Positions 1 through 53,248 of a stretch of DNA of 53,248 nucleotides are shown here, one piece after another. Made by a program: the position numbers and the translations under genes. This DNA is from Bacteroidia bacterium (GTDB taxonomy: Bacteria > Bacteroidota > Bacteroidia > Bacteroidales > VadinHA17): assembly GCA_026391555.1 (NCBI GenBank), contig JAPLEB010000110.1, positions 1 to 53,248 on the forward strand, read 5' to 3'. The notes under the pieces were generated by a model. It was not told the origin of the DNA, did no database searches, and saw nothing but the letters and a program-made list of their open reading frames with translations. Position 1 is the stretch's first letter. Each line of letters starts with the position of its first letter.

Positions 1-2
1 TC

Positions 3-152
3 TCTAACCTCGGCAGACCCTGGTTATTAGTATACTCTGAGCAGTATCAGACGAAGAAGGAAGCTATGCTCAGGGAGAACCAACTGAAGAATTGGAAAAA
101 CAGAGAAAGACTTGAGACATTGATTAAGAAAGGTTCAGAGCCTCCCGACTGA
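3..152 (+). CDS. GIY-YIG nuclease, C-terminal fragment (5' end outside window)
   Basis: An open frame enters from the left edge and gives 49 residues before a TGA at 150-152. The pattern (GRPW-LLVY-E, then K-EA--RE-QLK-W and a final LI-K) is that of the second half of single-domain GIY-YIG endonucleases (UPF0213/YhbQ-like). The catalytic GIY-YIG half lies outside the window, so activity cannot be judged. The last residues (GSEPPD) and the stop codon are encoded inside a tRNA-like sequence described separately, so the nuclease gene appears fused to a tRNA 3' part. Such small nucleases are frequent and often mobile in Bacteroidota; that this one is mobile is inference. Confidence 0.7.
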   Translation, partial: SNLGRPWLLVYSEQYQTKKEAMLRENQLKNWKNRERLETLIKKGSEPPD

Positions 153-191
153 CAGTCGGGAGGGTCGGGGGTTCGACTCCCTCATCGCCCA
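132..191 (+). other. tRNA-like 3' portion (D-arm end, anticodon-like hairpin, T arm, acceptor 3' strand)
   Basis: Positions 132-141 read GGTTCAGAGC, a typical end of a tRNA D arm. A T arm follows, with 5' stem G167-G171, loop TTCGACT at 172-178 and 3' stem 179-183. Then come a 7-base acceptor strand ATCGCCC (184-190) and discriminator A191; CCA is not encoded. The anticodon region is odd: instead of a 5-bp stem with a 7-base loop it can form a perfect 10-bp stem (141-150 with 154-163) around GAC. Read as an anticodon loop, CTGACAG would give GAC (Val). The 5' acceptor strand and 5' D stem are absent, replaced by nuclease coding sequence, so this is probably not a functional tRNA gene. Confidence 0.55.
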
Positions 192-296
192 CAACTTGCT
201 TTTTCACGGCAAAAACGTAAAAAGCCTTGACTTTGTCTATCTCGATTCGTCCAGTTTAGGGAGAGGCAAAAAAATGGTTGTGGTAAGGAGAGTTCT

Positions 297-1298
297 CTAT
301 GCTCCAAGTGTTGCAACCATCACAGCCTTAATAGTATGAAGACGGTTTTCAGCTTCATCGAAGACTATTGAATGACCCGATTCAAATACTTCCTCGGTAA
401 CTTCCATCCCATCGAGACCGAATTTCTGAAATATCTCCTCTCCTACTTTAGTCTGCCGGTTATGGAAAGCAGGAAGACAATGAAGGAATTTTACTTTAGT
501 GTTACCACTCTTTCTAACCACTTCCATATTAACCTGGTAGGGTATTAGAAGTTTGATCCGTTCTTCCCACACTGAATCAGGTTCCCCCATTGATACCCAT
601 ACGTCGGTATAGAGAAAATCTACCCCTTTTACAGCTTCATCAACCTTTTCTGTAATTGTGATCTTTGCACCGGTCTCTTTGGCTATTGAACGACAGGTTG
701 CAACAAGTTCTTCGGCAGGCTGACAGGCTGTTGGAGCTGCAGCTCTGAAATCCATGCCCATCTTAGCAGCTCCAACCATAAGGGAGTTTCCCATATTGTT
801 CCGGGCGTCACCCAGATAGCAGAATGAAATCTTATTCAATGGTTTATCGGAGTGCTCCAGCATTGTCATAAAATCGGCAAGGATCTGAGTTGGATGGAAT
901 TCGTTTGTAAGACCATTCCATACGGGCACACCAGCATATTTCGCAAGTTCTTCAACAACATACTGACCGTAACCACGATACTCAATCCCATCATACATGC
1001 GGCCAAGAACCCTTGCAGTATCCTTCATTGACTCCTTTTGTCCGATCTGGGATCCACTTGGTCCGATATATGAAACATGTGCTCCCTGGTCAAGAGCAGC
1101 CACTTCAAAAGCACACCGTGTGCGTGTGGAGGATTTTTCAAATATCAGGGCAATATTTTTCCCTTTAAGATATTGTTCCTCAGTGCCGTTGTATTTTGCT
1201 TCTTTCAGTTTTGCAGCAAGATCGAGAAGATATGTTATCTCTTCCGGAGTAAAATCGAGCAGTTTAAGAAAGTGACGATTGTGAAGATTCGTACGCAT
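297..1298 (-). CDS. arcB: Ornithine carbamoyltransferase
   Basis: This 333-residue protein exchanges a carbamoyl group between carbamoyl phosphate and ornithine/citrulline in the cytoplasm. The carbamoyl-phosphate motif STRTR is at 57-61, HPTQ at 135-138, the ornithine-specific SMG loop (SMGEP) at 236-240 and HCLPAFH with the reactive cysteine at 273-279. The length is normal for the family. The gene lies downstream of carbamate kinase on the same strand with a repeat-filled spacer between them. That pairing points to the catabolic, ATP-yielding direction (citrulline to ornithine plus carbamoyl phosphate), hence arcB rather than argF. No arginine deiminase or antiporter is seen in the window, so the choice of symbol is inference. 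Confidence 0.92.
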
Positions 1299-1347
1299 AA
1301 TTTGAAAATTTGATAGTGTAAAAATAATTATTATTTATGAAAAGGGA

Positions 1348-1437
1348 GGCATCAGGCATCAGGCGCTGGCTTCAGAAAAAATAAAAACCTGTTGCCTGTT
1401 GCCTGTTGCCTGTCGCCTGAAGCCTATCTTCTGTCAT
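1348..1437. repeat. Heptamer repeat tract with two facing arms (arcC-arcB spacer)
   Basis: The left arm has four 7-bp units, GGCATCA twice, GGCGCTG and GCTTCAG (1348-1375). The right arm has CTGTTGC three times, CTGTCGC, CTGAAGC, then CTATCTT and CTGTCAT (1389-1437). Read on the minus strand the right arm becomes GCAACAG/GCTTCAG units, so the arms can pair imperfectly around an A-rich loop. The last right-arm units overlap the 3' end of arcC, including its TAG stop at 1424-1426. Confidence 0.85.
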
Positions 1438-2392
1438 CCTCATATTCCATTGTGATTTTTGAACCGTATTTTTTATCAGCAAGTTTAAATGCTTCAGTAA
1501 TAACACTTTTCCTGCCGCCTTGTTTAATAAAATTAAGACACGCTTGTATTTTAGGTGCCATACTTCCCTTTGCAAACTGACCCTCATTGAGGTATTTCAA
1601 TGTATCGGCATAATTAAGAAATTCCTTTATCTCCTGATCAGGCTTTTTATAGTTAATGTATATATAGGGGACATCTGTAAGAATAAAGAATTCATCAGCA
1701 CCAATCTGGGTTGCCAGAAGAGATGAGGCCAGGTCTTTATCAATAACTACTTCAGCCGGCCTGACATCGTTCTTTTCATCAATATAGACGGGTACACCGC
1801 CGCCACCCGCAGCAATCACAATATTGCCTTTCCTTGCAAGGTCATGTATTATTGATATATTCATCACACCAGTAGGAACCGGGGATGGGACTACCCGCCG
1901 GTATCCACCCTGACTTTTGACTTCCTCTTTGAAAATCCATCCATTTTTTGAGGTAAGATCATCAGCCTGTTCCTTTGAATATATCTTACCGACTCTTTTT
2001 TGCGGATCGCTGAAGGCGGGGTCATTAATATCAACCAGAACCTGTGTAACAAGGCAAATAACATTCTTGTTAATTCCATGCTTGTTAAGAACATTCCTGA
2101 ACATCCTCTCAATCATATATCCTATTCCGCCCTGAGTGTCAGCCACGCAAATATCAATTGGCATCTGTGCAATATTATACAATTGTTCTCCGGCATCATT
2201 TCGCATAAGAATATTACCCACCTGAGGTCCATTACCATGGGTTATGACCAGGTCGTATCCTTCATTTATTAAAAAAACAAGATTTTCAAGAGTTTCAGTA
2301 GTGTTTTGTTCTTGCTCATCAATAGTACCAATCTGATCTCCCCTCAAAAGAGCATTGCCTCCCAGGGCAACAACAGCAAGTTTTCTTTCCAT
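1424..2392 (-). CDS. arcC: Carbamate kinase
   Basis: This 322-residue cytoplasmic kinase of the amino-acid kinase fold makes ATP from carbamoyl phosphate and ADP in arginine/citrulline (or purine) fermentation. Visible family motifs are ALGGNALL near the N-terminus (9-16), HGNGPQVGN around 52-60, the AAGGGGVPV stretch near the middle and GSMAPKI in the C-terminal part. It is first of two genes, with arcB downstream. The final five residues (EDDRR) and the stop fall into 7-bp repeat-like sequence, so the extreme C-terminus may have been rewritten by repeat growth. A TAACTTTG box lies about 40 bp upstream of the start. Confidence 0.93.
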   Translation of the reverse strand: MERKLAVVALGGNALLRGDQIGTIDEQEQNTTETLENLVFLINEGYDLVITHGNGPQVGNILMRNDAGEQLYNIAQMPIDICVADTQGGIGYMIERMFRNVLNKHGINKNVICLVTQVLVDINDPAFSDPQKRVGKIYSKEQADDLTSKNGWIFKEEVKSQGGYRRVVPSPVPTGVMNISIIHDLARKGNIVIAAGGGGVPVYIDEKNDVRPAEVVIDKDLASSLLATQIGADEFFILTDVPYIYINYKKPDQEIKEFLNYADTLKYLNEGQFAKGSMAPKIQACLNFIKQGGRKSVITEAFKLADKKYGSKITMEYEDDRR

Positions 2393-2428
2393 TTTTTTTT
2401 AAAGAATCAACCTTCATTTAAAAGATCA

Positions 2429-2436
2429 CAAAGTTA
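2429..2436 (-). promoter_or_regulatory. Candidate -7 box (TAACTTTG) for arcC
   Basis: On the minus strand this octamer matches the Bacteroidota -7 consensus TAnnTTTG exactly and is about 37 bp before the arcC start. No TTG is seen at the usual -33 distance, so the call is weak. The spacer 2393-2597 also carries the possible promoter of the divergent lipoprotein gene; nothing else is evident there. Confidence 0.4.
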
Positions 2437-2544
2437 CCAAATTCAAAAGAATTCCAGCTATCGTCAGTAATGAAATGAAGGCTGAAAAATATGTATTATA
2501 AAACATATTCCCCTGATTAAACTCATAATTTTAAATAGAGCGAA

Positions 2545-2572
2545 TTGAATTTAAAAAATAATACTACATTTA
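2545..2572 (+). promoter_or_regulatory. Candidate promoter for the lipoprotein gene at 2598
   Basis: TTG at 2545-2547 and TACATTTA at 2565-2572 are separated by 17 bp. The second differs from TAnnTTTG only in the last base. The start codon follows 25 bp later, a usual leader length in this phylum. Confidence 0.4.
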
Positions 2573-2597
2573 CATAATTCATAAAAATACGAGAGAA

Positions 2598-3281
2598 ATG
2601 AGATTCAGCTATGTTTTGTTCATTGCAGTGATCTTCGCAATGGCAGGGTACTCCTGTAAAGAAAAAGGGGGTAAATATATAGATCAGGGGGAAATCCATT
2701 ATAGTGTAGATTATATAGGGAAAGTCGGGTCAATGCCAAAAGAGGCGCTGCCTAAAAACCTTATTGTTTCATTTAAAAAAGATAAAATCCTGTTTGAGAT
2801 GATCGGTATCGGTAATTCTGGTATTCTTAATCTCTCAAATCCGGAGAAGGGAATTTTTGACACATATTTCAGCCTGTTCACAATAAAATACTTCTATGCC
2901 GCGGAACCCGGTGAGATGAATCCTGGTTTTGAAAAGATGGATGGAATGGTAATAAAAAAGAGTTCAAAGACATCTGTTATTTGTGGTTTCAACTGTAAAA
3001 ATGCAGAGGTTTCCTTTCCTTCTGACAGGGAAAAGATTTATGAGATATGGTATACAAATGAGATCAACATTAAGAATCCTAATGCCTCTACTCCTTTCAA
3101 CCAGATTGATGGGGTACTGATGAGTTTTTTCTTTTTTCTTGGTTCTTCTGAGCTTCATTTCGATGCTGAAACAGTGTATAAGAAGGATATCCCTGATGAA
3201 ACATTTGAAAGAAGAGATAAATTCACAAGAGTATCAAGGGAGGATATCAATAACTTTATCAATAAGATGATAAGCCTGTAA
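2598..3281 (+). CDS. Conserved Bacteroidota lipoprotein, function unknown
   Basis: The product has 227 residues. A hydrophobic N-terminal signal ends in AGYSC, so Cys20 is a plausible lipidation site although the lipobox is not canonical. The mature part is rich in beta-strand-like sequence, with a GEIHYSVDY start, a Cys pair (ICGFNC) near the middle and an NPNASTPF-QIDGVL motif towards the end. I recognise this layout as recurrent in Bacteroidota periplasmic proteins of the DUF4412-like type but cannot assign a function. It stands alone between divergent arcC and the ftsK group. Seven-base repeats begin at the base after its stop codon. Confidence 0.75.
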   Translation: MRFSYVLFIAVIFAMAGYSCKEKGGKYIDQGEIHYSVDYIGKVGSMPKEALPKNLIVSFKKDKILFEMIGIGNSGILNLSNPEKGIFDTYFSLFTIKYFYAAEPGEMNPGFEKMDGMVIKKSSKTSVICGFNCKNAEVSFPSDREKIYEIWYTNEINIKNPNASTPFNQIDGVLMSFFFFLGSSELHFDAETVYKKDIPDETFERRDKFTRVSREDINNFINKMISL

Positions 3282-3316
3282 GTGTTTCGTGTTTCGTGTT
3301 TCGCGTTTCGCGTTTA
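3282..3316. repeat. Heptamer repeat tract (GTGTTTC)
   Basis: Five contiguous 7-bp units: GTGTTTC three times, then GCGTTTC and GCGTTTA. The tract starts at the first base after the TAA of the preceding lipoprotein gene. Only one arm is present. Confidence 0.85.
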
Positions 3317-3368
3317 TCCATTATTCTATAATTCAATAACCCGGGAAACAAAATCATTAATCCGGATT

Positions 3369-3397
3369 TTGTGTCAGACGTAAAATTATTAACTTTG
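3369..3397 (+). promoter_or_regulatory. Promoter of ftsK (TTG-N18-TAACTTTG)
   Basis: TTG at 3369-3371 (within TTTTG) and TAACTTTG at 3390-3397 match the Bacteroidota -33/-7 consensus with an 18-bp spacer. The position forces the translation start to lie downstream, which supports the ATG at 3444 rather than the in-frame TTG at 3399. Confidence 0.6.
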
Positions 3398-3443
3398 ATT
3401 GCGCTTAAGAAAATTAATTTTTTTGATAAAATTTCAGTCAGAA

Positions 3444-5897
3444 ATGAATAAAGAGCAGGAAGAAGTTGGCAAAAAGAATACAAAAATTGCAAAGGGTTCT
3501 GAAAAATCCAAATCCTTCTTAACGGATGAGAGAATCAAATTTGTTATAGGGTTCCTCGTAACAGGTTTTGCACTATATCTTCTTCTTGCGTGTGTTTCGT
3601 ACCTCTTCTGGTGGAAGTTCGATGATAGCCTGGCAAATTCAGCAGTTGTATCAGGTGCTGATATAAAGGTTAAAAACTGGTCCGGCAAAAGCGGTCAGTT
3701 TCTGGCAAAGCACATTATTGCATTTGGATTCGGATATGGAGCATTCTTTATCCCAATGATCTTTGGCACAATTGGGCTGTATCTCCTTAAATTCCCTAAA
3801 ATCAGGCCATTAAGCCTAATAGCCAAGTTCACCTTCGCCACAATTATATTATCACTTATCCTTAGTTTCATTTTTGGTGAAGCAAATGGTTACCTGAAAA
3901 GCGGACCCGGAGGTGCACAGGGTTACTTTATAACAGAATGGATGAAGCCCTTCATGGGAGCACCCGGAACAGGGGTTCTCATTTTGCTTATTACCATTAC
4001 ATACTTCATTTTTGCCTTAAATGTTAAACCGGAGTCATTTGGAAAAATTATTAAAGCAATTCTCAGGCTCTTTAAACACAAAGGTGAAGGTAAAATAATA
4101 ACAGAAGAGGTGGCTGAAGAATCCGTTCAGGCAGCAATGGAAGATGAGGCTTCAGCAGAAGAGACTAAGCATGAGGATGACGACCAGGTTGAATTTGTGG
4201 TAAAAAACACAAATATCAACATTGACCCCGATGATCTTGATGAAGAAATTCCGGAAGTCCTGACAACGGGTTCTATAATCCATGATTTTGATAATGAAAA
4301 ACCCGATGTACCGCCGGAGGATGAGGTTCCGATAAATATTACACGTCCCGATGCAGGCGATAATCTCTCTCCTCAGGAAGTTGACAAATTAATGGAAGAC
4401 TATGACCCGCGCCTCGATCTTTCGCGTTATAAGTTCCCTCCTGTCTCAATTCTGAAGGAACACAAATCAGAAAATGCCTTTGATAATGCTGAAGTTTTTG
4501 AGAACAAAGAGAATATCATTAAAACCCTGGGTGACCATAAGATCGGTATTAAAAGTATTTCCGCAACCATTGGGCCAACAGTAACTTTATATGAGATTGT
4601 ACCTGAGCGTGGTGTCAGGCTGGCGCGCATAAAATCGCTTGAGGATGATATCGCCCTTAATCTTTCTGCTCTCGGGATAAGGATCATTGCTCCCATTCCC
4701 GGAAGAGGAACCGTAGGTATTGAGGTTCCAAACAAAAAACCCGAGATAGTTTCGATGCGATCGCTCATTACTTCAAAAGCCTTCCAGGAGACAAAGTTTG
4801 ATATTGCCCTTGCGCTGGGCAGGACGATTACTAACGAACCCTACATCGTTGACCTGACTAAAATGCCTCACCTTCTTGTTGCCGGAGCAACCGGCCAGGG
4901 AAAATCTGTCGGTATTAATGCTATCATCACATCAATTCTTTACAAAAAGCATCCTGCCGAAATTAAATTTGTGCTTATCGATCCCAAAAGAGTAGAATTA
5001 CCATTGTATATGAAGATTGAGAGGCATTTTCTTGCTAAGCTCCCAGACGAAGATGATGCAATAATCACTGATACTCAAAAAGTTATTAAAACACTGAACT
5101 CCTTATGCATCGAGATGGACAACAGGCTTGAGCTGCTTAAAGGAGCCCAATCGCGTAATATCAAGGAGTATAATGAGAAGTTTATTTCAAGGAAACTTAG
5201 TCCGGAAAAAGGCCATAAGTATCTACCATACATAGTTTTAATTATCGATGAGTTTGCAGATCTGATAATGACAGCCGGCAGGGAAATTGAGGGACCGATA
5301 GGCAGGCTTGCACAACTTGCCAGGGCTATCGGAATACATCTCATCATTTCAACTCAAAGACCATCAGCGAACATCATCACAGGGTTTATTAAAGCTAATT
5401 TCCCCACACGAATCGCTTTCCGCGTTTTTTCATCTATCGATTCCCGGACAATTCTCGATGCAACAGGCGCTGACAGGCTGGTTGGCCGAGGCGACATGCT
5501 TGTATCTTCAGGAGCCGAACCTGTAAGAGTACAATGTGCTTTTATCGACACACCGGAAATTGAAGAACTGACTGAATTTATCGGATCACAAAAGGGTTAT
5601 ACCGATGCCATGCATCTTCCTGAATACATTGACGATAGCGAGGCAGGTGTCCTTGACGTTGACCTTCGTAAGAAAGATCCGATGTTCGATGATGCTGCAA
5701 GACTTGTAGTACAGCATCAGCAGGGTTCCACTTCACTTATTCAGAGAAAACTTTCGATCGGATATAACAGGGCAGGAAGAATTATTGACCAGCTCGAGGC
5801 TGCAGGAGTTGTAGGGCCATTCGAAGGAAGCAAAGCCAGGGATGTTCTCTGCTCCGACTTTATAGCTTTGGAACAGATTTTGAAGCGTCTGGAATAA
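3444..5897 (+). CDS. ftsK: DNA translocase FtsK/SpoIIIE
   Basis: This membrane-anchored, hexameric DNA pump moves chromosome ends away from the division septum and activates dimer resolution. From the ATG at 3444 it has 817 residues. Four N-terminal membrane segments span roughly residues 35-190. A short acidic linker follows (rich in D and E), then the RecA-like motor with Walker A GATGQGKS (codons near 4883-4906) and Walker B-type LIIDEFADL. A C-terminal winged-helix gamma domain (LIQRKLSIGYNRAGRII) would read KOPS-like sequences. The linker is short compared with E. coli FtsK (about 1330 residues), as is usual in Bacteroidota. A lolA-like gene follows within 10 bp, a pairing I consider common in this phylum. 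Confidence 0.95.
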   Translation: MNKEQEEVGKKNTKIAKGSEKSKSFLTDERIKFVIGFLVTGFALYLLLACVSYLFWWKFDDSLANSAVVSGADIKVKNWSGKSGQFLAKHIIAFGFGYGAFFIPMIFGTIGLYLLKFPKIRPLSLIAKFTFATIILSLILSFIFGEANGYLKSGPGGAQGYFITEWMKPFMGAPGTGVLILLITITYFIFALNVKPESFGKIIKAILRLFKHKGEGKIITEEVAEESVQAAMEDEASAEETKHEDDDQVEFVVKNTNINIDPDDLDEEIPEVLTTGSIIHDFDNEKPDVPPEDEVPINITRPDAGDNLSPQEVDKLMEDYDPRLDLSRYKFPPVSILKEHKSENAFDNAEVFENKENIIKTLGDHKIGIKSISATIGPTVTLYEIVPERGVRLARIKSLEDDIALNLSALGIRIIAPIPGRGTVGIEVPNKKPEIVSMRSLITSKAFQETKFDIALALGRTITNEPYIVDLTKMPHLLVAGATGQGKSVGINAIITSILYKKHPAEIKFVLIDPKRVELPLYMKIERHFLAKLPDEDDAIITDTQKVIKTLNSLCIEMDNRLELLKGAQSRNIKEYNEKFISRKLSPEKGHKYLPYIVLIIDEFADLIMTAGREIEGPIGRLAQLARAIGIHLIISTQRPSANIITGFIKANFPTRIAFRVFSSIDSRTILDATGADRLVGRGDMLVSSGAEPVRVQCAFIDTPEIEELTEFIGSQKGYTDAMHLPEYIDDSEAGVLDVDLRKKDPMFDDAARLVVQHQQGSTSLIQRKLSIGYNRAGRIIDQLEAAGVVGPFEGSKARDVLCSDFIALEQILKRLE

Positions 5898-5907
5898 AGC
5901 CAATAAA

Positions 5908-6546
5908 ATGAGAGTCTTTATATTAATTTTTTCAGTATTTCTTCTGCAAATTCTAAATGCCTTCGGACAAAGTGAACAGGAGGCTATTAAAATCCTTGAT
6001 AAATTCTCGGCAACCGCTCTTGGAGCCCCATCTGTTTCAATGTCTTTCCACCTGGTTACTACTGACCAGATTGAAAACACCAACGATACCCTTACAGGAT
6101 CCATCATACTCAGTAAGGATAAATATAAACTTGACCTGCCCGATAACATTACCTGGTTTAACGGTGAAACATCTTGGAGCTATCTTCCTGCTGAAAAAGA
6201 GGTTACAATAACCAAAGCTGACAGGAAGGACAATTCATTTCAGAATCGCCCTTCAGCAATTTTCTCACTGTACAAAAATGGTTACAAGAGCAGGCTCATT
6301 GAAGAAAGATCAGATTCTTATATTATCGATCTCTATCCCGAAGATATTAAAAGTGACCTCCTGAGGGTAAGGCTTTCCATTGGTAAATCCCAGATGGATA
6401 TCAAGAGTTTAGAGTATAAGAAACGAGATGGAATAGTAATTACTTTATATGTCAGAGAATATAACCTAAAGGTGAAGCCTGATCCGGGTTTGTTTGTCTA
6501 CCAGCCTGAAAAATTTAAAGGAATTGAGGTTATTGATATGCGTTAA
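5908..6546 (+). CDS. LolA-like outer-membrane lipoprotein carrier
   Basis: The protein has 212 residues, with a signal peptide of about 20 residues ending near AFGQ. It has the LolA-type beta fold signatures: a G-I-LSKDKYKLDLP strand pair, NGETSWSYLPAEKEV in the middle, and a late K-FKGIEVIDMR end. LolA proteins ferry lipoproteins through the periplasm from the LolCDE complex to the outer membrane. The start is 10 bp after ftsK, so the two are probably one transcript. It is divergent from E. coli LolA, so I give no symbol. Confidence 0.8.
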   Translation: MRVFILIFSVFLLQILNAFGQSEQEAIKILDKFSATALGAPSVSMSFHLVTTDQIENTNDTLTGSIILSKDKYKLDLPDNITWFNGETSWSYLPAEKEVTITKADRKDNSFQNRPSAIFSLYKNGYKSRLIEERSDSYIIDLYPEDIKSDLLRVRLSIGKSQMDIKSLEYKKRDGIVITLYVREYNLKVKPDPGLFVYQPEKFKGIEVIDMR

Positions 6547-6598
6547 TATCTTTCGGGACAGGCAATTTTGAACTTCAGACACTGCCTGGAATATTTAT

Positions 6599-6606
6599 TA
6601 ATTTTG
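6599..6606 (+). promoter_or_regulatory. Candidate -7 box (TAATTTTG)
   Basis: An exact TAnnTTTG match lies 17 bp before the NlpC/P60 start codon. No TTG lies at the proper upstream distance. It could give the hydrolase gene its own weak promoter. Confidence 0.3.
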
Positions 6607-6623
6607 AAATAAATTATGGTTGC

Positions 6624-7385
6624 ATGGAAAAATATATATGTGAGAATGTTTTTGTTCCGTTAAGATCAGGTCCGTCGCATAGAACAGAGATGCTAAGCCA
6701 GATACTCTTTGGCGAGAAATACTCTGCCGTTGAAAAATCAGGCAGCTGGATGAAAATCGAGACCTTGTTCGACAAATACACGGGATGGATCGATATGGAT
6801 CATCTGCAACACACTGTTGATGAGGAAATTTCCTCAGGTTATGTGCTTAACAGGACTTTGCTTTGTTATAAAAATGACAAGACAAAAATGGTTCTTGAAG
6901 CAGGTTGTGAGGTTTTTAAACCTGATTTTGAAGATAAAATTTTTGCCATCGGGAAGAATATTTACAACACCTGCCCTGAATTCAGTAACAAATACATTTC
7001 AACTAATGATTCGCTGCCTGATACAGCAATGAAGTTTATTAACAGTCCTTACATCTGGGGAGGACGGATACCTTCAGGAATTGATTGTTCAGGATTTACA
7101 CAGCTTGTCTATAAGATACATGGGATGGCGATTCCTCGCGATAGCTGGCAGCAGGCTGACGCAGGTAAAAATATTGACTTTATTGATGAAGCGGAGCCGG
7201 GAGATCTTGTTTTTTTCGATAACGAGAGAGGCCGGATCTCACATGTAGGAATGATGATATCAAGAGGGCTGGTCATGCATGCATCGGGCAGGGTAAGGAT
7301 AGATTCAATTGATCATCAGGGGATATTTAAACCTGAGATCGGAGGTTATTCTTATCATTTGAGGATGATAAAGAGAATAGTCTGA
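6624..7385 (+). CDS. NlpC/P60 cell-wall hydrolase with SH3-like domains
   Basis: This 253-residue protein is expected to cut peptide stems of peptidoglycan fragments (gamma-D-Glu to diamino acid bond). The first 120 or so residues hold SH3-like repeats (an LRSGPSHRTEM and GWID pattern, then a second module). The catalytic NlpC/P60 domain follows with YIWGGRIPSGIDCSGF (nucleophile Cys155), ISHVGM (His207) and the third polar residue MHASG (His219). No signal peptide is apparent, so it may act in the cytoplasm on recycled muropeptides, like YkfC-type enzymes. That location is inference. Confidence 0.87.
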   Translation: MEKYICENVFVPLRSGPSHRTEMLSQILFGEKYSAVEKSGSWMKIETLFDKYTGWIDMDHLQHTVDEEISSGYVLNRTLLCYKNDKTKMVLEAGCEVFKPDFEDKIFAIGKNIYNTCPEFSNKYISTNDSLPDTAMKFINSPYIWGGRIPSGIDCSGFTQLVYKIHGMAIPRDSWQQADAGKNIDFIDEAEPGDLVFFDNERGRISHVGMMISRGLVMHASGRVRIDSIDHQGIFKPEIGGYSYHLRMIKRIV

Positions 7386-7397
7386 GAGTCTTTTTTA

Positions 7398-7418
7398 GCG
7401 TAGAGCGTTGAGCGTTTT
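7398..7418. repeat. Short heptamer repeat tract (GCGTnGA)
   Basis: Three 7-bp units, GCGTAGA, GCGTTGA and GCGTTTT, fill the 40-bp space between two converging genes. It is short but has the same period as the other tracts in the window. Confidence 0.55.
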
Positions 7419-7425
7419 TAATTGC

Positions 7426-9120
7426 TTACTGATTTCTAATATTTGTATTAATAATATTAAGAATTTCTTCCTCTGCAGCAATAGCTTTCGCTTCTATATC
7501 CTCACCTCTAGTAATAATTGTGCTTACAAAATCTTTGTCCTGAAGTCCCGATGCATTAATTTTAACATTCAGAAAAGCTCCTCTAATACACGATCTGAGA
7601 GCTAATGCCCCTACTCCCGCGTCTGTTATAGAATTTGGATTTCCTTTTTCGACCATTTCCCTTATTAATTCGAAACCCAAAAAGGCTGTTTCCATTACTC
7701 TGCCAGGAACCATGGTTGCATTTTTGGTTGTTTCCTGGATGGCCACATTCCTAAACTTTTTTTCTTCTTCAGATTTTTTCGGAAGTGCATAAGCTTCAAT
7801 AATCCTGTTGAATGCTGCAGTATCCTCATCAACAAGATGCAAAAGACTGTTTTGAATTACTTTCCCCTTTTCTGCCCATTCTGAAAACTCCTTCCACCGG
7901 TCGTCCCATCCCCTCTTGTGGCTCGAAAGGTTCGCTACCATTGTCCCAAGTGCTACTCCGAGGGCACCCATATATGCTGATATTGAGCCTCCTCCCGGGG
8001 CAGGCGACTCTGAAGCAGTCTCGTCCATGAATGCCTTAAGATTCATGTCAATAAGTCTTGGTTTGCTTTTTTCTGCCATAACAAATTCAATTATTTTTTC
8101 TTCAGGTTTAAACTGATGAATGTCATTTAGTCCCATCGATTTGATGGCTATCTTTAGTAGTTCGTCATCGGATACTCCACCTGAACGCTGCTGTTTGGCA
8201 AGGAAATATCGTCCTGCATCGAGAAGAGACTTAAGTGGAATAAGTCCGACAAGCTCAGATCCTGTTACTCTTACACCTCTGGTTTCAGCCTTGTGACACA
8301 CCTCATCAAAAGCAATATGAACAGGTGTTACAGAAATATTTGTAAGATTCATTGATATCTGAGCTATCCCGTATTCTTCAATAAACCAGCCAATAGCCTT
8401 CACTGATTTTAATGAGCCAGGTATCATTACTTTTTCGCCATTTTCATCCATAACAATTTTACCGTTAACCGGATCACCTTCCCTTTCAGGTCTCCCCTTT
8501 TCTCTTACGTCACAGGCTATTGCATTGGCACGCCTGATTGAAGTCGTATTAAGATTAATATTAAATGCAACAAGAAAGTCCCTGGCGCCAACTGCTGTGG
8601 AACCTGATCGTTCATTGAAAACAGCAGGGCCGAAATCAGGTTTCCATGCGGGATCAGAAAGCTTCTTCCTTAGTCCTTCGTACTCACCTGACCTGGAGTT
8701 GGCAAGATTTTTTCTTTCCTCTTTATAGGCAGCATTCTCATAACAATAAACCGGTATTTCCAATTCATTACCAATCCTTTCAGCAACCTTTCGGGCATAC
8801 CTGACCGTCTCCTCCATGGTTATTCCCGAAACCGGAACAAATGGGCAAACGTCTGTGGCTCCCATACGGGGATGGGCACCATGATGTTTCGACATATCAA
8901 TAACTTCAGAAGCTTTTTTAACTGAAAGAAATGCAGCTTCAGAAACAGCTTCGGGACTCCCAACAAAGGTTACGACTGTCCTGTTAGTATCTTTCCCCGG
9001 GTCAACATCGAGCAATTTCACACCTTCAACCGATTCTATGACATCGGTTATCTGCTTAATTATTCCCATGTCCCTGCCTTCGCTGAAATTCGGAACACAT
9101 TCTATGATTTTCTTCTCCAT
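7426..9120 (-). CDS. ftcD: Formimidoyltransferase-cyclodeaminase (bifunctional)
   Basis: This 564-residue enzyme transfers the formimino group of formimino-glutamate to tetrahydrofolate and then releases ammonia to give methenyl-THF, the last step of one histidine degradation route. The N-terminal formiminotransferase half has VPNFSEGRD at the start and HHGAHPRMGATDVCPF near residue 80. The cyclodeaminase half begins near residue 355 and carries the APGGGSISA loop. The fused order is the same as in animal FTCD (about 540 residues). Downstream of hutI by 49 bp on the same strand, so probably co-transcribed. hutH and hutU are not in the window. Confidence 0.95.
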   Translation of the reverse strand: MEKKIIECVPNFSEGRDMGIIKQITDVIESVEGVKLLDVDPGKDTNRTVVTFVGSPEAVSEAAFLSVKKASEVIDMSKHHGAHPRMGATDVCPFVPVSGITMEETVRYARKVAERIGNELEIPVYCYENAAYKEERKNLANSRSGEYEGLRKKLSDPAWKPDFGPAVFNERSGSTAVGARDFLVAFNINLNTTSIRRANAIACDVREKGRPEREGDPVNGKIVMDENGEKVMIPGSLKSVKAIGWFIEEYGIAQISMNLTNISVTPVHIAFDEVCHKAETRGVRVTGSELVGLIPLKSLLDAGRYFLAKQQRSGGVSDDELLKIAIKSMGLNDIHQFKPEEKIIEFVMAEKSKPRLIDMNLKAFMDETASESPAPGGGSISAYMGALGVALGTMVANLSSHKRGWDDRWKEFSEWAEKGKVIQNSLLHLVDEDTAAFNRIIEAYALPKKSEEEKKFRNVAIQETTKNATMVPGRVMETAFLGFELIREMVEKGNPNSITDAGVGALALRSCIRGAFLNVKINASGLQDKDFVSTIITRGEDIEAKAIAAEEEILNIINTNIRNQ

Positions 9121-9169
9121 ATAATTATTTAATATTCAATCATATTCTTATTAATAATTCTGGCGCGGA

Positions 9170-10462
9170 TTACAAATCTGCGCTGGCGACGAGTGGGGGG
9201 CGCATAATTATTTTCCCCTTAAGTATTATCGTATCAATCAGGTTGCTGCCAAAAGCATACGGCATAAATTCGTATGAAGGTATCTCTTTAGTAATAAATA
9301 CATTAGCCACCTTACCTCTTGCTATTGATCCAAGTGAATCTGATAATCCCATTGCATAGGCTGAGTTTATTGTAACAGCGTTAATAACCTCTTCGGGAAG
9401 CATTCTCAGTTTGATACAACCCAACGACATGATCAGCTTCATGTTACCTGAAGGTGATGAACCCGGGTTATAATCCGAAGCGAGAGCTATCGGTAACCCT
9501 GCATTGATCATTTTCCTCACGGGTGGATCGGCCATGCCAAGGAAAAACGCTGAACCGGGAAGCAGGGTAGGCATTGTTCCAGATCCAAGAAGCGCTTCTA
9601 TTTCTGCATCGCCGGTACATTCCAGATGATCGACCGAAAGAGCGTTGTATTTAACTCCCGTCTGGATACCGCCTGAAAAACCAAGTTCATTTGCATGCAG
9701 TTTTGCAGGTAAACCGTATTTAATTCCTGCCATTAAAATCCTTTCAGTATCCTCCACAGTGAAAAAACCATGGTCGCAAAACACATCAACATAGTCTGCA
9801 AGTTCTTCCGAAGCTACAACCGGTATCATTTCATTAATAATAAGGTCAACGTATTTTTTCTGATTATTATTATACTCCTCAGGCACTGCATGAGCTCCCA
9901 TAAATGTTGCCTTAACTTCGATCGGACAGGTATCTTTTATTCGCCTGATAACCCTCAGCATTTTTAGTTCATCTTCAAGGTTAAGTCCATAACCGCTTTT
10001 TATCTCGACAGCGCCTGTACCAAGACTAATGATTTCACTTACACGTGTCATCGATTGATTAAACAGCTCATCTTCTGATGTTTCGTGTAGGTTCCTCGCA
10101 GAATTTAGTATTCCTCCTCCCCTTTTTGCGATTTCCTCGTATGATAATCCACGGATATTGTCGGTATATTCAATCTCCCGGCTTCCTGCATAAACAAGGT
10201 GTGTATGTGAATCGCAAAATGAAGGGAAAACAAATCTGCCGGTAGCGTCGATAATTTCAACCTGTGGATATTCAGTCATAATATTAACTGTATGAAGATC
10301 TTTCATTTTCCCAAAATCTCTGATAAAACCATCCCTGATATAGAGAAACGCATCCAATAGTGTGTTAAGCTGAGACATTTCATTACCGCGTACTTTTAAT
10401 CTGGCAATATCCTCTGTCTGAACAAGACACCTGATATTTTTAATAAGTAATCCCGTAAGCAT
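9170..10462 (-). CDS. hutI: Imidazolonepropionase
   Basis: This 430-residue metal-dependent amidohydrolase opens imidazolone-5-propionate to N-formimino-glutamate, the substrate of the next gene product. Metal-site motifs are visible: SFCDSHTHLVYAG (HxH), KATFMGAHAVP, LHANELGF and ALASDYNPGSSP. The length is slightly above the usual 405-420 residues because of an N-terminal extension (LLIKNIRCLVQTED). It is the first gene of the two-gene hut pair. The spacer upstream (10463-10563) is shared with a divergent outer-membrane protein gene. Confidence 0.94.
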   Translation of the reverse strand: MLTGLLIKNIRCLVQTEDIARLKVRGNEMSQLNTLLDAFLYIRDGFIRDFGKMKDLHTVNIMTEYPQVEIIDATGRFVFPSFCDSHTHLVYAGSREIEYTDNIRGLSYEEIAKRGGGILNSARNLHETSEDELFNQSMTRVSEIISLGTGAVEIKSGYGLNLEDELKMLRVIRRIKDTCPIEVKATFMGAHAVPEEYNNNQKKYVDLIINEMIPVVASEELADYVDVFCDHGFFTVEDTERILMAGIKYGLPAKLHANELGFSGGIQTGVKYNALSVDHLECTGDAEIEALLGSGTMPTLLPGSAFFLGMADPPVRKMINAGLPIALASDYNPGSSPSGNMKLIMSLGCIKLRMLPEEVINAVTINSAYAMGLSDSLGSIARGKVANVFITKEIPSYEFMPYAFGSNLIDTIILKGKIIMRPPLVASADL

Positions 10463-10563
10463 TTAGTCGTATAAATTAGGCTCTAAGGTAGCAAATATTA
10501 AAAAAAGAGGCTTGTATTTCCATTTTTCTTTATCTTTAACGCTATGAACCAAAACTATTATTT

Positions 10564-11910
10564 ATGAAAAAGACCTTGTCAGTTTTTCTTATAACATTGC
10601 TGGTACTCTCAGTATCTGCACAGGAAAAAAAGGTGAAAACCGGATGGAAGTTCGGGGGAGCGCTGCCGGCGATCAGCTTTGACTCAGATCTCGGATTTCA
10701 GTATGGAGCTCTTGCTGAATTTTTTAATTATGGTGATGGAAGTAAATATCCTGATTATCTGGATCATACTTATACTGAAATATCACATTATACCAAAGGA
10801 AGCGGTATTTTCAGGTTTATGTACGAATCGAATCACCTTATTCCCGGAGTAGAATCGACAAGTGACCTTAGTTATCTTCCCCATCAGGCAAATAGTTTTT
10901 ATGGCTTTAACGGTTATGAATCATTTTTTAATAAAGATTGGATGGATGAAGAAGCAGCCGGTTACAAGACCAGAATGTTCTACCGTTTTCAAAGGAATCA
11001 GTTCAGATTTAAGAACGATTTCCAGGGAAAACTTTCAGGTGAACATTTTAAATGGAGCGCGGGTTTTGCCTTCCAGAATTTTGAAATCAGCTCAGTAAAC
11101 ATTGATAAACTTAATAAAGGTAAAGACCTTGCAGAACTGTTACCTTTAGTTAGTGTTATGCCAGGTCTGTTTGAAAGATATCAGGCGCTGGGGTTGGTTC
11201 CATCGGATGAGGCCGGGGGAGGCTGGGTTAATACAATTAAAGCAGGACTTGTATGGGATAGCCGCGATAACAGGCCCAACCCTATGAAAGGACTCTGGTC
11301 AGAGATAGGTATTGAGGTTGCTCCAAAGTTCCTGGGGAATGACTGGGGATTTTCAAAACTATATATCACACATCGTCAGTATTTTACATTAATAGAGAAT
11401 GATCTTGCACTTGTTTACCGTTTAGGATATCAGACAACCTTATCAGGACATTCTCCTTTCTTCTATCAATCGCAGGTAATTACATCAAGGCTTACAGGCT
11501 ACTCATCTGAAGGGTTGGGAGGCTACAATACTTTAAGAGGAGTCCTGTGGAACAGGGTTATGGGTGATGCCTTTTTCATGGGTAATGTTGAATTTCGATG
11601 GAAGCCTGTATATTTCAAATTCATAAAGCAGGACTGTTACCTTGGTCTTAACGGATTTTTTGATTTCGGAAGGGTCATAAAAAATATCAAATTACCGACT
11701 GATCTTGCAACTACTTTCGGTGTAAAATATACAACTGAGAATTTTTCAGATTACTTTAAACCAGGCGCAGAAAAGTTCCATATGAGTGCCGGTACAAGTA
11801 TAATGCTTGCAATGAATCAGAACTTTGTAATTGCAATTGATATCGGGAAAGCCCTAAATGAGCAGGATGGCAATATCGGATTCTCTATAGGACTGAATTA
11901 CCTGTTTTAG
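10564..11910 (+). CDS. Omp85/BamA-family outer-membrane beta-barrel protein
   Basis: The product has 448 residues, with a clear signal peptide (MKKTLSVFLITLLVLSVSAQ). The mature part looks like a C-terminal D15/Omp85 barrel without POTRA domains: alternating amphipathic strands, GLVWDSRDNRPNPMKG (a strand-turn motif shared with BamA/TamA proteins), and LGGYNTLRGV, which fits the conserved (V/L)RG motif of the inward loop. It ends in a typical aromatic barrel terminus (GLNYLF). Substrate or partner is unknown. It is a single-gene unit followed by a strong hairpin terminator. Confidence 0.8.
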   Translation: MKKTLSVFLITLLVLSVSAQEKKVKTGWKFGGALPAISFDSDLGFQYGALAEFFNYGDGSKYPDYLDHTYTEISHYTKGSGIFRFMYESNHLIPGVESTSDLSYLPHQANSFYGFNGYESFFNKDWMDEEAAGYKTRMFYRFQRNQFRFKNDFQGKLSGEHFKWSAGFAFQNFEISSVNIDKLNKGKDLAELLPLVSVMPGLFERYQALGLVPSDEAGGGWVNTIKAGLVWDSRDNRPNPMKGLWSEIGIEVAPKFLGNDWGFSKLYITHRQYFTLIENDLALVYRLGYQTTLSGHSPFFYQSQVITSRLTGYSSEGLGGYNTLRGVLWNRVMGDAFFMGNVEFRWKPVYFKFIKQDCYLGLNGFFDFGRVIKNIKLPTDLATTFGVKYTTENFSDYFKPGAEKFHMSAGTSIMLAMNQNFVIAIDIGKALNEQDGNIGFSIGLNYLF

Positions 11911-11936
11911 TCAAGAGTTTAACTCTTCCATAAATA

Positions 11937-11966
11937 AGCTGAATCCGGAAGGGTTCAGCTTTTTTT
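11937..11966 (+). terminator. Rho-independent terminator after the Omp85-like gene
   Basis: AGCTGAATCC and GGGTTCAGCT (11937-11946 and 11951-11960) form a 10-bp stem with one wobble pair around GGAA, followed by six T residues. It lies 27 bp after the stop codon, between converging transcripts. Confidence 0.85.
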
Positions 11967-12007
11967 AGCAATCCACCTTATCCCACTGCCCTTCTCTCGC
12001 GATCAAT

Positions 12008-12325
12008 TCACTCCAGCTCCAAAAGCACCGTTCCCTTGGAAACTTTATCTCCCTTCTTTACTGCTATTGATTTTACTCTGCCATCCATACTGCATCTCAG
12101 TTTATTTTGCATCTTCATGGCATCGAGAATCATCAGCTCTTCGTCCTTATTAACATCCTGTCCTGCTTTAACAAGGATGTCGAGGACAGTACCGGGGATA
12201 AAACTTAAAATAATCCGTGGGTCTGCAGGCTGGTAAGGCTTCCGGTTTTCAAATTTGCAGCTGATCCTCGTATGATATAAGGTGGTATTAATATTCAGGA
12301 ATCCAAGTTTATCTTTTTTAATCAT
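12008..12325 (-). CDS. Biotin carboxyl carrier protein (biotin/lipoyl attachment domain)
   Basis: A 105-residue biotinyl-domain protein. The biotinylation motif DAMKMQ is at 68-73, with Lys71 the attachment site. The preceding PGTVLDILVKAGQ and the following KGDKVSKGTVLLELE are the two symmetric halves of the hammerhead fold. Its partner is most likely the carboxyltransferase gene 33 bp upstream on the same strand; together they resemble the gamma and alpha subunits of methylmalonyl-CoA decarboxylase or the carrier and beta subunits of an acyl-CoA carboxylase. No biotin carboxylase is in the window. Confidence 0.9.
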   Translation of the reverse strand: MIKKDKLGFLNINTTLYHTRISCKFENRKPYQPADPRIILSFIPGTVLDILVKAGQDVNKDEELMILDAMKMQNKLRCSMDGRVKSIAVKKGDKVSKGTVLLELE

Positions 12326-12358
12326 AATAGTTCCATTAAATTATTAAAATGCGGTTAA

Positions 12359-13903
12359 TCAAAAAGGTGGTAAGCCGTGTTTTTTTTGTGGCATTGTAAC
12401 ATCCTTATTTTGAGACACTTCAATGGAATGCATTAAAAATTTTCTGGTTTCGGAAGGTTCAATAACGGCATCAACATACCCACGTGAGGCAGCAACATAC
12501 GGATTTGCAAACTTTGTCTTGTACTCTTCAACCTTCTGTTTTCTCATTCCTTCGGGGTCATCGGATGACATGATCTCTTTTCTGAAGATAATATTTGCTG
12601 CTCCTTCGGGGCCCATAACTGCAATCTCAGCAGAAGGCCATGCAAATACAAAATCGGCACGCAGATGCCGTGAGCTCATTGCAATATAGCCACCACCATA
12701 AGCTTTTCTTAGAATAACAGTCAGTTTGGGAACAGTTGCTTCACTGTAAGCATATAGTACCTTTGCGCCATGCCGTATAACGCCGGCATGCTCCTGATCA
12801 ACGCCGGGAAGATAGCCCGGCAGGTCAACAAGGGTGATAATAGGAATGTTAAAAGCATCGCAGTAGCGGATAAATCTTGCAGCTTTGTCGGAAGAATCTA
12901 CATCCAGAACACCAGCCATTTCGAGGGGCTGGTTGGCTACGAACCCAGTTGTACGTCCACCCATGCGGCCGAAACCAATTACTATGTTTTTAGCATAAAG
13001 TTCCATTATCTCAAAGAAATCCGAATTATCCACAATTGCCCTGATCACATCTTTTACATCATAAGGGAGAGTAGGATCCTCGGGAACGATCTTATTAATA
13101 TTATATTCAGGCCTGGGTTCGCCCGGCTCAAGCATTTTGGCTTTCTGCCCATTATTCCATGGAATGAAAGTGATGAGTTTTTTGATCTGATCGAAACACT
13201 CCTCTTCACTCAATGCAAAGAAATGGGCATTACCGGTCACCTCGCTATGTACCCGTGCCCCTCCCAGATCTTCCATAGATATCTCTTCTCCAAGAACAGT
13301 TTTTATCACCTCCGGTCCTGTGATAAACATTTTTGAGATATTATCCACAACGAAAACAAAATCCGTCAGAGCAGGTGAATAAACTGCGCCTCCTGCACAT
13401 GGGCCGAGAATAACTGACAATTGTGGAATAACGCCGCTTGATATAGTGTTGCGGAAAAATATTTCACCATAGCCGGCAAGTGAGTTAACACCTTCCTGTA
13501 TCCTGGCGCCTCCTGAATCATTAATGCCAATGAGAGGCATTCTCATCTTCAGGGCATGATCCATTATCTTTGTAATTTTTCTCGAATGCATCAACCCCAG
13601 TGATCCTCCCGCCACGGTAAAATCCTGGGCAAAAATTGCAACAGGAGCGCCATAGATAGTTCCTGAACCGATAATTACTCCATCGCTGGGTAGCGATTTT
13701 TTATCCATATCAAAATCGCGCGCATCATGCTCAACAAACAGGTCGTATTCATTGAAGGAATTTGCATCGAGCAGAGCCATAATGCGCTCGCGGGCTGTGC
13801 GTTTGCCCATCGCTTTCTGTTTTTCAATAGCCTGTTCCCCTCCGCCAAGAAGTACCTTCTCGCGTTTTTCCTGTAACTCACGGATCTTTTTGTTAAGTGG
13901 CAT
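12359..13903 (-). CDS. Acyl-CoA carboxyltransferase (propionyl-CoA carboxylase beta / methylmalonyl-CoA decarboxylase alpha type)
   Basis: The protein has 514 residues and the crotonase-type carboxyltransferase fold in two halves. Visible signatures are KRTARERI in the N-terminal part, GGSLGLMHSRKI, the oxyanion loop NDSGGARIQEG, the CAGGAVYSPAL segment, the second-half QPLEMAGVLDVDSSDKA, and GAEGA-type PEGAANIIF. The biotin carrier is encoded just downstream and an LptF/G permease just upstream. The reaction could be methylmalonyl-CoA decarboxylation (Na+-pumping, if a membrane beta subunit exists elsewhere) or propionyl-CoA carboxylation; the sequence read by eye does not decide between them. 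Confidence 0.9.
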   Translation of the reverse strand: MPLNKKIRELQEKREKVLLGGGEQAIEKQKAMGKRTARERIMALLDANSFNEYDLFVEHDARDFDMDKKSLPSDGVIIGSGTIYGAPVAIFAQDFTVAGGSLGLMHSRKITKIMDHALKMRMPLIGINDSGGARIQEGVNSLAGYGEIFFRNTISSGVIPQLSVILGPCAGGAVYSPALTDFVFVVDNISKMFITGPEVIKTVLGEEISMEDLGGARVHSEVTGNAHFFALSEEECFDQIKKLITFIPWNNGQKAKMLEPGEPRPEYNINKIVPEDPTLPYDVKDVIRAIVDNSDFFEIMELYAKNIVIGFGRMGGRTTGFVANQPLEMAGVLDVDSSDKAARFIRYCDAFNIPIITLVDLPGYLPGVDQEHAGVIRHGAKVLYAYSEATVPKLTVILRKAYGGGYIAMSSRHLRADFVFAWPSAEIAVMGPEGAANIIFRKEIMSSDDPEGMRKQKVEEYKTKFANPYVAASRGYVDAVIEPSETRKFLMHSIEVSQNKDVTMPQKKHGLPPF

Positions 13904-13927
13904 ATAATTCGATTTAAATAATAAAAA

Positions 13928-15064
13928 CTATTTCGGGGCCATTTTATAAAGCACCAGCGCAATTATTGAATAAAGGATATTTGGGATCCACATTGCCAGC
14001 ATAGGACCCAGGTTTCCTTTGAGTGAGAATTGTGAAGCAAACTGAAGAAACAGAATATAGGAGAAACTAAGTATAAGACCAATACCAATATTCATACCAA
14101 TACCTCCCCTGATTTTTCTTGACGACAGGGAGACTCCGATAAGTGTAAGAATAAAAACAGCAAACGGGTTTGCAAACCTTCGATGTTTTTCAATCAGGAA
14201 AAGTTTCAGTTCATCAGATCCCTGGAGTTGCAGCAGGCTGATATAATCATTCAGTTCGCGATAAGTCATCGTTCCGACAAATCCCGGATCTGTTGAAAAA
14301 CTAGTGGGTTTTATTGTAAGAGTAGTGTCAATCTGCTTGCCTTTGGTAAATGTCTCCACATCCCCCTTTATTTCGCGAAGATAATAATTCAGGGCAGTCC
14401 ATTTATGTATCGCTGTATCATAGATAACTAAGGCGGATGACAGCTTAGACTCGAGTCTTCCACTATCATTAAATTTTTCAATGGTGAAGTTTTGCCCCCT
14501 CTGGCTTAAAGGATTGTAGGATCCCATGTAGACATAAATATTTTTAAAAACCTGCCGGTGAATATTCACAACCGCTACTTTCCTGCTTGATGAACGGTAG
14601 TACCTGTCTTCAAAATCCATCCTGATAAGGTTTGATTTAGGAATAACAAAGTTGGTCAGGACAAAGGTGAATATCGCGATAACCAGGGCTGAAAGAAAAT
14701 AGGGCCACATCATTCTTTTGAAACTCATTCCACTGTTCAGGATAGCAATTATCTCAGTGTTGACCGCCATCTTTGAAGTGAAGAAAATAACGGAGATAAA
14801 GACAAACAGCGGGGCAAACAGTGTGGCAAAATATGGAATGAAATTTATATAATAGTCAAAAACTATTGCCCGTACAGGAGCCGCCTTCTCCATGAAGTTA
14901 TCTATTTTTTCAGCGAAATCGAAAACAACAGCAATTGTCAGTATTAAGACAAGACAGAAGAAGAAAGTACCAAGAAACTTCCTGATAATATAAGTATCAA
15001 TAAGTTTGATCTTCAGAGAACCTACAACCTCTCTGAAAGTTTTTTTATCATTAAGTCTTTCCAT
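13928..15064 (-). CDS. LptF/LptG-family lipopolysaccharide export permease
   Basis: A 378-residue inner-membrane protein of the YjgP/YjgQ family, a membrane partner of the LptB ATPase that extracts LPS towards the periplasmic bridge. There are three N-terminal membrane segments (around residues 30-55, 65-90 and 110-135), a periplasmic beta-jellyroll of about 150 residues, and three C-terminal segments. The first ATG (15064) overlaps the end of tgt by 43 bp. Homologues usually begin close to the residues KIKLIDTYIIRKF, so a CTG about 16 codons further in is possible. This tgt-lptG order is, to my knowledge, common in Bacteroidota. Confidence 0.88.
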   Translation of the reverse strand: MERLNDKKTFREVVGSLKIKLIDTYIIRKFLGTFFFCLVLILTIAVVFDFAEKIDNFMEKAAPVRAIVFDYYINFIPYFATLFAPLFVFISVIFFTSKMAVNTEIIAILNSGMSFKRMMWPYFLSALVIAIFTFVLTNFVIPKSNLIRMDFEDRYYRSSSRKVAVVNIHRQVFKNIYVYMGSYNPLSQRGQNFTIEKFNDSGRLESKLSSALVIYDTAIHKWTALNYYLREIKGDVETFTKGKQIDTTLTIKPTSFSTDPGFVGTMTYRELNDYISLLQLQGSDELKLFLIEKHRRFANPFAVFILTLIGVSLSSRKIRGGIGMNIGIGLILSFSYILFLQFASQFSLKGNLGPMLAMWIPNILYSIIALVLYKMAPK

Positions 15065-16149
15065 TTTTTGAAATTACCCTCTTCAATTTTTTTTCTTGCT
15101 TCACCAACCAGTCTCAAATAAAATGCCAGGTTATGTATGCTCGCGATCTGAGCCCCGAGGTTTTCGCCCGACATAACGAGATGCCTGAGATATGCCTTTG
15201 AATAGTTAAGACTTACGGCAGAAGGACCCTCAATATCTATGGGATTAAAATCATCGATCCATTTTTTATTCCGGATATTTATAGTTCCTTCACTAGTAAA
15301 CAGCATTCCATTTCGTCCGTTCCGGGTTGGCATAACACAATCGAACATATCAATACCTCTTTCAATGGCTTCGAGGAGGTTGACCGGGGTACCTACTCCC
15401 ATCAGATACCGTGGTTTATCGTCAGGCAGAATCTCATTAACAATCTCAATAATTCTGTACATCTCTTCAGCCGGTTCCCCCACCGACAGCCCTCCGATAG
15501 CATTTCCCTCTAATCCGGCTGAAGCTATTTTTTCAGCTGACAGTTTTCTAAGATCATCAAAGGTCCCTCCCTGGACAATAGGGAACAGGAACTGCTCTTT
15601 ACCCCATACTGTATCCGTTTCATTAAACCTTACAATTGCCCTGTCTAACCAGTGATGAGTAAGAGCAACAGACTTTTTGGCATAGTTGTAATCGCATGGC
15701 CAGGGTGCACACTCATCGAAAGCCATCATAATGTCTGCGCCGATAATCCGTTGTATGTCAATTGTGTTTTCAGGAGTAAAAACGTGCCTCGATCCATCAA
15801 TATGAGATTTAAAGATAGCTCCTTCATCAGTAAGTTTCCTGTTCCCGGAAAGCGAGAACACCTGGTAGCCTCCACTATCGGTGAGGATGGGACGATCCCA
15901 CGACATAAAATTATGAAGGCCACCGGCAGCATTAAGAATTTCAGTACCCGGCCGCAAATAAAGATGATATGTATTCCCAAGTATTATTTTTGCATTAATA
16001 TCATCTGAAAGATCGCGCTGCAGAATACCTTTTACAGTTCCTCCTGTACCAACCGGAATGAAAATCGGAGTAGGAATATCGCCATGAGCTGTCTTCAGCA
16101 GACCCGTACGTGCTTTTGATTCTTTATCCCTGCTCTCTATTTTAAACAT
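15022..16149 (-). CDS. tgt: Queuine/preQ1 tRNA-guanine transglycosylase
   Basis: This 375-residue enzyme swaps guanine-34 of GUN-anticodon tRNAs for preQ1 in queuosine synthesis. Substrate-binding and catalytic segments are intact: TDSGGYQVFSLSG, MAFDECAPWPCDY, GGLSVGEPAEEMYR and FDCVMPTRNGRNG. The usual CxCxxC zinc cysteines before the NYSKAYLRHL motif are missing (the segment reads GPSAVSLNYS), while the fourth ligand-position His (SIHNL) is kept. From memory this loss is shared by Bacteroides Tgt proteins, so it looks like a lineage trait rather than a defect. It overlaps the LptF/G gene. Confidence 0.94.
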   Translation of the reverse strand: MFKIESRDKESKARTGLLKTAHGDIPTPIFIPVGTGGTVKGILQRDLSDDINAKIILGNTYHLYLRPGTEILNAAGGLHNFMSWDRPILTDSGGYQVFSLSGNRKLTDEGAIFKSHIDGSRHVFTPENTIDIQRIIGADIMMAFDECAPWPCDYNYAKKSVALTHHWLDRAIVRFNETDTVWGKEQFLFPIVQGGTFDDLRKLSAEKIASAGLEGNAIGGLSVGEPAEEMYRIIEIVNEILPDDKPRYLMGVGTPVNLLEAIERGIDMFDCVMPTRNGRNGMLFTSEGTINIRNKKWIDDFNPIDIEGPSAVSLNYSKAYLRHLVMSGENLGAQIASIHNLAFYLRLVGEARKKIEEGNFKKWKDLMIKKLSERL

Positions 16150-16164
16150 ATTTACATATCTGTT

Positions 16165-17565
16165 TTAGTTTCCCTTCGCCATCTTTAATGCACTTGTAGT
16201 AGTGTAGTATTTTGTTATCATCCCGGGAACTTCCCATTCTGGTAATTTTCCATTCTTCATATATTCAAGAAATTTCGCAGTAACCTGTCCGAAATGCTCT
16301 TCGTGACTTACCCTGTATTTTTTAGGAATATTGATTTTCAGGGAGTTTTTATCAACTGCTTCAAAGGATAAACTATCATAAGGTAGGGATACTAATGCTT
16401 CCTTCAGTTTCTCACTGAATTCACTCATCCCCAAGCTTTTCACATTTTCAATATACAGGGTCGGAAGAAATTTCTCTTCAGCCCCCTGCTTAATGATAAG
16501 ATCACAGTTTGATCCATGCATAACTGAATAGTGAGTATCGCCACCACCGGGAGGGGCCTGGTATTTCCATTCAACAGATACTCTTGCAAAAATTCCTTTT
16601 ATCTGATAAACCATCTCTCCGTTTGAGAAGACATTCAGCTCCCCGTTTTTTACATCTTTCTGCAGATAACCGGGAAAATTGTCAAAGCCTGTAACTCCTT
16701 TAAAATCAGCTTGTGAGATAAGTGTGGGCCACCTTTTTGCGGCAATCATTGTAATATCACCTGTGCTTAATATCTGTTCCGGAAAACATTCCCACTGAAC
16801 AAGGTCAACCAGATGCGTTGTTACATCAACAATCCCTTCTCCCTGCTGCTCAACATCGAAAAACCATGCCGGACGAAGCAGAGGACTGCCTGAAACAATC
16901 TTTGAAAAGTGATGAACACTCACCTTCGTTACAGCCGGGTCCTCTTTACTCCCGGTTATCAAAGTACCAAAGACCTCAGTTTTTTGTGAGAGGAGCTTCT
17001 GTAGTATGGTGGCCACCTCATATCTCTCTGTCATTATATCATATAAAAGGACTCCCTTTTCTTTTGCAGTTACGAAGGCAGCTTTCAATGCAGGAAAATC
17101 TTCAGGAGTAATTATCATTGGCTTATCAGCCAGTACATTAAGCCCGGCATTGATCGATTTGGTAATATATTCTGCTTTTTTCCTGTTATTCCCTGATAAA
17201 ACAACAACATTACCTGCTTTGTCGGCAAGCATCTTCTCAAAGAAATCAGAACCGGTATAAACTATCTCATTCCAGGTGGTGGAATTAACAGCCCGGGTAT
17301 TGTAAGAGTTGATCCTTCCGAGGTGTTGTTGATAGTCGGGTCCGTCAGGAGCATAAACATGAACATCGGGCGATACCAGATCATACATAGATTTCTGAAC
17401 CAGGGCAGCATGGAAGTGGCCCGGATCAACAGTTATCAGATGTACCTGATATTTATTTTCCATTGATTCTCTGGATTTTTCATCTGTCTTTTGCTTTGAA
17501 CCTCCCGATCCACAAGAAGACAAAACTAAAGTAACAGAAAAAATTAACGAAAGTAGTTTTTTCAT
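16165..17565 (-). CDS. Gfo/Idh/MocA-family oxidoreductase, predicted lipoprotein
   Basis: The product has 466 residues. The signal peptide ends in the lipobox LVLSSCGSGG (Cys18), so it should be exported and lipid-anchored. The mature N-terminal part has a Rossmann-like fold (VHLITVDPGHFHAALVQ), LADKPMIITPEDF as the family's EKP-like motif, and DVTTHLVDLVQWECF in the second domain. The C-terminal part matches the 'putative oxidoreductase' C-terminal domain found in Bacteroidota secreted members. The substrate is unknown; secreted members often act on glycans. Its ATG overlaps the stop of the upstream URO-D-like gene, so the two are translationally coupled. Confidence 0.85.
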   Translation of the reverse strand: MKKLLSLIFSVTLVLSSCGSGGSKQKTDEKSRESMENKYQVHLITVDPGHFHAALVQKSMYDLVSPDVHVYAPDGPDYQQHLGRINSYNTRAVNSTTWNEIVYTGSDFFEKMLADKAGNVVVLSGNNRKKAEYITKSINAGLNVLADKPMIITPEDFPALKAAFVTAKEKGVLLYDIMTERYEVATILQKLLSQKTEVFGTLITGSKEDPAVTKVSVHHFSKIVSGSPLLRPAWFFDVEQQGEGIVDVTTHLVDLVQWECFPEQILSTGDITMIAAKRWPTLISQADFKGVTGFDNFPGYLQKDVKNGELNVFSNGEMVYQIKGIFARVSVEWKYQAPPGGGDTHYSVMHGSNCDLIIKQGAEEKFLPTLYIENVKSLGMSEFSEKLKEALVSLPYDSLSFEAVDKNSLKINIPKKYRVSHEEHFGQVTAKFLEYMKNGKLPEWEVPGMITKYYTTTSALKMAKGN

Positions 17566-18611
17566 GATTTTGATTTTTTTGATTGTTCTTTCACAGCATC
17601 AATAAAAGCGTTGATATTAATATTGTTAACTTCAGGAGGCATTCCTCCTCCGGCTGACCAGATTATACGGTTGAAGTTATCTATTTCTCCAAATGCCTTA
17701 TTTACAGCAGCTTTTACCTGTTCCGGAGTACCACCGGCCAGAACATCCCTTGGGGGAATATTGCCGACGAGCACAACTTCAGGTCCTGCAAGTTCACGAA
17801 TATCTTTCATGGAATGATTAAATGAAAAATTGAACATATTCACACCCATCTCCGTCAGGTATTTTGCAGTTATCAGCCCTTCAGCATCGTTATGAAGAAA
17901 CCTGACTTTAGCACCTGTGCTGCTGAATATTTTTCTTAAATATGGAATAACAAATTCCTTAAATTCGATCTCCCCGACAAAACCAATAATATCATCAAGT
18001 ACCAAGACTCCGTCAATTGAAGGGAAACACTCTTTCTGCCAGGATAACCAGTCGCAGATAAAGTCTGAGATTTTTTTAAGGAGCCTGTGTGTACCGTCAG
18101 GGTCCATCACAATTGCCATCATGAATTCGGTTGTCCCCATCAGGAAACTTGCAATATTAAGAGGGCCCCTGGCTATTGCAAACCTTATCTGATGGTCGGC
18201 TTTGATAATCGCTTCCTGATTGTTTTTCAGACGACTGATCATAAAAGGTAATAACCCGTCAGTCTTGACATTTGGTTGCGGAAGCGAATCGGTTCCTTCA
18301 ATTCCTGAAAGAATCTTTTCAGCATGTGGAAGGCTTTTCTCAAGAAATATCATTCGGGAACCAAATGCTGAAGGTTCAGTACACATACCATATTCTGACC
18401 AGAATGCAGGCATAAACCAAACATCAGGAAATGAGTTAACTGCTTTAAGATTTGATTTCAGCCAAAGTTCATCGGATGAATAGAAATCAATATTTGATAT
18501 CCCATACCAGCCGGGTATCCATGGGCTGTCAATAATAAACCCAACAGGCAGATAGTTCAGTTTTTCCCCGTCAATCATTGCAATCAGGTCATTCCATGAA
18601 GAATTTCGCAT
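17562..18611 (-). CDS. Uroporphyrinogen decarboxylase-like (URO-D/MtaA fold) protein
   Basis: A 349-residue cytoplasmic protein with the URO-D TIM-barrel layout: MRNSSWNDLIAMIDGEK at the start, RGPLNIASFLMG in place of the HemE substrate region, FLHNDAEGLI near residue 240 and NISVNH-like NFSFNHSMKDIRE after it. A final GNIPPRDVL-GGTPEQV segment is typical. Members outside the HemE clade are often corrinoid- or methyl-transfer enzymes or are uncharacterised. The coupled Gfo/Idh lipoprotein gene (4-bp overlap) does not point to haem synthesis. I do not assign a reaction. Confidence 0.8.
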   Translation of the reverse strand: MRNSSWNDLIAMIDGEKLNYLPVGFIIDSPWIPGWYGISNIDFYSSDELWLKSNLKAVNSFPDVWFMPAFWSEYGMCTEPSAFGSRMIFLEKSLPHAEKILSGIEGTDSLPQPNVKTDGLLPFMISRLKNNQEAIIKADHQIRFAIARGPLNIASFLMGTTEFMMAIVMDPDGTHRLLKKISDFICDWLSWQKECFPSIDGVLVLDDIIGFVGEIEFKEFVIPYLRKIFSSTGAKVRFLHNDAEGLITAKYLTEMGVNMFNFSFNHSMKDIRELAGPEVVLVGNIPPRDVLAGGTPEQVKAAVNKAFGEIDNFNRIIWSAGGGMPPEVNNININAFIDAVKEQSKKSKS

Positions 18612-18679
18612 AAAAAATAAGGCTAGTTCAAAAAATATTTAAGAGAATAAATTTGATGATTTATTTCGTCAGAAAAAAA

Positions 18680-21577
18680 TTAATTATTATCCACAATTTT
18701 AAATGTCTCAAGTCTGCATAAATCAATCGGATCGCAGGTACAAACGAGATTACGATCGCCGTAACCATCATCTATCCTCCCTAATGTGGGCCATAACTTA
18801 TTCTCAATTACCCATTTAAGAGGGAACGCAGCCTTCTGTCGATCATAAGCATGGTTCCATTCATTGGCTGTTACAACTTTAACAGTATGAGGTGCATTAT
18901 GCAGAACATTATCCTCTTTATCCGCTTTACCATCCTTTATTTCCTGTATCTCATTCCAGATTGATTTAAGGGCGCTAACAAATTTATCGAGCTCCTGGAG
19001 TGACTCTGATTCAGTAGGTTCCACCATAAGTGTACCGTGAACCGGGAATGAAAGAGTCGGAGCATGGAAACCATAATCCATTAATCGCTTGGAAATATCC
19101 GTTTCAGTAATTCCTGCTTCTGCTTTAAAATTCCGGCAATCGAGAATCATTTCATGTGCCACAAACCCTTCAGTTCCGGTGAAAAGAGTTTTGAACCATC
19201 CTTTTAATGAGGCAGCTATATAATTTGCATTAAGAATTGCATATTTTGTTGCAAGGGTTAAACCGTAGGAACCCATCATCATTACATAAGCATGCGAAAT
19301 TGTAAGTATATGCGCGCTGCCAAAAGGTGCGCCGGCAACGGCTGTGGTACCGTGACTGCCACCGGTTTTTACAAGCGGGTGCGAAGGGAGGAATTCAGCG
19401 AGTTTTTCATTAACAAGGATCGGGCCCACTCCGGGACCTCCTCCACCATGAGGTATGGCAAAGGTTTTGTGAAGGTTAAGATGACAGACATCAGCTCCGA
19501 TATGTCCGGGATTGGTAAGTCCTACCTGCGCATTCATATTAGCGCCATCCATATAAACCAAACCACCATTTGCATGGATTATTTCAGACATTTGTGTTAC
19601 AGCAGTTTCAAATACTCCATGGGTCGAAGGATAGGTGATCATGAAACAGGCGAGGTTATTTTTATGCTCCTCTGCCTTTTTCTTCATATCTTCAACATTA
19701 ATATTACCTCTTTCGTCACACTCAACAACCACAATCTGCATCCCTGCCATTGCGGCGCTTGCAGGGTTTGTACCATGAGCTGATGATGGAATAAGAACTA
19801 TATTTCTGTGTGCGTCACCCCTGGTAAGATGATACTCGCGGATTACCATTAGTCCTGTATACTCGCCTGCAGCACCCGAGTTGGGCTGAAAAGAGATAGC
19901 GGAAAATCCGGTAATTTCCTTAAGAGCTTCGCCAAGCTCATCCATAAGCTGATAATATCCCAGTGCCTGATCTTTTGGAACAAAGGGATGAATATTCCCG
20001 AATTCGGGCCAGCTCATTGCAAACATTGAACTTGCAGGATTAAGCTTCATCGTACATGAGCCGAGAGGTATCATACAATGAGTAAGGGAAAAATCTTTTC
20101 TTTCTAACATCTTAATATATCGCATCATCCCGGTCTCACTATGATATTTATTGTAAGTTCCTTCTTTTAAGAATGAGGACTTTCTTAAAAATTTATCATC
20201 AATAATTTTACAATTGCATAATGAACTTATCCGATCAAGTTCCTTCCCGGCTGCTTTCGCGAATATCTCAACAATGTTGTTTATTTCTTTAATAGTAGTT
20301 ATCTCATCTGTACTTATAATGATTGAATTATCATCGGGATAATAAAAATTTATTTCTGCCTCAAGTGCCAGTTTCCTTATGCCGGCTTCTGAAACGCCCA
20401 CGGGGAGATCAATCTTAATTGTATCGAAGAACATGGAGTTTAGTTGCTTATATCCCAGCTCTTTAACAGCACAACTAATAGTACATGCTGATTTGTGGAT
20501 ATGAATGGAGATATTTTTTAAACCCTCAGGACCATGGTACTGGGCATACATCCCCGACATGGTAGCAAGCAGAGCCTGTGAAGTACATATATTTGATGTT
20601 GCCCTCTCCCGTTTTATATGCTGTTCTCTTGTCTGCAATGCCATCCTTAACGCACTATTCCCCTGTGCATCAACCGATACGCCGATAATACGTCCCGGCA
20701 TACTTCGTTTAAGTTCATCTTTTGTTGCAAAATATCCGGCATGCGGACCTCCGAAACTCATCGGGAGGCCCATCCTCTGGTTTGAACCGACAACAATATC
20801 AGCGCCCCACTCACCCGGAGGTGTGAGTATAGCAAGGCTCATCAGGTCGGCAGCTACTCCCACGAGTGTTCCGGCAGCATGAGCCCTGTCAGTAAATTCT
20901 TTATAATCTCTTATCTGACCCGTAGCAGCCGGATACTGAACCATCGATCCAAAGAATGATTCATTAAAAACCACTTCATTATATTTCCCGATAATAAGTT
21001 TTATTCCAAGTGGGTTGGAACGTGTTTTAATTACATCGAGTGTCTGTGGAAAAATATTTCCATCAACAAAAAACTTGTTTGCCCCGGCTTTTACTGTAGC
21101 TCTCGACCTGGCATTGAACATCATTATCATTGCTTCAGCTGCTGCTGTAGATTCATCTAACAGTGAGGCATTGGCGATCTCCATACCGGTAAGCTCAATT
21201 ATCATAGTCTGAAAATTCAGAAGAGCCTCAAGCCTCCCCTGCGAAATTTCAGCCTGGTAAGGGGTGTAAGATGTGTACCATGAAGGATTTTCCAAAACGT
21301 TCCGTATAATAACCGACAGAGGAGCAACACCATAGTATCCCTGTCCGATAAATGAACGGAACATATTATTTTTCTGACCAATAGATTTAATATGATTGAG
21401 GTATTCGAATTCGCTCATTGCTCCCGGAAGCCTGAGTGGTTTTTCGAGCATAATCGATTTTGGAACTGTTTTTTCAATTAACTGGTCGAGTGATTTAACA
21501 CCAATTGTTTTCAACATTTGAGTCAACTCATGATCACGGGGACCATTATGACGGGTAACAAACTTATCTAATGACAT
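18680..21577 (-). CDS. gcvP: Glycine dehydrogenase (decarboxylating), P protein
   Basis: This 965-residue PLP enzyme decarboxylates glycine and passes the aminomethyl group to the H protein of the glycine cleavage system. It is the single-chain form: the N-terminal half starts with FVTRHNGPRDHE and contains YTPYQAEISQGRLEALLNFQ. The C-terminal half has GSCTMKLNP, ATVPGSAHGTNPAS-like sequence (SSAHGTNPASA), and the PLP lysine in NLHKTFAIPHGGG at residue 704. The length is normal (about 950-970). gcvT and gcvH are not in the window. Confidence 0.96.
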   Translation of the reverse strand: MSLDKFVTRHNGPRDHELTQMLKTIGVKSLDQLIEKTVPKSIMLEKPLRLPGAMSEFEYLNHIKSIGQKNNMFRSFIGQGYYGVAPLSVIIRNVLENPSWYTSYTPYQAEISQGRLEALLNFQTMIIELTGMEIANASLLDESTAAAEAMIMMFNARSRATVKAGANKFFVDGNIFPQTLDVIKTRSNPLGIKLIIGKYNEVVFNESFFGSMVQYPAATGQIRDYKEFTDRAHAAGTLVGVAADLMSLAILTPPGEWGADIVVGSNQRMGLPMSFGGPHAGYFATKDELKRSMPGRIIGVSVDAQGNSALRMALQTREQHIKRERATSNICTSQALLATMSGMYAQYHGPEGLKNISIHIHKSACTISCAVKELGYKQLNSMFFDTIKIDLPVGVSEAGIRKLALEAEINFYYPDDNSIIISTDEITTIKEINNIVEIFAKAAGKELDRISSLCNCKIIDDKFLRKSSFLKEGTYNKYHSETGMMRYIKMLERKDFSLTHCMIPLGSCTMKLNPASSMFAMSWPEFGNIHPFVPKDQALGYYQLMDELGEALKEITGFSAISFQPNSGAAGEYTGLMVIREYHLTRGDAHRNIVLIPSSAHGTNPASAAMAGMQIVVVECDERGNINVEDMKKKAEEHKNNLACFMITYPSTHGVFETAVTQMSEIIHANGGLVYMDGANMNAQVGLTNPGHIGADVCHLNLHKTFAIPHGGGGPGVGPILVNEKLAEFLPSHPLVKTGGSHGTTAVAGAPFGSAHILTISHAYVMMMGSYGLTLATKYAILNANYIAASLKGWFKTLFTGTEGFVAHEMILDCRNFKAEAGITETDISKRLMDYGFHAPTLSFPVHGTLMVEPTESESLQELDKFVSALKSIWNEIQEIKDGKADKEDNVLHNAPHTVKVVTANEWNHAYDRQKAAFPLKWVIENKLWPTLGRIDDGYGDRNLVCTCDPIDLCRLETFKIVDNN

Positions 21578-21675
21578 ATACCGGAGTTTATTTGATCAAT
21601 AGTAATTATCAGTTTGAGTTAATTTTTTGAAGGGATAATGATAAGAAATTCCTTGCAACATTTTCAGGATTTATT

Positions 21676-22311
21676 TCATGCAAAATAGGGATTTGATTTC
21701 ATTTCCCTTTCAATTGATGTTTCATTTCCATGCCCTGAATACACTACAGTAGCTGGTGGGAGAACAAATAATTTACTTTTAATGCTTTTTATAAGTGTCT
21801 CATAACTACCGCCAGGCAGATCAGTTCTTCCTATACTTCCCGAGAAGAGAGCATCGCCGGTAAAAACGCAGCCATTATTTTTGCTATAGAAAGCAAGGCT
21901 TCCCGAAGAATGTCCCGGAACATGAAGTGCCACAAGTTCTGTTTTTCCGAAAATTATCAACTGATTATCAGTTATGAAGCCTTCAGGTTCAGGTGGTTCA
22001 TTCATGGTAAGACCAAAAAGCAGCGCGTGCTGTACAGCGTTTTTCCTGTTCATTTCATCATATTCACTGGAAAAAGTTTTCAGATTATACCTATCGAGGA
22101 CAAACCTGTTTCCAAAAATATGGTCGAGGTGGCAGTGAGTGTTTAGAAGCAATACAGGGTTAAGGTTTTTCTTTTCAATAAACTCAACAAAATGTTCAAA
22201 TTCTGCCTCATCATAACATCCGCAATCGATTATGGCGCAGTCGCCCGATTTATCAGCAAGAATATATGTATTGACATCAATAGGTGAAAAAACCAGTTTA
22301 TAAATTTCCAT
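21676..22311 (-). CDS. Metallo-beta-lactamase-fold hydrolase (glyoxalase II-like)
   Basis: The product has 211 residues. The metal motif NTHCHLDHIFGN (HxHxDH) lies near residue 58. A downstream metal His is in HVPGHSSGS, a bridging Asp in FTGDALFSGSIGRTDLPGG, and a final His in YSGHGNETSIE. This set matches the hydroxyacylglutathione hydrolase-like subgroup, but the glutathione-binding C-terminal domain is missing, so it is better called a general thioester or MBL hydrolase. It lies downstream of pcm on the same strand. Confidence 0.88.
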   Translation of the reverse strand: MEIYKLVFSPIDVNTYILADKSGDCAIIDCGCYDEAEFEHFVEFIEKKNLNPVLLLNTHCHLDHIFGNRFVLDRYNLKTFSSEYDEMNRKNAVQHALLFGLTMNEPPEPEGFITDNQLIIFGKTELVALHVPGHSSGSLAFYSKNNGCVFTGDALFSGSIGRTDLPGGSYETLIKSIKSKLFVLPPATVVYSGHGNETSIEREMKSNPYFA

Positions 22312-22348
22312 ATAAATAAATGAATAATTTCTCTTTTACATCTCCCTG

Positions 22349-22397
22349 CTTCCGTCTTCCAACTTTTGTCCTTTTCCTTTTGTCTTTTGTCTTTCTT
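22349..22397. repeat. Heptamer repeat tract (CTTTTGT)
   Basis: Seven contiguous 7-bp units: CTTCCGT, CTTCCAA, CTTTTGT, CCTTTTC, CTTTTGT, CTTTTGT and CTTTCTT. On the minus strand this is an AAAAGAC-type tract that begins at the pcm stop codon (22396-22398). It fills most of the pcm to MBL hydrolase spacer. Confidence 0.8.
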
Positions 22398-23043
22398 ACC
22401 CGTTTACAGTTCCTTTCAACATCGGCACAAAAACAAAACTTCCATGACTGGAATACTCGAAGCTATTTGGTCCGGTCCGTTCTACAACTGTCATAACCTG
22501 AGAACCTGAATTGCCAAGAGGAATTATGAGCCTTCCTCCGATCTTAAGTTGTTGAAGAAGTGTCTGAGGTACCTCCTGTGCTGCTGCTGTGATAATTATT
22601 CCATCGAAAGGACCATACTGTGGCTTGCCCTCATACCCATCGCCGTAAAAGAAATCTGCAGTATATCCGAGGGATGTTAATGTTCTCTGGGCTTTTATAA
22701 AAAGTTCCCTGAAGCGTTCTATAGTATAAACTTTTGCTCCCATCTCAGCGAGTATTGCAGCCTGGTATCCTGAGCCAGTTCCTATTTCAAGAATTTTATC
22801 TCGCTTATTCACCCTTAGCAGGCAGGTCTGTACAGCCACCGTATAAGGTTGTGATATTGTCTGACCCGATGTAATAGGAAAAGCTTTGTCAACATAAGCG
22901 TGAACAAGAAATGCAGGATCCATAAAAAGATGCCTGGGAACAGTATCGATAGCCCTCAAAACTTCTTCATCACTGATTCCTTTCTGTCTGAGCTCCGCTA
23001 CAAGTTTTTTCCTTTTGCCTTTCGCTTCAAATGAATCTGTCAT
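22396..23043 (-). CDS. pcm: Protein-L-isoaspartate O-methyltransferase
   Basis: This 215-residue SAM enzyme methylates L-isoaspartyl residues in damaged proteins. The class hallmarks are present: VPRHLFMDP, the family-specific substrate motif SGQTISQPYTVA around residue 58, motif I LEIGTGSGYQAAIL, and DGIIITAAAQEVP before LKIGGRLIIPLG. The length is normal. It is followed by the MBL hydrolase gene after a repeat-filled spacer. Confidence 0.94.
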   Translation of the reverse strand: MTDSFEAKGKRKKLVAELRQKGISDEEVLRAIDTVPRHLFMDPAFLVHAYVDKAFPITSGQTISQPYTVAVQTCLLRVNKRDKILEIGTGSGYQAAILAEMGAKVYTIERFRELFIKAQRTLTSLGYTADFFYGDGYEGKPQYGPFDGIIITAAAQEVPQTLLQQLKIGGRLIIPLGNSGSQVMTVVERTGPNSFEYSSHGSFVFVPMLKGTVNG

Positions 23044-23126
23044 CTGATATCAGGGAGTATAATAATTATTCCAACAAAAATATAAAAATTCGTTTCATTC
23101 TGATGAGTTTGATTTTAAGTTGGATT

Positions 23127-23741
23127 TTATAATCTGCCGGCATCAACTTCTCTAATGATCAATTCTATCAGAGCATCGTCACCATAGGGATCATATTCTT
23201 CTTTAAGGTTTGTCCCAAAAATACGGGCAATACCCTGCCAGAAAGCAGCAGTAAACTTTCCCCGGTATTCCCTGATCAAAGCATATGAAGTGTTCTGTGT
23301 CTCCCTGTCAATCAGCTTAATAAGAAGCTTCCCCTGGGTTATTGTCATAGTCTGCATATCATCTTCATACTCAGTAAAAACATCCTTTTCAACATCTTTA
23401 ATGTAATTCTTCCGTTCCTTTTCATCTGTAATGTTCTTCATTTCCTCATTTACCTGATTCAACTTTATCCTCACCATTAATGCATAAGGATAAACTCTTT
23501 TAATATTATAGATGAGTCTTTCGTATTTACGATATTCATTTCTATTTGCGGTCATGGGACGGGCAACAACAGTTACCTCTTTTATTTCAACTTCAGGCAT
23601 GGTTATTCCATCTCTTTTCACATTCTGTAAAAGATAAAACCTCTGTGGCAAAGAATCATTCTTATGTTTTAATGTATCCTTCTGTCCTGATACATCAGTA
23701 ACAAAAAGAAAGATTACCAATATTATAAATACTAATCGCAC
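23127..23741 (-). CDS. DUF4294-family secreted protein
   Basis: The protein has 204 residues with an N-terminal signal peptide (hydrophobic stretch ending near VSGQ). The conserved body begins with an EVTVVARP motif and continues with [16 protein letters not shown], a charged helix-rich middle and a [15 protein letters not shown] segment ending in WQGIARIFG. This corresponds to DUF4294, a Bacteroidota-restricted family of unknown function as far as I know. TACATTTG on the minus strand at 23758-23765, 17 bp before the start, fits a -7 box. Confidence 0.82.
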
Positions 23742-23757
23742 AAAAGGAATCTTTTTG

Positions 23758-23765
23758 CAAATGTA
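23758..23765 (-). promoter_or_regulatory. Candidate -7 box (TACATTTG) for the DUF4294 gene
   Basis: An exact TAnnTTTG octamer on the minus strand, 17 bp before the start codon. No convincing -33 TTG is seen. Confidence 0.35.
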
Positions 23766-23829
23766 TCAAATTATGAGCCATATTTATTCTAATCAGAAGA
23801 CGGTCTATTTCTATGAGAAGATTGAGGAG

Positions 23830-24011
23830 GAGAAAGGAGAAAGGAGAAAGGAGAAAGGTGAAAGGTGAAAGGAGAAAGGTGAAAGGAGAAAGGAGAAAGG
23901 AGAAAGGAGAAAGGTGAAAGGAGAAAGGTGAAAGGTGAAAGGAGAAAGGGGAAAGGAGAAAGGAGAAAGGAGAAAGGAGAAAGGAGAAAGGAGAAAGGAG
24001 AAAGGAGAAAG
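23830..24011. repeat. 26-unit tandem heptamer array (GAGAAAG / GTGAAAG)
   Basis: Twenty-six perfect-length 7-bp units run without a break over 182 bp. Nineteen are GAGAAAG, six are GTGAAAG (units 5, 6, 8, 13, 15 and 16) and one is GGGAAAG (unit 18). The last eight units are identical, as expected after recent expansion. The array lies in the 466-bp space between the divergent DUF4294 and PHP genes. Because 7 is not a multiple of 3, translation of any frame gives a seven-residue periodic peptide with no stop on the minus strand, which is an artefact and not a gene. Confidence 0.97.
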
Positions 24012-24016
24012 GGAAG

Positions 24017-24091
24017 AGTGAGTAGTGAATAGTGAATAGTGAATATGTTTTCAACTACTCACTGCTCACTACTCACTACTCACTATTCAGG
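24017..24091. repeat. Heptamer inverted repeat (AGTGAAT / ACTCACT arms)
   Basis: Left arm: AGTGAGT and three AGTGAAT units (24017-24044). Right arm: ACTCACT, GCTCACT, ACTCACT, ACTCACT and ATTCAGG (24057-24091). The arms are nearly complementary around a 12-bp spacer and could form a cruciform or RNA hairpin. From 24092 to 24170 a degenerate purine-rich stretch with similar spacing (AAGACAA, AAGTGAG and alike) leads up to the PHP gene; no other feature is seen there. Confidence 0.9.
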
Positions 24092-24207
24092 TTCAAGGTT
24101 TTAAGACAAAAGTGAGAACAAGGAGAAAGGCAAATGTGAAAATCAACAAAAAATGAAAAACGAGAAACCATTTGAAAAAAAATAATTACCTTTTCAAAAA
24201 AATAATT

Positions 24208-29204
<4,997 letters not shown>

Positions 29205-29205
<1 letters not shown>

Positions 29206-30623
29206 CAGAACAATTCCGTTATTACACCATTCTTATCAATATCGTTATCCCATTTTATTATATTCTCAACACTTTGCTCCGGCATATTCATTCTGATTCG
29301 CCATTCAACAGGAAAATAGTTATTCACCCTTTTGCCGATATTATTGACGAATCCCAGATTAACATCTTTGAATGTCACAATATTCCAGCCTTTTACTGCA
29401 TCATGAAGTGTGAAATTATCGCGTCTCAGGTACGAAATTGCCTCTTTAAGATTTATTTTTTCCTGAGAAAAAGCATCCTTTCTTAATTGGTTCGATAAAG
29501 CGAGCTCATGCGACGGCAGATAATCGTTTTTCTTCACAACAAATATTTTTGTCCCGGCTTTAACAATCTTCAGATTCTGAAAAAGGTGAAGGTAATCATC
29601 CATGCCACATGGAACAGCAAAAACCTCATCTCCCCATCTGAGAACTCTGTCATTTGAAAAACGGGTCCATCTGTCTACAACTTCAAGGTCTGCTTTGCCA
29701 GGTTTCAGTTCAGAAATCCCCGGGTTCCTTATAGGTTTTTTTTCCTGTTTACCGGTTTTCCTTATAACTGAAATAAAGAAGCCTTCTCCCCTCACCTTAT
29801 AAGGATAAAAACCATAACCATAAATTCCCTGGTAATCGATTTCTGTAATTCCTTTAAATTCAGCAATATTCAAGCGGACAATTTCTGCTTCATGTTTGCC
29901 AATGAGCCATTTAATGTTTTCTTCATTCTCACAAGGATTAAATGAGCAGGTACTGTAAATGAGAATCCCGTTTTCTTTCAAAGCCGGCCAGATATCCATA
30001 AGTATCCGTTTCTGTCTTTCAGAACAATGAGCAGTATTTTCTACCGACCATTCGTTAATTGCCACATTATTCCTGAACATCCCTTCCCCGGAGCATGGAG
30101 CATCAACAAGTATGATATCAAAATACCCTGATAATCTTCCAAATACAGCCGGGTCATTCTGTGTCACTAATGTATTTCCTGAACCCCATTTTGTGACTAT
30201 TTCAGCCAGAATCGCAGCTCTTGACCTGATTACTTCGTTAGCGACCAGCAAGTTGCCCGGACCAATTATTTCCGACAGATGAGTACTCTTTCCTCCGGGA
30301 GCCCCGCACAGATCGAGCACCCGGATATCTTCCAGCGATCCTGCTGTCTGCCTGATAGCCTGTTCCAGGAACATACCTGAGGCCTCCTGTGGGTAATAAC
30401 AACCTGAATGAAAAAGCGGATCAAAAGTATAGGATGGTCTGCTTCGGAGGTAATAACCATTCCCGCACCAGGGAACCTGTTCTCCATTTTTCGGTATAGA
30501 TTTCCACTTTGCAGGATTAATACGGATACTTACAGGAGAAGGCTCAGCCAGTGACTTCAGAAGAGCCTCACTGTCAATATATTTCTGATTAATAATTCTT
30601 TGTTTAAAACCTTCCGGAAACAT
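29205..30623 (-). CDS. RsmF/NOL1-NOP2-type rRNA cytosine-C5 methyltransferase
   Basis: The product has 472 residues. The SAM-binding motif is LDLCGAPGGKSTHLSE; the two catalytic cysteines are in VDAPCSGEGMFR and YSTCSFNPCENEE. The C-terminal part (GFVNNIGKRVNNYFPVEWRIRM) is the PUA-like domain of RsmF. The likely substrate is 16S rRNA C1407 or a neighbouring position, by family analogy. It is translationally coupled to the MobA-like gene downstream (TGATG). Confidence 0.9.
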
Positions 30624-30652
30624 ATGATTTCTACTATATTAATTGTTACAGT

Positions 30653-30692
30653 TTCCTCTGCGGCACTCTGCGTATCCTTTGTGATCTCTGCG
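30653..30692. repeat. Decamer-periodic repeat element
   Basis: Four consecutive 10-bp units: TTCCTCTGCG, GCACTCTGCG, TATCCTTTGT and GATCTCTGCG. The shared CTCTGCG core recurs at exact 10-bp steps (one copy degenerate). From memory a sequence of this type recurs between genes in other Bacteroidota. It lies in the 100-bp gap between permease and rRNA methyltransferase genes. Confidence 0.7.
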
Positions 30693-30723
30693 TTAAAAAA
30701 AAAGTCCAACTATTTAAAAAAGC

Positions 30724-32193
30724 TTATAGTTTTTCAGATGAACTTTCACTATTCTTATTATACCTCTTCCAGAGATAAAAAACCGGGATGCCCAAAAGAA
30801 CAATTCCTAAACCCGGAAAAGTATAATTCGGTTTATATATTAACAGAATAACCATAATGCTAAAGGTGGTCAGGATATAAATTGCAGGTATAAGCGGGTA
30901 GCCAAATGCTTTATAGGGCCTGGGGATATCAGGTCGTTTTACCCTGAGAACAAATATAGCCAGAATTGTTAAGGTAAAGAATATTAAAACAGCAAAGATC
31001 ACATAATCAAGAAGATTACTGTATGTCCCTGATAAACATAATAATACAGCCCATACACCTTGAACAGCAAGCCCAAAGCCAGGCACTCCTTTTTTATTAA
31101 TTTCACCCACCTTCCTGAAAAACAGACCATCTTTTGCCATGGCGTAATATACTCTTGGACCTGCCATAATAAGACCATGGTTACAACCAAAGGTGCTGAC
31201 CATAATAAATATTGCCATAATAATTGCAGCATAATCTCCAAAGACAACGCTCATTGCAGATGTCGCTACCCTGTCGTCGGTAGCAAACTGAATCCCACGG
31301 CTTAAAGCATCTGCACCATCGGGAGATCCCGATAGAGGAAGAACTTTGATATAGACGAAGTTAGTGAGCATATATATTACTGAAACAATGAACGTTCCAA
31401 AGAAAAGGCTTAAAGGAACATTCCTTTTCGGATTAATAACCTCACCTGAAATATATGTAACATTATACCAGGCATCTGCAGCAAATAAGGAACCAACCAG
31501 AGCAGTTCCTATTGCTGCTATCAGGGCAAATCCTACAAGAGGTATTATCTGGTTATCAGTACCAACCTGACTTGCCTGCCAGAAAACCTCCTTATTGATT
31601 TCCAGAGAATTAATGTTTTTTGTTGCCAGAAATCCTATCGCAATAAAACCGAAAAGAGCTATAACTTTAGTTGATGAAAAAATGTTAGCTACTGTCTTGC
31701 CAGTTACTATTCCCCTGGTATTAAGCCAGGTTAGAAATGAGATCATAGCGATGGCAATAACCATTGTACTGTTGATTTTCAAAGGACCCAGATGCAATAA
31801 AATATTCTTTTCAGAAATCCATGGGAAAAGAACCCCGCTGAATTTGGCAAATGCCACAGCAACAGCAGCGATCGATCCACACTGAATTACGAGAAAAGTT
31901 GTCCAGCCAAAGAGAAATCCGAGCAATGGGTGGTAAGCTTCCTTCAGATAGACATACTGGCCACCTACATGTGGCATCATTGAAGCAAGCTCTCCATAGC
32001 TTATTGCTCCGATAACAGTTATTACACCTGTAATAAGCCAGACCACCATCAGCCATCCGGGAGATCCAACATTCCTGGCTATGTCAGCACTCACAATAAA
32101 GATCCCGGAGCCGATCATTGCTCCGGCAACAATCGAAATTCCGTCGAAAAGGTTAACACGTTTCTGAAGGAGATGGTTTTCTGACTGCATCAT
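30724..32193 (-). CDS. APC-superfamily amino acid permease
   Basis: A 489-residue inner-membrane transporter with about 12 hydrophobic segments. The first-helix motif DGISIVAGAMIGSGIF with the unwound G-S-G is the APC substrate site, as in the LAT/AdiC-like groups. The loop YVYLKEAYHPLLGF and the helix-6 region GSLFAADAWYNVTYISGEV fit the LAT/basic amino acid branch. The C-terminus after the last helix is short and charged. No neighbour indicates the amino acid. Confidence 0.88.
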   Translation of the reverse strand: MMQSENHLLQKRVNLFDGISIVAGAMIGSGIFIVSADIARNVGSPGWLMVVWLITGVITVIGAISYGELASMMPHVGGQYVYLKEAYHPLLGFLFGWTTFLVIQCGSIAAVAVAFAKFSGVLFPWISEKNILLHLGPLKINSTMVIAIAMISFLTWLNTRGIVTGKTVANIFSSTKVIALFGFIAIGFLATKNINSLEINKEVFWQASQVGTDNQIIPLVGFALIAAIGTALVGSLFAADAWYNVTYISGEVINPKRNVPLSLFFGTFIVSVIYMLTNFVYIKVLPLSGSPDGADALSRGIQFATDDRVATSAMSVVFGDYAAIIMAIFIMVSTFGCNHGLIMAGPRVYYAMAKDGLFFRKVGEINKKGVPGFGLAVQGVWAVLLCLSGTYSNLLDYVIFAVLIFFTLTILAIFVLRVKRPDIPRPYKAFGYPLIPAIYILTTFSIMVILLIYKPNYTFPGLGIVLLGIPVFYLWKRYNKNSESSSEKL

Positions 32194-32248
32194 TTCAAAT
32201 TATATCCGGTAAAAATAATTAATCAAATGAGACTATTGATAACATTGT

Positions 32249-32278
32249 TTTGATTCGGTCAAAAAATGATTAAATTTG
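32249..32278 (+). promoter_or_regulatory. Promoter of the sulfatase gene (TTTG-N18-TAAATTTG)
   Basis: TTTG at 32249-32252 and TAAATTTG at 32271-32278 match the Bacteroidota -33/-7 consensus, with an 18-bp spacer. The start codon is 33 bp further on. Confidence 0.6.
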
Positions 32279-32310
32279 TTTTTGCCCTGAAATCACTGTG
32301 ATAAAAATAT

Positions 32311-33711
32311 ATGAGAGCAATTAATTATTTGGCGCTATTGTGTAGCGGGGTTTCTTCCCAGGTGGCATGTCAAGCTCAAGATAATTCGAAGGATCGTCCT
32401 AACATCATACTATTAATGGCAGATGATTTGGGATGGGGTGATGTAGGCTTTAACGGTAATATTGTGATTAAAACACCGGGTTTGGACCAGATGGCTTCCG
32501 AAGGGATGGTGTTCGAGCGTTTCTACGCCGGTTCTGCCGTTAGTTCGCCAACACGAGGAAGTTGCATTACAGGACGTAATCCTTTTAGGTATGGAATCTA
32601 TTTTGCCAACGAAGGAATGATTAAAAAAGAGGAAATTACCCTTTCCGAGGTAGCTATAAAAATCGGGTACACAACCGGACATTTTGGGAAATGGCACCTC
32701 GGGACTTTTTCAACAACTGTCCCCGATGGACGCAGAGGGGGATCGGGAGAAGCATATAGTCCTCCATGGGAGAATGGATTTGATCAGTGTTTTTCTACCG
32801 AGCAAGCAGTGCCGACATGGAATCCTATGAAAAACCAACCATTTGAAAACCCCACAAGATACTGGACAGGACCGGGGAAATATGCTTCCGGGAACCTGGA
32901 AGGAGACGATTCGAGGGTGATTATGGACAGAGTGATCCCATTTATTGGCAATGCTGCTAAAAGTAATACCCCATTTCTTGCGGTTGTTTGGTTTCATACC
33001 CCCCATAGTCCTGTCGTAGCAGGGCCTAAATACCTTGAAATGTATAAACAGTATGACGAAAATAAGCAACATTACTATGGCTGTATTACCGCCATGGACG
33101 AACAAGTTGCAAGGCTGCGTAATGAACTAAAACGACTAAAAATAGACGATAATACCTTGGTTACATTCTGTTCTGATAATGGACCGGCAGGGGAAGGTGG
33201 AGGAACAAAACAATACGCCGGAGAACGTCAACAAGGAGTAACCGGTGGATTTCGAGGGAGAAAAGGCTGCTTGTATGAAGGAGGACTCAGAGTCCCCGGA
33301 ATTATTGTTTGGCCTTCGCGTATTAAGGGTGGCCAGCGCACTCAATTTCCGGCGGTGACCTGCGATTACTTTACTACCATACTCGGTTTATGGGGATTTG
33401 AATTACCCAAACGTCCTTACGATGGAATAAATCTGATGCCCGCCATCGACGGAAAAATGATGAAACGTCCCGGATTTATAGGCTTCCAGATACCTACACA
33501 GATATCAATGGTGACGCAAAATTATAAATTAATAGCTCCTGATAAAAAAGAATTTGAGTTATTTAATCTTGTAGAAGACAAATATGAGCAAAAAAATATT
33601 GCGGCAGCTCACTCTGACTTGGTTGAACAAATGAAGAAAGAACTGCTTCAATGGGTTGAATCATGCAAAAATAGTGATAATGGTGGCGATTATAAAGACA
33701 ATGAGGATTAA
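32311..33711 (+). CDS. Sulfatase (Ser-type, S1 family)
   Basis: The product has 466 residues. It hydrolyses sulfate esters, probably on a polysaccharide, after conversion of an active-site residue to formylglycine. The site is S78-S-P-T-R82 followed by GSCITGR, so it is the serine form that needs the radical enzyme anSME for maturation; none is in the window. Other residues: MADDLGWGDVG (metal Asp pair), HFGKWHLG, HTPHSP and CSDNGPAGEGG. An N-terminal signal-like stretch ends near CQAQ. Arginine codons differ from neighbours (13 of 22 are CGN here; 4 of 15 in the LacI gene), a hint of later acquisition. It stands alone under its own promoter. Confidence 0.9.
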   Translation: MRAINYLALLCSGVSSQVACQAQDNSKDRPNIILLMADDLGWGDVGFNGNIVIKTPGLDQMASEGMVFERFYAGSAVSSPTRGSCITGRNPFRYGIYFANEGMIKKEEITLSEVAIKIGYTTGHFGKWHLGTFSTTVPDGRRGGSGEAYSPPWENGFDQCFSTEQAVPTWNPMKNQPFENPTRYWTGPGKYASGNLEGDDSRVIMDRVIPFIGNAAKSNTPFLAVVWFHTPHSPVVAGPKYLEMYKQYDENKQHYYGCITAMDEQVARLRNELKRLKIDDNTLVTFCSDNGPAGEGGGTKQYAGERQQGVTGGFRGRKGCLYEGGLRVPGIIVWPSRIKGGQRTQFPAVTCDYFTTILGLWGFELPKRPYDGINLMPAIDGKMMKRPGFIGFQIPTQISMVTQNYKLIAPDKKEFELFNLVEDKYEQKNIAAAHSDLVEQMKKELLQWVESCKNSDNGGDYKDNED

Positions 33712-33815
33712 ACGTCATTGCACTTTTGTTACATCACGAACTTTTAGTTTAAACACTATATGAAAAAACACCTTGCAATAGAAGAGGTTTTTGGGTTCAA
33801 ACCATAAACTGCAAT

Positions 33816-36467
33816 TTAGTTAACAAAAGGAACTTCTTTCCCCGTAAGCCTTACCCTTCCTGTAAGCGCCTGCGTAAACTGCGGATCGAGATATTCTTTG
33901 AACCCGGGTTGTTTGCCGCCAACTGAAACAATAAAATACCCTGGTTCAATTACCCTCTTATCCTTACTATTAATAATTGAGAACTGTCTTGGCACCAGGG
34001 TGAATTCAACCTCTTTACTTTCACCAGACTTCAATGATATCCTTTTAAACCCTTCAAGCTGACGGATAGGTCTGGGAGTGGAAGCCTTCTCATCAGAAAG
34101 GTAAAGTTGAACAACCTCTTCCCCAAAAACTTTCCCGGAATTTGTGACCGTGACTTTTACTTTAATAATTTCACCGGCAACAGCTTTTTCAGGTATTGAT
34201 AAGTTACTATAGGTGAAGGTTGTATAACTTAGCCCGTAACCAAAGGGATAAAGTGGCTCCCGGGTAAAGAACCTGTAGGTTTTTCCGGTCATATCATAGT
34301 TTTCAAACGCGGGGATCTGATCAATTGATTTGTAGTATGTTACAGGTAACCGTCCAGCTGGATTATAATCACCAAAGAGAACATCAGCCACTGCATTACC
34401 TCCCTGTTGTCCGCCATAACCCGCGAGCAATATTACAGCCGCTTTCTCCTGGGCTTTGTTTACCGATAATGCCCCTCCGCTTGTAAGTACAACGATTACA
34501 GGTTTTCCTGTTGCAGTAACAGCATCGAGTAGCTGCTCCTGAGCAGCAGGAAGATTGAGATTTGTGCGGTCGCCTCCGGTAAATCCTTCAATCCTGATCG
34601 CCATCTCCTCCCCTTCCAGCCGTTGTGATAAACCAAGAACCAGAACTACCGCATCAGCTTCTTTTGCAACTGCCAGAGCTTTTTCCACAAGACCAACACG
34701 TGGTCTTGCCCAGAGAAGCTTCATATCAGCATCACCTGCATAGTTGCGGTATAAAACTTCAACTTTGTATTTTATTCCTGCTTTTAGCTCAACAGCTTTC
34801 TCCTTGTGAAAAGCATGGTGATCTCCTTTGTAAGAAAGGAATTTCCCCCCTTCGAACAAAATGTCAAATCCCGAGGAGCCCCATGAACCCAGGTAATAAG
34901 TTCCGCTTTCAGGCGGTACAAGCCATGTTGTCCATTTAATCCCGAAATCATCATCGGGCATATCCTGTCGTGGAGAAAGATGCTCCCAATAAAAATCGAT
35001 ATTATCATCAACCCGTGTAAATAGAGGTTCGCCCTTCATCTCACGATTGTTGTAGTATTCTCCAAAAACTCCCTGCTTTCCATCTTCTGTTAAAAGATAA
35101 CGTGATGGGATCGGTGTAAGATTATGAATGCCATCTGCCAGATCGCTTCCTTCAGCATAAATAACTTTTGTATCAGGTGCAACCTTATTTGTTATACCTC
35201 TCAGAATAGTGACAGGATCTTTGGGTATACCGTTATAATTTCCAATAAGTGATTCAAAATTATCAGCATTAGGGCCGATTACCGCAATTGTTTTAATTTC
35301 TTTAGAAAGAGGAAGTACATTGTTCTCATTCTTAAGGAGGACAATTGATTTTTGAGCAGCTTCACGTGAAAGTGTATTATTGTAATCGGAACAATTGACA
35401 AAGAAAGGTATCTGTGCGTATGTGACAATTTCATCGGGATCGAACATACCAAGTTTAAATCTTGCAGTGAAAATTCTTTTAACAGCTACATCAATGTCAG
35501 CTTCCGTAAGCAAGCCTCTCTCTATAGATGTCATAAGGTTTTTGTAATCTGACCCACATTCAAGGTCTGTGCCGGCTTTTACAGCCTGGGCCGCAGCTTC
35601 AGCAGGGTCTTTTGCAAAATTGGTGAATTTATAAAAGTCTGATATGGCTCCACAGTCTGAAACAATATAACCTTTGAAGCCCCATTCATTACGCAGTATA
35701 CCATATAATAGAGGGTTAGCACAGCACGGAAAATCCCTGAACATGTTATAGGCTCCCATCACTGAGTATACCCCGGCATCCATTACAAGGGTACGAAAAG
35801 CGGGAAGATATGTCTCCCTGAGATCTGATTCACTTACCTTGGCATTGAAAGAATGTCTTAGCGGTTCCGGACCTGAATGTACGGCATAATGTTTTGCCGT
35901 AGCAACAACTTTAAGATATTTTGGATCGTCACCCTGAAGACCTTTTACAAACTCGAGTCCCATTCTACCTGTAAGATATGGATCCTCGCCATAAGTCTCA
36001 TGACCTCTTCCCCATCGCGGATCACGGAAAATATTGATATTAGGCGACCAGAATGTAAGTCCCTGGTATATGCCTGTTTTGCCTCTTCGTTGGAACTCAT
36101 GAAATTTTGCCCTTGCCTCATCTGAAATGGCATTTGCCACATTGAACATCAAATCTTCATCCCACGAGTTAGCAATTGTAATTGACTGTGGAAAAACTGT
36201 GGCATAACCAGCTCTTGCAACACCGTGCAAAGCTTCATTCCACCAGTTGTAAGCCGGAATACCCAAACGGGGGATTGCCGGTGCAGTGTAGACCAGCTGG
36301 TCAGCTTTTTCCTTAATAGTCATCCTCGAAATCAGGTCAACCACTCTCTCTTCTGTGGAAAGTGCCGGGTTTTGAAATGCATATTTGTATACAGGTTGCT
36401 GTGCTGAAGCAACATAACAGGTTGTAATAAAATTTACAAGCAGAATTAAGTACAATACCTTTTTCAT
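33816..36467 (-). CDS. GH3 beta-glucosidase/xylosidase with PA14 insert
   Basis: An 883-residue secreted glycosidase with a signal peptide (MKKVLYLILLVNFITTCYVASAQ). Order: GH3 TIM barrel with nucleophile Asp271 in VSDCGAIS; the first part of the alpha/beta sandwich (IAVIGPNADNFE); a PA14 domain from about residue 460 to 600 (GVFGEYYNNREMKGEPLF to VLYRNYAGDADMKLLWAR); the rest of the sandwich; and an Fn3-like C-terminus (GEEVVQLYLSDEKAS). The PA14 insertion is typical of BglX-like enzymes on large plant glucans or xylans and can shape the active-site entrance. It may belong to the GH105-kduI-kduD set on the same strand, 104 bp downstream of kduD. Confidence 0.92.
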   Translation of the reverse strand: MKKVLYLILLVNFITTCYVASAQQPVYKYAFQNPALSTEERVVDLISRMTIKEKADQLVYTAPAIPRLGIPAYNWWNEALHGVARAGYATVFPQSITIANSWDEDLMFNVANAISDEARAKFHEFQRRGKTGIYQGLTFWSPNINIFRDPRWGRGHETYGEDPYLTGRMGLEFVKGLQGDDPKYLKVVATAKHYAVHSGPEPLRHSFNAKVSESDLRETYLPAFRTLVMDAGVYSVMGAYNMFRDFPCCANPLLYGILRNEWGFKGYIVSDCGAISDFYKFTNFAKDPAEAAAQAVKAGTDLECGSDYKNLMTSIERGLLTEADIDVAVKRIFTARFKLGMFDPDEIVTYAQIPFFVNCSDYNNTLSREAAQKSIVLLKNENNVLPLSKEIKTIAVIGPNADNFESLIGNYNGIPKDPVTILRGITNKVAPDTKVIYAEGSDLADGIHNLTPIPSRYLLTEDGKQGVFGEYYNNREMKGEPLFTRVDDNIDFYWEHLSPRQDMPDDDFGIKWTTWLVPPESGTYYLGSWGSSGFDILFEGGKFLSYKGDHHAFHKEKAVELKAGIKYKVEVLYRNYAGDADMKLLWARPRVGLVEKALAVAKEADAVVLVLGLSQRLEGEEMAIRIEGFTGGDRTNLNLPAAQEQLLDAVTATGKPVIVVLTSGGALSVNKAQEKAAVILLAGYGGQQGGNAVADVLFGDYNPAGRLPVTYYKSIDQIPAFENYDMTGKTYRFFTREPLYPFGYGLSYTTFTYSNLSIPEKAVAGEIIKVKVTVTNSGKVFGEEVVQLYLSDEKASTPRPIRQLEGFKRISLKSGESKEVEFTLVPRQFSIINSKDKRVIEPGYFIVSVGGKQPGFKEYLDPQFTQALTGRVRLTGKEVPFVN

Positions 36468-36571
36468 CGTAAAATCATTTTTAAAGGATTGACAAAGTAT
36501 AAAAAAACCACCGGATATGAAAAGAAAATTTATTCTTTACAACTTGAGCATAATGTAAACTCTGTCTTATC

Positions 36572-37366
36572 TTAGAGATCGTTTTCCCCCTTCACATAAC
36601 CGAAGTTGGCAAGTATCCCGCCATCAACATAGAGAATGTGCCCGTTTACAAAGTTGCTGGCTTTTGATGCAAGAAAGAGAGCTGCATTTGCAACATCCTC
36701 CGGTTCGCCCCATCTGCCTGCCGGCGTGCGGGTCATAACAAGGTCATTAAAAGGATGCCCATTTTCGCGTATGGGAGCAGTCTGAGAGGTGGCGATATAA
36801 CCCGGACCTATTCCATTTATCTGAATATTGTACTTCGCCCATTCACATGTCATATTCTGAGTGAGGAGTTTCAGTCCACCTTTTGCAGACGCATAAGCCG
36901 AAACAGTGTTTCGTCCATATACACTCATCATCGAACACATATTGATGATCTTACCGCTACGTTTTTTAATCATGTTAGGAGCCACACGTTTTGAAATAAT
37001 AAGTGGCGCTACCAGATCAACGTCAATTACCTGCTTATAGTCAGAAATTGCCATTTCAAGTATTGGAATCCTCTTGATAATGCCGGCATTATTTACAAGA
37101 ATATCAATAGTGCCTACTGATTTTTCAATCAGGCTAATTCCCTTATCAACATCTTTTTCATCGGTAACATTGAATTTCAGAGTAAATACATCGAGCCCTT
37201 GCTTATTAAAGCTCTCTTTGCAGCTCAGAAGCTTATCATCCTGCAGGTCGTTAACACACACTTTTGCACCGGCCCTGGCAAGTAACAACCCAACTGCTAA
37301 TCCAATACCGTGTGTGCCCCCGGTTACGAGGGCAACTTTTCCTGTGAGATCGAATAAGTCTTTCAT
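36572..37366 (-). CDS. kduD: KduD-like 2-dehydro-3-deoxy-D-gluconate 5-dehydrogenase (SDR)
   Basis: A 264-residue short-chain dehydrogenase with the NAD(P) motif TGGTHGIG (16-23), NNAG, YASAK and a C-terminal VNGHILYVDGG. It resembles gluconate 5-dehydrogenase/KduD proteins. Placed downstream of kduI with a 104-bp spacer, it most likely reduces the 2,5-diketo product of KduI to 2-keto-3-deoxygluconate. Gluconate 5-dehydrogenase activity is the alternative. Confidence 0.88.
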   Translation of the reverse strand: MKDLFDLTGKVALVTGGTHGIGLAVGLLLARAGAKVCVNDLQDDKLLSCKESFNKQGLDVFTLKFNVTDEKDVDKGISLIEKSVGTIDILVNNAGIIKRIPILEMAISDYKQVIDVDLVAPLIISKRVAPNMIKKRSGKIINMCSMMSVYGRNTVSAYASAKGGLKLLTQNMTCEWAKYNIQINGIGPGYIATSQTAPIRENGHPFNDLVMTRTPAGRWGEPEDVANAALFLASKASNFVNGHILYVDGGILANFGYVKGENDL

Positions 37367-37429
37367 ATAGAATCTTTAAAATAACACATAAATAAAAAGA
37401 ATTCGTCTGCATATTTTTTTACCCCTATT

Positions 37430-37469
37430 CCGATAGCTATCGGGACCCCCAAGGGGGGTTTGGGGGTCC
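37430..37469. repeat. Double palindrome downstream of kduI
   Basis: CCGATAGCTATCGG (37430-37443) is a perfect 14-bp palindrome. It shares its last base with a second hairpin whose 10-bp arms (37443-37452 and 37460-37469) are perfectly complementary around a G-rich 7-base loop. The second hairpin ends right at the kduI stop codon (37470-37472). No T-run follows on the minus strand, so it is not a standard terminator; a REP-like mobile hairpin or a 3'-end stabiliser is more likely. Confidence 0.8.
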
Positions 37470-38306
37470 TTACTTCAGCGTGTCCGGCATCCTCACATCC
37501 ATGTCTCCGTAGTTGAGGTTCTCCCCTGCCATTCCCCAGATAAATGTATAATTTGAGGTGCCTGCTGCACTATGTATGCTCCACGATGGAGACAGAACAG
37601 CCTGTTCGTTTTTCATCCAGATGTGCCTCGTTTCATCAGGGTCTCCTATGAAATGACAAATTGCCTGCTGCTCAGGTACTTCAAAATAAAAATATGCCTC
37701 CATCCTACGATTATGAGTATGAACCGGCATAGTGTTCCAAACGCTGCCTGGTTTTAATTCGGTCATCCCCATCTGCAACTGGCATGTTTCAATTACGCTG
37801 TTAACAAGTAACTTATTCACAGTCCTGTGGTTTGAAGACTCCATGTTTCCAAGAACAACAACCTCAGCATCGGCAAGTGTTACTTTTTTTGATGGATATG
37901 CATGATGCGCTGGCGCTGAATTAATATAAAGCTTCGCTGGTTTTTTTGCATCAACCGACTTAAAAACGACATCCCGTGTACCTTTTCCAAGGTATAGAGC
38001 TTCTTTAAATCCAATTTTATAGGTTTTTCCTCCCGCATCAATAACAGCGCCTCCCCCAACATTAATTATACCCATTTCCCTTCTGTCAAGAAACTGCTCC
38101 GCTTTTAGTTCATCGGCTGTTTCCAGTTTTAATTGTTTTTTTACCGGCATTGCCCCACCGACTATGTACCTGTCGTACATCGAATAAACCAGGGATATTT
38201 CATCATGAATTAATACATTTTCAATTAAGAATTCCTTCCTTAGCTTGTCGGTTCCATAATTCATAAAATCATCGGGATGTGCTGCGTAACGAAGTTCTAG
38301 TTTCAT
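37470..38306 (-). CDS. kduI: 5-keto-4-deoxyuronate isomerase
   Basis: A 278-residue zinc isomerase that converts 5-keto-4-deoxyuronate (from unsaturated uronic acids) to 2,5-diketo-3-deoxygluconate. The metal set matches E. coli KduI in position: His196 and His198 in PVHTHNRRMEAY, Glu203 and His245 (SWSIHSAAG). The length equals the family's. Upstream lies the GH105 hydrolase, downstream kduD, so all three act in sequence on pectin or ulvan-type unsaturated oligomers. Confidence 0.96.
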   Translation of the reverse strand: MKLELRYAAHPDDFMNYGTDKLRKEFLIENVLIHDEISLVYSMYDRYIVGGAMPVKKQLKLETADELKAEQFLDRREMGIINVGGGAVIDAGGKTYKIGFKEALYLGKGTRDVVFKSVDAKKPAKLYINSAPAHHAYPSKKVTLADAEVVVLGNMESSNHRTVNKLLVNSVIETCQLQMGMTELKPGSVWNTMPVHTHNRRMEAYFYFEVPEQQAICHFIGDPDETRHIWMKNEQAVLSPSWSIHSAAGTSNYTFIWGMAGENLNYGDMDVRMPDTLK

Positions 38307-38342
38307 AATATCTTAATTTAACAAAAATTTCAAAAAATAAAT

Positions 38343-38443
38343 GGCGTCAGGCGACTGGCGTCAGGCGTCAGGTTTAAGATGTAATATGTTTTAGGCATAT
38401 ACTGCAGCCAGTAGCCTGTAGCCTGTTGCCTGTTGCCCGTTCA
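38343..38443. repeat. Heptamer repeat tract with two facing arms (GH105-kduI spacer)
   Basis: Left arm: GGCGTCA, GGCGACT, GGCGTCA, GGCGTCA (38343-38370). Right arm: CAGTAGC, CTGTAGC, CTGTTGC, CTGTTGC, CCGTTCA (38409-38443). The last unit carries the stop codon of the GH105 gene (TGA on the minus strand). Unit sequences resemble those of the arcC-arcB tract (CTGTTGC shared exactly). Confidence 0.88.
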
Positions 38444-39598
38444 CAGTATTCCCTTATCTATCAGCCTCGTAATCTCTGTTCCTGCCATAAGAAATCCGCC
38501 AACTCCATATACCTCTGTCATTTCCTTTGTAACAGCTTTTGGATCAGCTCCTATAGGTTGAATAAATCCGACTTTCCCGTCGGGCCATACTGATGTTACC
38601 ATTGATTTCCATCCTTTTACGATTGCAGGAAGATATGTCTCTTTATCGAGATACCCGTTATTCACACCCCAGGCGAGTCCGAATACGAAGAATGTTGTTG
38701 CGCTCATTTCAGGATTCGGATAGCTTTCAGGGTCCAAAAGACTGGCATGCCAAAATCCGTCTTCAGATTGTAGTGAAAGAAGTTTTACAGCCATCTCCTT
38801 AAATATTGTTACAAAATAATCCTTATGCTCATATTTAGCAGGAAGCTCCCTTATTATAATCGGTAGACCGGCAAACACCCAGCCATTACCTCGTCCCCAG
38901 AATACTTTCGCACCGTTTGCCTCCTTCTTAGTAAAATAATTCGAATCCCTGAAATAGAGATGCTCATCTTTATCATACAAATAGTCAGTTGTAAACTTAT
39001 ATTCCTGGTACAAGAAGTCGAGATATTTTTTCTTTCCGGTAACATTCGCCATTTTAGCCCATACTGTTGGAGCCATAAAGAGCGCATCGCACCACGACCA
39101 TCTCTGCTGTGACGAGTATTCTTTTGTTTTAACGAACAGAAGTTCTCCCTTTGACGGATATTTCATTATCTGATCAAAATAAGCTCGCATTGGCTTTATC
39201 ATGTTTTTGTCTTTATACTTCCTGAACAACTCAATATAGGCCTGACCAACACAATAATCATCAGCATGGTATTTGCGAAGAGGATTTTCATTAATATTAT
39301 ATGTCCAGTTGAGTTTCCCCGAAATTTCTTTCAGCCATTCATAATACGAATCATTGCCGGCTATCCCTGCCCATTCAACCATACCTGAATATAAAGCTGC
39401 ATTAGTCCATTCTCCGGGAGCATGCGTGAGAGGTGTTCTGACCTGCCAGTCTGCCACTGCTTTAAGCACAGTTTTGATATCGGTTTTATTGATATCAGGT
39501 TTAAATGAAGAGATATTTTGCCCCTGTGAATAGACTGAATAAGAGCTGATTAATAGAACGACTAATAAAAGACCCCTTTTGATTTTCATTTTTTTCAA
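38441..39598 (-). CDS. GH105 unsaturated rhamnogalacturonyl/glucuronyl hydrolase
   Basis: A 385-residue secreted enzyme with signal peptide (hydrophobic residues 9-24, cleavage near SQG). It is an (alpha/alpha)6 barrel of the YteR/YesR type. Aspartates at 113/114 (HADDYCVGQAY) and 171 (WSWCDALFMAP) fit the two catalytic/hydration positions; GRGNGWVFAGL is a strong family signature. It removes unsaturated uronic acid from the non-reducing end of lyase products, feeding KduI and KduD encoded downstream. Confidence 0.92.
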   Translation of the reverse strand: MKKMKIKRGLLLVVLLISSYSVYSQGQNISSFKPDINKTDIKTVLKAVADWQVRTPLTHAPGEWTNAALYSGMVEWAGIAGNDSYYEWLKEISGKLNWTYNINENPLRKYHADDYCVGQAYIELFRKYKDKNMIKPMRAYFDQIMKYPSKGELLFVKTKEYSSQQRWSWCDALFMAPTVWAKMANVTGKKKYLDFLYQEYKFTTDYLYDKDEHLYFRDSNYFTKKEANGAKVFWGRGNGWVFAGLPIIIRELPAKYEHKDYFVTIFKEMAVKLLSLQSEDGFWHASLLDPESYPNPEMSATTFFVFGLAWGVNNGYLDKETYLPAIVKGWKSMVTSVWPDGKVGFIQPIGADPKAVTKEMTEVYGVGGFLMAGTEITRLIDKGIL

Positions 39599-39626
39599 TT
39601 TTAAATATGTAAGTTTTCAGTTTAAA

Positions 39627-39656
39627 CAAAAATACATTCTTTGGCGGGAAAGACAA
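39627..39656 (-). promoter_or_regulatory. Promoter of the GH105-kduI-kduD group (TTG-N19-TATTTTTG)
   Basis: On the minus strand TTG (39656-39654) and TATTTTTG (39634-39627) match the Bacteroidota consensus, with a 19-bp spacer. The predicted start point is about 20 bp before the GH105 ATG. The 221-bp spacer 39599-39819 thus holds two divergent promoters of pectin and uronate genes. Confidence 0.6.
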
Positions 39657-39729
39657 TTTATTTCTTTTTCATTTTCCTCCTGAATGAGCTGTGAAAGTAT
39701 TAAATAATGTTAAACACTTAATATATTTC

Positions 39730-39760
39730 TTGATTAATTGAATTGAAATTCATAATTTCG
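39730..39760 (+). promoter_or_regulatory. Promoter of the uxaC operon (TTG-N20-TAATTTCG)
   Basis: TTG (39730-39732) and TAATTTCG (39753-39760) fit -33/-7 elements, with one mismatch in the second and a 20-bp spacer. It lies 60 bp before the uxaC ATG. No clear LacI-type palindrome was recognised by eye. Confidence 0.45.
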
Positions 39761-39819
39761 TGATCGTTAACGAAACAAATTTTTCAAATTTATATAATTT
39801 TATAACCCCAAAGAAAAAT

Positions 39820-41223
39820 ATGAAACCATTTATTAATGAAAATTTTCTTCTCGGTAGTAAAACTGCTGAGAAACTTTACCATAAATATTCTGAAAATCTG
39901 CCGATTGTTGATTTTCACTGTCACCTCTCTCCTTCTATGATAGCTGAGGACCATCAATTCGGCAATCTTACACAAGCCTGGCTCGAAGGTGATCATTATA
40001 AATGGAGAGCAATGAGAACCAACGGCATCAACGAGATGTATTGTACAGGAAATGCATCGGACCCGGAGAAATTTAAGAAATGGGCAGAAACGGTCCCGGC
40101 CACAATTGGTAACCCTTTATATCATTGGACTCATCTTGAACTTGCCAGGTACTTCAATATTACTGAACTGCTTTCCCCATCTACGGCATCAGCGATATAT
40201 GAGAAAGCATCCGCAATGCTTCAGACCAAAGAATTTACCACACAGGCTTTGATAAGAAAGATGAAAGTTGAAGTGATTTGTACCACTGATGATCCAACTG
40301 ATACACTTGAACATCACCGTAAACTTAAAGGATCTTTTGAAGTAACTGTTTTGCCAACCTGGCGTCCGGATAATGTAATCAAGACTGAAGACCCGAAAAA
40401 ATTTAAAATATACATTCAGAAACTTGAACAAACAAGCGGGGTTGAAATAAAGAACTTTGATGCTCTTGTTGAAGCTCTCGATAACAGACATAAATTTTTT
40501 CATGAAACAGGAGGTCGGCTTTCCGACCATGGTCTTGAAAGATTTTATTTTACATCGTTTAATGCATCAGAGGTTGATAAAATATTAAAGAAGCTTATGC
40601 ATGGCAAAACAATTTCTTCAGATGAAGCTGAAAAATATAAAACAGCTGCTATGCTTGAACTTTGCAAAATGAACAATAAAAGAGGCTGGACACAACAATT
40701 TCATGTTGGTGCTATGAGAAACAATAATGCCCGTATGTTTCGCCAAATGGGTCCCGATACCGGATGGGACTCAATAGGCGTTTCACAGGATGCTTTAAAA
40801 ATGTCGAAGTTCCTGAGTGCCCTTGATGATACTGAACAACTCGCAAAAACAATACTCTATAATCTTAATCCTGCTGATAATGAGATGATGATTGCAATGG
40901 CAGGGAATTTTAATGATGGTTCATCGGCCGCTAAAGTACAATATGGTCCTGCATGGTGGTTCCTCGATCAAAAAAGCGGTATGGAGAAACACATGAAAGA
41001 CCTTTCAGCCCTTGGGCTTATGAGAAGATTTATCGGTATGGTCACGGATTCCAGAAGCTTCCTCTCCTACCCACGTCACGAGTATTTCAGACGGCTGGTA
41101 TGTAATTATGTTGGAAAAGAAGTTGAAAAAGGACTTATTCCTGATGAGGAGGAGTTATTGAAGCCTCTAATTGAGGGGATCTCTTACAGAAATGCAAAAG
41201 ATTATTTTGGGTTTAATAAGTAA
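39820..41223 (+). CDS. uxaC: Glucuronate/galacturonate isomerase
   Basis: A 467-residue amidohydrolase-fold isomerase that interconverts D-glucuronate and D-fructuronate, and D-galacturonate and D-tagaturonate. The start at 39820 gives MKPFINENFLLG, the usual beginning in this phylum; an upstream in-frame GTG falls inside the promoter. Metal and active-site motifs are DFHCHLSP (His33, His35), HWTHLEL, TTDDPTDTLEHH, QFHVGAMRNNN and MVTDSRSF. First gene of a nine-gene plus-strand run with the SDR oxidoreductase 18 bp behind. Confidence 0.96.
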   Translation: MKPFINENFLLGSKTAEKLYHKYSENLPIVDFHCHLSPSMIAEDHQFGNLTQAWLEGDHYKWRAMRTNGINEMYCTGNASDPEKFKKWAETVPATIGNPLYHWTHLELARYFNITELLSPSTASAIYEKASAMLQTKEFTTQALIRKMKVEVICTTDDPTDTLEHHRKLKGSFEVTVLPTWRPDNVIKTEDPKKFKIYIQKLEQTSGVEIKNFDALVEALDNRHKFFHETGGRLSDHGLERFYFTSFNASEVDKILKKLMHGKTISSDEAEKYKTAAMLELCKMNNKRGWTQQFHVGAMRNNNARMFRQMGPDTGWDSIGVSQDALKMSKFLSALDDTEQLAKTILYNLNPADNEMMIAMAGNFNDGSSAAKVQYGPAWWFLDQKSGMEKHMKDLSALGLMRRFIGMVTDSRSFLSYPRHEYFRRLVCNYVGKEVEKGLIPDEEELLKPLIEGISYRNAKDYFGFNK

Positions 41224-41241
41224 ATTTTTATAACAACATAT

Positions 41242-42084
41242 ATGAACGATTTAAACTTAAAAGACAAGGTAGCAGTTATCACAGGAGGGGCCGGTATTAT
41301 CTGCTCAACCATGGCTAAATCACTTGCTGCACAGGGTGTTAAGACAGTAATCCTTGACCTCAATATAGAGGCAGCAGTTGCTGTGGCAAAAGAGATAGAA
41401 AAAGAGTTTGGCACACCATCTATGGGTGTCTCAGCAAGCGTTTTAGACAAAAAATCACTCGAAGCTGCTAAAAAAGAGATACATGCTAAATTCGGTCCTG
41501 TTGATATTCTGGTAAACGGAGCAGGCGGAAATTCACCTGCTGCTACGACAAAAATTGAAAAGATGGATGGTACGGAAACAGAAAACCTTGAAGATACTTT
41601 TTTCGGACTACAGATCGAAGGATTTGATAAGGTGTTTGACCTTAATTTTAAAGGTACGGTGATTCCATCAATGGTTTTCGCGACTGACCTGATTAAGAAA
41701 AAATCAGGGGTCATTCTAAATATATCTTCCATGAACTCATACAGACCGTTGACCAAGATCGCTGCTTATTCTGCAGCCAAGGCAGCTGTTAATAATTTCA
41801 CACAGTGGCTGGCAGTACACTTCTCAAAAACAGGAGTCAGGGTTAATGCAATAGCTCCGGGGTTTTTGCTCACAAATCAGAACAGGTTCCTTCTTATTGA
41901 TGAAAAAACCGGAGGACTTACTGCCAGAGGGAAAAAAATCATAAACGGCACACCTATGGAACGTTACTGTATCCCGGAAGAACTAACCGGTACTGTTATT
42001 TATCTGGTTTCTGACCTTTCAAAGTTTGTTACAGGAGTGGTCATTCCTGTGGATGGTGGGTTTAGTGCTTATAGTGGTGTATAA
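41242..42084 (+). CDS. SDR-type D-mannonate oxidoreductase (fructuronate reductase)
   Basis: A 280-residue SDR protein. The cofactor loop is TGGAGIICS, less glycine-rich than the usual TGxxxGIG; NGAGG (with S), ISSMNSYRPL and YSAAKAAV (Tyr-Lys pair) follow, and the end is PVDGGFSAYSGV. It resembles B. subtilis YjmF-type mannonate oxidoreductases rather than the E. coli UxuB family. With UxaC before it, the likely step is fructuronate to D-mannonate using NAD(P)H. It is 19 bp before the PFK gene. Confidence 0.87.
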   Translation: MNDLNLKDKVAVITGGAGIICSTMAKSLAAQGVKTVILDLNIEAAVAVAKEIEKEFGTPSMGVSASVLDKKSLEAAKKEIHAKFGPVDILVNGAGGNSPAATTKIEKMDGTETENLEDTFFGLQIEGFDKVFDLNFKGTVIPSMVFATDLIKKKSGVILNISSMNSYRPLTKIAAYSAAKAAVNNFTQWLAVHFSKTGVRVNAIAPGFLLTNQNRFLLIDEKTGGLTARGKKIINGTPMERYCIPEELTGTVIYLVSDLSKFVTGVVIPVDGGFSAYSGV

Positions 42085-42102
42085 ACGATAAACGATAAAA
42101 AG

Positions 42103-43392
42103 ATGGCGAAGAATGTGATAGTAGCACAATCCGGCGGACCATCGCCGGTTATTAATAGTTCATTACGGGGAATAATTGAGACATGCAGGATGTTTCCTGA
42201 TAAGTTTGGAAAAGTTTATGGCGGATGGCACGGTATTGAGGGAGTTTTGAATGAGGAGCTTCTTGATCTTTCGGCTCAGAAAGAAGAGGAGATCGCTCTG
42301 TTAAGAAACACTCCTGCCGCCGGAAGTATCGGTACTTGCCGTTACAAACTTAAAGATAAGCAGCAGAAGGATTTTCAGAGAATCATGGAGGTCTTTAAAG
42401 CTCATAACATTGGTTACTTTTTCTACATCGGCGGTAACGACTCGCAACATACTGCTTTTAAAGTTAGTGAAATGGCTAAGACAAGAGGTCTTGACCTTAT
42501 AGCTGTAGGAGTGCCCAAAACAATAGATAATGATCTGGGTGACAATGAATTTACACTTATTGATCACACACCTGGATACGGAAGTGTTGCAAGATACTGG
42601 TCGCATATTATCCAGAATGCCAATGAAGAAAACATGGGCTCTGCTCCTGCTGATCCGGTACTGGTAATTCAGGCAATGGGTCGCAAGATCGGGTATATTC
42701 CTGCATCCGCGAGGCTGGCAGATCCTGAAAGAAAGATGCCATTACAGATATATCTGGCTGAATCAAAGGTATCTATCGATGCGTTGGTTGATAATGTCAA
42801 TGATCAATTAAAACGCGACAAAAGATGCATTGTGGTGATTAGTGAAGGGTTTGATGTTGGAGGTATTGGAGAGGTGAAAGATGCTTTTGGTCATACCTCC
42901 TTCGGGTCGAGCCAGAACTCAGTATATCAGACTGTTGTTAATTATCTTAACAGTAAGGGTTTGAAAGCGAGAGGCGCTGCCAGAGGTCAGGTAATGGGAA
43001 CTGATCAACGCCATACAACTGCTTATGCCTCCATTGTAGACCTTGATGAAGCCTATAAGGTCGGTCAGAAAGCAGTGGAAATAGCTTCCAAAGGTGAAAA
43101 TGGATGGATGGCTACAATACTAAGGGATCCGGGGTTCATATATAATATAAGGTATGATAAGGTTCCTCTTGAAAAAGTGGCGCTTTCCGAAAGAACCTTC
43201 CCTGAAAAATGGATTGCGCCATGCAGATATGACGTTACAGATGAATTCCTGGCTTATGTCAGACCTCTTATCGGTGAAGACTGGCCATCTGTTCCAATGA
43301 TAAACGGGAGGCAGAGGTTTTCCAGACTTGAAATGAAATTTGCAGCCAAAAAACTGCCCGAGTATAAACTTGAAGCCTACGAAAAACAGTGA
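42103..43392 (+). CDS. PPi-type 6-phosphofructokinase family protein
   Basis: A 429-residue PFK-A family enzyme. Residues at the phosphoryl-donor site point to pyrophosphate: GGNDS (110-114) has Asp where ATP enzymes have Gly, and PKTIDND (138-144) has the Lys typical of PPi-PFK. The usual first Asp of GGDDS is Asn here. Other motifs: QSGGPSPVIN at the start, HTPGYGSVARYW, QAMGRKIGYIPA. Its setting in a uronate operon is unusual for glycolytic PFK, and another phosphoacceptor cannot be ruled out. Repeats of 7 bp begin 8 bp after its stop. Confidence 0.88.
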   Translation: MAKNVIVAQSGGPSPVINSSLRGIIETCRMFPDKFGKVYGGWHGIEGVLNEELLDLSAQKEEEIALLRNTPAAGSIGTCRYKLKDKQQKDFQRIMEVFKAHNIGYFFYIGGNDSQHTAFKVSEMAKTRGLDLIAVGVPKTIDNDLGDNEFTLIDHTPGYGSVARYWSHIIQNANEENMGSAPADPVLVIQAMGRKIGYIPASARLADPERKMPLQIYLAESKVSIDALVDNVNDQLKRDKRCIVVISEGFDVGGIGEVKDAFGHTSFGSSQNSVYQTVVNYLNSKGLKARGAARGQVMGTDQRHTTAYASIVDLDEAYKVGQKAVEIASKGENGWMATILRDPGFIYNIRYDKVPLEKVALSERTFPEKWIAPCRYDVTDEFLAYVRPLIGEDWPSVPMINGRQRFSRLEMKFAAKKLPEYKLEAYEKQ

Positions 43393-43400
43393 TTAAAATT

Positions 43401-43456
43401 CTTCTGACTTCAGACTTCTGACTTTAAACTTTTGTCTTTTAACTTTTATCTTTTGT
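43401..43456. repeat. Heptamer repeat tract (CTTCTGA / CTTTTGT)
   Basis: Eight units: CTTCTGA, CTTCAGA, CTTCTGA, CTTTAAA, CTTTTGT, CTTTTAA, CTTTTAT and CTTTTGT. The unit CTTTTGT also occurs in the tract after pcm. It fills the spacer between the PFK and HAD genes of one operon. Confidence 0.85.
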
Positions 43457-43466
43457 CTTAAATATT

Positions 43467-44348
43467 ATGAATCCACACGAACAATTACTTGGCCTTAAGC
43501 CTGAAAAAGAGTTTTTTATCGGGATAGATTCCGATGGATGTGCATTTGATACCATGGAGATTAAGCAGAAAGAGTGCTTCTGCCCCAACTTCATCAAATA
43601 TTTCAAAATGCAACCGGTCTCGAAATATGCCCGCGAGACCTGGGAGTTTGTGAACCTTTATTCCACTTACAGGGGATGCAACCGTTTTCTTGCTGTGAAT
43701 GAGACTCTCAGGCTTCTGGCAACACGTCCAGAGATTAAGGCAAGGAATTTTACGGTTCCTTCAGCCGCCCCTCTTATTGAATGGACAAAGAAAGAGACCA
43801 AACTGGGTAATCCCACTTTAATAAAATATGCTGCAGAAGCTAACGATCCATTCATTACTCAAACTCTTGAATGGTCATTGAAAGTAAATGAGGATATAGC
43901 AAAGCTGGTTTTCGGTATTACCCCTTTTCCCTTCGTAAAGGAGTGTCTCGAAAAAATGAAGCCAAAAGCTGATGCTATGGTTGTATCACAGACACCGTTT
44001 GAAGCTCTGAAACGTGAATGGGAAGAGAACAGGATCGACCATTTTGTCAGGATGATCGCCGGGCAGGAACATGGTACAAAAGCCGAACATCTTAAGTATG
44101 CCGCAAAGGGTAAATATCCTGATGATAAGATACTTATGATCGGTGATGCTAACGGTGATCTTAAGGCAGCAAAATCCAATGGAGTACTCTTCTTTCCTAT
44201 TAATCCGGGAAAAGAGGAAGCATCGTGGGAAAGACTTTATAAAGAAGGGATGGACAGGTTCTTTGCCGGAACATATATAGGAGCATACGAAGAGAAGCTG
44301 ATTAAAGAGTTTGAGGCCTATCTGCCGGAACATCCACATTGGAAGTAG
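43467..44348 (+). CDS. HAD-superfamily hydrolase, substrate unknown
   Basis: The protein has 293 residues. Motif I is GIDSDGCAFD (Asp21 nucleophile, Asp23), motif II the Ser/Thr region VVSQTPFEAL, motif III a Lys around HGTKAEH, and motif IV MIGDANGDLKAAK. A helical cap of about 130 residues lies between motif I and II. It looks like a small-molecule phosphatase. The operon offers sugar phosphates as possible substrates, but nothing in the sequence names one. Its TAG stop shares a base with the first unit of the following repeat. Confidence 0.82.
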   Translation: MNPHEQLLGLKPEKEFFIGIDSDGCAFDTMEIKQKECFCPNFIKYFKMQPVSKYARETWEFVNLYSTYRGCNRFLAVNETLRLLATRPEIKARNFTVPSAAPLIEWTKKETKLGNPTLIKYAAEANDPFITQTLEWSLKVNEDIAKLVFGITPFPFVKECLEKMKPKADAMVVSQTPFEALKREWEENRIDHFVRMIAGQEHGTKAEHLKYAAKGKYPDDKILMIGDANGDLKAAKSNGVLFFPINPGKEEASWERLYKEGMDRFFAGTYIGAYEEKLIKEFEAYLPEHPHWK

Positions 44349-44424
44349 GCGACTTGGCTACAAGCTACTGGCTACAGGAAAAATGGTTACAACCTGAAGC
44401 CTGATGCCTGTCGCCCGTTGCCTC
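44348..44424. repeat. Heptamer repeat tract with two facing arms
   Basis: Left: GGCGACT, one extra T, GGCTACA, AGCTACT, GGCTACA (44348-44376). Right: CTGAAGC, CTGATGC, CTGTCGC, CCGTTGC, CTC (44394-44424). CTGAAGC and CTGTCGC occur identically in the arcC-arcB tract 43 kb away. Confidence 0.85.
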
Positions 44425-44449
44425 TTTTGAAAATTAATTACTAGTTATC

Positions 44450-45724
44450 ATGATATACTATAAATCAGGTTCTGAAAATACAGTTTTAGGCCCAAATGAC
44501 CTTGAGTTTGGACTCTATTCAGCACTCGTTAAACTTGGCCCAAGAAAAAAAGTCCTCGTCGTCCCTCCCGACTTTAGCCGTTTTCATTCAAGAGCAGGTG
44601 ATCTGACCACTCTGGCCTATAATTATTATAAGGAGAGTATTAAAGATATCCTTCCCGCTCTCGGAACGCATGCACCCATGTCCGACCATGAACTGGACGA
44701 GATGTTTAAGGGTGTGCCGAAATATCTTTTCCGTATTCACAATTGGAGAAAAGATGTGGTAACAGTTGGTACAGTTCCCGGGGAATTCGTCTCAAAGATA
44801 ACCGATGGTGCCATCGATTACTCCTGGCCGGCACAACTTAACAGATTGGTTTTCAATGGAGGACACGACCTCATTCTATCAGTCGGGCAGGTTGTCCCGC
44901 ATGAAGTGATAGGAATGGCCAATTATAATAAAAACCTTTTTGTTGGAACAGGCGGGCAAGAAGGAATTAATAAGAGCCATTTTATCGGAGCTGTTTACGG
45001 GATGGAGAGGATAATGGGCAAAGCCAGTAACCCGGTAAGAAGTTTATTGAATTATGCTTCTGCAAATTTCACAACTCATCTGCCAATTGTGTATGTGCAC
45101 ACTGTAATTGGCCGTGATGATGCTGGTAAGCTCGTGATACGCGGACTATTTATCGGGGATGATGAAGAGGTTTTCAGGCTTGCAGCAGAGTTATCGATAA
45201 AAGTCAACTTTACGATGCTTGACAAACCTTTGAAGAAAGTAGTGGTTTATCTCGATCCGTCAGAGTATAAGAGCACATGGCTTGGAAACAAAAGCATTTA
45301 CAGAACACGCATGGCCATGGCTGATAACGGGGAACTGATTGTTCTTGCACCCGGACTAAAAGAGTTTGGTGAGGATAAAGAGATCGACCGGCTGATCAGG
45401 AAATATGGCTACCGGGGAACACCTGCTACCTTAAAATCTTTAAGTGATAACGAAGAGCTCCGTAATAATCTGAGTGCAGCAGCTCACCTTATTCACGGAA
45501 GTTCTGAAGGAAGGTTCTCAATAACTTATTGTCCCGGTCAACTGACACGGGAGGAGATAGAATCTGTTAACTTCAAATTTCATGATCTTACCGACATGAT
45601 GAAGAGATATAATCCCGGGAAATTGAAAGAGGGATTTAACAAGATGGCTGACGGAGAAGAAATATTCTACATCTCAAATCCTGCCCTGGGATTATGGACA
45701 TCAAAGGAAAGACTTACGAAATAA
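44450..45724 (+). CDS. LarA-family nickel-dependent 2-hydroxyacid epimerase, possible D-gluconate/D-mannonate 2-epimerase
   Basis: The product has 424 residues and a DUF2088 (LarA) N-terminal domain. The LarA catalytic set appears complete: Asp41-x-x-Arg44 (PPDFSR), His74 (GTHAPMS), His151, Lys161 and His177. The spacing His-10-Lys-16-His is exactly that of lactate racemase (His174, Lys184, His200), so Lys161 is the expected attachment point of the nickel-pincer cofactor. LarA relatives include a D-gluconate 2-epimerase (GntE, from memory). Mannonate and gluconate are C2 epimers, and the operon makes mannonate and encodes 6-phosphogluconate dehydrogenase, so this specificity is an attractive inference. 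The cofactor genes larB, larC and larE are not in the window. Confidence 0.85.
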   Translation: MIYYKSGSENTVLGPNDLEFGLYSALVKLGPRKKVLVVPPDFSRFHSRAGDLTTLAYNYYKESIKDILPALGTHAPMSDHELDEMFKGVPKYLFRIHNWRKDVVTVGTVPGEFVSKITDGAIDYSWPAQLNRLVFNGGHDLILSVGQVVPHEVIGMANYNKNLFVGTGGQEGINKSHFIGAVYGMERIMGKASNPVRSLLNYASANFTTHLPIVYVHTVIGRDDAGKLVIRGLFIGDDEEVFRLAAELSIKVNFTMLDKPLKKVVVYLDPSEYKSTWLGNKSIYRTRMAMADNGELIVLAPGLKEFGEDKEIDRLIRKYGYRGTPATLKSLSDNEELRNNLSAAAHLIHGSSEGRFSITYCPGQLTREEIESVNFKFHDLTDMMKRYNPGKLKEGFNKMADGEEIFYISNPALGLWTSKERLTK

Positions 45725-45756
45725 AAGATAAAAGACAAAAGGAAAAAGACAAAAGG
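45722..45756. repeat. Heptamer repeat tract (TAAAAGA / CAAAAGG)
   Basis: Five units: TAAAAGA twice, CAAAAGG, AAAAAGA and CAAAAGG. The TAA stop codon of the LarA-like gene is the start of the first unit. Confidence 0.8.
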
Positions 45757-45774
45757 AAGATTGCAGAATATTAT

Positions 45775-45945
45775 TGGAGGTTGCTTCGTCGCAGGCTCCT
45801 CGCAATGACAGGTTAAATCAAGTTGGTTCCCCTCCCTGGAGAGCCTGCCCCGCTTCGGCGGGGACAAAAGTGAAGTGAGAAATTCTCAAATAATTCCCCC
45901 TTTGAAGAGCCTGTCCCGCTTCGGCGGGAGGGCCAGGGGGATGTT
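45775..45945. repeat. Composite intergenic repeat with two UUCG hairpins
   Basis: The stretch from 45778 has the pattern GTTGCTTCGTCGC followed by GGCTCCTCGCAATGAC, a REP-like sequence I have seen in many Bacteroidota. It is followed by two hairpins with the same GAGCCTG leader: 45848-45863 (CCCCGC-TTCG-GCGGGG) and 45914-45929 (TCCCGC-TTCG-GCGGGA). The second sits inside a CCCCCTTTGAA...GGCCAGGGGG element. The outer pair is C-G in one and T-A in the other. The whole 254-bp spacer between the LarA-like gene and gnd is made of such repeats; no gene is seen in it. Confidence 0.8.
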
Positions 45946-45978
45946 AATTATCAATTTAATTAATACATTTACTTAATT

Positions 45979-47433
45979 ATGAACAAACTATCAGACATCG
46001 GATTAATAGGACTGGCGGTAATGGGCGAGAATCTTGTCCTTAACATGGAGAGTAAAGGTTTCCAGGTTTCTGTATTTAACCGTTCAAAACAGAAAGTTGA
46101 TGATTTTCTGGCAGCACGTGCCAGGGGCAAAAATATTATTGGCACCTATTCAATTGAAGACCTTGTAAGTTCTCTTGAGCATCCTCGAAAAGTTATGCTT
46201 ATGATAAAAGCCGGAAGTGCAGTTGATGATATGATTGCAACACTTATCCCCCATCTTTCACCCGGAGATATTATTATTGATGGTGGGAATACCCATTTCC
46301 CTGATACTAACAGGAGAACAGCGCTTGTTGAAAGCAAGGGTCTCCTTTATATCGGAACCGGGGTTTCAGGTGGTGAAGAAGGAGCTTTATTGGGACCATC
46401 AATTATGCCAGGCGGATCGAAAACTGCATGGCCGATTGTTAAACCCATCTTTCAGGCAATCTCTGCAAAAGTCGAAGATGGTTCCCCTTGCTGCGACTGG
46501 GTTGGTGAAAATGGCGCCGGTCATTTTGTAAAAATGGTTCATAATGGGATCGAATACGGAGATATGCAGCTTATTTGCGAAGCATATCAGATAATGAGAG
46601 ATTATCTCAATATGAGCGCTGATGAGATGCACCTTGTTCTGAAAGAATGGAATAAAGGAGAACTTAACAGCTATCTCATTGAAATTACCCGAGACATCCT
46701 TGCTTACAAAGACACGGACGGAAAACCGCTTGTTGATAAAATTCTTGATACAGCAGGGCAAAAAGGGACTGGAAAGTGGACAGCAGTTTCAGCTCTTGAT
46801 CTTGGTATTCCCCTCACATTAATTGGTGAAGCTGTCTTTTCAAGATGTCTTTCTGCAGTAAAAAACGAACGTGTTGATGCCTCAAAAATACTTAGCGGAC
46901 CTGCCTCAAAATTTACAGGCGACAAAACTAAATTCATTAATGACATTAAAGATGCCCTCTACGCATCTAAAATTGTGTCGTATGCTCAGGGTTATGCTTT
47001 GATGCAGGCAGCTGCAACAGAATATAAGTGGAAACTCAACTATGGAGGAATTGCTCTGATGTGGAGAGGTGGTTGCATTATTAGATCTGCCTTCCTTACC
47101 AAAATAAAAGAGGCTTTTGATAATAATCCAGCTATAAACAACCTCATGCTCGATCCATTCTTCAAGGAGAAAGTTGAAAAAGCTCAGACAGGATGGAGAA
47201 ATGTCGTATCGGCAGCAGCAATGAACGGGATTCCTGTTCCTGCTATATCTTCAGCTCTTGGCTATTTCGATGGTTACCGTTGCGAAAAACTACCAGCAAA
47301 TCTCCTGCAGGCACAACGTGACTATTTTGGAGCTCATACCTACGAAAGGACAGATAAACCACGTGGTGAATTCTTCCACACAAACTGGACCGGCCGCGGA
47401 GGAACAACCGCTTCTTCAACATATAATGTATAG
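45979..47433 (+). CDS. gnd: 6-phosphogluconate dehydrogenase (decarboxylating)
   Basis: A 484-residue enzyme that oxidises 6-phosphogluconate to ribulose 5-phosphate and CO2 with NADP+. The Rossmann motif is GLAVMGENL (10-18); the substrate loop is VSGGEEGALLGPSIMPGG, the catalytic Lys/Asn region HFVKMVHNGIEYGDMQ, and the C-terminal NWTGRGG. Its length fits the long dimeric form. Sitting between the LarA-like epimerase and ExuT in a uronate operon is informative: it would consume 6-phosphogluconate derived from gluconate. Confidence 0.96.
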   Translation: MNKLSDIGLIGLAVMGENLVLNMESKGFQVSVFNRSKQKVDDFLAARARGKNIIGTYSIEDLVSSLEHPRKVMLMIKAGSAVDDMIATLIPHLSPGDIIIDGGNTHFPDTNRRTALVESKGLLYIGTGVSGGEEGALLGPSIMPGGSKTAWPIVKPIFQAISAKVEDGSPCCDWVGENGAGHFVKMVHNGIEYGDMQLICEAYQIMRDYLNMSADEMHLVLKEWNKGELNSYLIEITRDILAYKDTDGKPLVDKILDTAGQKGTGKWTAVSALDLGIPLTLIGEAVFSRCLSAVKNERVDASKILSGPASKFTGDKTKFINDIKDALYASKIVSYAQGYALMQAAATEYKWKLNYGGIALMWRGGCIIRSAFLTKIKEAFDNNPAINNLMLDPFFKEKVEKAQTGWRNVVSAAAMNGIPVPAISSALGYFDGYRCEKLPANLLQAQRDYFGAHTYERTDKPRGEFFHTNWTGRGGTTASSTYNV

Positions 47434-47462
47434 TTTCCTTAACTACTAACAAACCAGAGTTT

Positions 47463-48764
47463 ATGGCAGAAATTAAAAAAATCGGTAACTACAGGTGGAC
47501 AGTCTGTGCATTGATATTCTTTGCAACGACCATTAACTACCTCGACAGACAGGTAATCGGCATTCTAAAACCGTTGCTTGAAAGTGATCTTAATATTGGT
47601 GAAGTCCAGTATGCAAACATTGTAACAATCTTTCAACTCTTCTACGGAGTTTCGATGTTACTTGCAGGAAGGCTCATTGATAAGTTCGGCACAAAAATTG
47701 GCTACGGGTTATCGGTACTTCTCTGGAGTATTGCAGCCATGGGCCATGCACTTGCCAAAGGAGTTTTCGGATTTGGATTCTGGAGAGCAATGCTGGGAAT
47801 AAGTGAATCAGGTAACTTTCCTGCAGCAATCAAAACAATTGCTGAATGGTTCCCGAAAAGAGAAAGAGCTCTTGCAACCGGCATTTTTAATTCCGGCACA
47901 AATGTTGGAGCTATCCTGGCCCCGATTGCTGTTCCTGCAATAGTTATAGCATGGGGCTGGCAGGCTGCATTTATTATTACCGGAGCTATCGGTTTCTTAT
48001 GGATTGTCCTCTGGTGGATCTTTTACGAACTGCCTGAAAAAAAGAGAAGCCTTGCCATTGCTGAACTGAATTATATTAAGAGTGACATTGATGAGCAAAA
48101 TGAAAGTGAGAAACCTGTTCCATGGCTTCAGCTTCTGAAATTCCGTCAGACATGGGTATTCTTCATTGGAAAAGCGATGACTGATCCTATCTGGTGGTTT
48201 TACCTTTTCTGGATCCCGGGATGGCTCTCAACTGTAAGAGGTGCAGGTCTGGATATTAAATCTTTTGGTCTTCCTTTGGTGGTAATTTATACCTCTACCA
48301 CAGTTGGAAGTATTGGTGGCGGATGGCTTTCATCATACATGATTAAAAAAGGTATATCTCCTTATAATGCAAGAAAATACACAATGCTTATTTTTGCACT
48401 TTGCGTAACTCCTGTATTCTTTGCCCAATCGGCAGGAGTAAGTACCTGGGGCGCAGTTGCTCTGATTAGTCTGGCAGCCTCGTCACACCAGGCATGGTCT
48501 GCAAACATTTTCACTACTGTTTCCGATTCATTCCCAAAGAGAGTGGTAAGCTCTGTAACAAGTATCGGAGGTATGGCTGGAGCTATTGGAGGTGCATTTG
48601 TTTCAATTCTTGCCGGTCAAATTCTTAACTTTTTCAAGAAAGCCGGACATATTGAAACAGGATACACTGTAATGTTCACAATTGCAGCCTGTGCCTATAT
48701 ACTTGCATGGCTAATAATGTTTGTTTTAGCCGCACCAAAAAATAAGAAAGTTGTTATAGAATAA
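47463..48764 (+). CDS. exuT: Hexuronate transporter, MFS (ACS family)
   Basis: A 433-residue inner-membrane carrier with 12 predicted helices. The first-helix motif TINYLDRQVIGIL and the loop GRLIDKFGTKIGYG are signatures of the anion:cation symporter family that includes ExuT. Acidic sugar uptake by H+ symport fits the adjacent uxaC, SDR and uxaE genes. It is 30 bp after gnd. Confidence 0.9.
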   Translation: MAEIKKIGNYRWTVCALIFFATTINYLDRQVIGILKPLLESDLNIGEVQYANIVTIFQLFYGVSMLLAGRLIDKFGTKIGYGLSVLLWSIAAMGHALAKGVFGFGFWRAMLGISESGNFPAAIKTIAEWFPKRERALATGIFNSGTNVGAILAPIAVPAIVIAWGWQAAFIITGAIGFLWIVLWWIFYELPEKKRSLAIAELNYIKSDIDEQNESEKPVPWLQLLKFRQTWVFFIGKAMTDPIWWFYLFWIPGWLSTVRGAGLDIKSFGLPLVVIYTSTTVGSIGGGWLSSYMIKKGISPYNARKYTMLIFALCVTPVFFAQSAGVSTWGAVALISLAASSHQAWSANIFTTVSDSFPKRVVSSVTSIGGMAGAIGGAFVSILAGQILNFFKKAGHIETGYTVMFTIAACAYILAWLIMFVLAAPKNKKVVIE

Positions 48765-48771
48765 GAAAGAT

Positions 48772-48854
48772 GGAAGTCGGAAGTCGGAAGTCGGAAGTGA
48801 AAATTCATAAGTATTGGTTCTTACTTCAGTCTTCCGGCTTTAAACTTCTAACCT
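48772..48854. repeat. Heptamer repeat tract with two facing arms (exuT-lacI spacer)
   Basis: Left: GGAAGTC three times and GGAAGTG (48772-48799). Right: CTTACTT, CAGTCTT, CCGGCTT, TAAACTT, CTAACCT (48820-48854). Read on the minus strand the right arm gives AAGACTG and AAGTTTA-type units, so pairing is imperfect. Confidence 0.83.
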
Positions 48855-48872
48855 AATTATTAAGTATCTGTC

Positions 48873-49928
48873 ATGCCTCAAAAAAAAGCGAGAATTAAAG
48901 ATATTGCATTGCTTGCAGGCGTATCTATTGGCACGGTTGACAGGGTCATCCATAACAGAGGTGAGGTTGCAGAGAAAACAAGAGTTAAGGTCCGGCGAAT
49001 TCTGAAAGAGACAAACTATTCTCCTAACGTAATGGCTCAGGTGCTGAAATTGAAAAAACGGTTTAACCTGGTTTCGTTACTTCCTGAACCCACAATCGAC
49101 AACCCTTTCTGGCAAAAACATCCTCTTGGAATGATGAGAGCAGTTGAGGAACTCGATGTATTTCCTATTACTATTACTCAGGTTACTTTTGATATGCAAA
49201 GTGAGGAGGACTTTCAGAAAAAAGCAGAAAGTGTTTTTAAACTCAAGCCCCACGGGGTACTTCTGGCTCCGATTTTCAAATCAGAATCAATTGCATTTTG
49301 TTCGAAATTATCCAGGGAGAAGATACCTTTCGTTTTTGTTGACGGGTTCATTGAAAATACTAATTTCCTGGCGTATATCGGTGAAGATATTTTTCAAAGC
49401 GGAAGAGTAGCAGGTCAACTGATTGATATGGTAACACCTGAAAAAAATGATATACTCGTTGTTAATATCGCGAAAAACCTTCAGAATGTTCACCACCTTA
49501 ACAACCGTACAAAGGGATTCTTTAGCTATTTCGAAAAATCGGGCAGGAACAAAGGCAAAAAGATAAATATCAATATTCCTTATCCATCTTCTGATAGTGT
49601 AAAGGTTGCAATCGATAAAGTTTTTATGGGAAACCCGGGTATAGGATCAATATTTATTACCGGTTCCAGATCATATCTGATTGCCTTATATCTTGAGGAG
49701 AAAGGACTAAAATCGATTAATCTCATCGGATATGACCTTCTGGATATGAATGTAAAATATCTAAAGTCGGGTATAACCAGGTTATTAATTGGCCAGAGGC
49801 CTGAAGAACAAACTTATAAAGCTGTTAAAAAACTATTTGAATTCCTTTCATTACATAAAATCCCTGAGAAAATAGAGTATCTGCCTGTCGATGTTGTAAC
49901 ATCTGAAAATGTTGACTTTTTTTTATAG
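48873..49928 (+). CDS. LacI-family transcriptional regulator
   Basis: A 351-residue repressor-like protein. The DNA-binding headpiece (residues 7-60) has the helix-turn-helix IKDIALLAGVSIGTVDRVIHNR and a hinge ending in YSPNVMAQVLK. A periplasmic-binding-protein-like sensor domain follows with VNIAKNLQN and FITGSRSYLIALYLEEKG. The GTVDR type of recognition helix is common in Bacteroidota. It likely controls this uronate cluster, with a sugar acid as ligand (inference). uxaE follows 30 bp later. Confidence 0.9.
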   Translation: MPQKKARIKDIALLAGVSIGTVDRVIHNRGEVAEKTRVKVRRILKETNYSPNVMAQVLKLKKRFNLVSLLPEPTIDNPFWQKHPLGMMRAVEELDVFPITITQVTFDMQSEEDFQKKAESVFKLKPHGVLLAPIFKSESIAFCSKLSREKIPFVFVDGFIENTNFLAYIGEDIFQSGRVAGQLIDMVTPEKNDILVVNIAKNLQNVHHLNNRTKGFFSYFEKSGRNKGKKININIPYPSSDSVKVAIDKVFMGNPGIGSIFITGSRSYLIALYLEEKGLKSINLIGYDLLDMNVKYLKSGITRLLIGQRPEEQTYKAVKKLFEFLSLHKIPEKIEYLPVDVVTSENVDFFL

Positions 49929-49958
49929 TTTTGAACTAAACCGATTAAAAATATTATC

Positions 49959-51212
49959 ATGAAATCACTGGGGAAATATTCAATTGGTCTGGGTGACAGG
50001 TTCGGTCATCAGGGAGGCGCTCAATTAAAAGCTATTATTGAAGCTGGAAAAATAGGTGTCGATATCACACCCGTCTGGAATAAATCGAACAGAGAGCACA
50101 CAACCATTGGTACCCAGCCGGCAGATGTACGTACAGAGGCCGATAATTGCACAAAACAGGCTGAATTTTCAAAACCCTATTTCGTTGATGCTGATCACAT
50201 AAACTTCGATACAGTAGACAGGTTTATTGAGAGTTCCGATTTTTTCACAATTGATGTTGCATCATATATTGGGAAAATTGCTTTAGATCATGAGATAGAT
50301 GAGTTTATATCAAGTGTAGAAAAATACATTGGGGTTCTGGAAATCCCAGGTATAAAATTACCATTTAATACTACCAGGTCTCAGATAAAGCAAATTGCTG
50401 AAAAATACCTTTTCGCAGCATTAAAAGCATGGGATATTTACCGGAAAATCGAAAAGGGAAAAGGGAGGGGAAATTTTGTAACAGAAATTTCGATGGATGA
50501 AGTTCCAGATCCACAAACACCTGTCGAGTTGTTTTTTATTCTAAAAATGCTTTCTGCTGAAAACATACCGGCTCAGACTATTGCACCAAAGTTTCCCGGC
50601 AGATTCAATAAAGGGGTCGACTATGTAGGCGATCCTCTTAAGTTTGCTGCTGAATTTGAGGCAGATATCATGGTAATCGATTATGCCATAAAAGAGTTTG
50701 GCATGCCCGAAAACCTAAAAATGTCGATTCACTCAGGTTCAGATAAATTTGCCATTTATCCCCACATTAGCGCTGTTATTAAAAATCATAATAAAGGTAT
50801 TCACCTGAAAACCGCGGGAACAACATGGCTTGAAGAAGTAATAGGGTTAGCAATGTCCGGTGGAGAAGCGCTGGAATTTGTAAAAGAGATATATTTCAAA
50901 TCGCTGGAAAAAATCGATGAATTATGTGCACCTTATGCAGATGTCATTGACATTAACCGCTCCTCTCTCCCATCGAAAGATGAGGTATCGAAGTGGAACA
51001 ATACCCGATTTGCTGATTCGCTGAGACATATTCCCGGGAACAAATCTTATAACCCAAATATGCGGCAGCTTATCCATGTCGCCTATAAGCTTGCAGCTTT
51101 AAAAATGGATGAATATTATAAGCTCCTCGATAAAAACGAAATGATAGTTTCGGAATGTGTCTATGAAAATATTTTCAACAGGCACATCTGCAGGCTGTTC
51201 GATATTAAATAA
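49959..51212 (+). CDS. uxaE: Tagaturonate/fructuronate epimerase
   Basis: A 417-residue protein that fits the UxaE family first described in Thermotoga, which interconverts D-tagaturonate and D-fructuronate and thereby joins the galacturonate branch to the glucuronate branch. Shared blocks are GLGDRFG, VDADHINFD, SIHSGSDKFAIYP, LKTAGTTWLEE and MRQLIHVAYK; His and Asp in these blocks are probable metal ligands. The assignment rests on recognising these blocks from memory. It completes the pathway together with UxaC and the SDR in the same operon. Confidence 0.88.
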   Translation: MKSLGKYSIGLGDRFGHQGGAQLKAIIEAGKIGVDITPVWNKSNREHTTIGTQPADVRTEADNCTKQAEFSKPYFVDADHINFDTVDRFIESSDFFTIDVASYIGKIALDHEIDEFISSVEKYIGVLEIPGIKLPFNTTRSQIKQIAEKYLFAALKAWDIYRKIEKGKGRGNFVTEISMDEVPDPQTPVELFFILKMLSAENIPAQTIAPKFPGRFNKGVDYVGDPLKFAAEFEADIMVIDYAIKEFGMPENLKMSIHSGSDKFAIYPHISAVIKNHNKGIHLKTAGTTWLEEVIGLAMSGGEALEFVKEIYFKSLEKIDELCAPYADVIDINRSSLPSKDEVSKWNNTRFADSLRHIPGNKSYNPNMRQLIHVAYKLAALKMDEYYKLLDKNEMIVSECVYENIFNRHICRLFDIK

Positions 51213-51301
51213 TTCTTTGAAAAGGATTTCAGCATATCCGTTCAGGGGTACATTCTCTATAATGTTGAAAAGTGATATTCCGTTTACCAAGATTCTAATC
51301 T

Positions 51302-51886
51302 ATGCAAGTTCGAACAATACAAAACGAGTCACTGCTGGTAAAGAGTTTATCAAAAGGTAATCTACTGGCTTTTAATTCGTTATACAAAGAGTACAGTGGA
51401 CGGCTGTATCGTTTTGCTTTTGGGTATTTAAAATCTGTGGAGGAATCTGAAGAACTGGTACAGGAGGTCTTTACAATTATCTGGGAGAAACGGGCAGCCC
51501 TGAAAGAAGAGCTATCATTTAAATCATTTTTATTTACAATTGCCTTCAACATTATCAGGAAGCATTTCAGATCCAAAACGTATTTGTCTGAATATTTTAA
51601 GACAGGAGCCGGTGATGATCTGGATATGCAGACTTCTCAGAAAATTACTTATGATTCGCTATATCAATATATTACAGAACTTATAAATCAATTACCTGAA
51701 CGGCGTAAAGAAATCTTCATGAAAAGCAGGTTCGACGGTTTGAGTATTAAAGAAATAGCCGAAGAATTGAAGATCAGCCATAAAACTGTAGAGAATCAAT
51801 TAACAGATGCATTAAAGTTCATCAGGACAAATCTAAACAGGGAGGATATACCTGTTGTTTTATTCTTCATTCTGTTTTTCTCATAA
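51302..51886 (+). CDS. ECF-type RNA polymerase sigma factor
   Basis: The product has 194 residues. Region 2 (YKEYSGRLYRFAFGYLKSVEESEELVQEVF) and region 4 (LPERRKEIFMKSRFDGLSIKEIAEEL then a helix-turn-helix) are both present, with no region 3 linker. The C-terminus IPVVLFFILFFS is hydrophobic, as in SusE/FecI-like sigma factors of this phylum. Normally an anti-sigma FecR gene follows; here the next gene is on the other strand and abuts directly, so the cognate regulator is elsewhere or lost. Confidence 0.9.
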   Translation: MQVRTIQNESLLVKSLSKGNLLAFNSLYKEYSGRLYRFAFGYLKSVEESEELVQEVFTIIWEKRAALKEELSFKSFLFTIAFNIIRKHFRSKTYLSEYFKTGAGDDLDMQTSQKITYDSLYQYITELINQLPERRKEIFMKSRFDGLSIKEIAEELKISHKTVENQLTDALKFIRTNLNREDIPVVLFFILFFS

Positions 51887-53209
51887 TTATTCAAACTGAC
51901 CCGGATCATTCCCTGACTGATAAGCATAATAAATTGGAAGGAATACCAATTTCTGATCGGGCAGTTTGGCATACGGCGCTGTTGATAACACTATACCATA
52001 CGGGCATTCAGGGTAGGTATTCAACAGCAGGTGCAAACTACGGAGGCGTCCTGCTGACCCGCTTTTAATTTCAACAGGGTATATTCTTCCCTTACCACTT
52101 ATTATATAGTCAACTTCGGCTGTACTGCTCTTTTCTTCCCTCGACCAATAGTACAAGGTGTCATTTTCTGAAGATGCAACTAATTCCTGGCCCACAAACT
52201 GTTCAGCCAGCGCCCCCTTATGAATAGCAAGCAGGTCAGCCTGGTGCATTTCAGCATCAACAGGTAACCCGCATAATTGCTGCATAATCCCGATATCGAG
52301 CATCAACGATTTAAATTTTTTTTCGGATGCCGAAGCTTCCAGAGGCACTCCTGCCGGACTGGCTGCCGGTATTTTCCTGATTACCTGTGCCTGCCTCAAT
52401 AATTCAAATGCTTTCTTAATGGTAGGTATGGAAAAATCAGGTGATAAATGTGAATACTTTATTTGCCTGCCAATACTTTTTGCAACAGATGAGAAAACAA
52501 TATTCAGGCAACGCTTATCTGCAAAAGGGGCATACTTTGAAAAATCCTGTCTGAATGTATCGGCCAGGTTAAGCTGTATTTCGAAAGCATCCCGCATCCT
52601 TCCTGTCCTGAAAAAAATTTCAACACAATCCGGCATCCCCCCGACAAAGAAATATTGACGTAATTCGTTTAACAGCGATTGATGTATGGTATCTGAAAGT
52701 TTTTCAGGACGCGCCATAATGATTTCTGCAAACCCGGGCTTCCCGGTTGCAAGTAAAAACTCAGGGAAACTCAACGGAAACATATTCAAAAACCGGATTC
52801 TCCCAACAGGAATGGGAATATCCCGGAAAGCAAATTCAAGGAGTGACCCTGCCGAAATGATATGCTGGCCAGGCAAATCCTCATAAAAATACCTTAATGT
52901 CATAATGGCGCGGGGACAACTCTGAATCTCATCAAAAAAAAGCAGATCCTCACCTGTAACGATTTTTGTATTTAAAACAACCTCTAATTCAGAAACAATT
53001 CTTTTTACATCAAAATTCAGCTCAAATATTGCATGCCAGTCCGGGCGTTTCTCAAAATTCACAACATGAACTCGTCCGTTAAAATAGTTTTTCCCAAAAT
53101 CATTGACAATCCAGGTTTTCCCTACCTGCCTTGCTCCCCTGAGGATAAGAGGTTTCCTGTTGGTTTGGTTTTTCCATTCAACCAGTTTTTCAGTAATGAA
53201 CCGTTTCAT
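51887..53209 (-). CDS. AAA ATPase with DUF4143 (AAA_14) domain
   Basis: The protein has 440 residues. Walker A is GARQVGKT (25-32), Walker B LLFFDEIQ near 95, and a sensor-like motif in ISAGSLLEF follows. The C-terminal DUF4143 part has AEVDYII and PVEIKSG, a layout of the PD-(D/E)xK nuclease fold. Such proteins are very numerous in Bacteroidota and archaea, are often scattered by transfer, and their role is unsettled. Its stop codon directly follows that of the sigma-factor gene, so transcripts converge. The region to the right end (53210-53248) is AT-rich and has no gene. Confidence 0.9.
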   Translation of the reverse strand: MKRFITEKLVEWKNQTNRKPLILRGARQVGKTWIVNDFGKNYFNGRVHVVNFEKRPDWHAIFELNFDVKRIVSELEVVLNTKIVTGEDLLFFDEIQSCPRAIMTLRYFYEDLPGQHIISAGSLLEFAFRDIPIPVGRIRFLNMFPLSFPEFLLATGKPGFAEIIMARPEKLSDTIHQSLLNELRQYFFVGGMPDCVEIFFRTGRMRDAFEIQLNLADTFRQDFSKYAPFADKRCLNIVFSSVAKSIGRQIKYSHLSPDFSIPTIKKAFELLRQAQVIRKIPAASPAGVPLEASASEKKFKSLMLDIGIMQQLCGLPVDAEMHQADLLAIHKGALAEQFVGQELVASSENDTLYYWSREEKSSTAEVDYIISGKGRIYPVEIKSGSAGRLRSLHLLLNTYPECPYGIVLSTAPYAKLPDQKLVFLPIYYAYQSGNDPGQFE

Positions 53210-53248
53210 ATTAAAGCTTTATTTAGAAATACAAGGCAAATATATAAA

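Follow-up and report, generated by a model that had tools for sequence, protein, structure and literature searches.

Seven-base tandem arrays between genes of an uncultured Bacteroidales bacterium: placement at gene ends, strand bias and a probable mode of turnover

Heptamer arrays in the window

The stretch of DNA analyzed here, further called the window, comprises 53,248 nt of contig JAPLEB010000110.1 (GCA_026391555.1) from an uncultured Bacteroidales bacterium. TRF detected period-7 arrays at positions 1347, 1388, 3125, 3282, 7397, 22363, 23828, 24013, 24054, 38343, 38402, 42081, 43401, 43429, 45723, 48772 and 50443. An earlier note on this DNA had described ten intergenic tracts with a seven-base period and differing units, and both TRF and a lag-match scan agree with that description. 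Its weak points are the tract at 7397, which has just 2.9 units in TRF, and the tract at 44348, which is absent from the TRF list and whose units (44349-44422) were identified by eye. The tracts named earlier either separate long ORFs or reach the end of one; a 119-aa ORF crossed by 23828-24054 was taken as spurious. The weak TRF arrays at 3125 and 50443, outside the earlier list, sit within ORFs. The window contained no Rfam match at gathering score and no tRNA.

Near the start of the window, an (AGGCATC)n arm (1347..1364, TRF) faces a (CCTGNNG)n arm (1388..1419, TRF and by eye), with a reverse-complement unit similarity of 0.82. The second arm lies 4 nt from the stop of a minus-strand gene (1424-2392), whose coding strand reads AGGCNNC. 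A (GTGTTTC)n array (3282..3315, TRF and by eye) is located directly past the stop of gene 2598-3281 and goes against the purine bias reported below. The weak AGCGTTG tract (7397..7416, TRF) has convergent genes on either side. A (CTTTTGT)n array (22363..22394, TRF) ends 1 nt before the stop of a minus-strand gene (22396-23043), and its coding strand is AAAAGAC. A divergent gap holds 26 units of AGGNGAA (23828..24012, unit count), in which variation is confined to one unit position (A19/T6/G1). Next to it are an (AGTGAAT)n arm (24017..24045, lag-match scan and arm similarity) and a facing (ACTACTC)n arm (24054..24089, TRF), with a similarity of 0.88.

A (GGCGTCA)n arm (38343..38372) faces an arm of CTGTAGC/CTGTTGC units (38402..38441) that touches the stop of a minus-strand gene (38441-39598); both were recognized by TRF and arm similarity (0.68 for 38343/38406). 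An (ATAAACG)n array (42081..42099, TRF and lag-match scan), outside the earlier list, overlaps the stop of gene 41242-42084. In the 74-bp gap 43393-43466, (CTTCTGA)n is followed by (CTTTTGT)n (43401..43459, TRF and relatives), again against the purine bias. Directly past the stop of gene 43467-44348 lies an arm of GGCTACA-type units (44349..44378, by eye and from relatives), with a facing (CCTGNNG)n arm (44393..44422, by eye). An (AAAAGAY/AAAAGGA)n array (45721..45755, lag-match scan) overlaps the stop of gene 44450-45724. Finally, (GGAAGTC)n (48772..48798, TRF) begins 7 nt past the stop of gene 47463-48764 and is accompanied by a degenerate facing arm (TTACTTCAGTCTTCCGGC..., 48818..48852, by eye).

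Five two-arm loci had been claimed, and we recovered all of them, three by scored similarity and two (44349/44393 and 48772/48818) by eye. Exact sharing of units between distant loci was likewise confirmed, as CTGTTGCCTGTTGC is present in the window at 1389, 1396 and 38423 as well as on two further contigs.

Predominance of period seven

In the window, the lag-match scan found 14 segments at period 7 and none at periods 5, 6, 8, 9, 10, 11 and 13. The comparison with periods 6 and 8, proposed earlier as a refuting test, came out in favor of seven: in 640 kb (18%) of the own genome there were 46 tandem segments at period 7, 2 at period 6 and 6 at period 8. We counted near-identical arrays once and left out own-genome loci L123, L127, L131 and L150 as all N. 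In 21 own-genome loci, three of which read all N, we observed 28 exact noncoding period-7 runs versus 0.25 in dinucleotide shuffles, and 0-2 such runs for every remaining period in the range 3-13. A further 18 period-7 runs lay in ORF-masked coding DNA of these loci, several of them within short ORFs that cross arrays.

Twelve loci of the genus gave 33 segments at period 7, 1 at period 6 and 9 at period 8. Five of the seven other genomes compared for period had zero tracts. The tracts were clustered, with 21 of 36 loci lacking any (11.3 expected). In 68 loci of more distant organisms, whose position outside the genus was inferred from identity, noncoding DNA likewise had period 7 most often (25 versus 9 for period 8; 19 versus 2 without L022 and L024). 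Therefore, the dominance of period 7 is not unique to the genus.

Position and orientation of arrays at gene ends

For 49 of 91 tracts a stop codon was no more than 12 nt away, while 23.1 were expected by random placement. Start codons showed no enrichment (16/84 tracts within 12 nt, 18.2 expected). Both counts omit L121 and tracts inside ORFs, without both neighbors, or in gaps longer than 1500 bp; observed tracts can overlap ORF ends and random placements cannot, which is true of starts as well. Arrays that are orthologous among relatives are not independent counts, and avoidance of promoters alone could drive tracts toward stops.

The coding strand was purine-rich in 39 tracts contacting a stop and pyrimidine-rich in 9 (50 contacts, 2 ties), while tracts away from stops gave 19 versus 17. 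Control 30-mers taken past stops, with L121 omitted, had a purine fraction of 0.505 (n = 530). CCTGNNG arrays favored one orientation relative to the gene (44 versus 4, of 90, with two-arm loci counted once per arm here as in the gene-arrangement and variant analyses). Arrays with one arm were common and had the same strand bias (14 versus 2, of 30). Seeding of arrays by the stop codon itself was not supported, since stop-containing units were no commoner beside stops (24/50) than away from them (19/37). The genes beside the arrays were of many kinds.

Arrays in relatives and in a pair of sister species

The expectation that tract positions are kept in relatives held in part. At three gaps, period-7 marks (loose threshold) were present in 8/11, 5/11 and 6/12 genus loci, with other units there, but the 48772 tract was found in none of the four relatives compared.

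We compared nine gaps in two sister species (L008 and L315, 95% DNA identity). One gap differed by exactly 14 bp, that is two heptamers; one array had 12 versus 18 units and one consisted of CCTCATA versus mostly CCTCACT units, all in MAG assemblies, where array lengths are possibly wrong. Only three of the nine gaps fit a unit-step array change, and two of these three have total length differences of 20 and 28 bp. Three gaps were equal in length, one of them altered in sequence, and three differed by 41, 67 and 5 bp owing to other causes. The 14-bp difference, together with the 12 versus 18 units, supports slippage-type growth, as the earlier note had suggested. Turnover in 7-bp steps is thus supported by one sister pair, with one 14-bp case and one unit-number change as whole-unit length changes between close relatives.

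Variation within units

Variation within the unit tends to one or two positions, and the remainder is kept. Among variant pairs within arrays, 14/65 shared the unit position (6.5 expected, P = 0.003). Five of 21 arrays varied at one position only (0.96 expected, P = 0.001, a value driven by long arrays). In CCTGNNG arrays of at least 3 units, found by searches with the core fixed beforehand, the wobble varied between units in 62 of 73 distinct arrays and in 111 of 182 adjacent pairs; core changes do appear once the core is left free. In the genus, three tandem CCTGNNG units gave 279 matches in 29/58 genomes and the reversed control gave 51 matches in 16/58. Outside the genus, they were no commoner than the reversed control (8/295 genomes each).

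Facing arms and folding

Thirty-one two-arm CCTG entries had a mean folding z of -5.1, a value for the CCTG family only, and a GC-rich stem. In convergent pairs such as L201, L280, L296, L298 and L308 the arms lie beside both stops. Together with the clustering at stops and the strand bias, these results agree in part with a family of structured 3' UTRs, which had been proposed from the window. As a complete explanation, this would mean that selection maintains the arrays as mRNA stem-loops, serving as terminators or exonuclease barriers, with their pairing cores kept.

The wobble bases fit such selection poorly. Those of facing arms were complementary in 71/180 cases versus 73.5 in an across-locus shuffle (L288 and L312 each contribute two overlapping entries), and real arms had no mean energy gain over wobble-randomized ones (mean z +0.06, range -3.1 to +2.2). 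In favor of such selection, the in-register wobble match was slightly above a within-locus shuffle (71 versus 65.0, P = 0.09). Facing arms fold strongly, but by way of their cores alone. Template switching as the present upkeep of arm identity is not supported, because wobble complementarity is at chance. A classical intrinsic terminator was rejected as well: TTT occurred within 10 nt past the stem in 9/31 entries against a background of approximately 26%, so the U-run was not enriched. The many one-arm arrays with equal strand bias, and the two-arm loci that lie in gaps between divergent genes, also count against selection for structured 3' UTRs as the complete cause, which we regard as possible but rather doubtful.

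Relation to known heptamer repeats

Cyanobacterial STRR sequences are 7-nt tandem repeats and had been named as the nearest parallel. The comparison is fair in kind, as both are 7-nt tandem repeats, but the STRR units searched for were found in tandem neither in the window nor in own-genome loci, and all fetched loci gave one CCCCAAT pair. A closer published parallel is the G-rich family GGGANTN of Xanthomonas and GGGGA(T/C)T of Nostoc (Rehm et al. 2015, PMC4692102, which also mentions Calothrix heptanucleotides). These repeats are mostly intergenic, keep a core with some variable positions, lie on average 28 nt from the upstream ORF versus 160 nt from the downstream ORF, and form inverted pairs, of which two Xanthomonas genomes have 70 and 75. 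The arrays described here resemble them in the seven-base intergenic unit, kept core, nearness to the upstream stop and inverted pairs. However, the G-rich heptamers have one G-run unit that is quadruplex-capable, whereas here there are many families, mostly without repeated GGG, and a strand bias relative to genes; PMC4692102 reports no such strand preference. Two tandem copies of GGGAATC, GGGGATT or GGGGACT were found in neither the window, own-genome loci nor any fetched locus.

TAACTGA direct repeats occur in Beggiatoaceae, Cyanobacteria and five Bacteroidetes, and differ mostly by 7-nt indels between two Cyanothece strains (MacGregor 2015, PMC4679880). They share with our arrays the heptamer step, a mostly intergenic position and, in some genomes, an admixture of other heptamers. 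In the Beggiatoa genome they lie mostly just upstream of start codons (PMC4679880), whereas our arrays are not enriched at starts. Tandem TAACTGA had no occurrence in the window or own-genome loci and 5 in all fetched loci.

Over-representation of heptamers in bacterial genomes is already in print (cited in PMC4692102), although we found no explanation for it, and similar repeats are published for Xanthomonas and Nostoc; the arrays presented here are unusually regular, mostly with a seven-base step. The genus combines many unit families on one step, strand and stop biases, and sister species differing by units. Therefore, both the reason for the number seven and the choice between selection and mutation can be tested. 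A mutational strand bias would implicate transcription at gene ends in generating the arrays.

Proposed explanation and alternatives

We consider it fairly probable that the arrays are products of slippage or unequal exchange, biased toward stops, with the purine strand in the transcript and kept cores that pair. Intergenic heptamer arrays would grow, shrink and re-homogenize by 7 bp via slipped-strand mispairing or unequal exchange. They would be found, and presumably retained, mainly at and beyond stop codons, and the transcript would carry their purine-rich strand; for array positions, both preferences were demonstrated statistically. Where arrays face each other, at convergent genes or in a single 3' UTR, the kept cores would pair into a stem, which is likely to influence the 3' end of the mRNA. 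Slippage alone leaves the step of seven, the purine-strand preference and core retention unaccounted for. It predicts no favored variant position, no strand bias and no CCTGNNG at many loci of 29/58 genus genomes.

A DNA- or RNA-binding protein could instead read each heptamer core. This would suit the tendency of variants to one position and the biased orientation relative to the gene, and regulator binding was proposed for TAACTGA repeats (MacGregor 2015, PMC4679880). We find it unlikely, given the many unrelated unit families within one genome, the absence of both searched families from some genomes of the same genus and the many kinds of neighbor genes.

It is similarly improbable that a REP-type transposase (RAYT, Y1_Tnp) dispersed the arrays by copying palindromic units, which slippage then lengthened. 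The arrays resemble REP/RAYT elements in their extragenic inverted arms, and differ in being tandem 7-nt units that do not require a Y1_Tnp match. Unit families are common to several loci, and some CTTTTGT arrays lie next to a dispersed CCCGCnnnGCGGG palindrome. A Y1_Tnp match was present in 49/58 genus genomes, and Y1_Tnp copies had a weak rank correlation with the CTTTTG load (rho = 0.32, p = 0.015) and the summed load (rho = 0.27, p = 0.04), both uncorrected for kinship, but not clearly with the CCTGNNG load (rho = 0.21, p = 0.12). The own genome has one Y1_Tnp match, and RAYT dispersal was rejected as a requirement, as heptamers are present in 4/9 genomes without a match.

We give the lowest probability to an active templated or re-priming process that would extend arrays at the ends of transcribed genes by 7-nt units, each with a constant core and a sloppy junction of 1-2 nt. 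The one-position variation, the changing CCTGNNG wobble and the spread of CCTGNNG in the genus are what it would produce, but no candidate enzyme was identified and the sister-species changes resemble ordinary expansion of a single unit. The dependence of the one-position P value on long arrays, and the CCTGNNG core that was preset and changes when left free, weaken it further. It is also quite unlikely that a dedicated non-slippage process, which would lay down 7-nt units where transcribed genes end, keep the core fixed and add one or two untemplated bases in each cycle, lies behind these arrays and behind the unrelated Xanthomonas, Nostoc and Beggiatoaceae heptamers too.

Integron cassettes, considered for contig C6, were rejected because in the own genome no integron integrase exceeded the curated cut-off; sub-cut-off matches of the profile occurred in all 14 control genomes too. 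A G-quadruplex was set aside as a general cause, as window units are without repeated GGG, although in relatives some arrays, of GGGTGCT and CAGGGCA type, do have it.

Period 7 dominates the tandem arrays

We observed that the period-7 array pattern is real and strong. The strict 7-bp period of the earlier note was confirmed in the window, where a lag-match scan gave 14 segments at period 7 and none at periods 5, 6, 8, 9, 10, 11 or 13. Exact runs in the noncoding DNA of 21 loci of this genome (333 kb; N was read in three) numbered 28 at period 7, where dinucleotide shuffles gave 0.25; each other period from 3 to 13 gave 0-2 runs. A further 18 period-7 runs lay in ORF-masked "coding" DNA of these loci, several of them within short ORFs that run through arrays.

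The assembly has 3.5 Mb in 164 contigs, and the window is all of contig C8 (53,248 bases). In 640 kb of this genome (36 of 40 loci, the 4 left out reading N) period 7 clearly exceeded its neighbours, with 46 segments against 2 at period 6 and 6 at period 8; period 9 gave 4, period 12 gave 5, and multiples appeared also at 14 and 21. For noncoding DNA only, period 7 made up 34 of the 44 segments at periods 4-12. The tracts were clustered, as 21 of the 36 loci had none (11.3 expected).

Within the genus, 12 syntenic loci gave 33 segments at period 7, 1 at 6 and 9 at 8. Five of seven other genomes (100-160 kb each) had no tracts, and the remaining two had 3 (G026) and 1 (G038). In 68 loci from more distant organisms the commonest noncoding period was again 7 (25, with 9 at period 8, 4 at 6 and 7 at 9), and therefore its dominance is wider than the genus. 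Two more distant relatives (L022, L024) carried two-arm arrays, that is, facing arrays with roughly reverse-complementary units, of the 8-bp unit CGTCACCY in the gap orthologous to 43393-43466; thus a step of eight is possible.

The genes scanned were ordinary (arginine, histidine and hexuronate metabolism, FtsK, transporters), and neither Rfam nor ARAGORN gave a match in the window. The nearest named relatives found are uncultured Bacteroidales/Bacteroidetes MAGs; their isolate names include fen, LacPavin and Chersky.

Arrays tend to lie at stop codons and show strand bias

Both neighbouring genes were known for 98 intergenic tracts, and 91 of these lay in gaps containing a stop codon. Within 12 nt of a stop or overlapping it were 49 of the 91, compared with 23.1 under random placement of the same lengths in the same gaps. 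Starts were not enriched in this test (16 of 84, 18.2 expected). Real tracts could overlap ORF ends and random ones could not, equally for starts and stops. Promoter avoidance may contribute to the bias.

At 50 tract-stop contacts, some of them orthologous arrays of relatives and hence not all independent, the coding strand was more than half purine in 39, less in 9 and equal in 2; tract-free 30-mers after stops averaged 0.505 purine (n = 530). Away from the stop, tracts in same-direction gaps were split 19 to 17. Exceptions in the window were the tracts at 3282 and 43401 and the divergent array at 23828. Among 90 arrays of the CCTGNNG family (fixed core, variable "wobble" NN; found by motif across fetched loci, two-arm loci counted per arm), 44 lay within 15 nt of a stop with AGGCNNC, the opposite-strand reading, on the coding strand, and 4 in the opposite orientation.

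Units tend to keep a core and vary at few positions

In the 26-unit array at 23828 all variants fell at one position, AGG[A19 T6 G1]GAA, and the same was seen in L151, L022 and both L008 arrays. Selection without regard to motif gave 37 arrays with 5 or more units, and 21 of them held at least two variants at a purity of 0.85 or higher. In these, 14 of 65 variant pairs shared a position (6.5 expected, P = 0.003), and 5 of 21 arrays had every variant at one position (0.96 expected, P = 0.001). This result is carried by the long arrays.

Three successive CCTGNNG units gave 279 matches, spread over 29 of the 58 genomes of the genus, and the reversed control 51 matches in 16; among 295 genomes of the phylum outside the genus there was no excess (8 for both). 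In 62 of the 73 distinct arrays the dinucleotide was not the same in all units, and it varied in 111 of 182 adjacent pairs, although the 73 arrays alone do not measure core conservation, because the search fixed the core. With the middle unit left free, CCT..G-type units with core changes, often at the third or fourth position, were among the matches listed, many of which look like chance. Related families exist (CCTTACG, CCTCACG, CCGCACG). The kept core is a tendency of arrays and not a law.

Two-arm loci fold into stems

The 31 two-arm CCTG entries from all fetched loci (26 in loci fetched by motif; L288 and L312 with two overlapping entries each) folded strongly (mean z -5.1). Entries with randomised wobbles folded as well on average (+0.06, range -3.1 to +2.2). 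Wobbles were complementary between arms at 71 of 180 positions, compared with 73.5 when shuffled across loci and 65.0 within loci (P = 0.09), and whole dinucleotides in 9 of 90 (14.8 across loci). AAA preceded the stem in 16 of 31 (22% background). TTT within 10 nt after the stem was at the background rate (9 of 31; 26%), which rejects the classical intrinsic terminator. The structured 3'-UTRs proposed earlier are supported in part: the two-arm entries are stems.

Positions and units in relatives

Tract positions were kept in part. At a loose period-7 threshold, marks were found in 8 of 11 genus loci for gap 42085-42102, 5 of 11 for 43393-43466 and 6 of 12 for 44349-44449, but in 0 of 4 relatives for the gap of the 48772 tract. 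The 38343 gap had marks in one of only two comparable relatives; the 45721 gap lay outside the comparison within the genus. Unlike positions, units vary with locus and species: the 44349 gap held GCGACAGGC hairpins in some relatives and (GTGTGAG)n in others.

In this same orthologous gap a ACCACGGA...TCCGTGGT-type quasi-palindrome replaced the heptamer tract in L006 and L060 and stood alongside it in L009. In L007, L012, L014, L015 and L039 the gap between orthologues of genes 36572-37366 and 37470-38306 was filled by a different quasi-palindrome family, CTCTGTG...CACAGAG, whose units are spaced at roughly 8-10 nt.

The sister loci L008 and L315 (94.9% identity over 6,675 bp) showed a change in unit number: the length of one gap differed by 14 bp exactly, which is two heptamers (AAACGCG AAACGAT). 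A second had 12 and 18 GGNGTGA units, the whole gap differing by 28 bp; N was mainly T or A in one array and mainly C in its counterpart, and the other positions had hardly changed. A third had CCTCATA units against mostly CCTCACT (20 bp). Of the remaining six gaps, three were of equal length and three differed by 41, 67 and 5 bp from other causes. This single species pair is the best support for slippage-type turnover.

Slippage and published parallels

Slippage explains growth of the arrays in steps. Since stop-codon, strand and wobble biases exist, something beyond slippage shapes them. The repeat kind is already known and occurs here in a new variant. According to excerpts of Rehm et al. 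(PMC4692102), heptamers over-represented in many genomes were found in 2007; those of Xanthomonas and Nostoc have a kept core and variable positions, and those of Xanthomonas lie close behind the upstream ORF in inverted pairs, with few paired repeats in Nostoc. MacGregor (PMC4679880) describes arrays of TAACTGA, including some from Bacteroidetes; between two Cyanothece strains the indels were mostly of 7 nt. A further paper (PMC4060949) reports how longer tandem repeats are represented in the different phyla. In literature judged mostly by titles and abstract openings, we found no description of heptamer arrays from this genus, nor of a coding-strand bias in arrays of this kind.

Mobile elements and side loci

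A match to Y1_Tnp, the REP-type transposase (RAYT) domain, was present in 49 of 58 genus genomes, and heptamers occurred in 4 of the 9 without it. With kinship ignored, Y1_Tnp correlated weakly with CTTTTG load (rho 0.32, p = 0.015) and summed heptamer load (rho 0.27, p = 0.04), and not significantly with CCTGNNG load (rho 0.21, p = 0.12). Four successive CTTTTGN units occurred in 21 of 58 genus genomes (control matches 0).

Some CTTTTGT arrays stand beside a CCCGCnnnGCGGG palindrome; a CTTTTG/A-type hexamer lay near 10 of 13 palindromes, against 39% of background windows, which may be taken as a lead, not proof. In this genome the palindrome was located at 45849-45928 of the window, L117 419-432, L121 12658, 16818 and 18747, L140 3167 and L143 11704, often near ACTTTTGT-type heptamers. 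Parts of the surrounding block matched within the genus, many matches being the heptamer part alone.

No integron integrase scored above cut-off in this genome. At 11306-19262 of L121 (contig C6) we observed a chain of small toxin-antitoxin/defence-like genes (HEPN x3, RhuM-Fic, AbiEii, Bro-N, KilA-N, ORF6N) with heptamer-rich spacers between them, one spacer block of ~150 bp being duplicated at 99% identity; the chain looks cassette-like. In L118, a 116-aa ORF lies between facing GATTGAA/AATCTTC arrays (4222-4281 and 4675-4700); next to each array there is a copy of a stretch with GATTACAGATTAATAATAATAGAAG, the two copies being ~450 bp apart.
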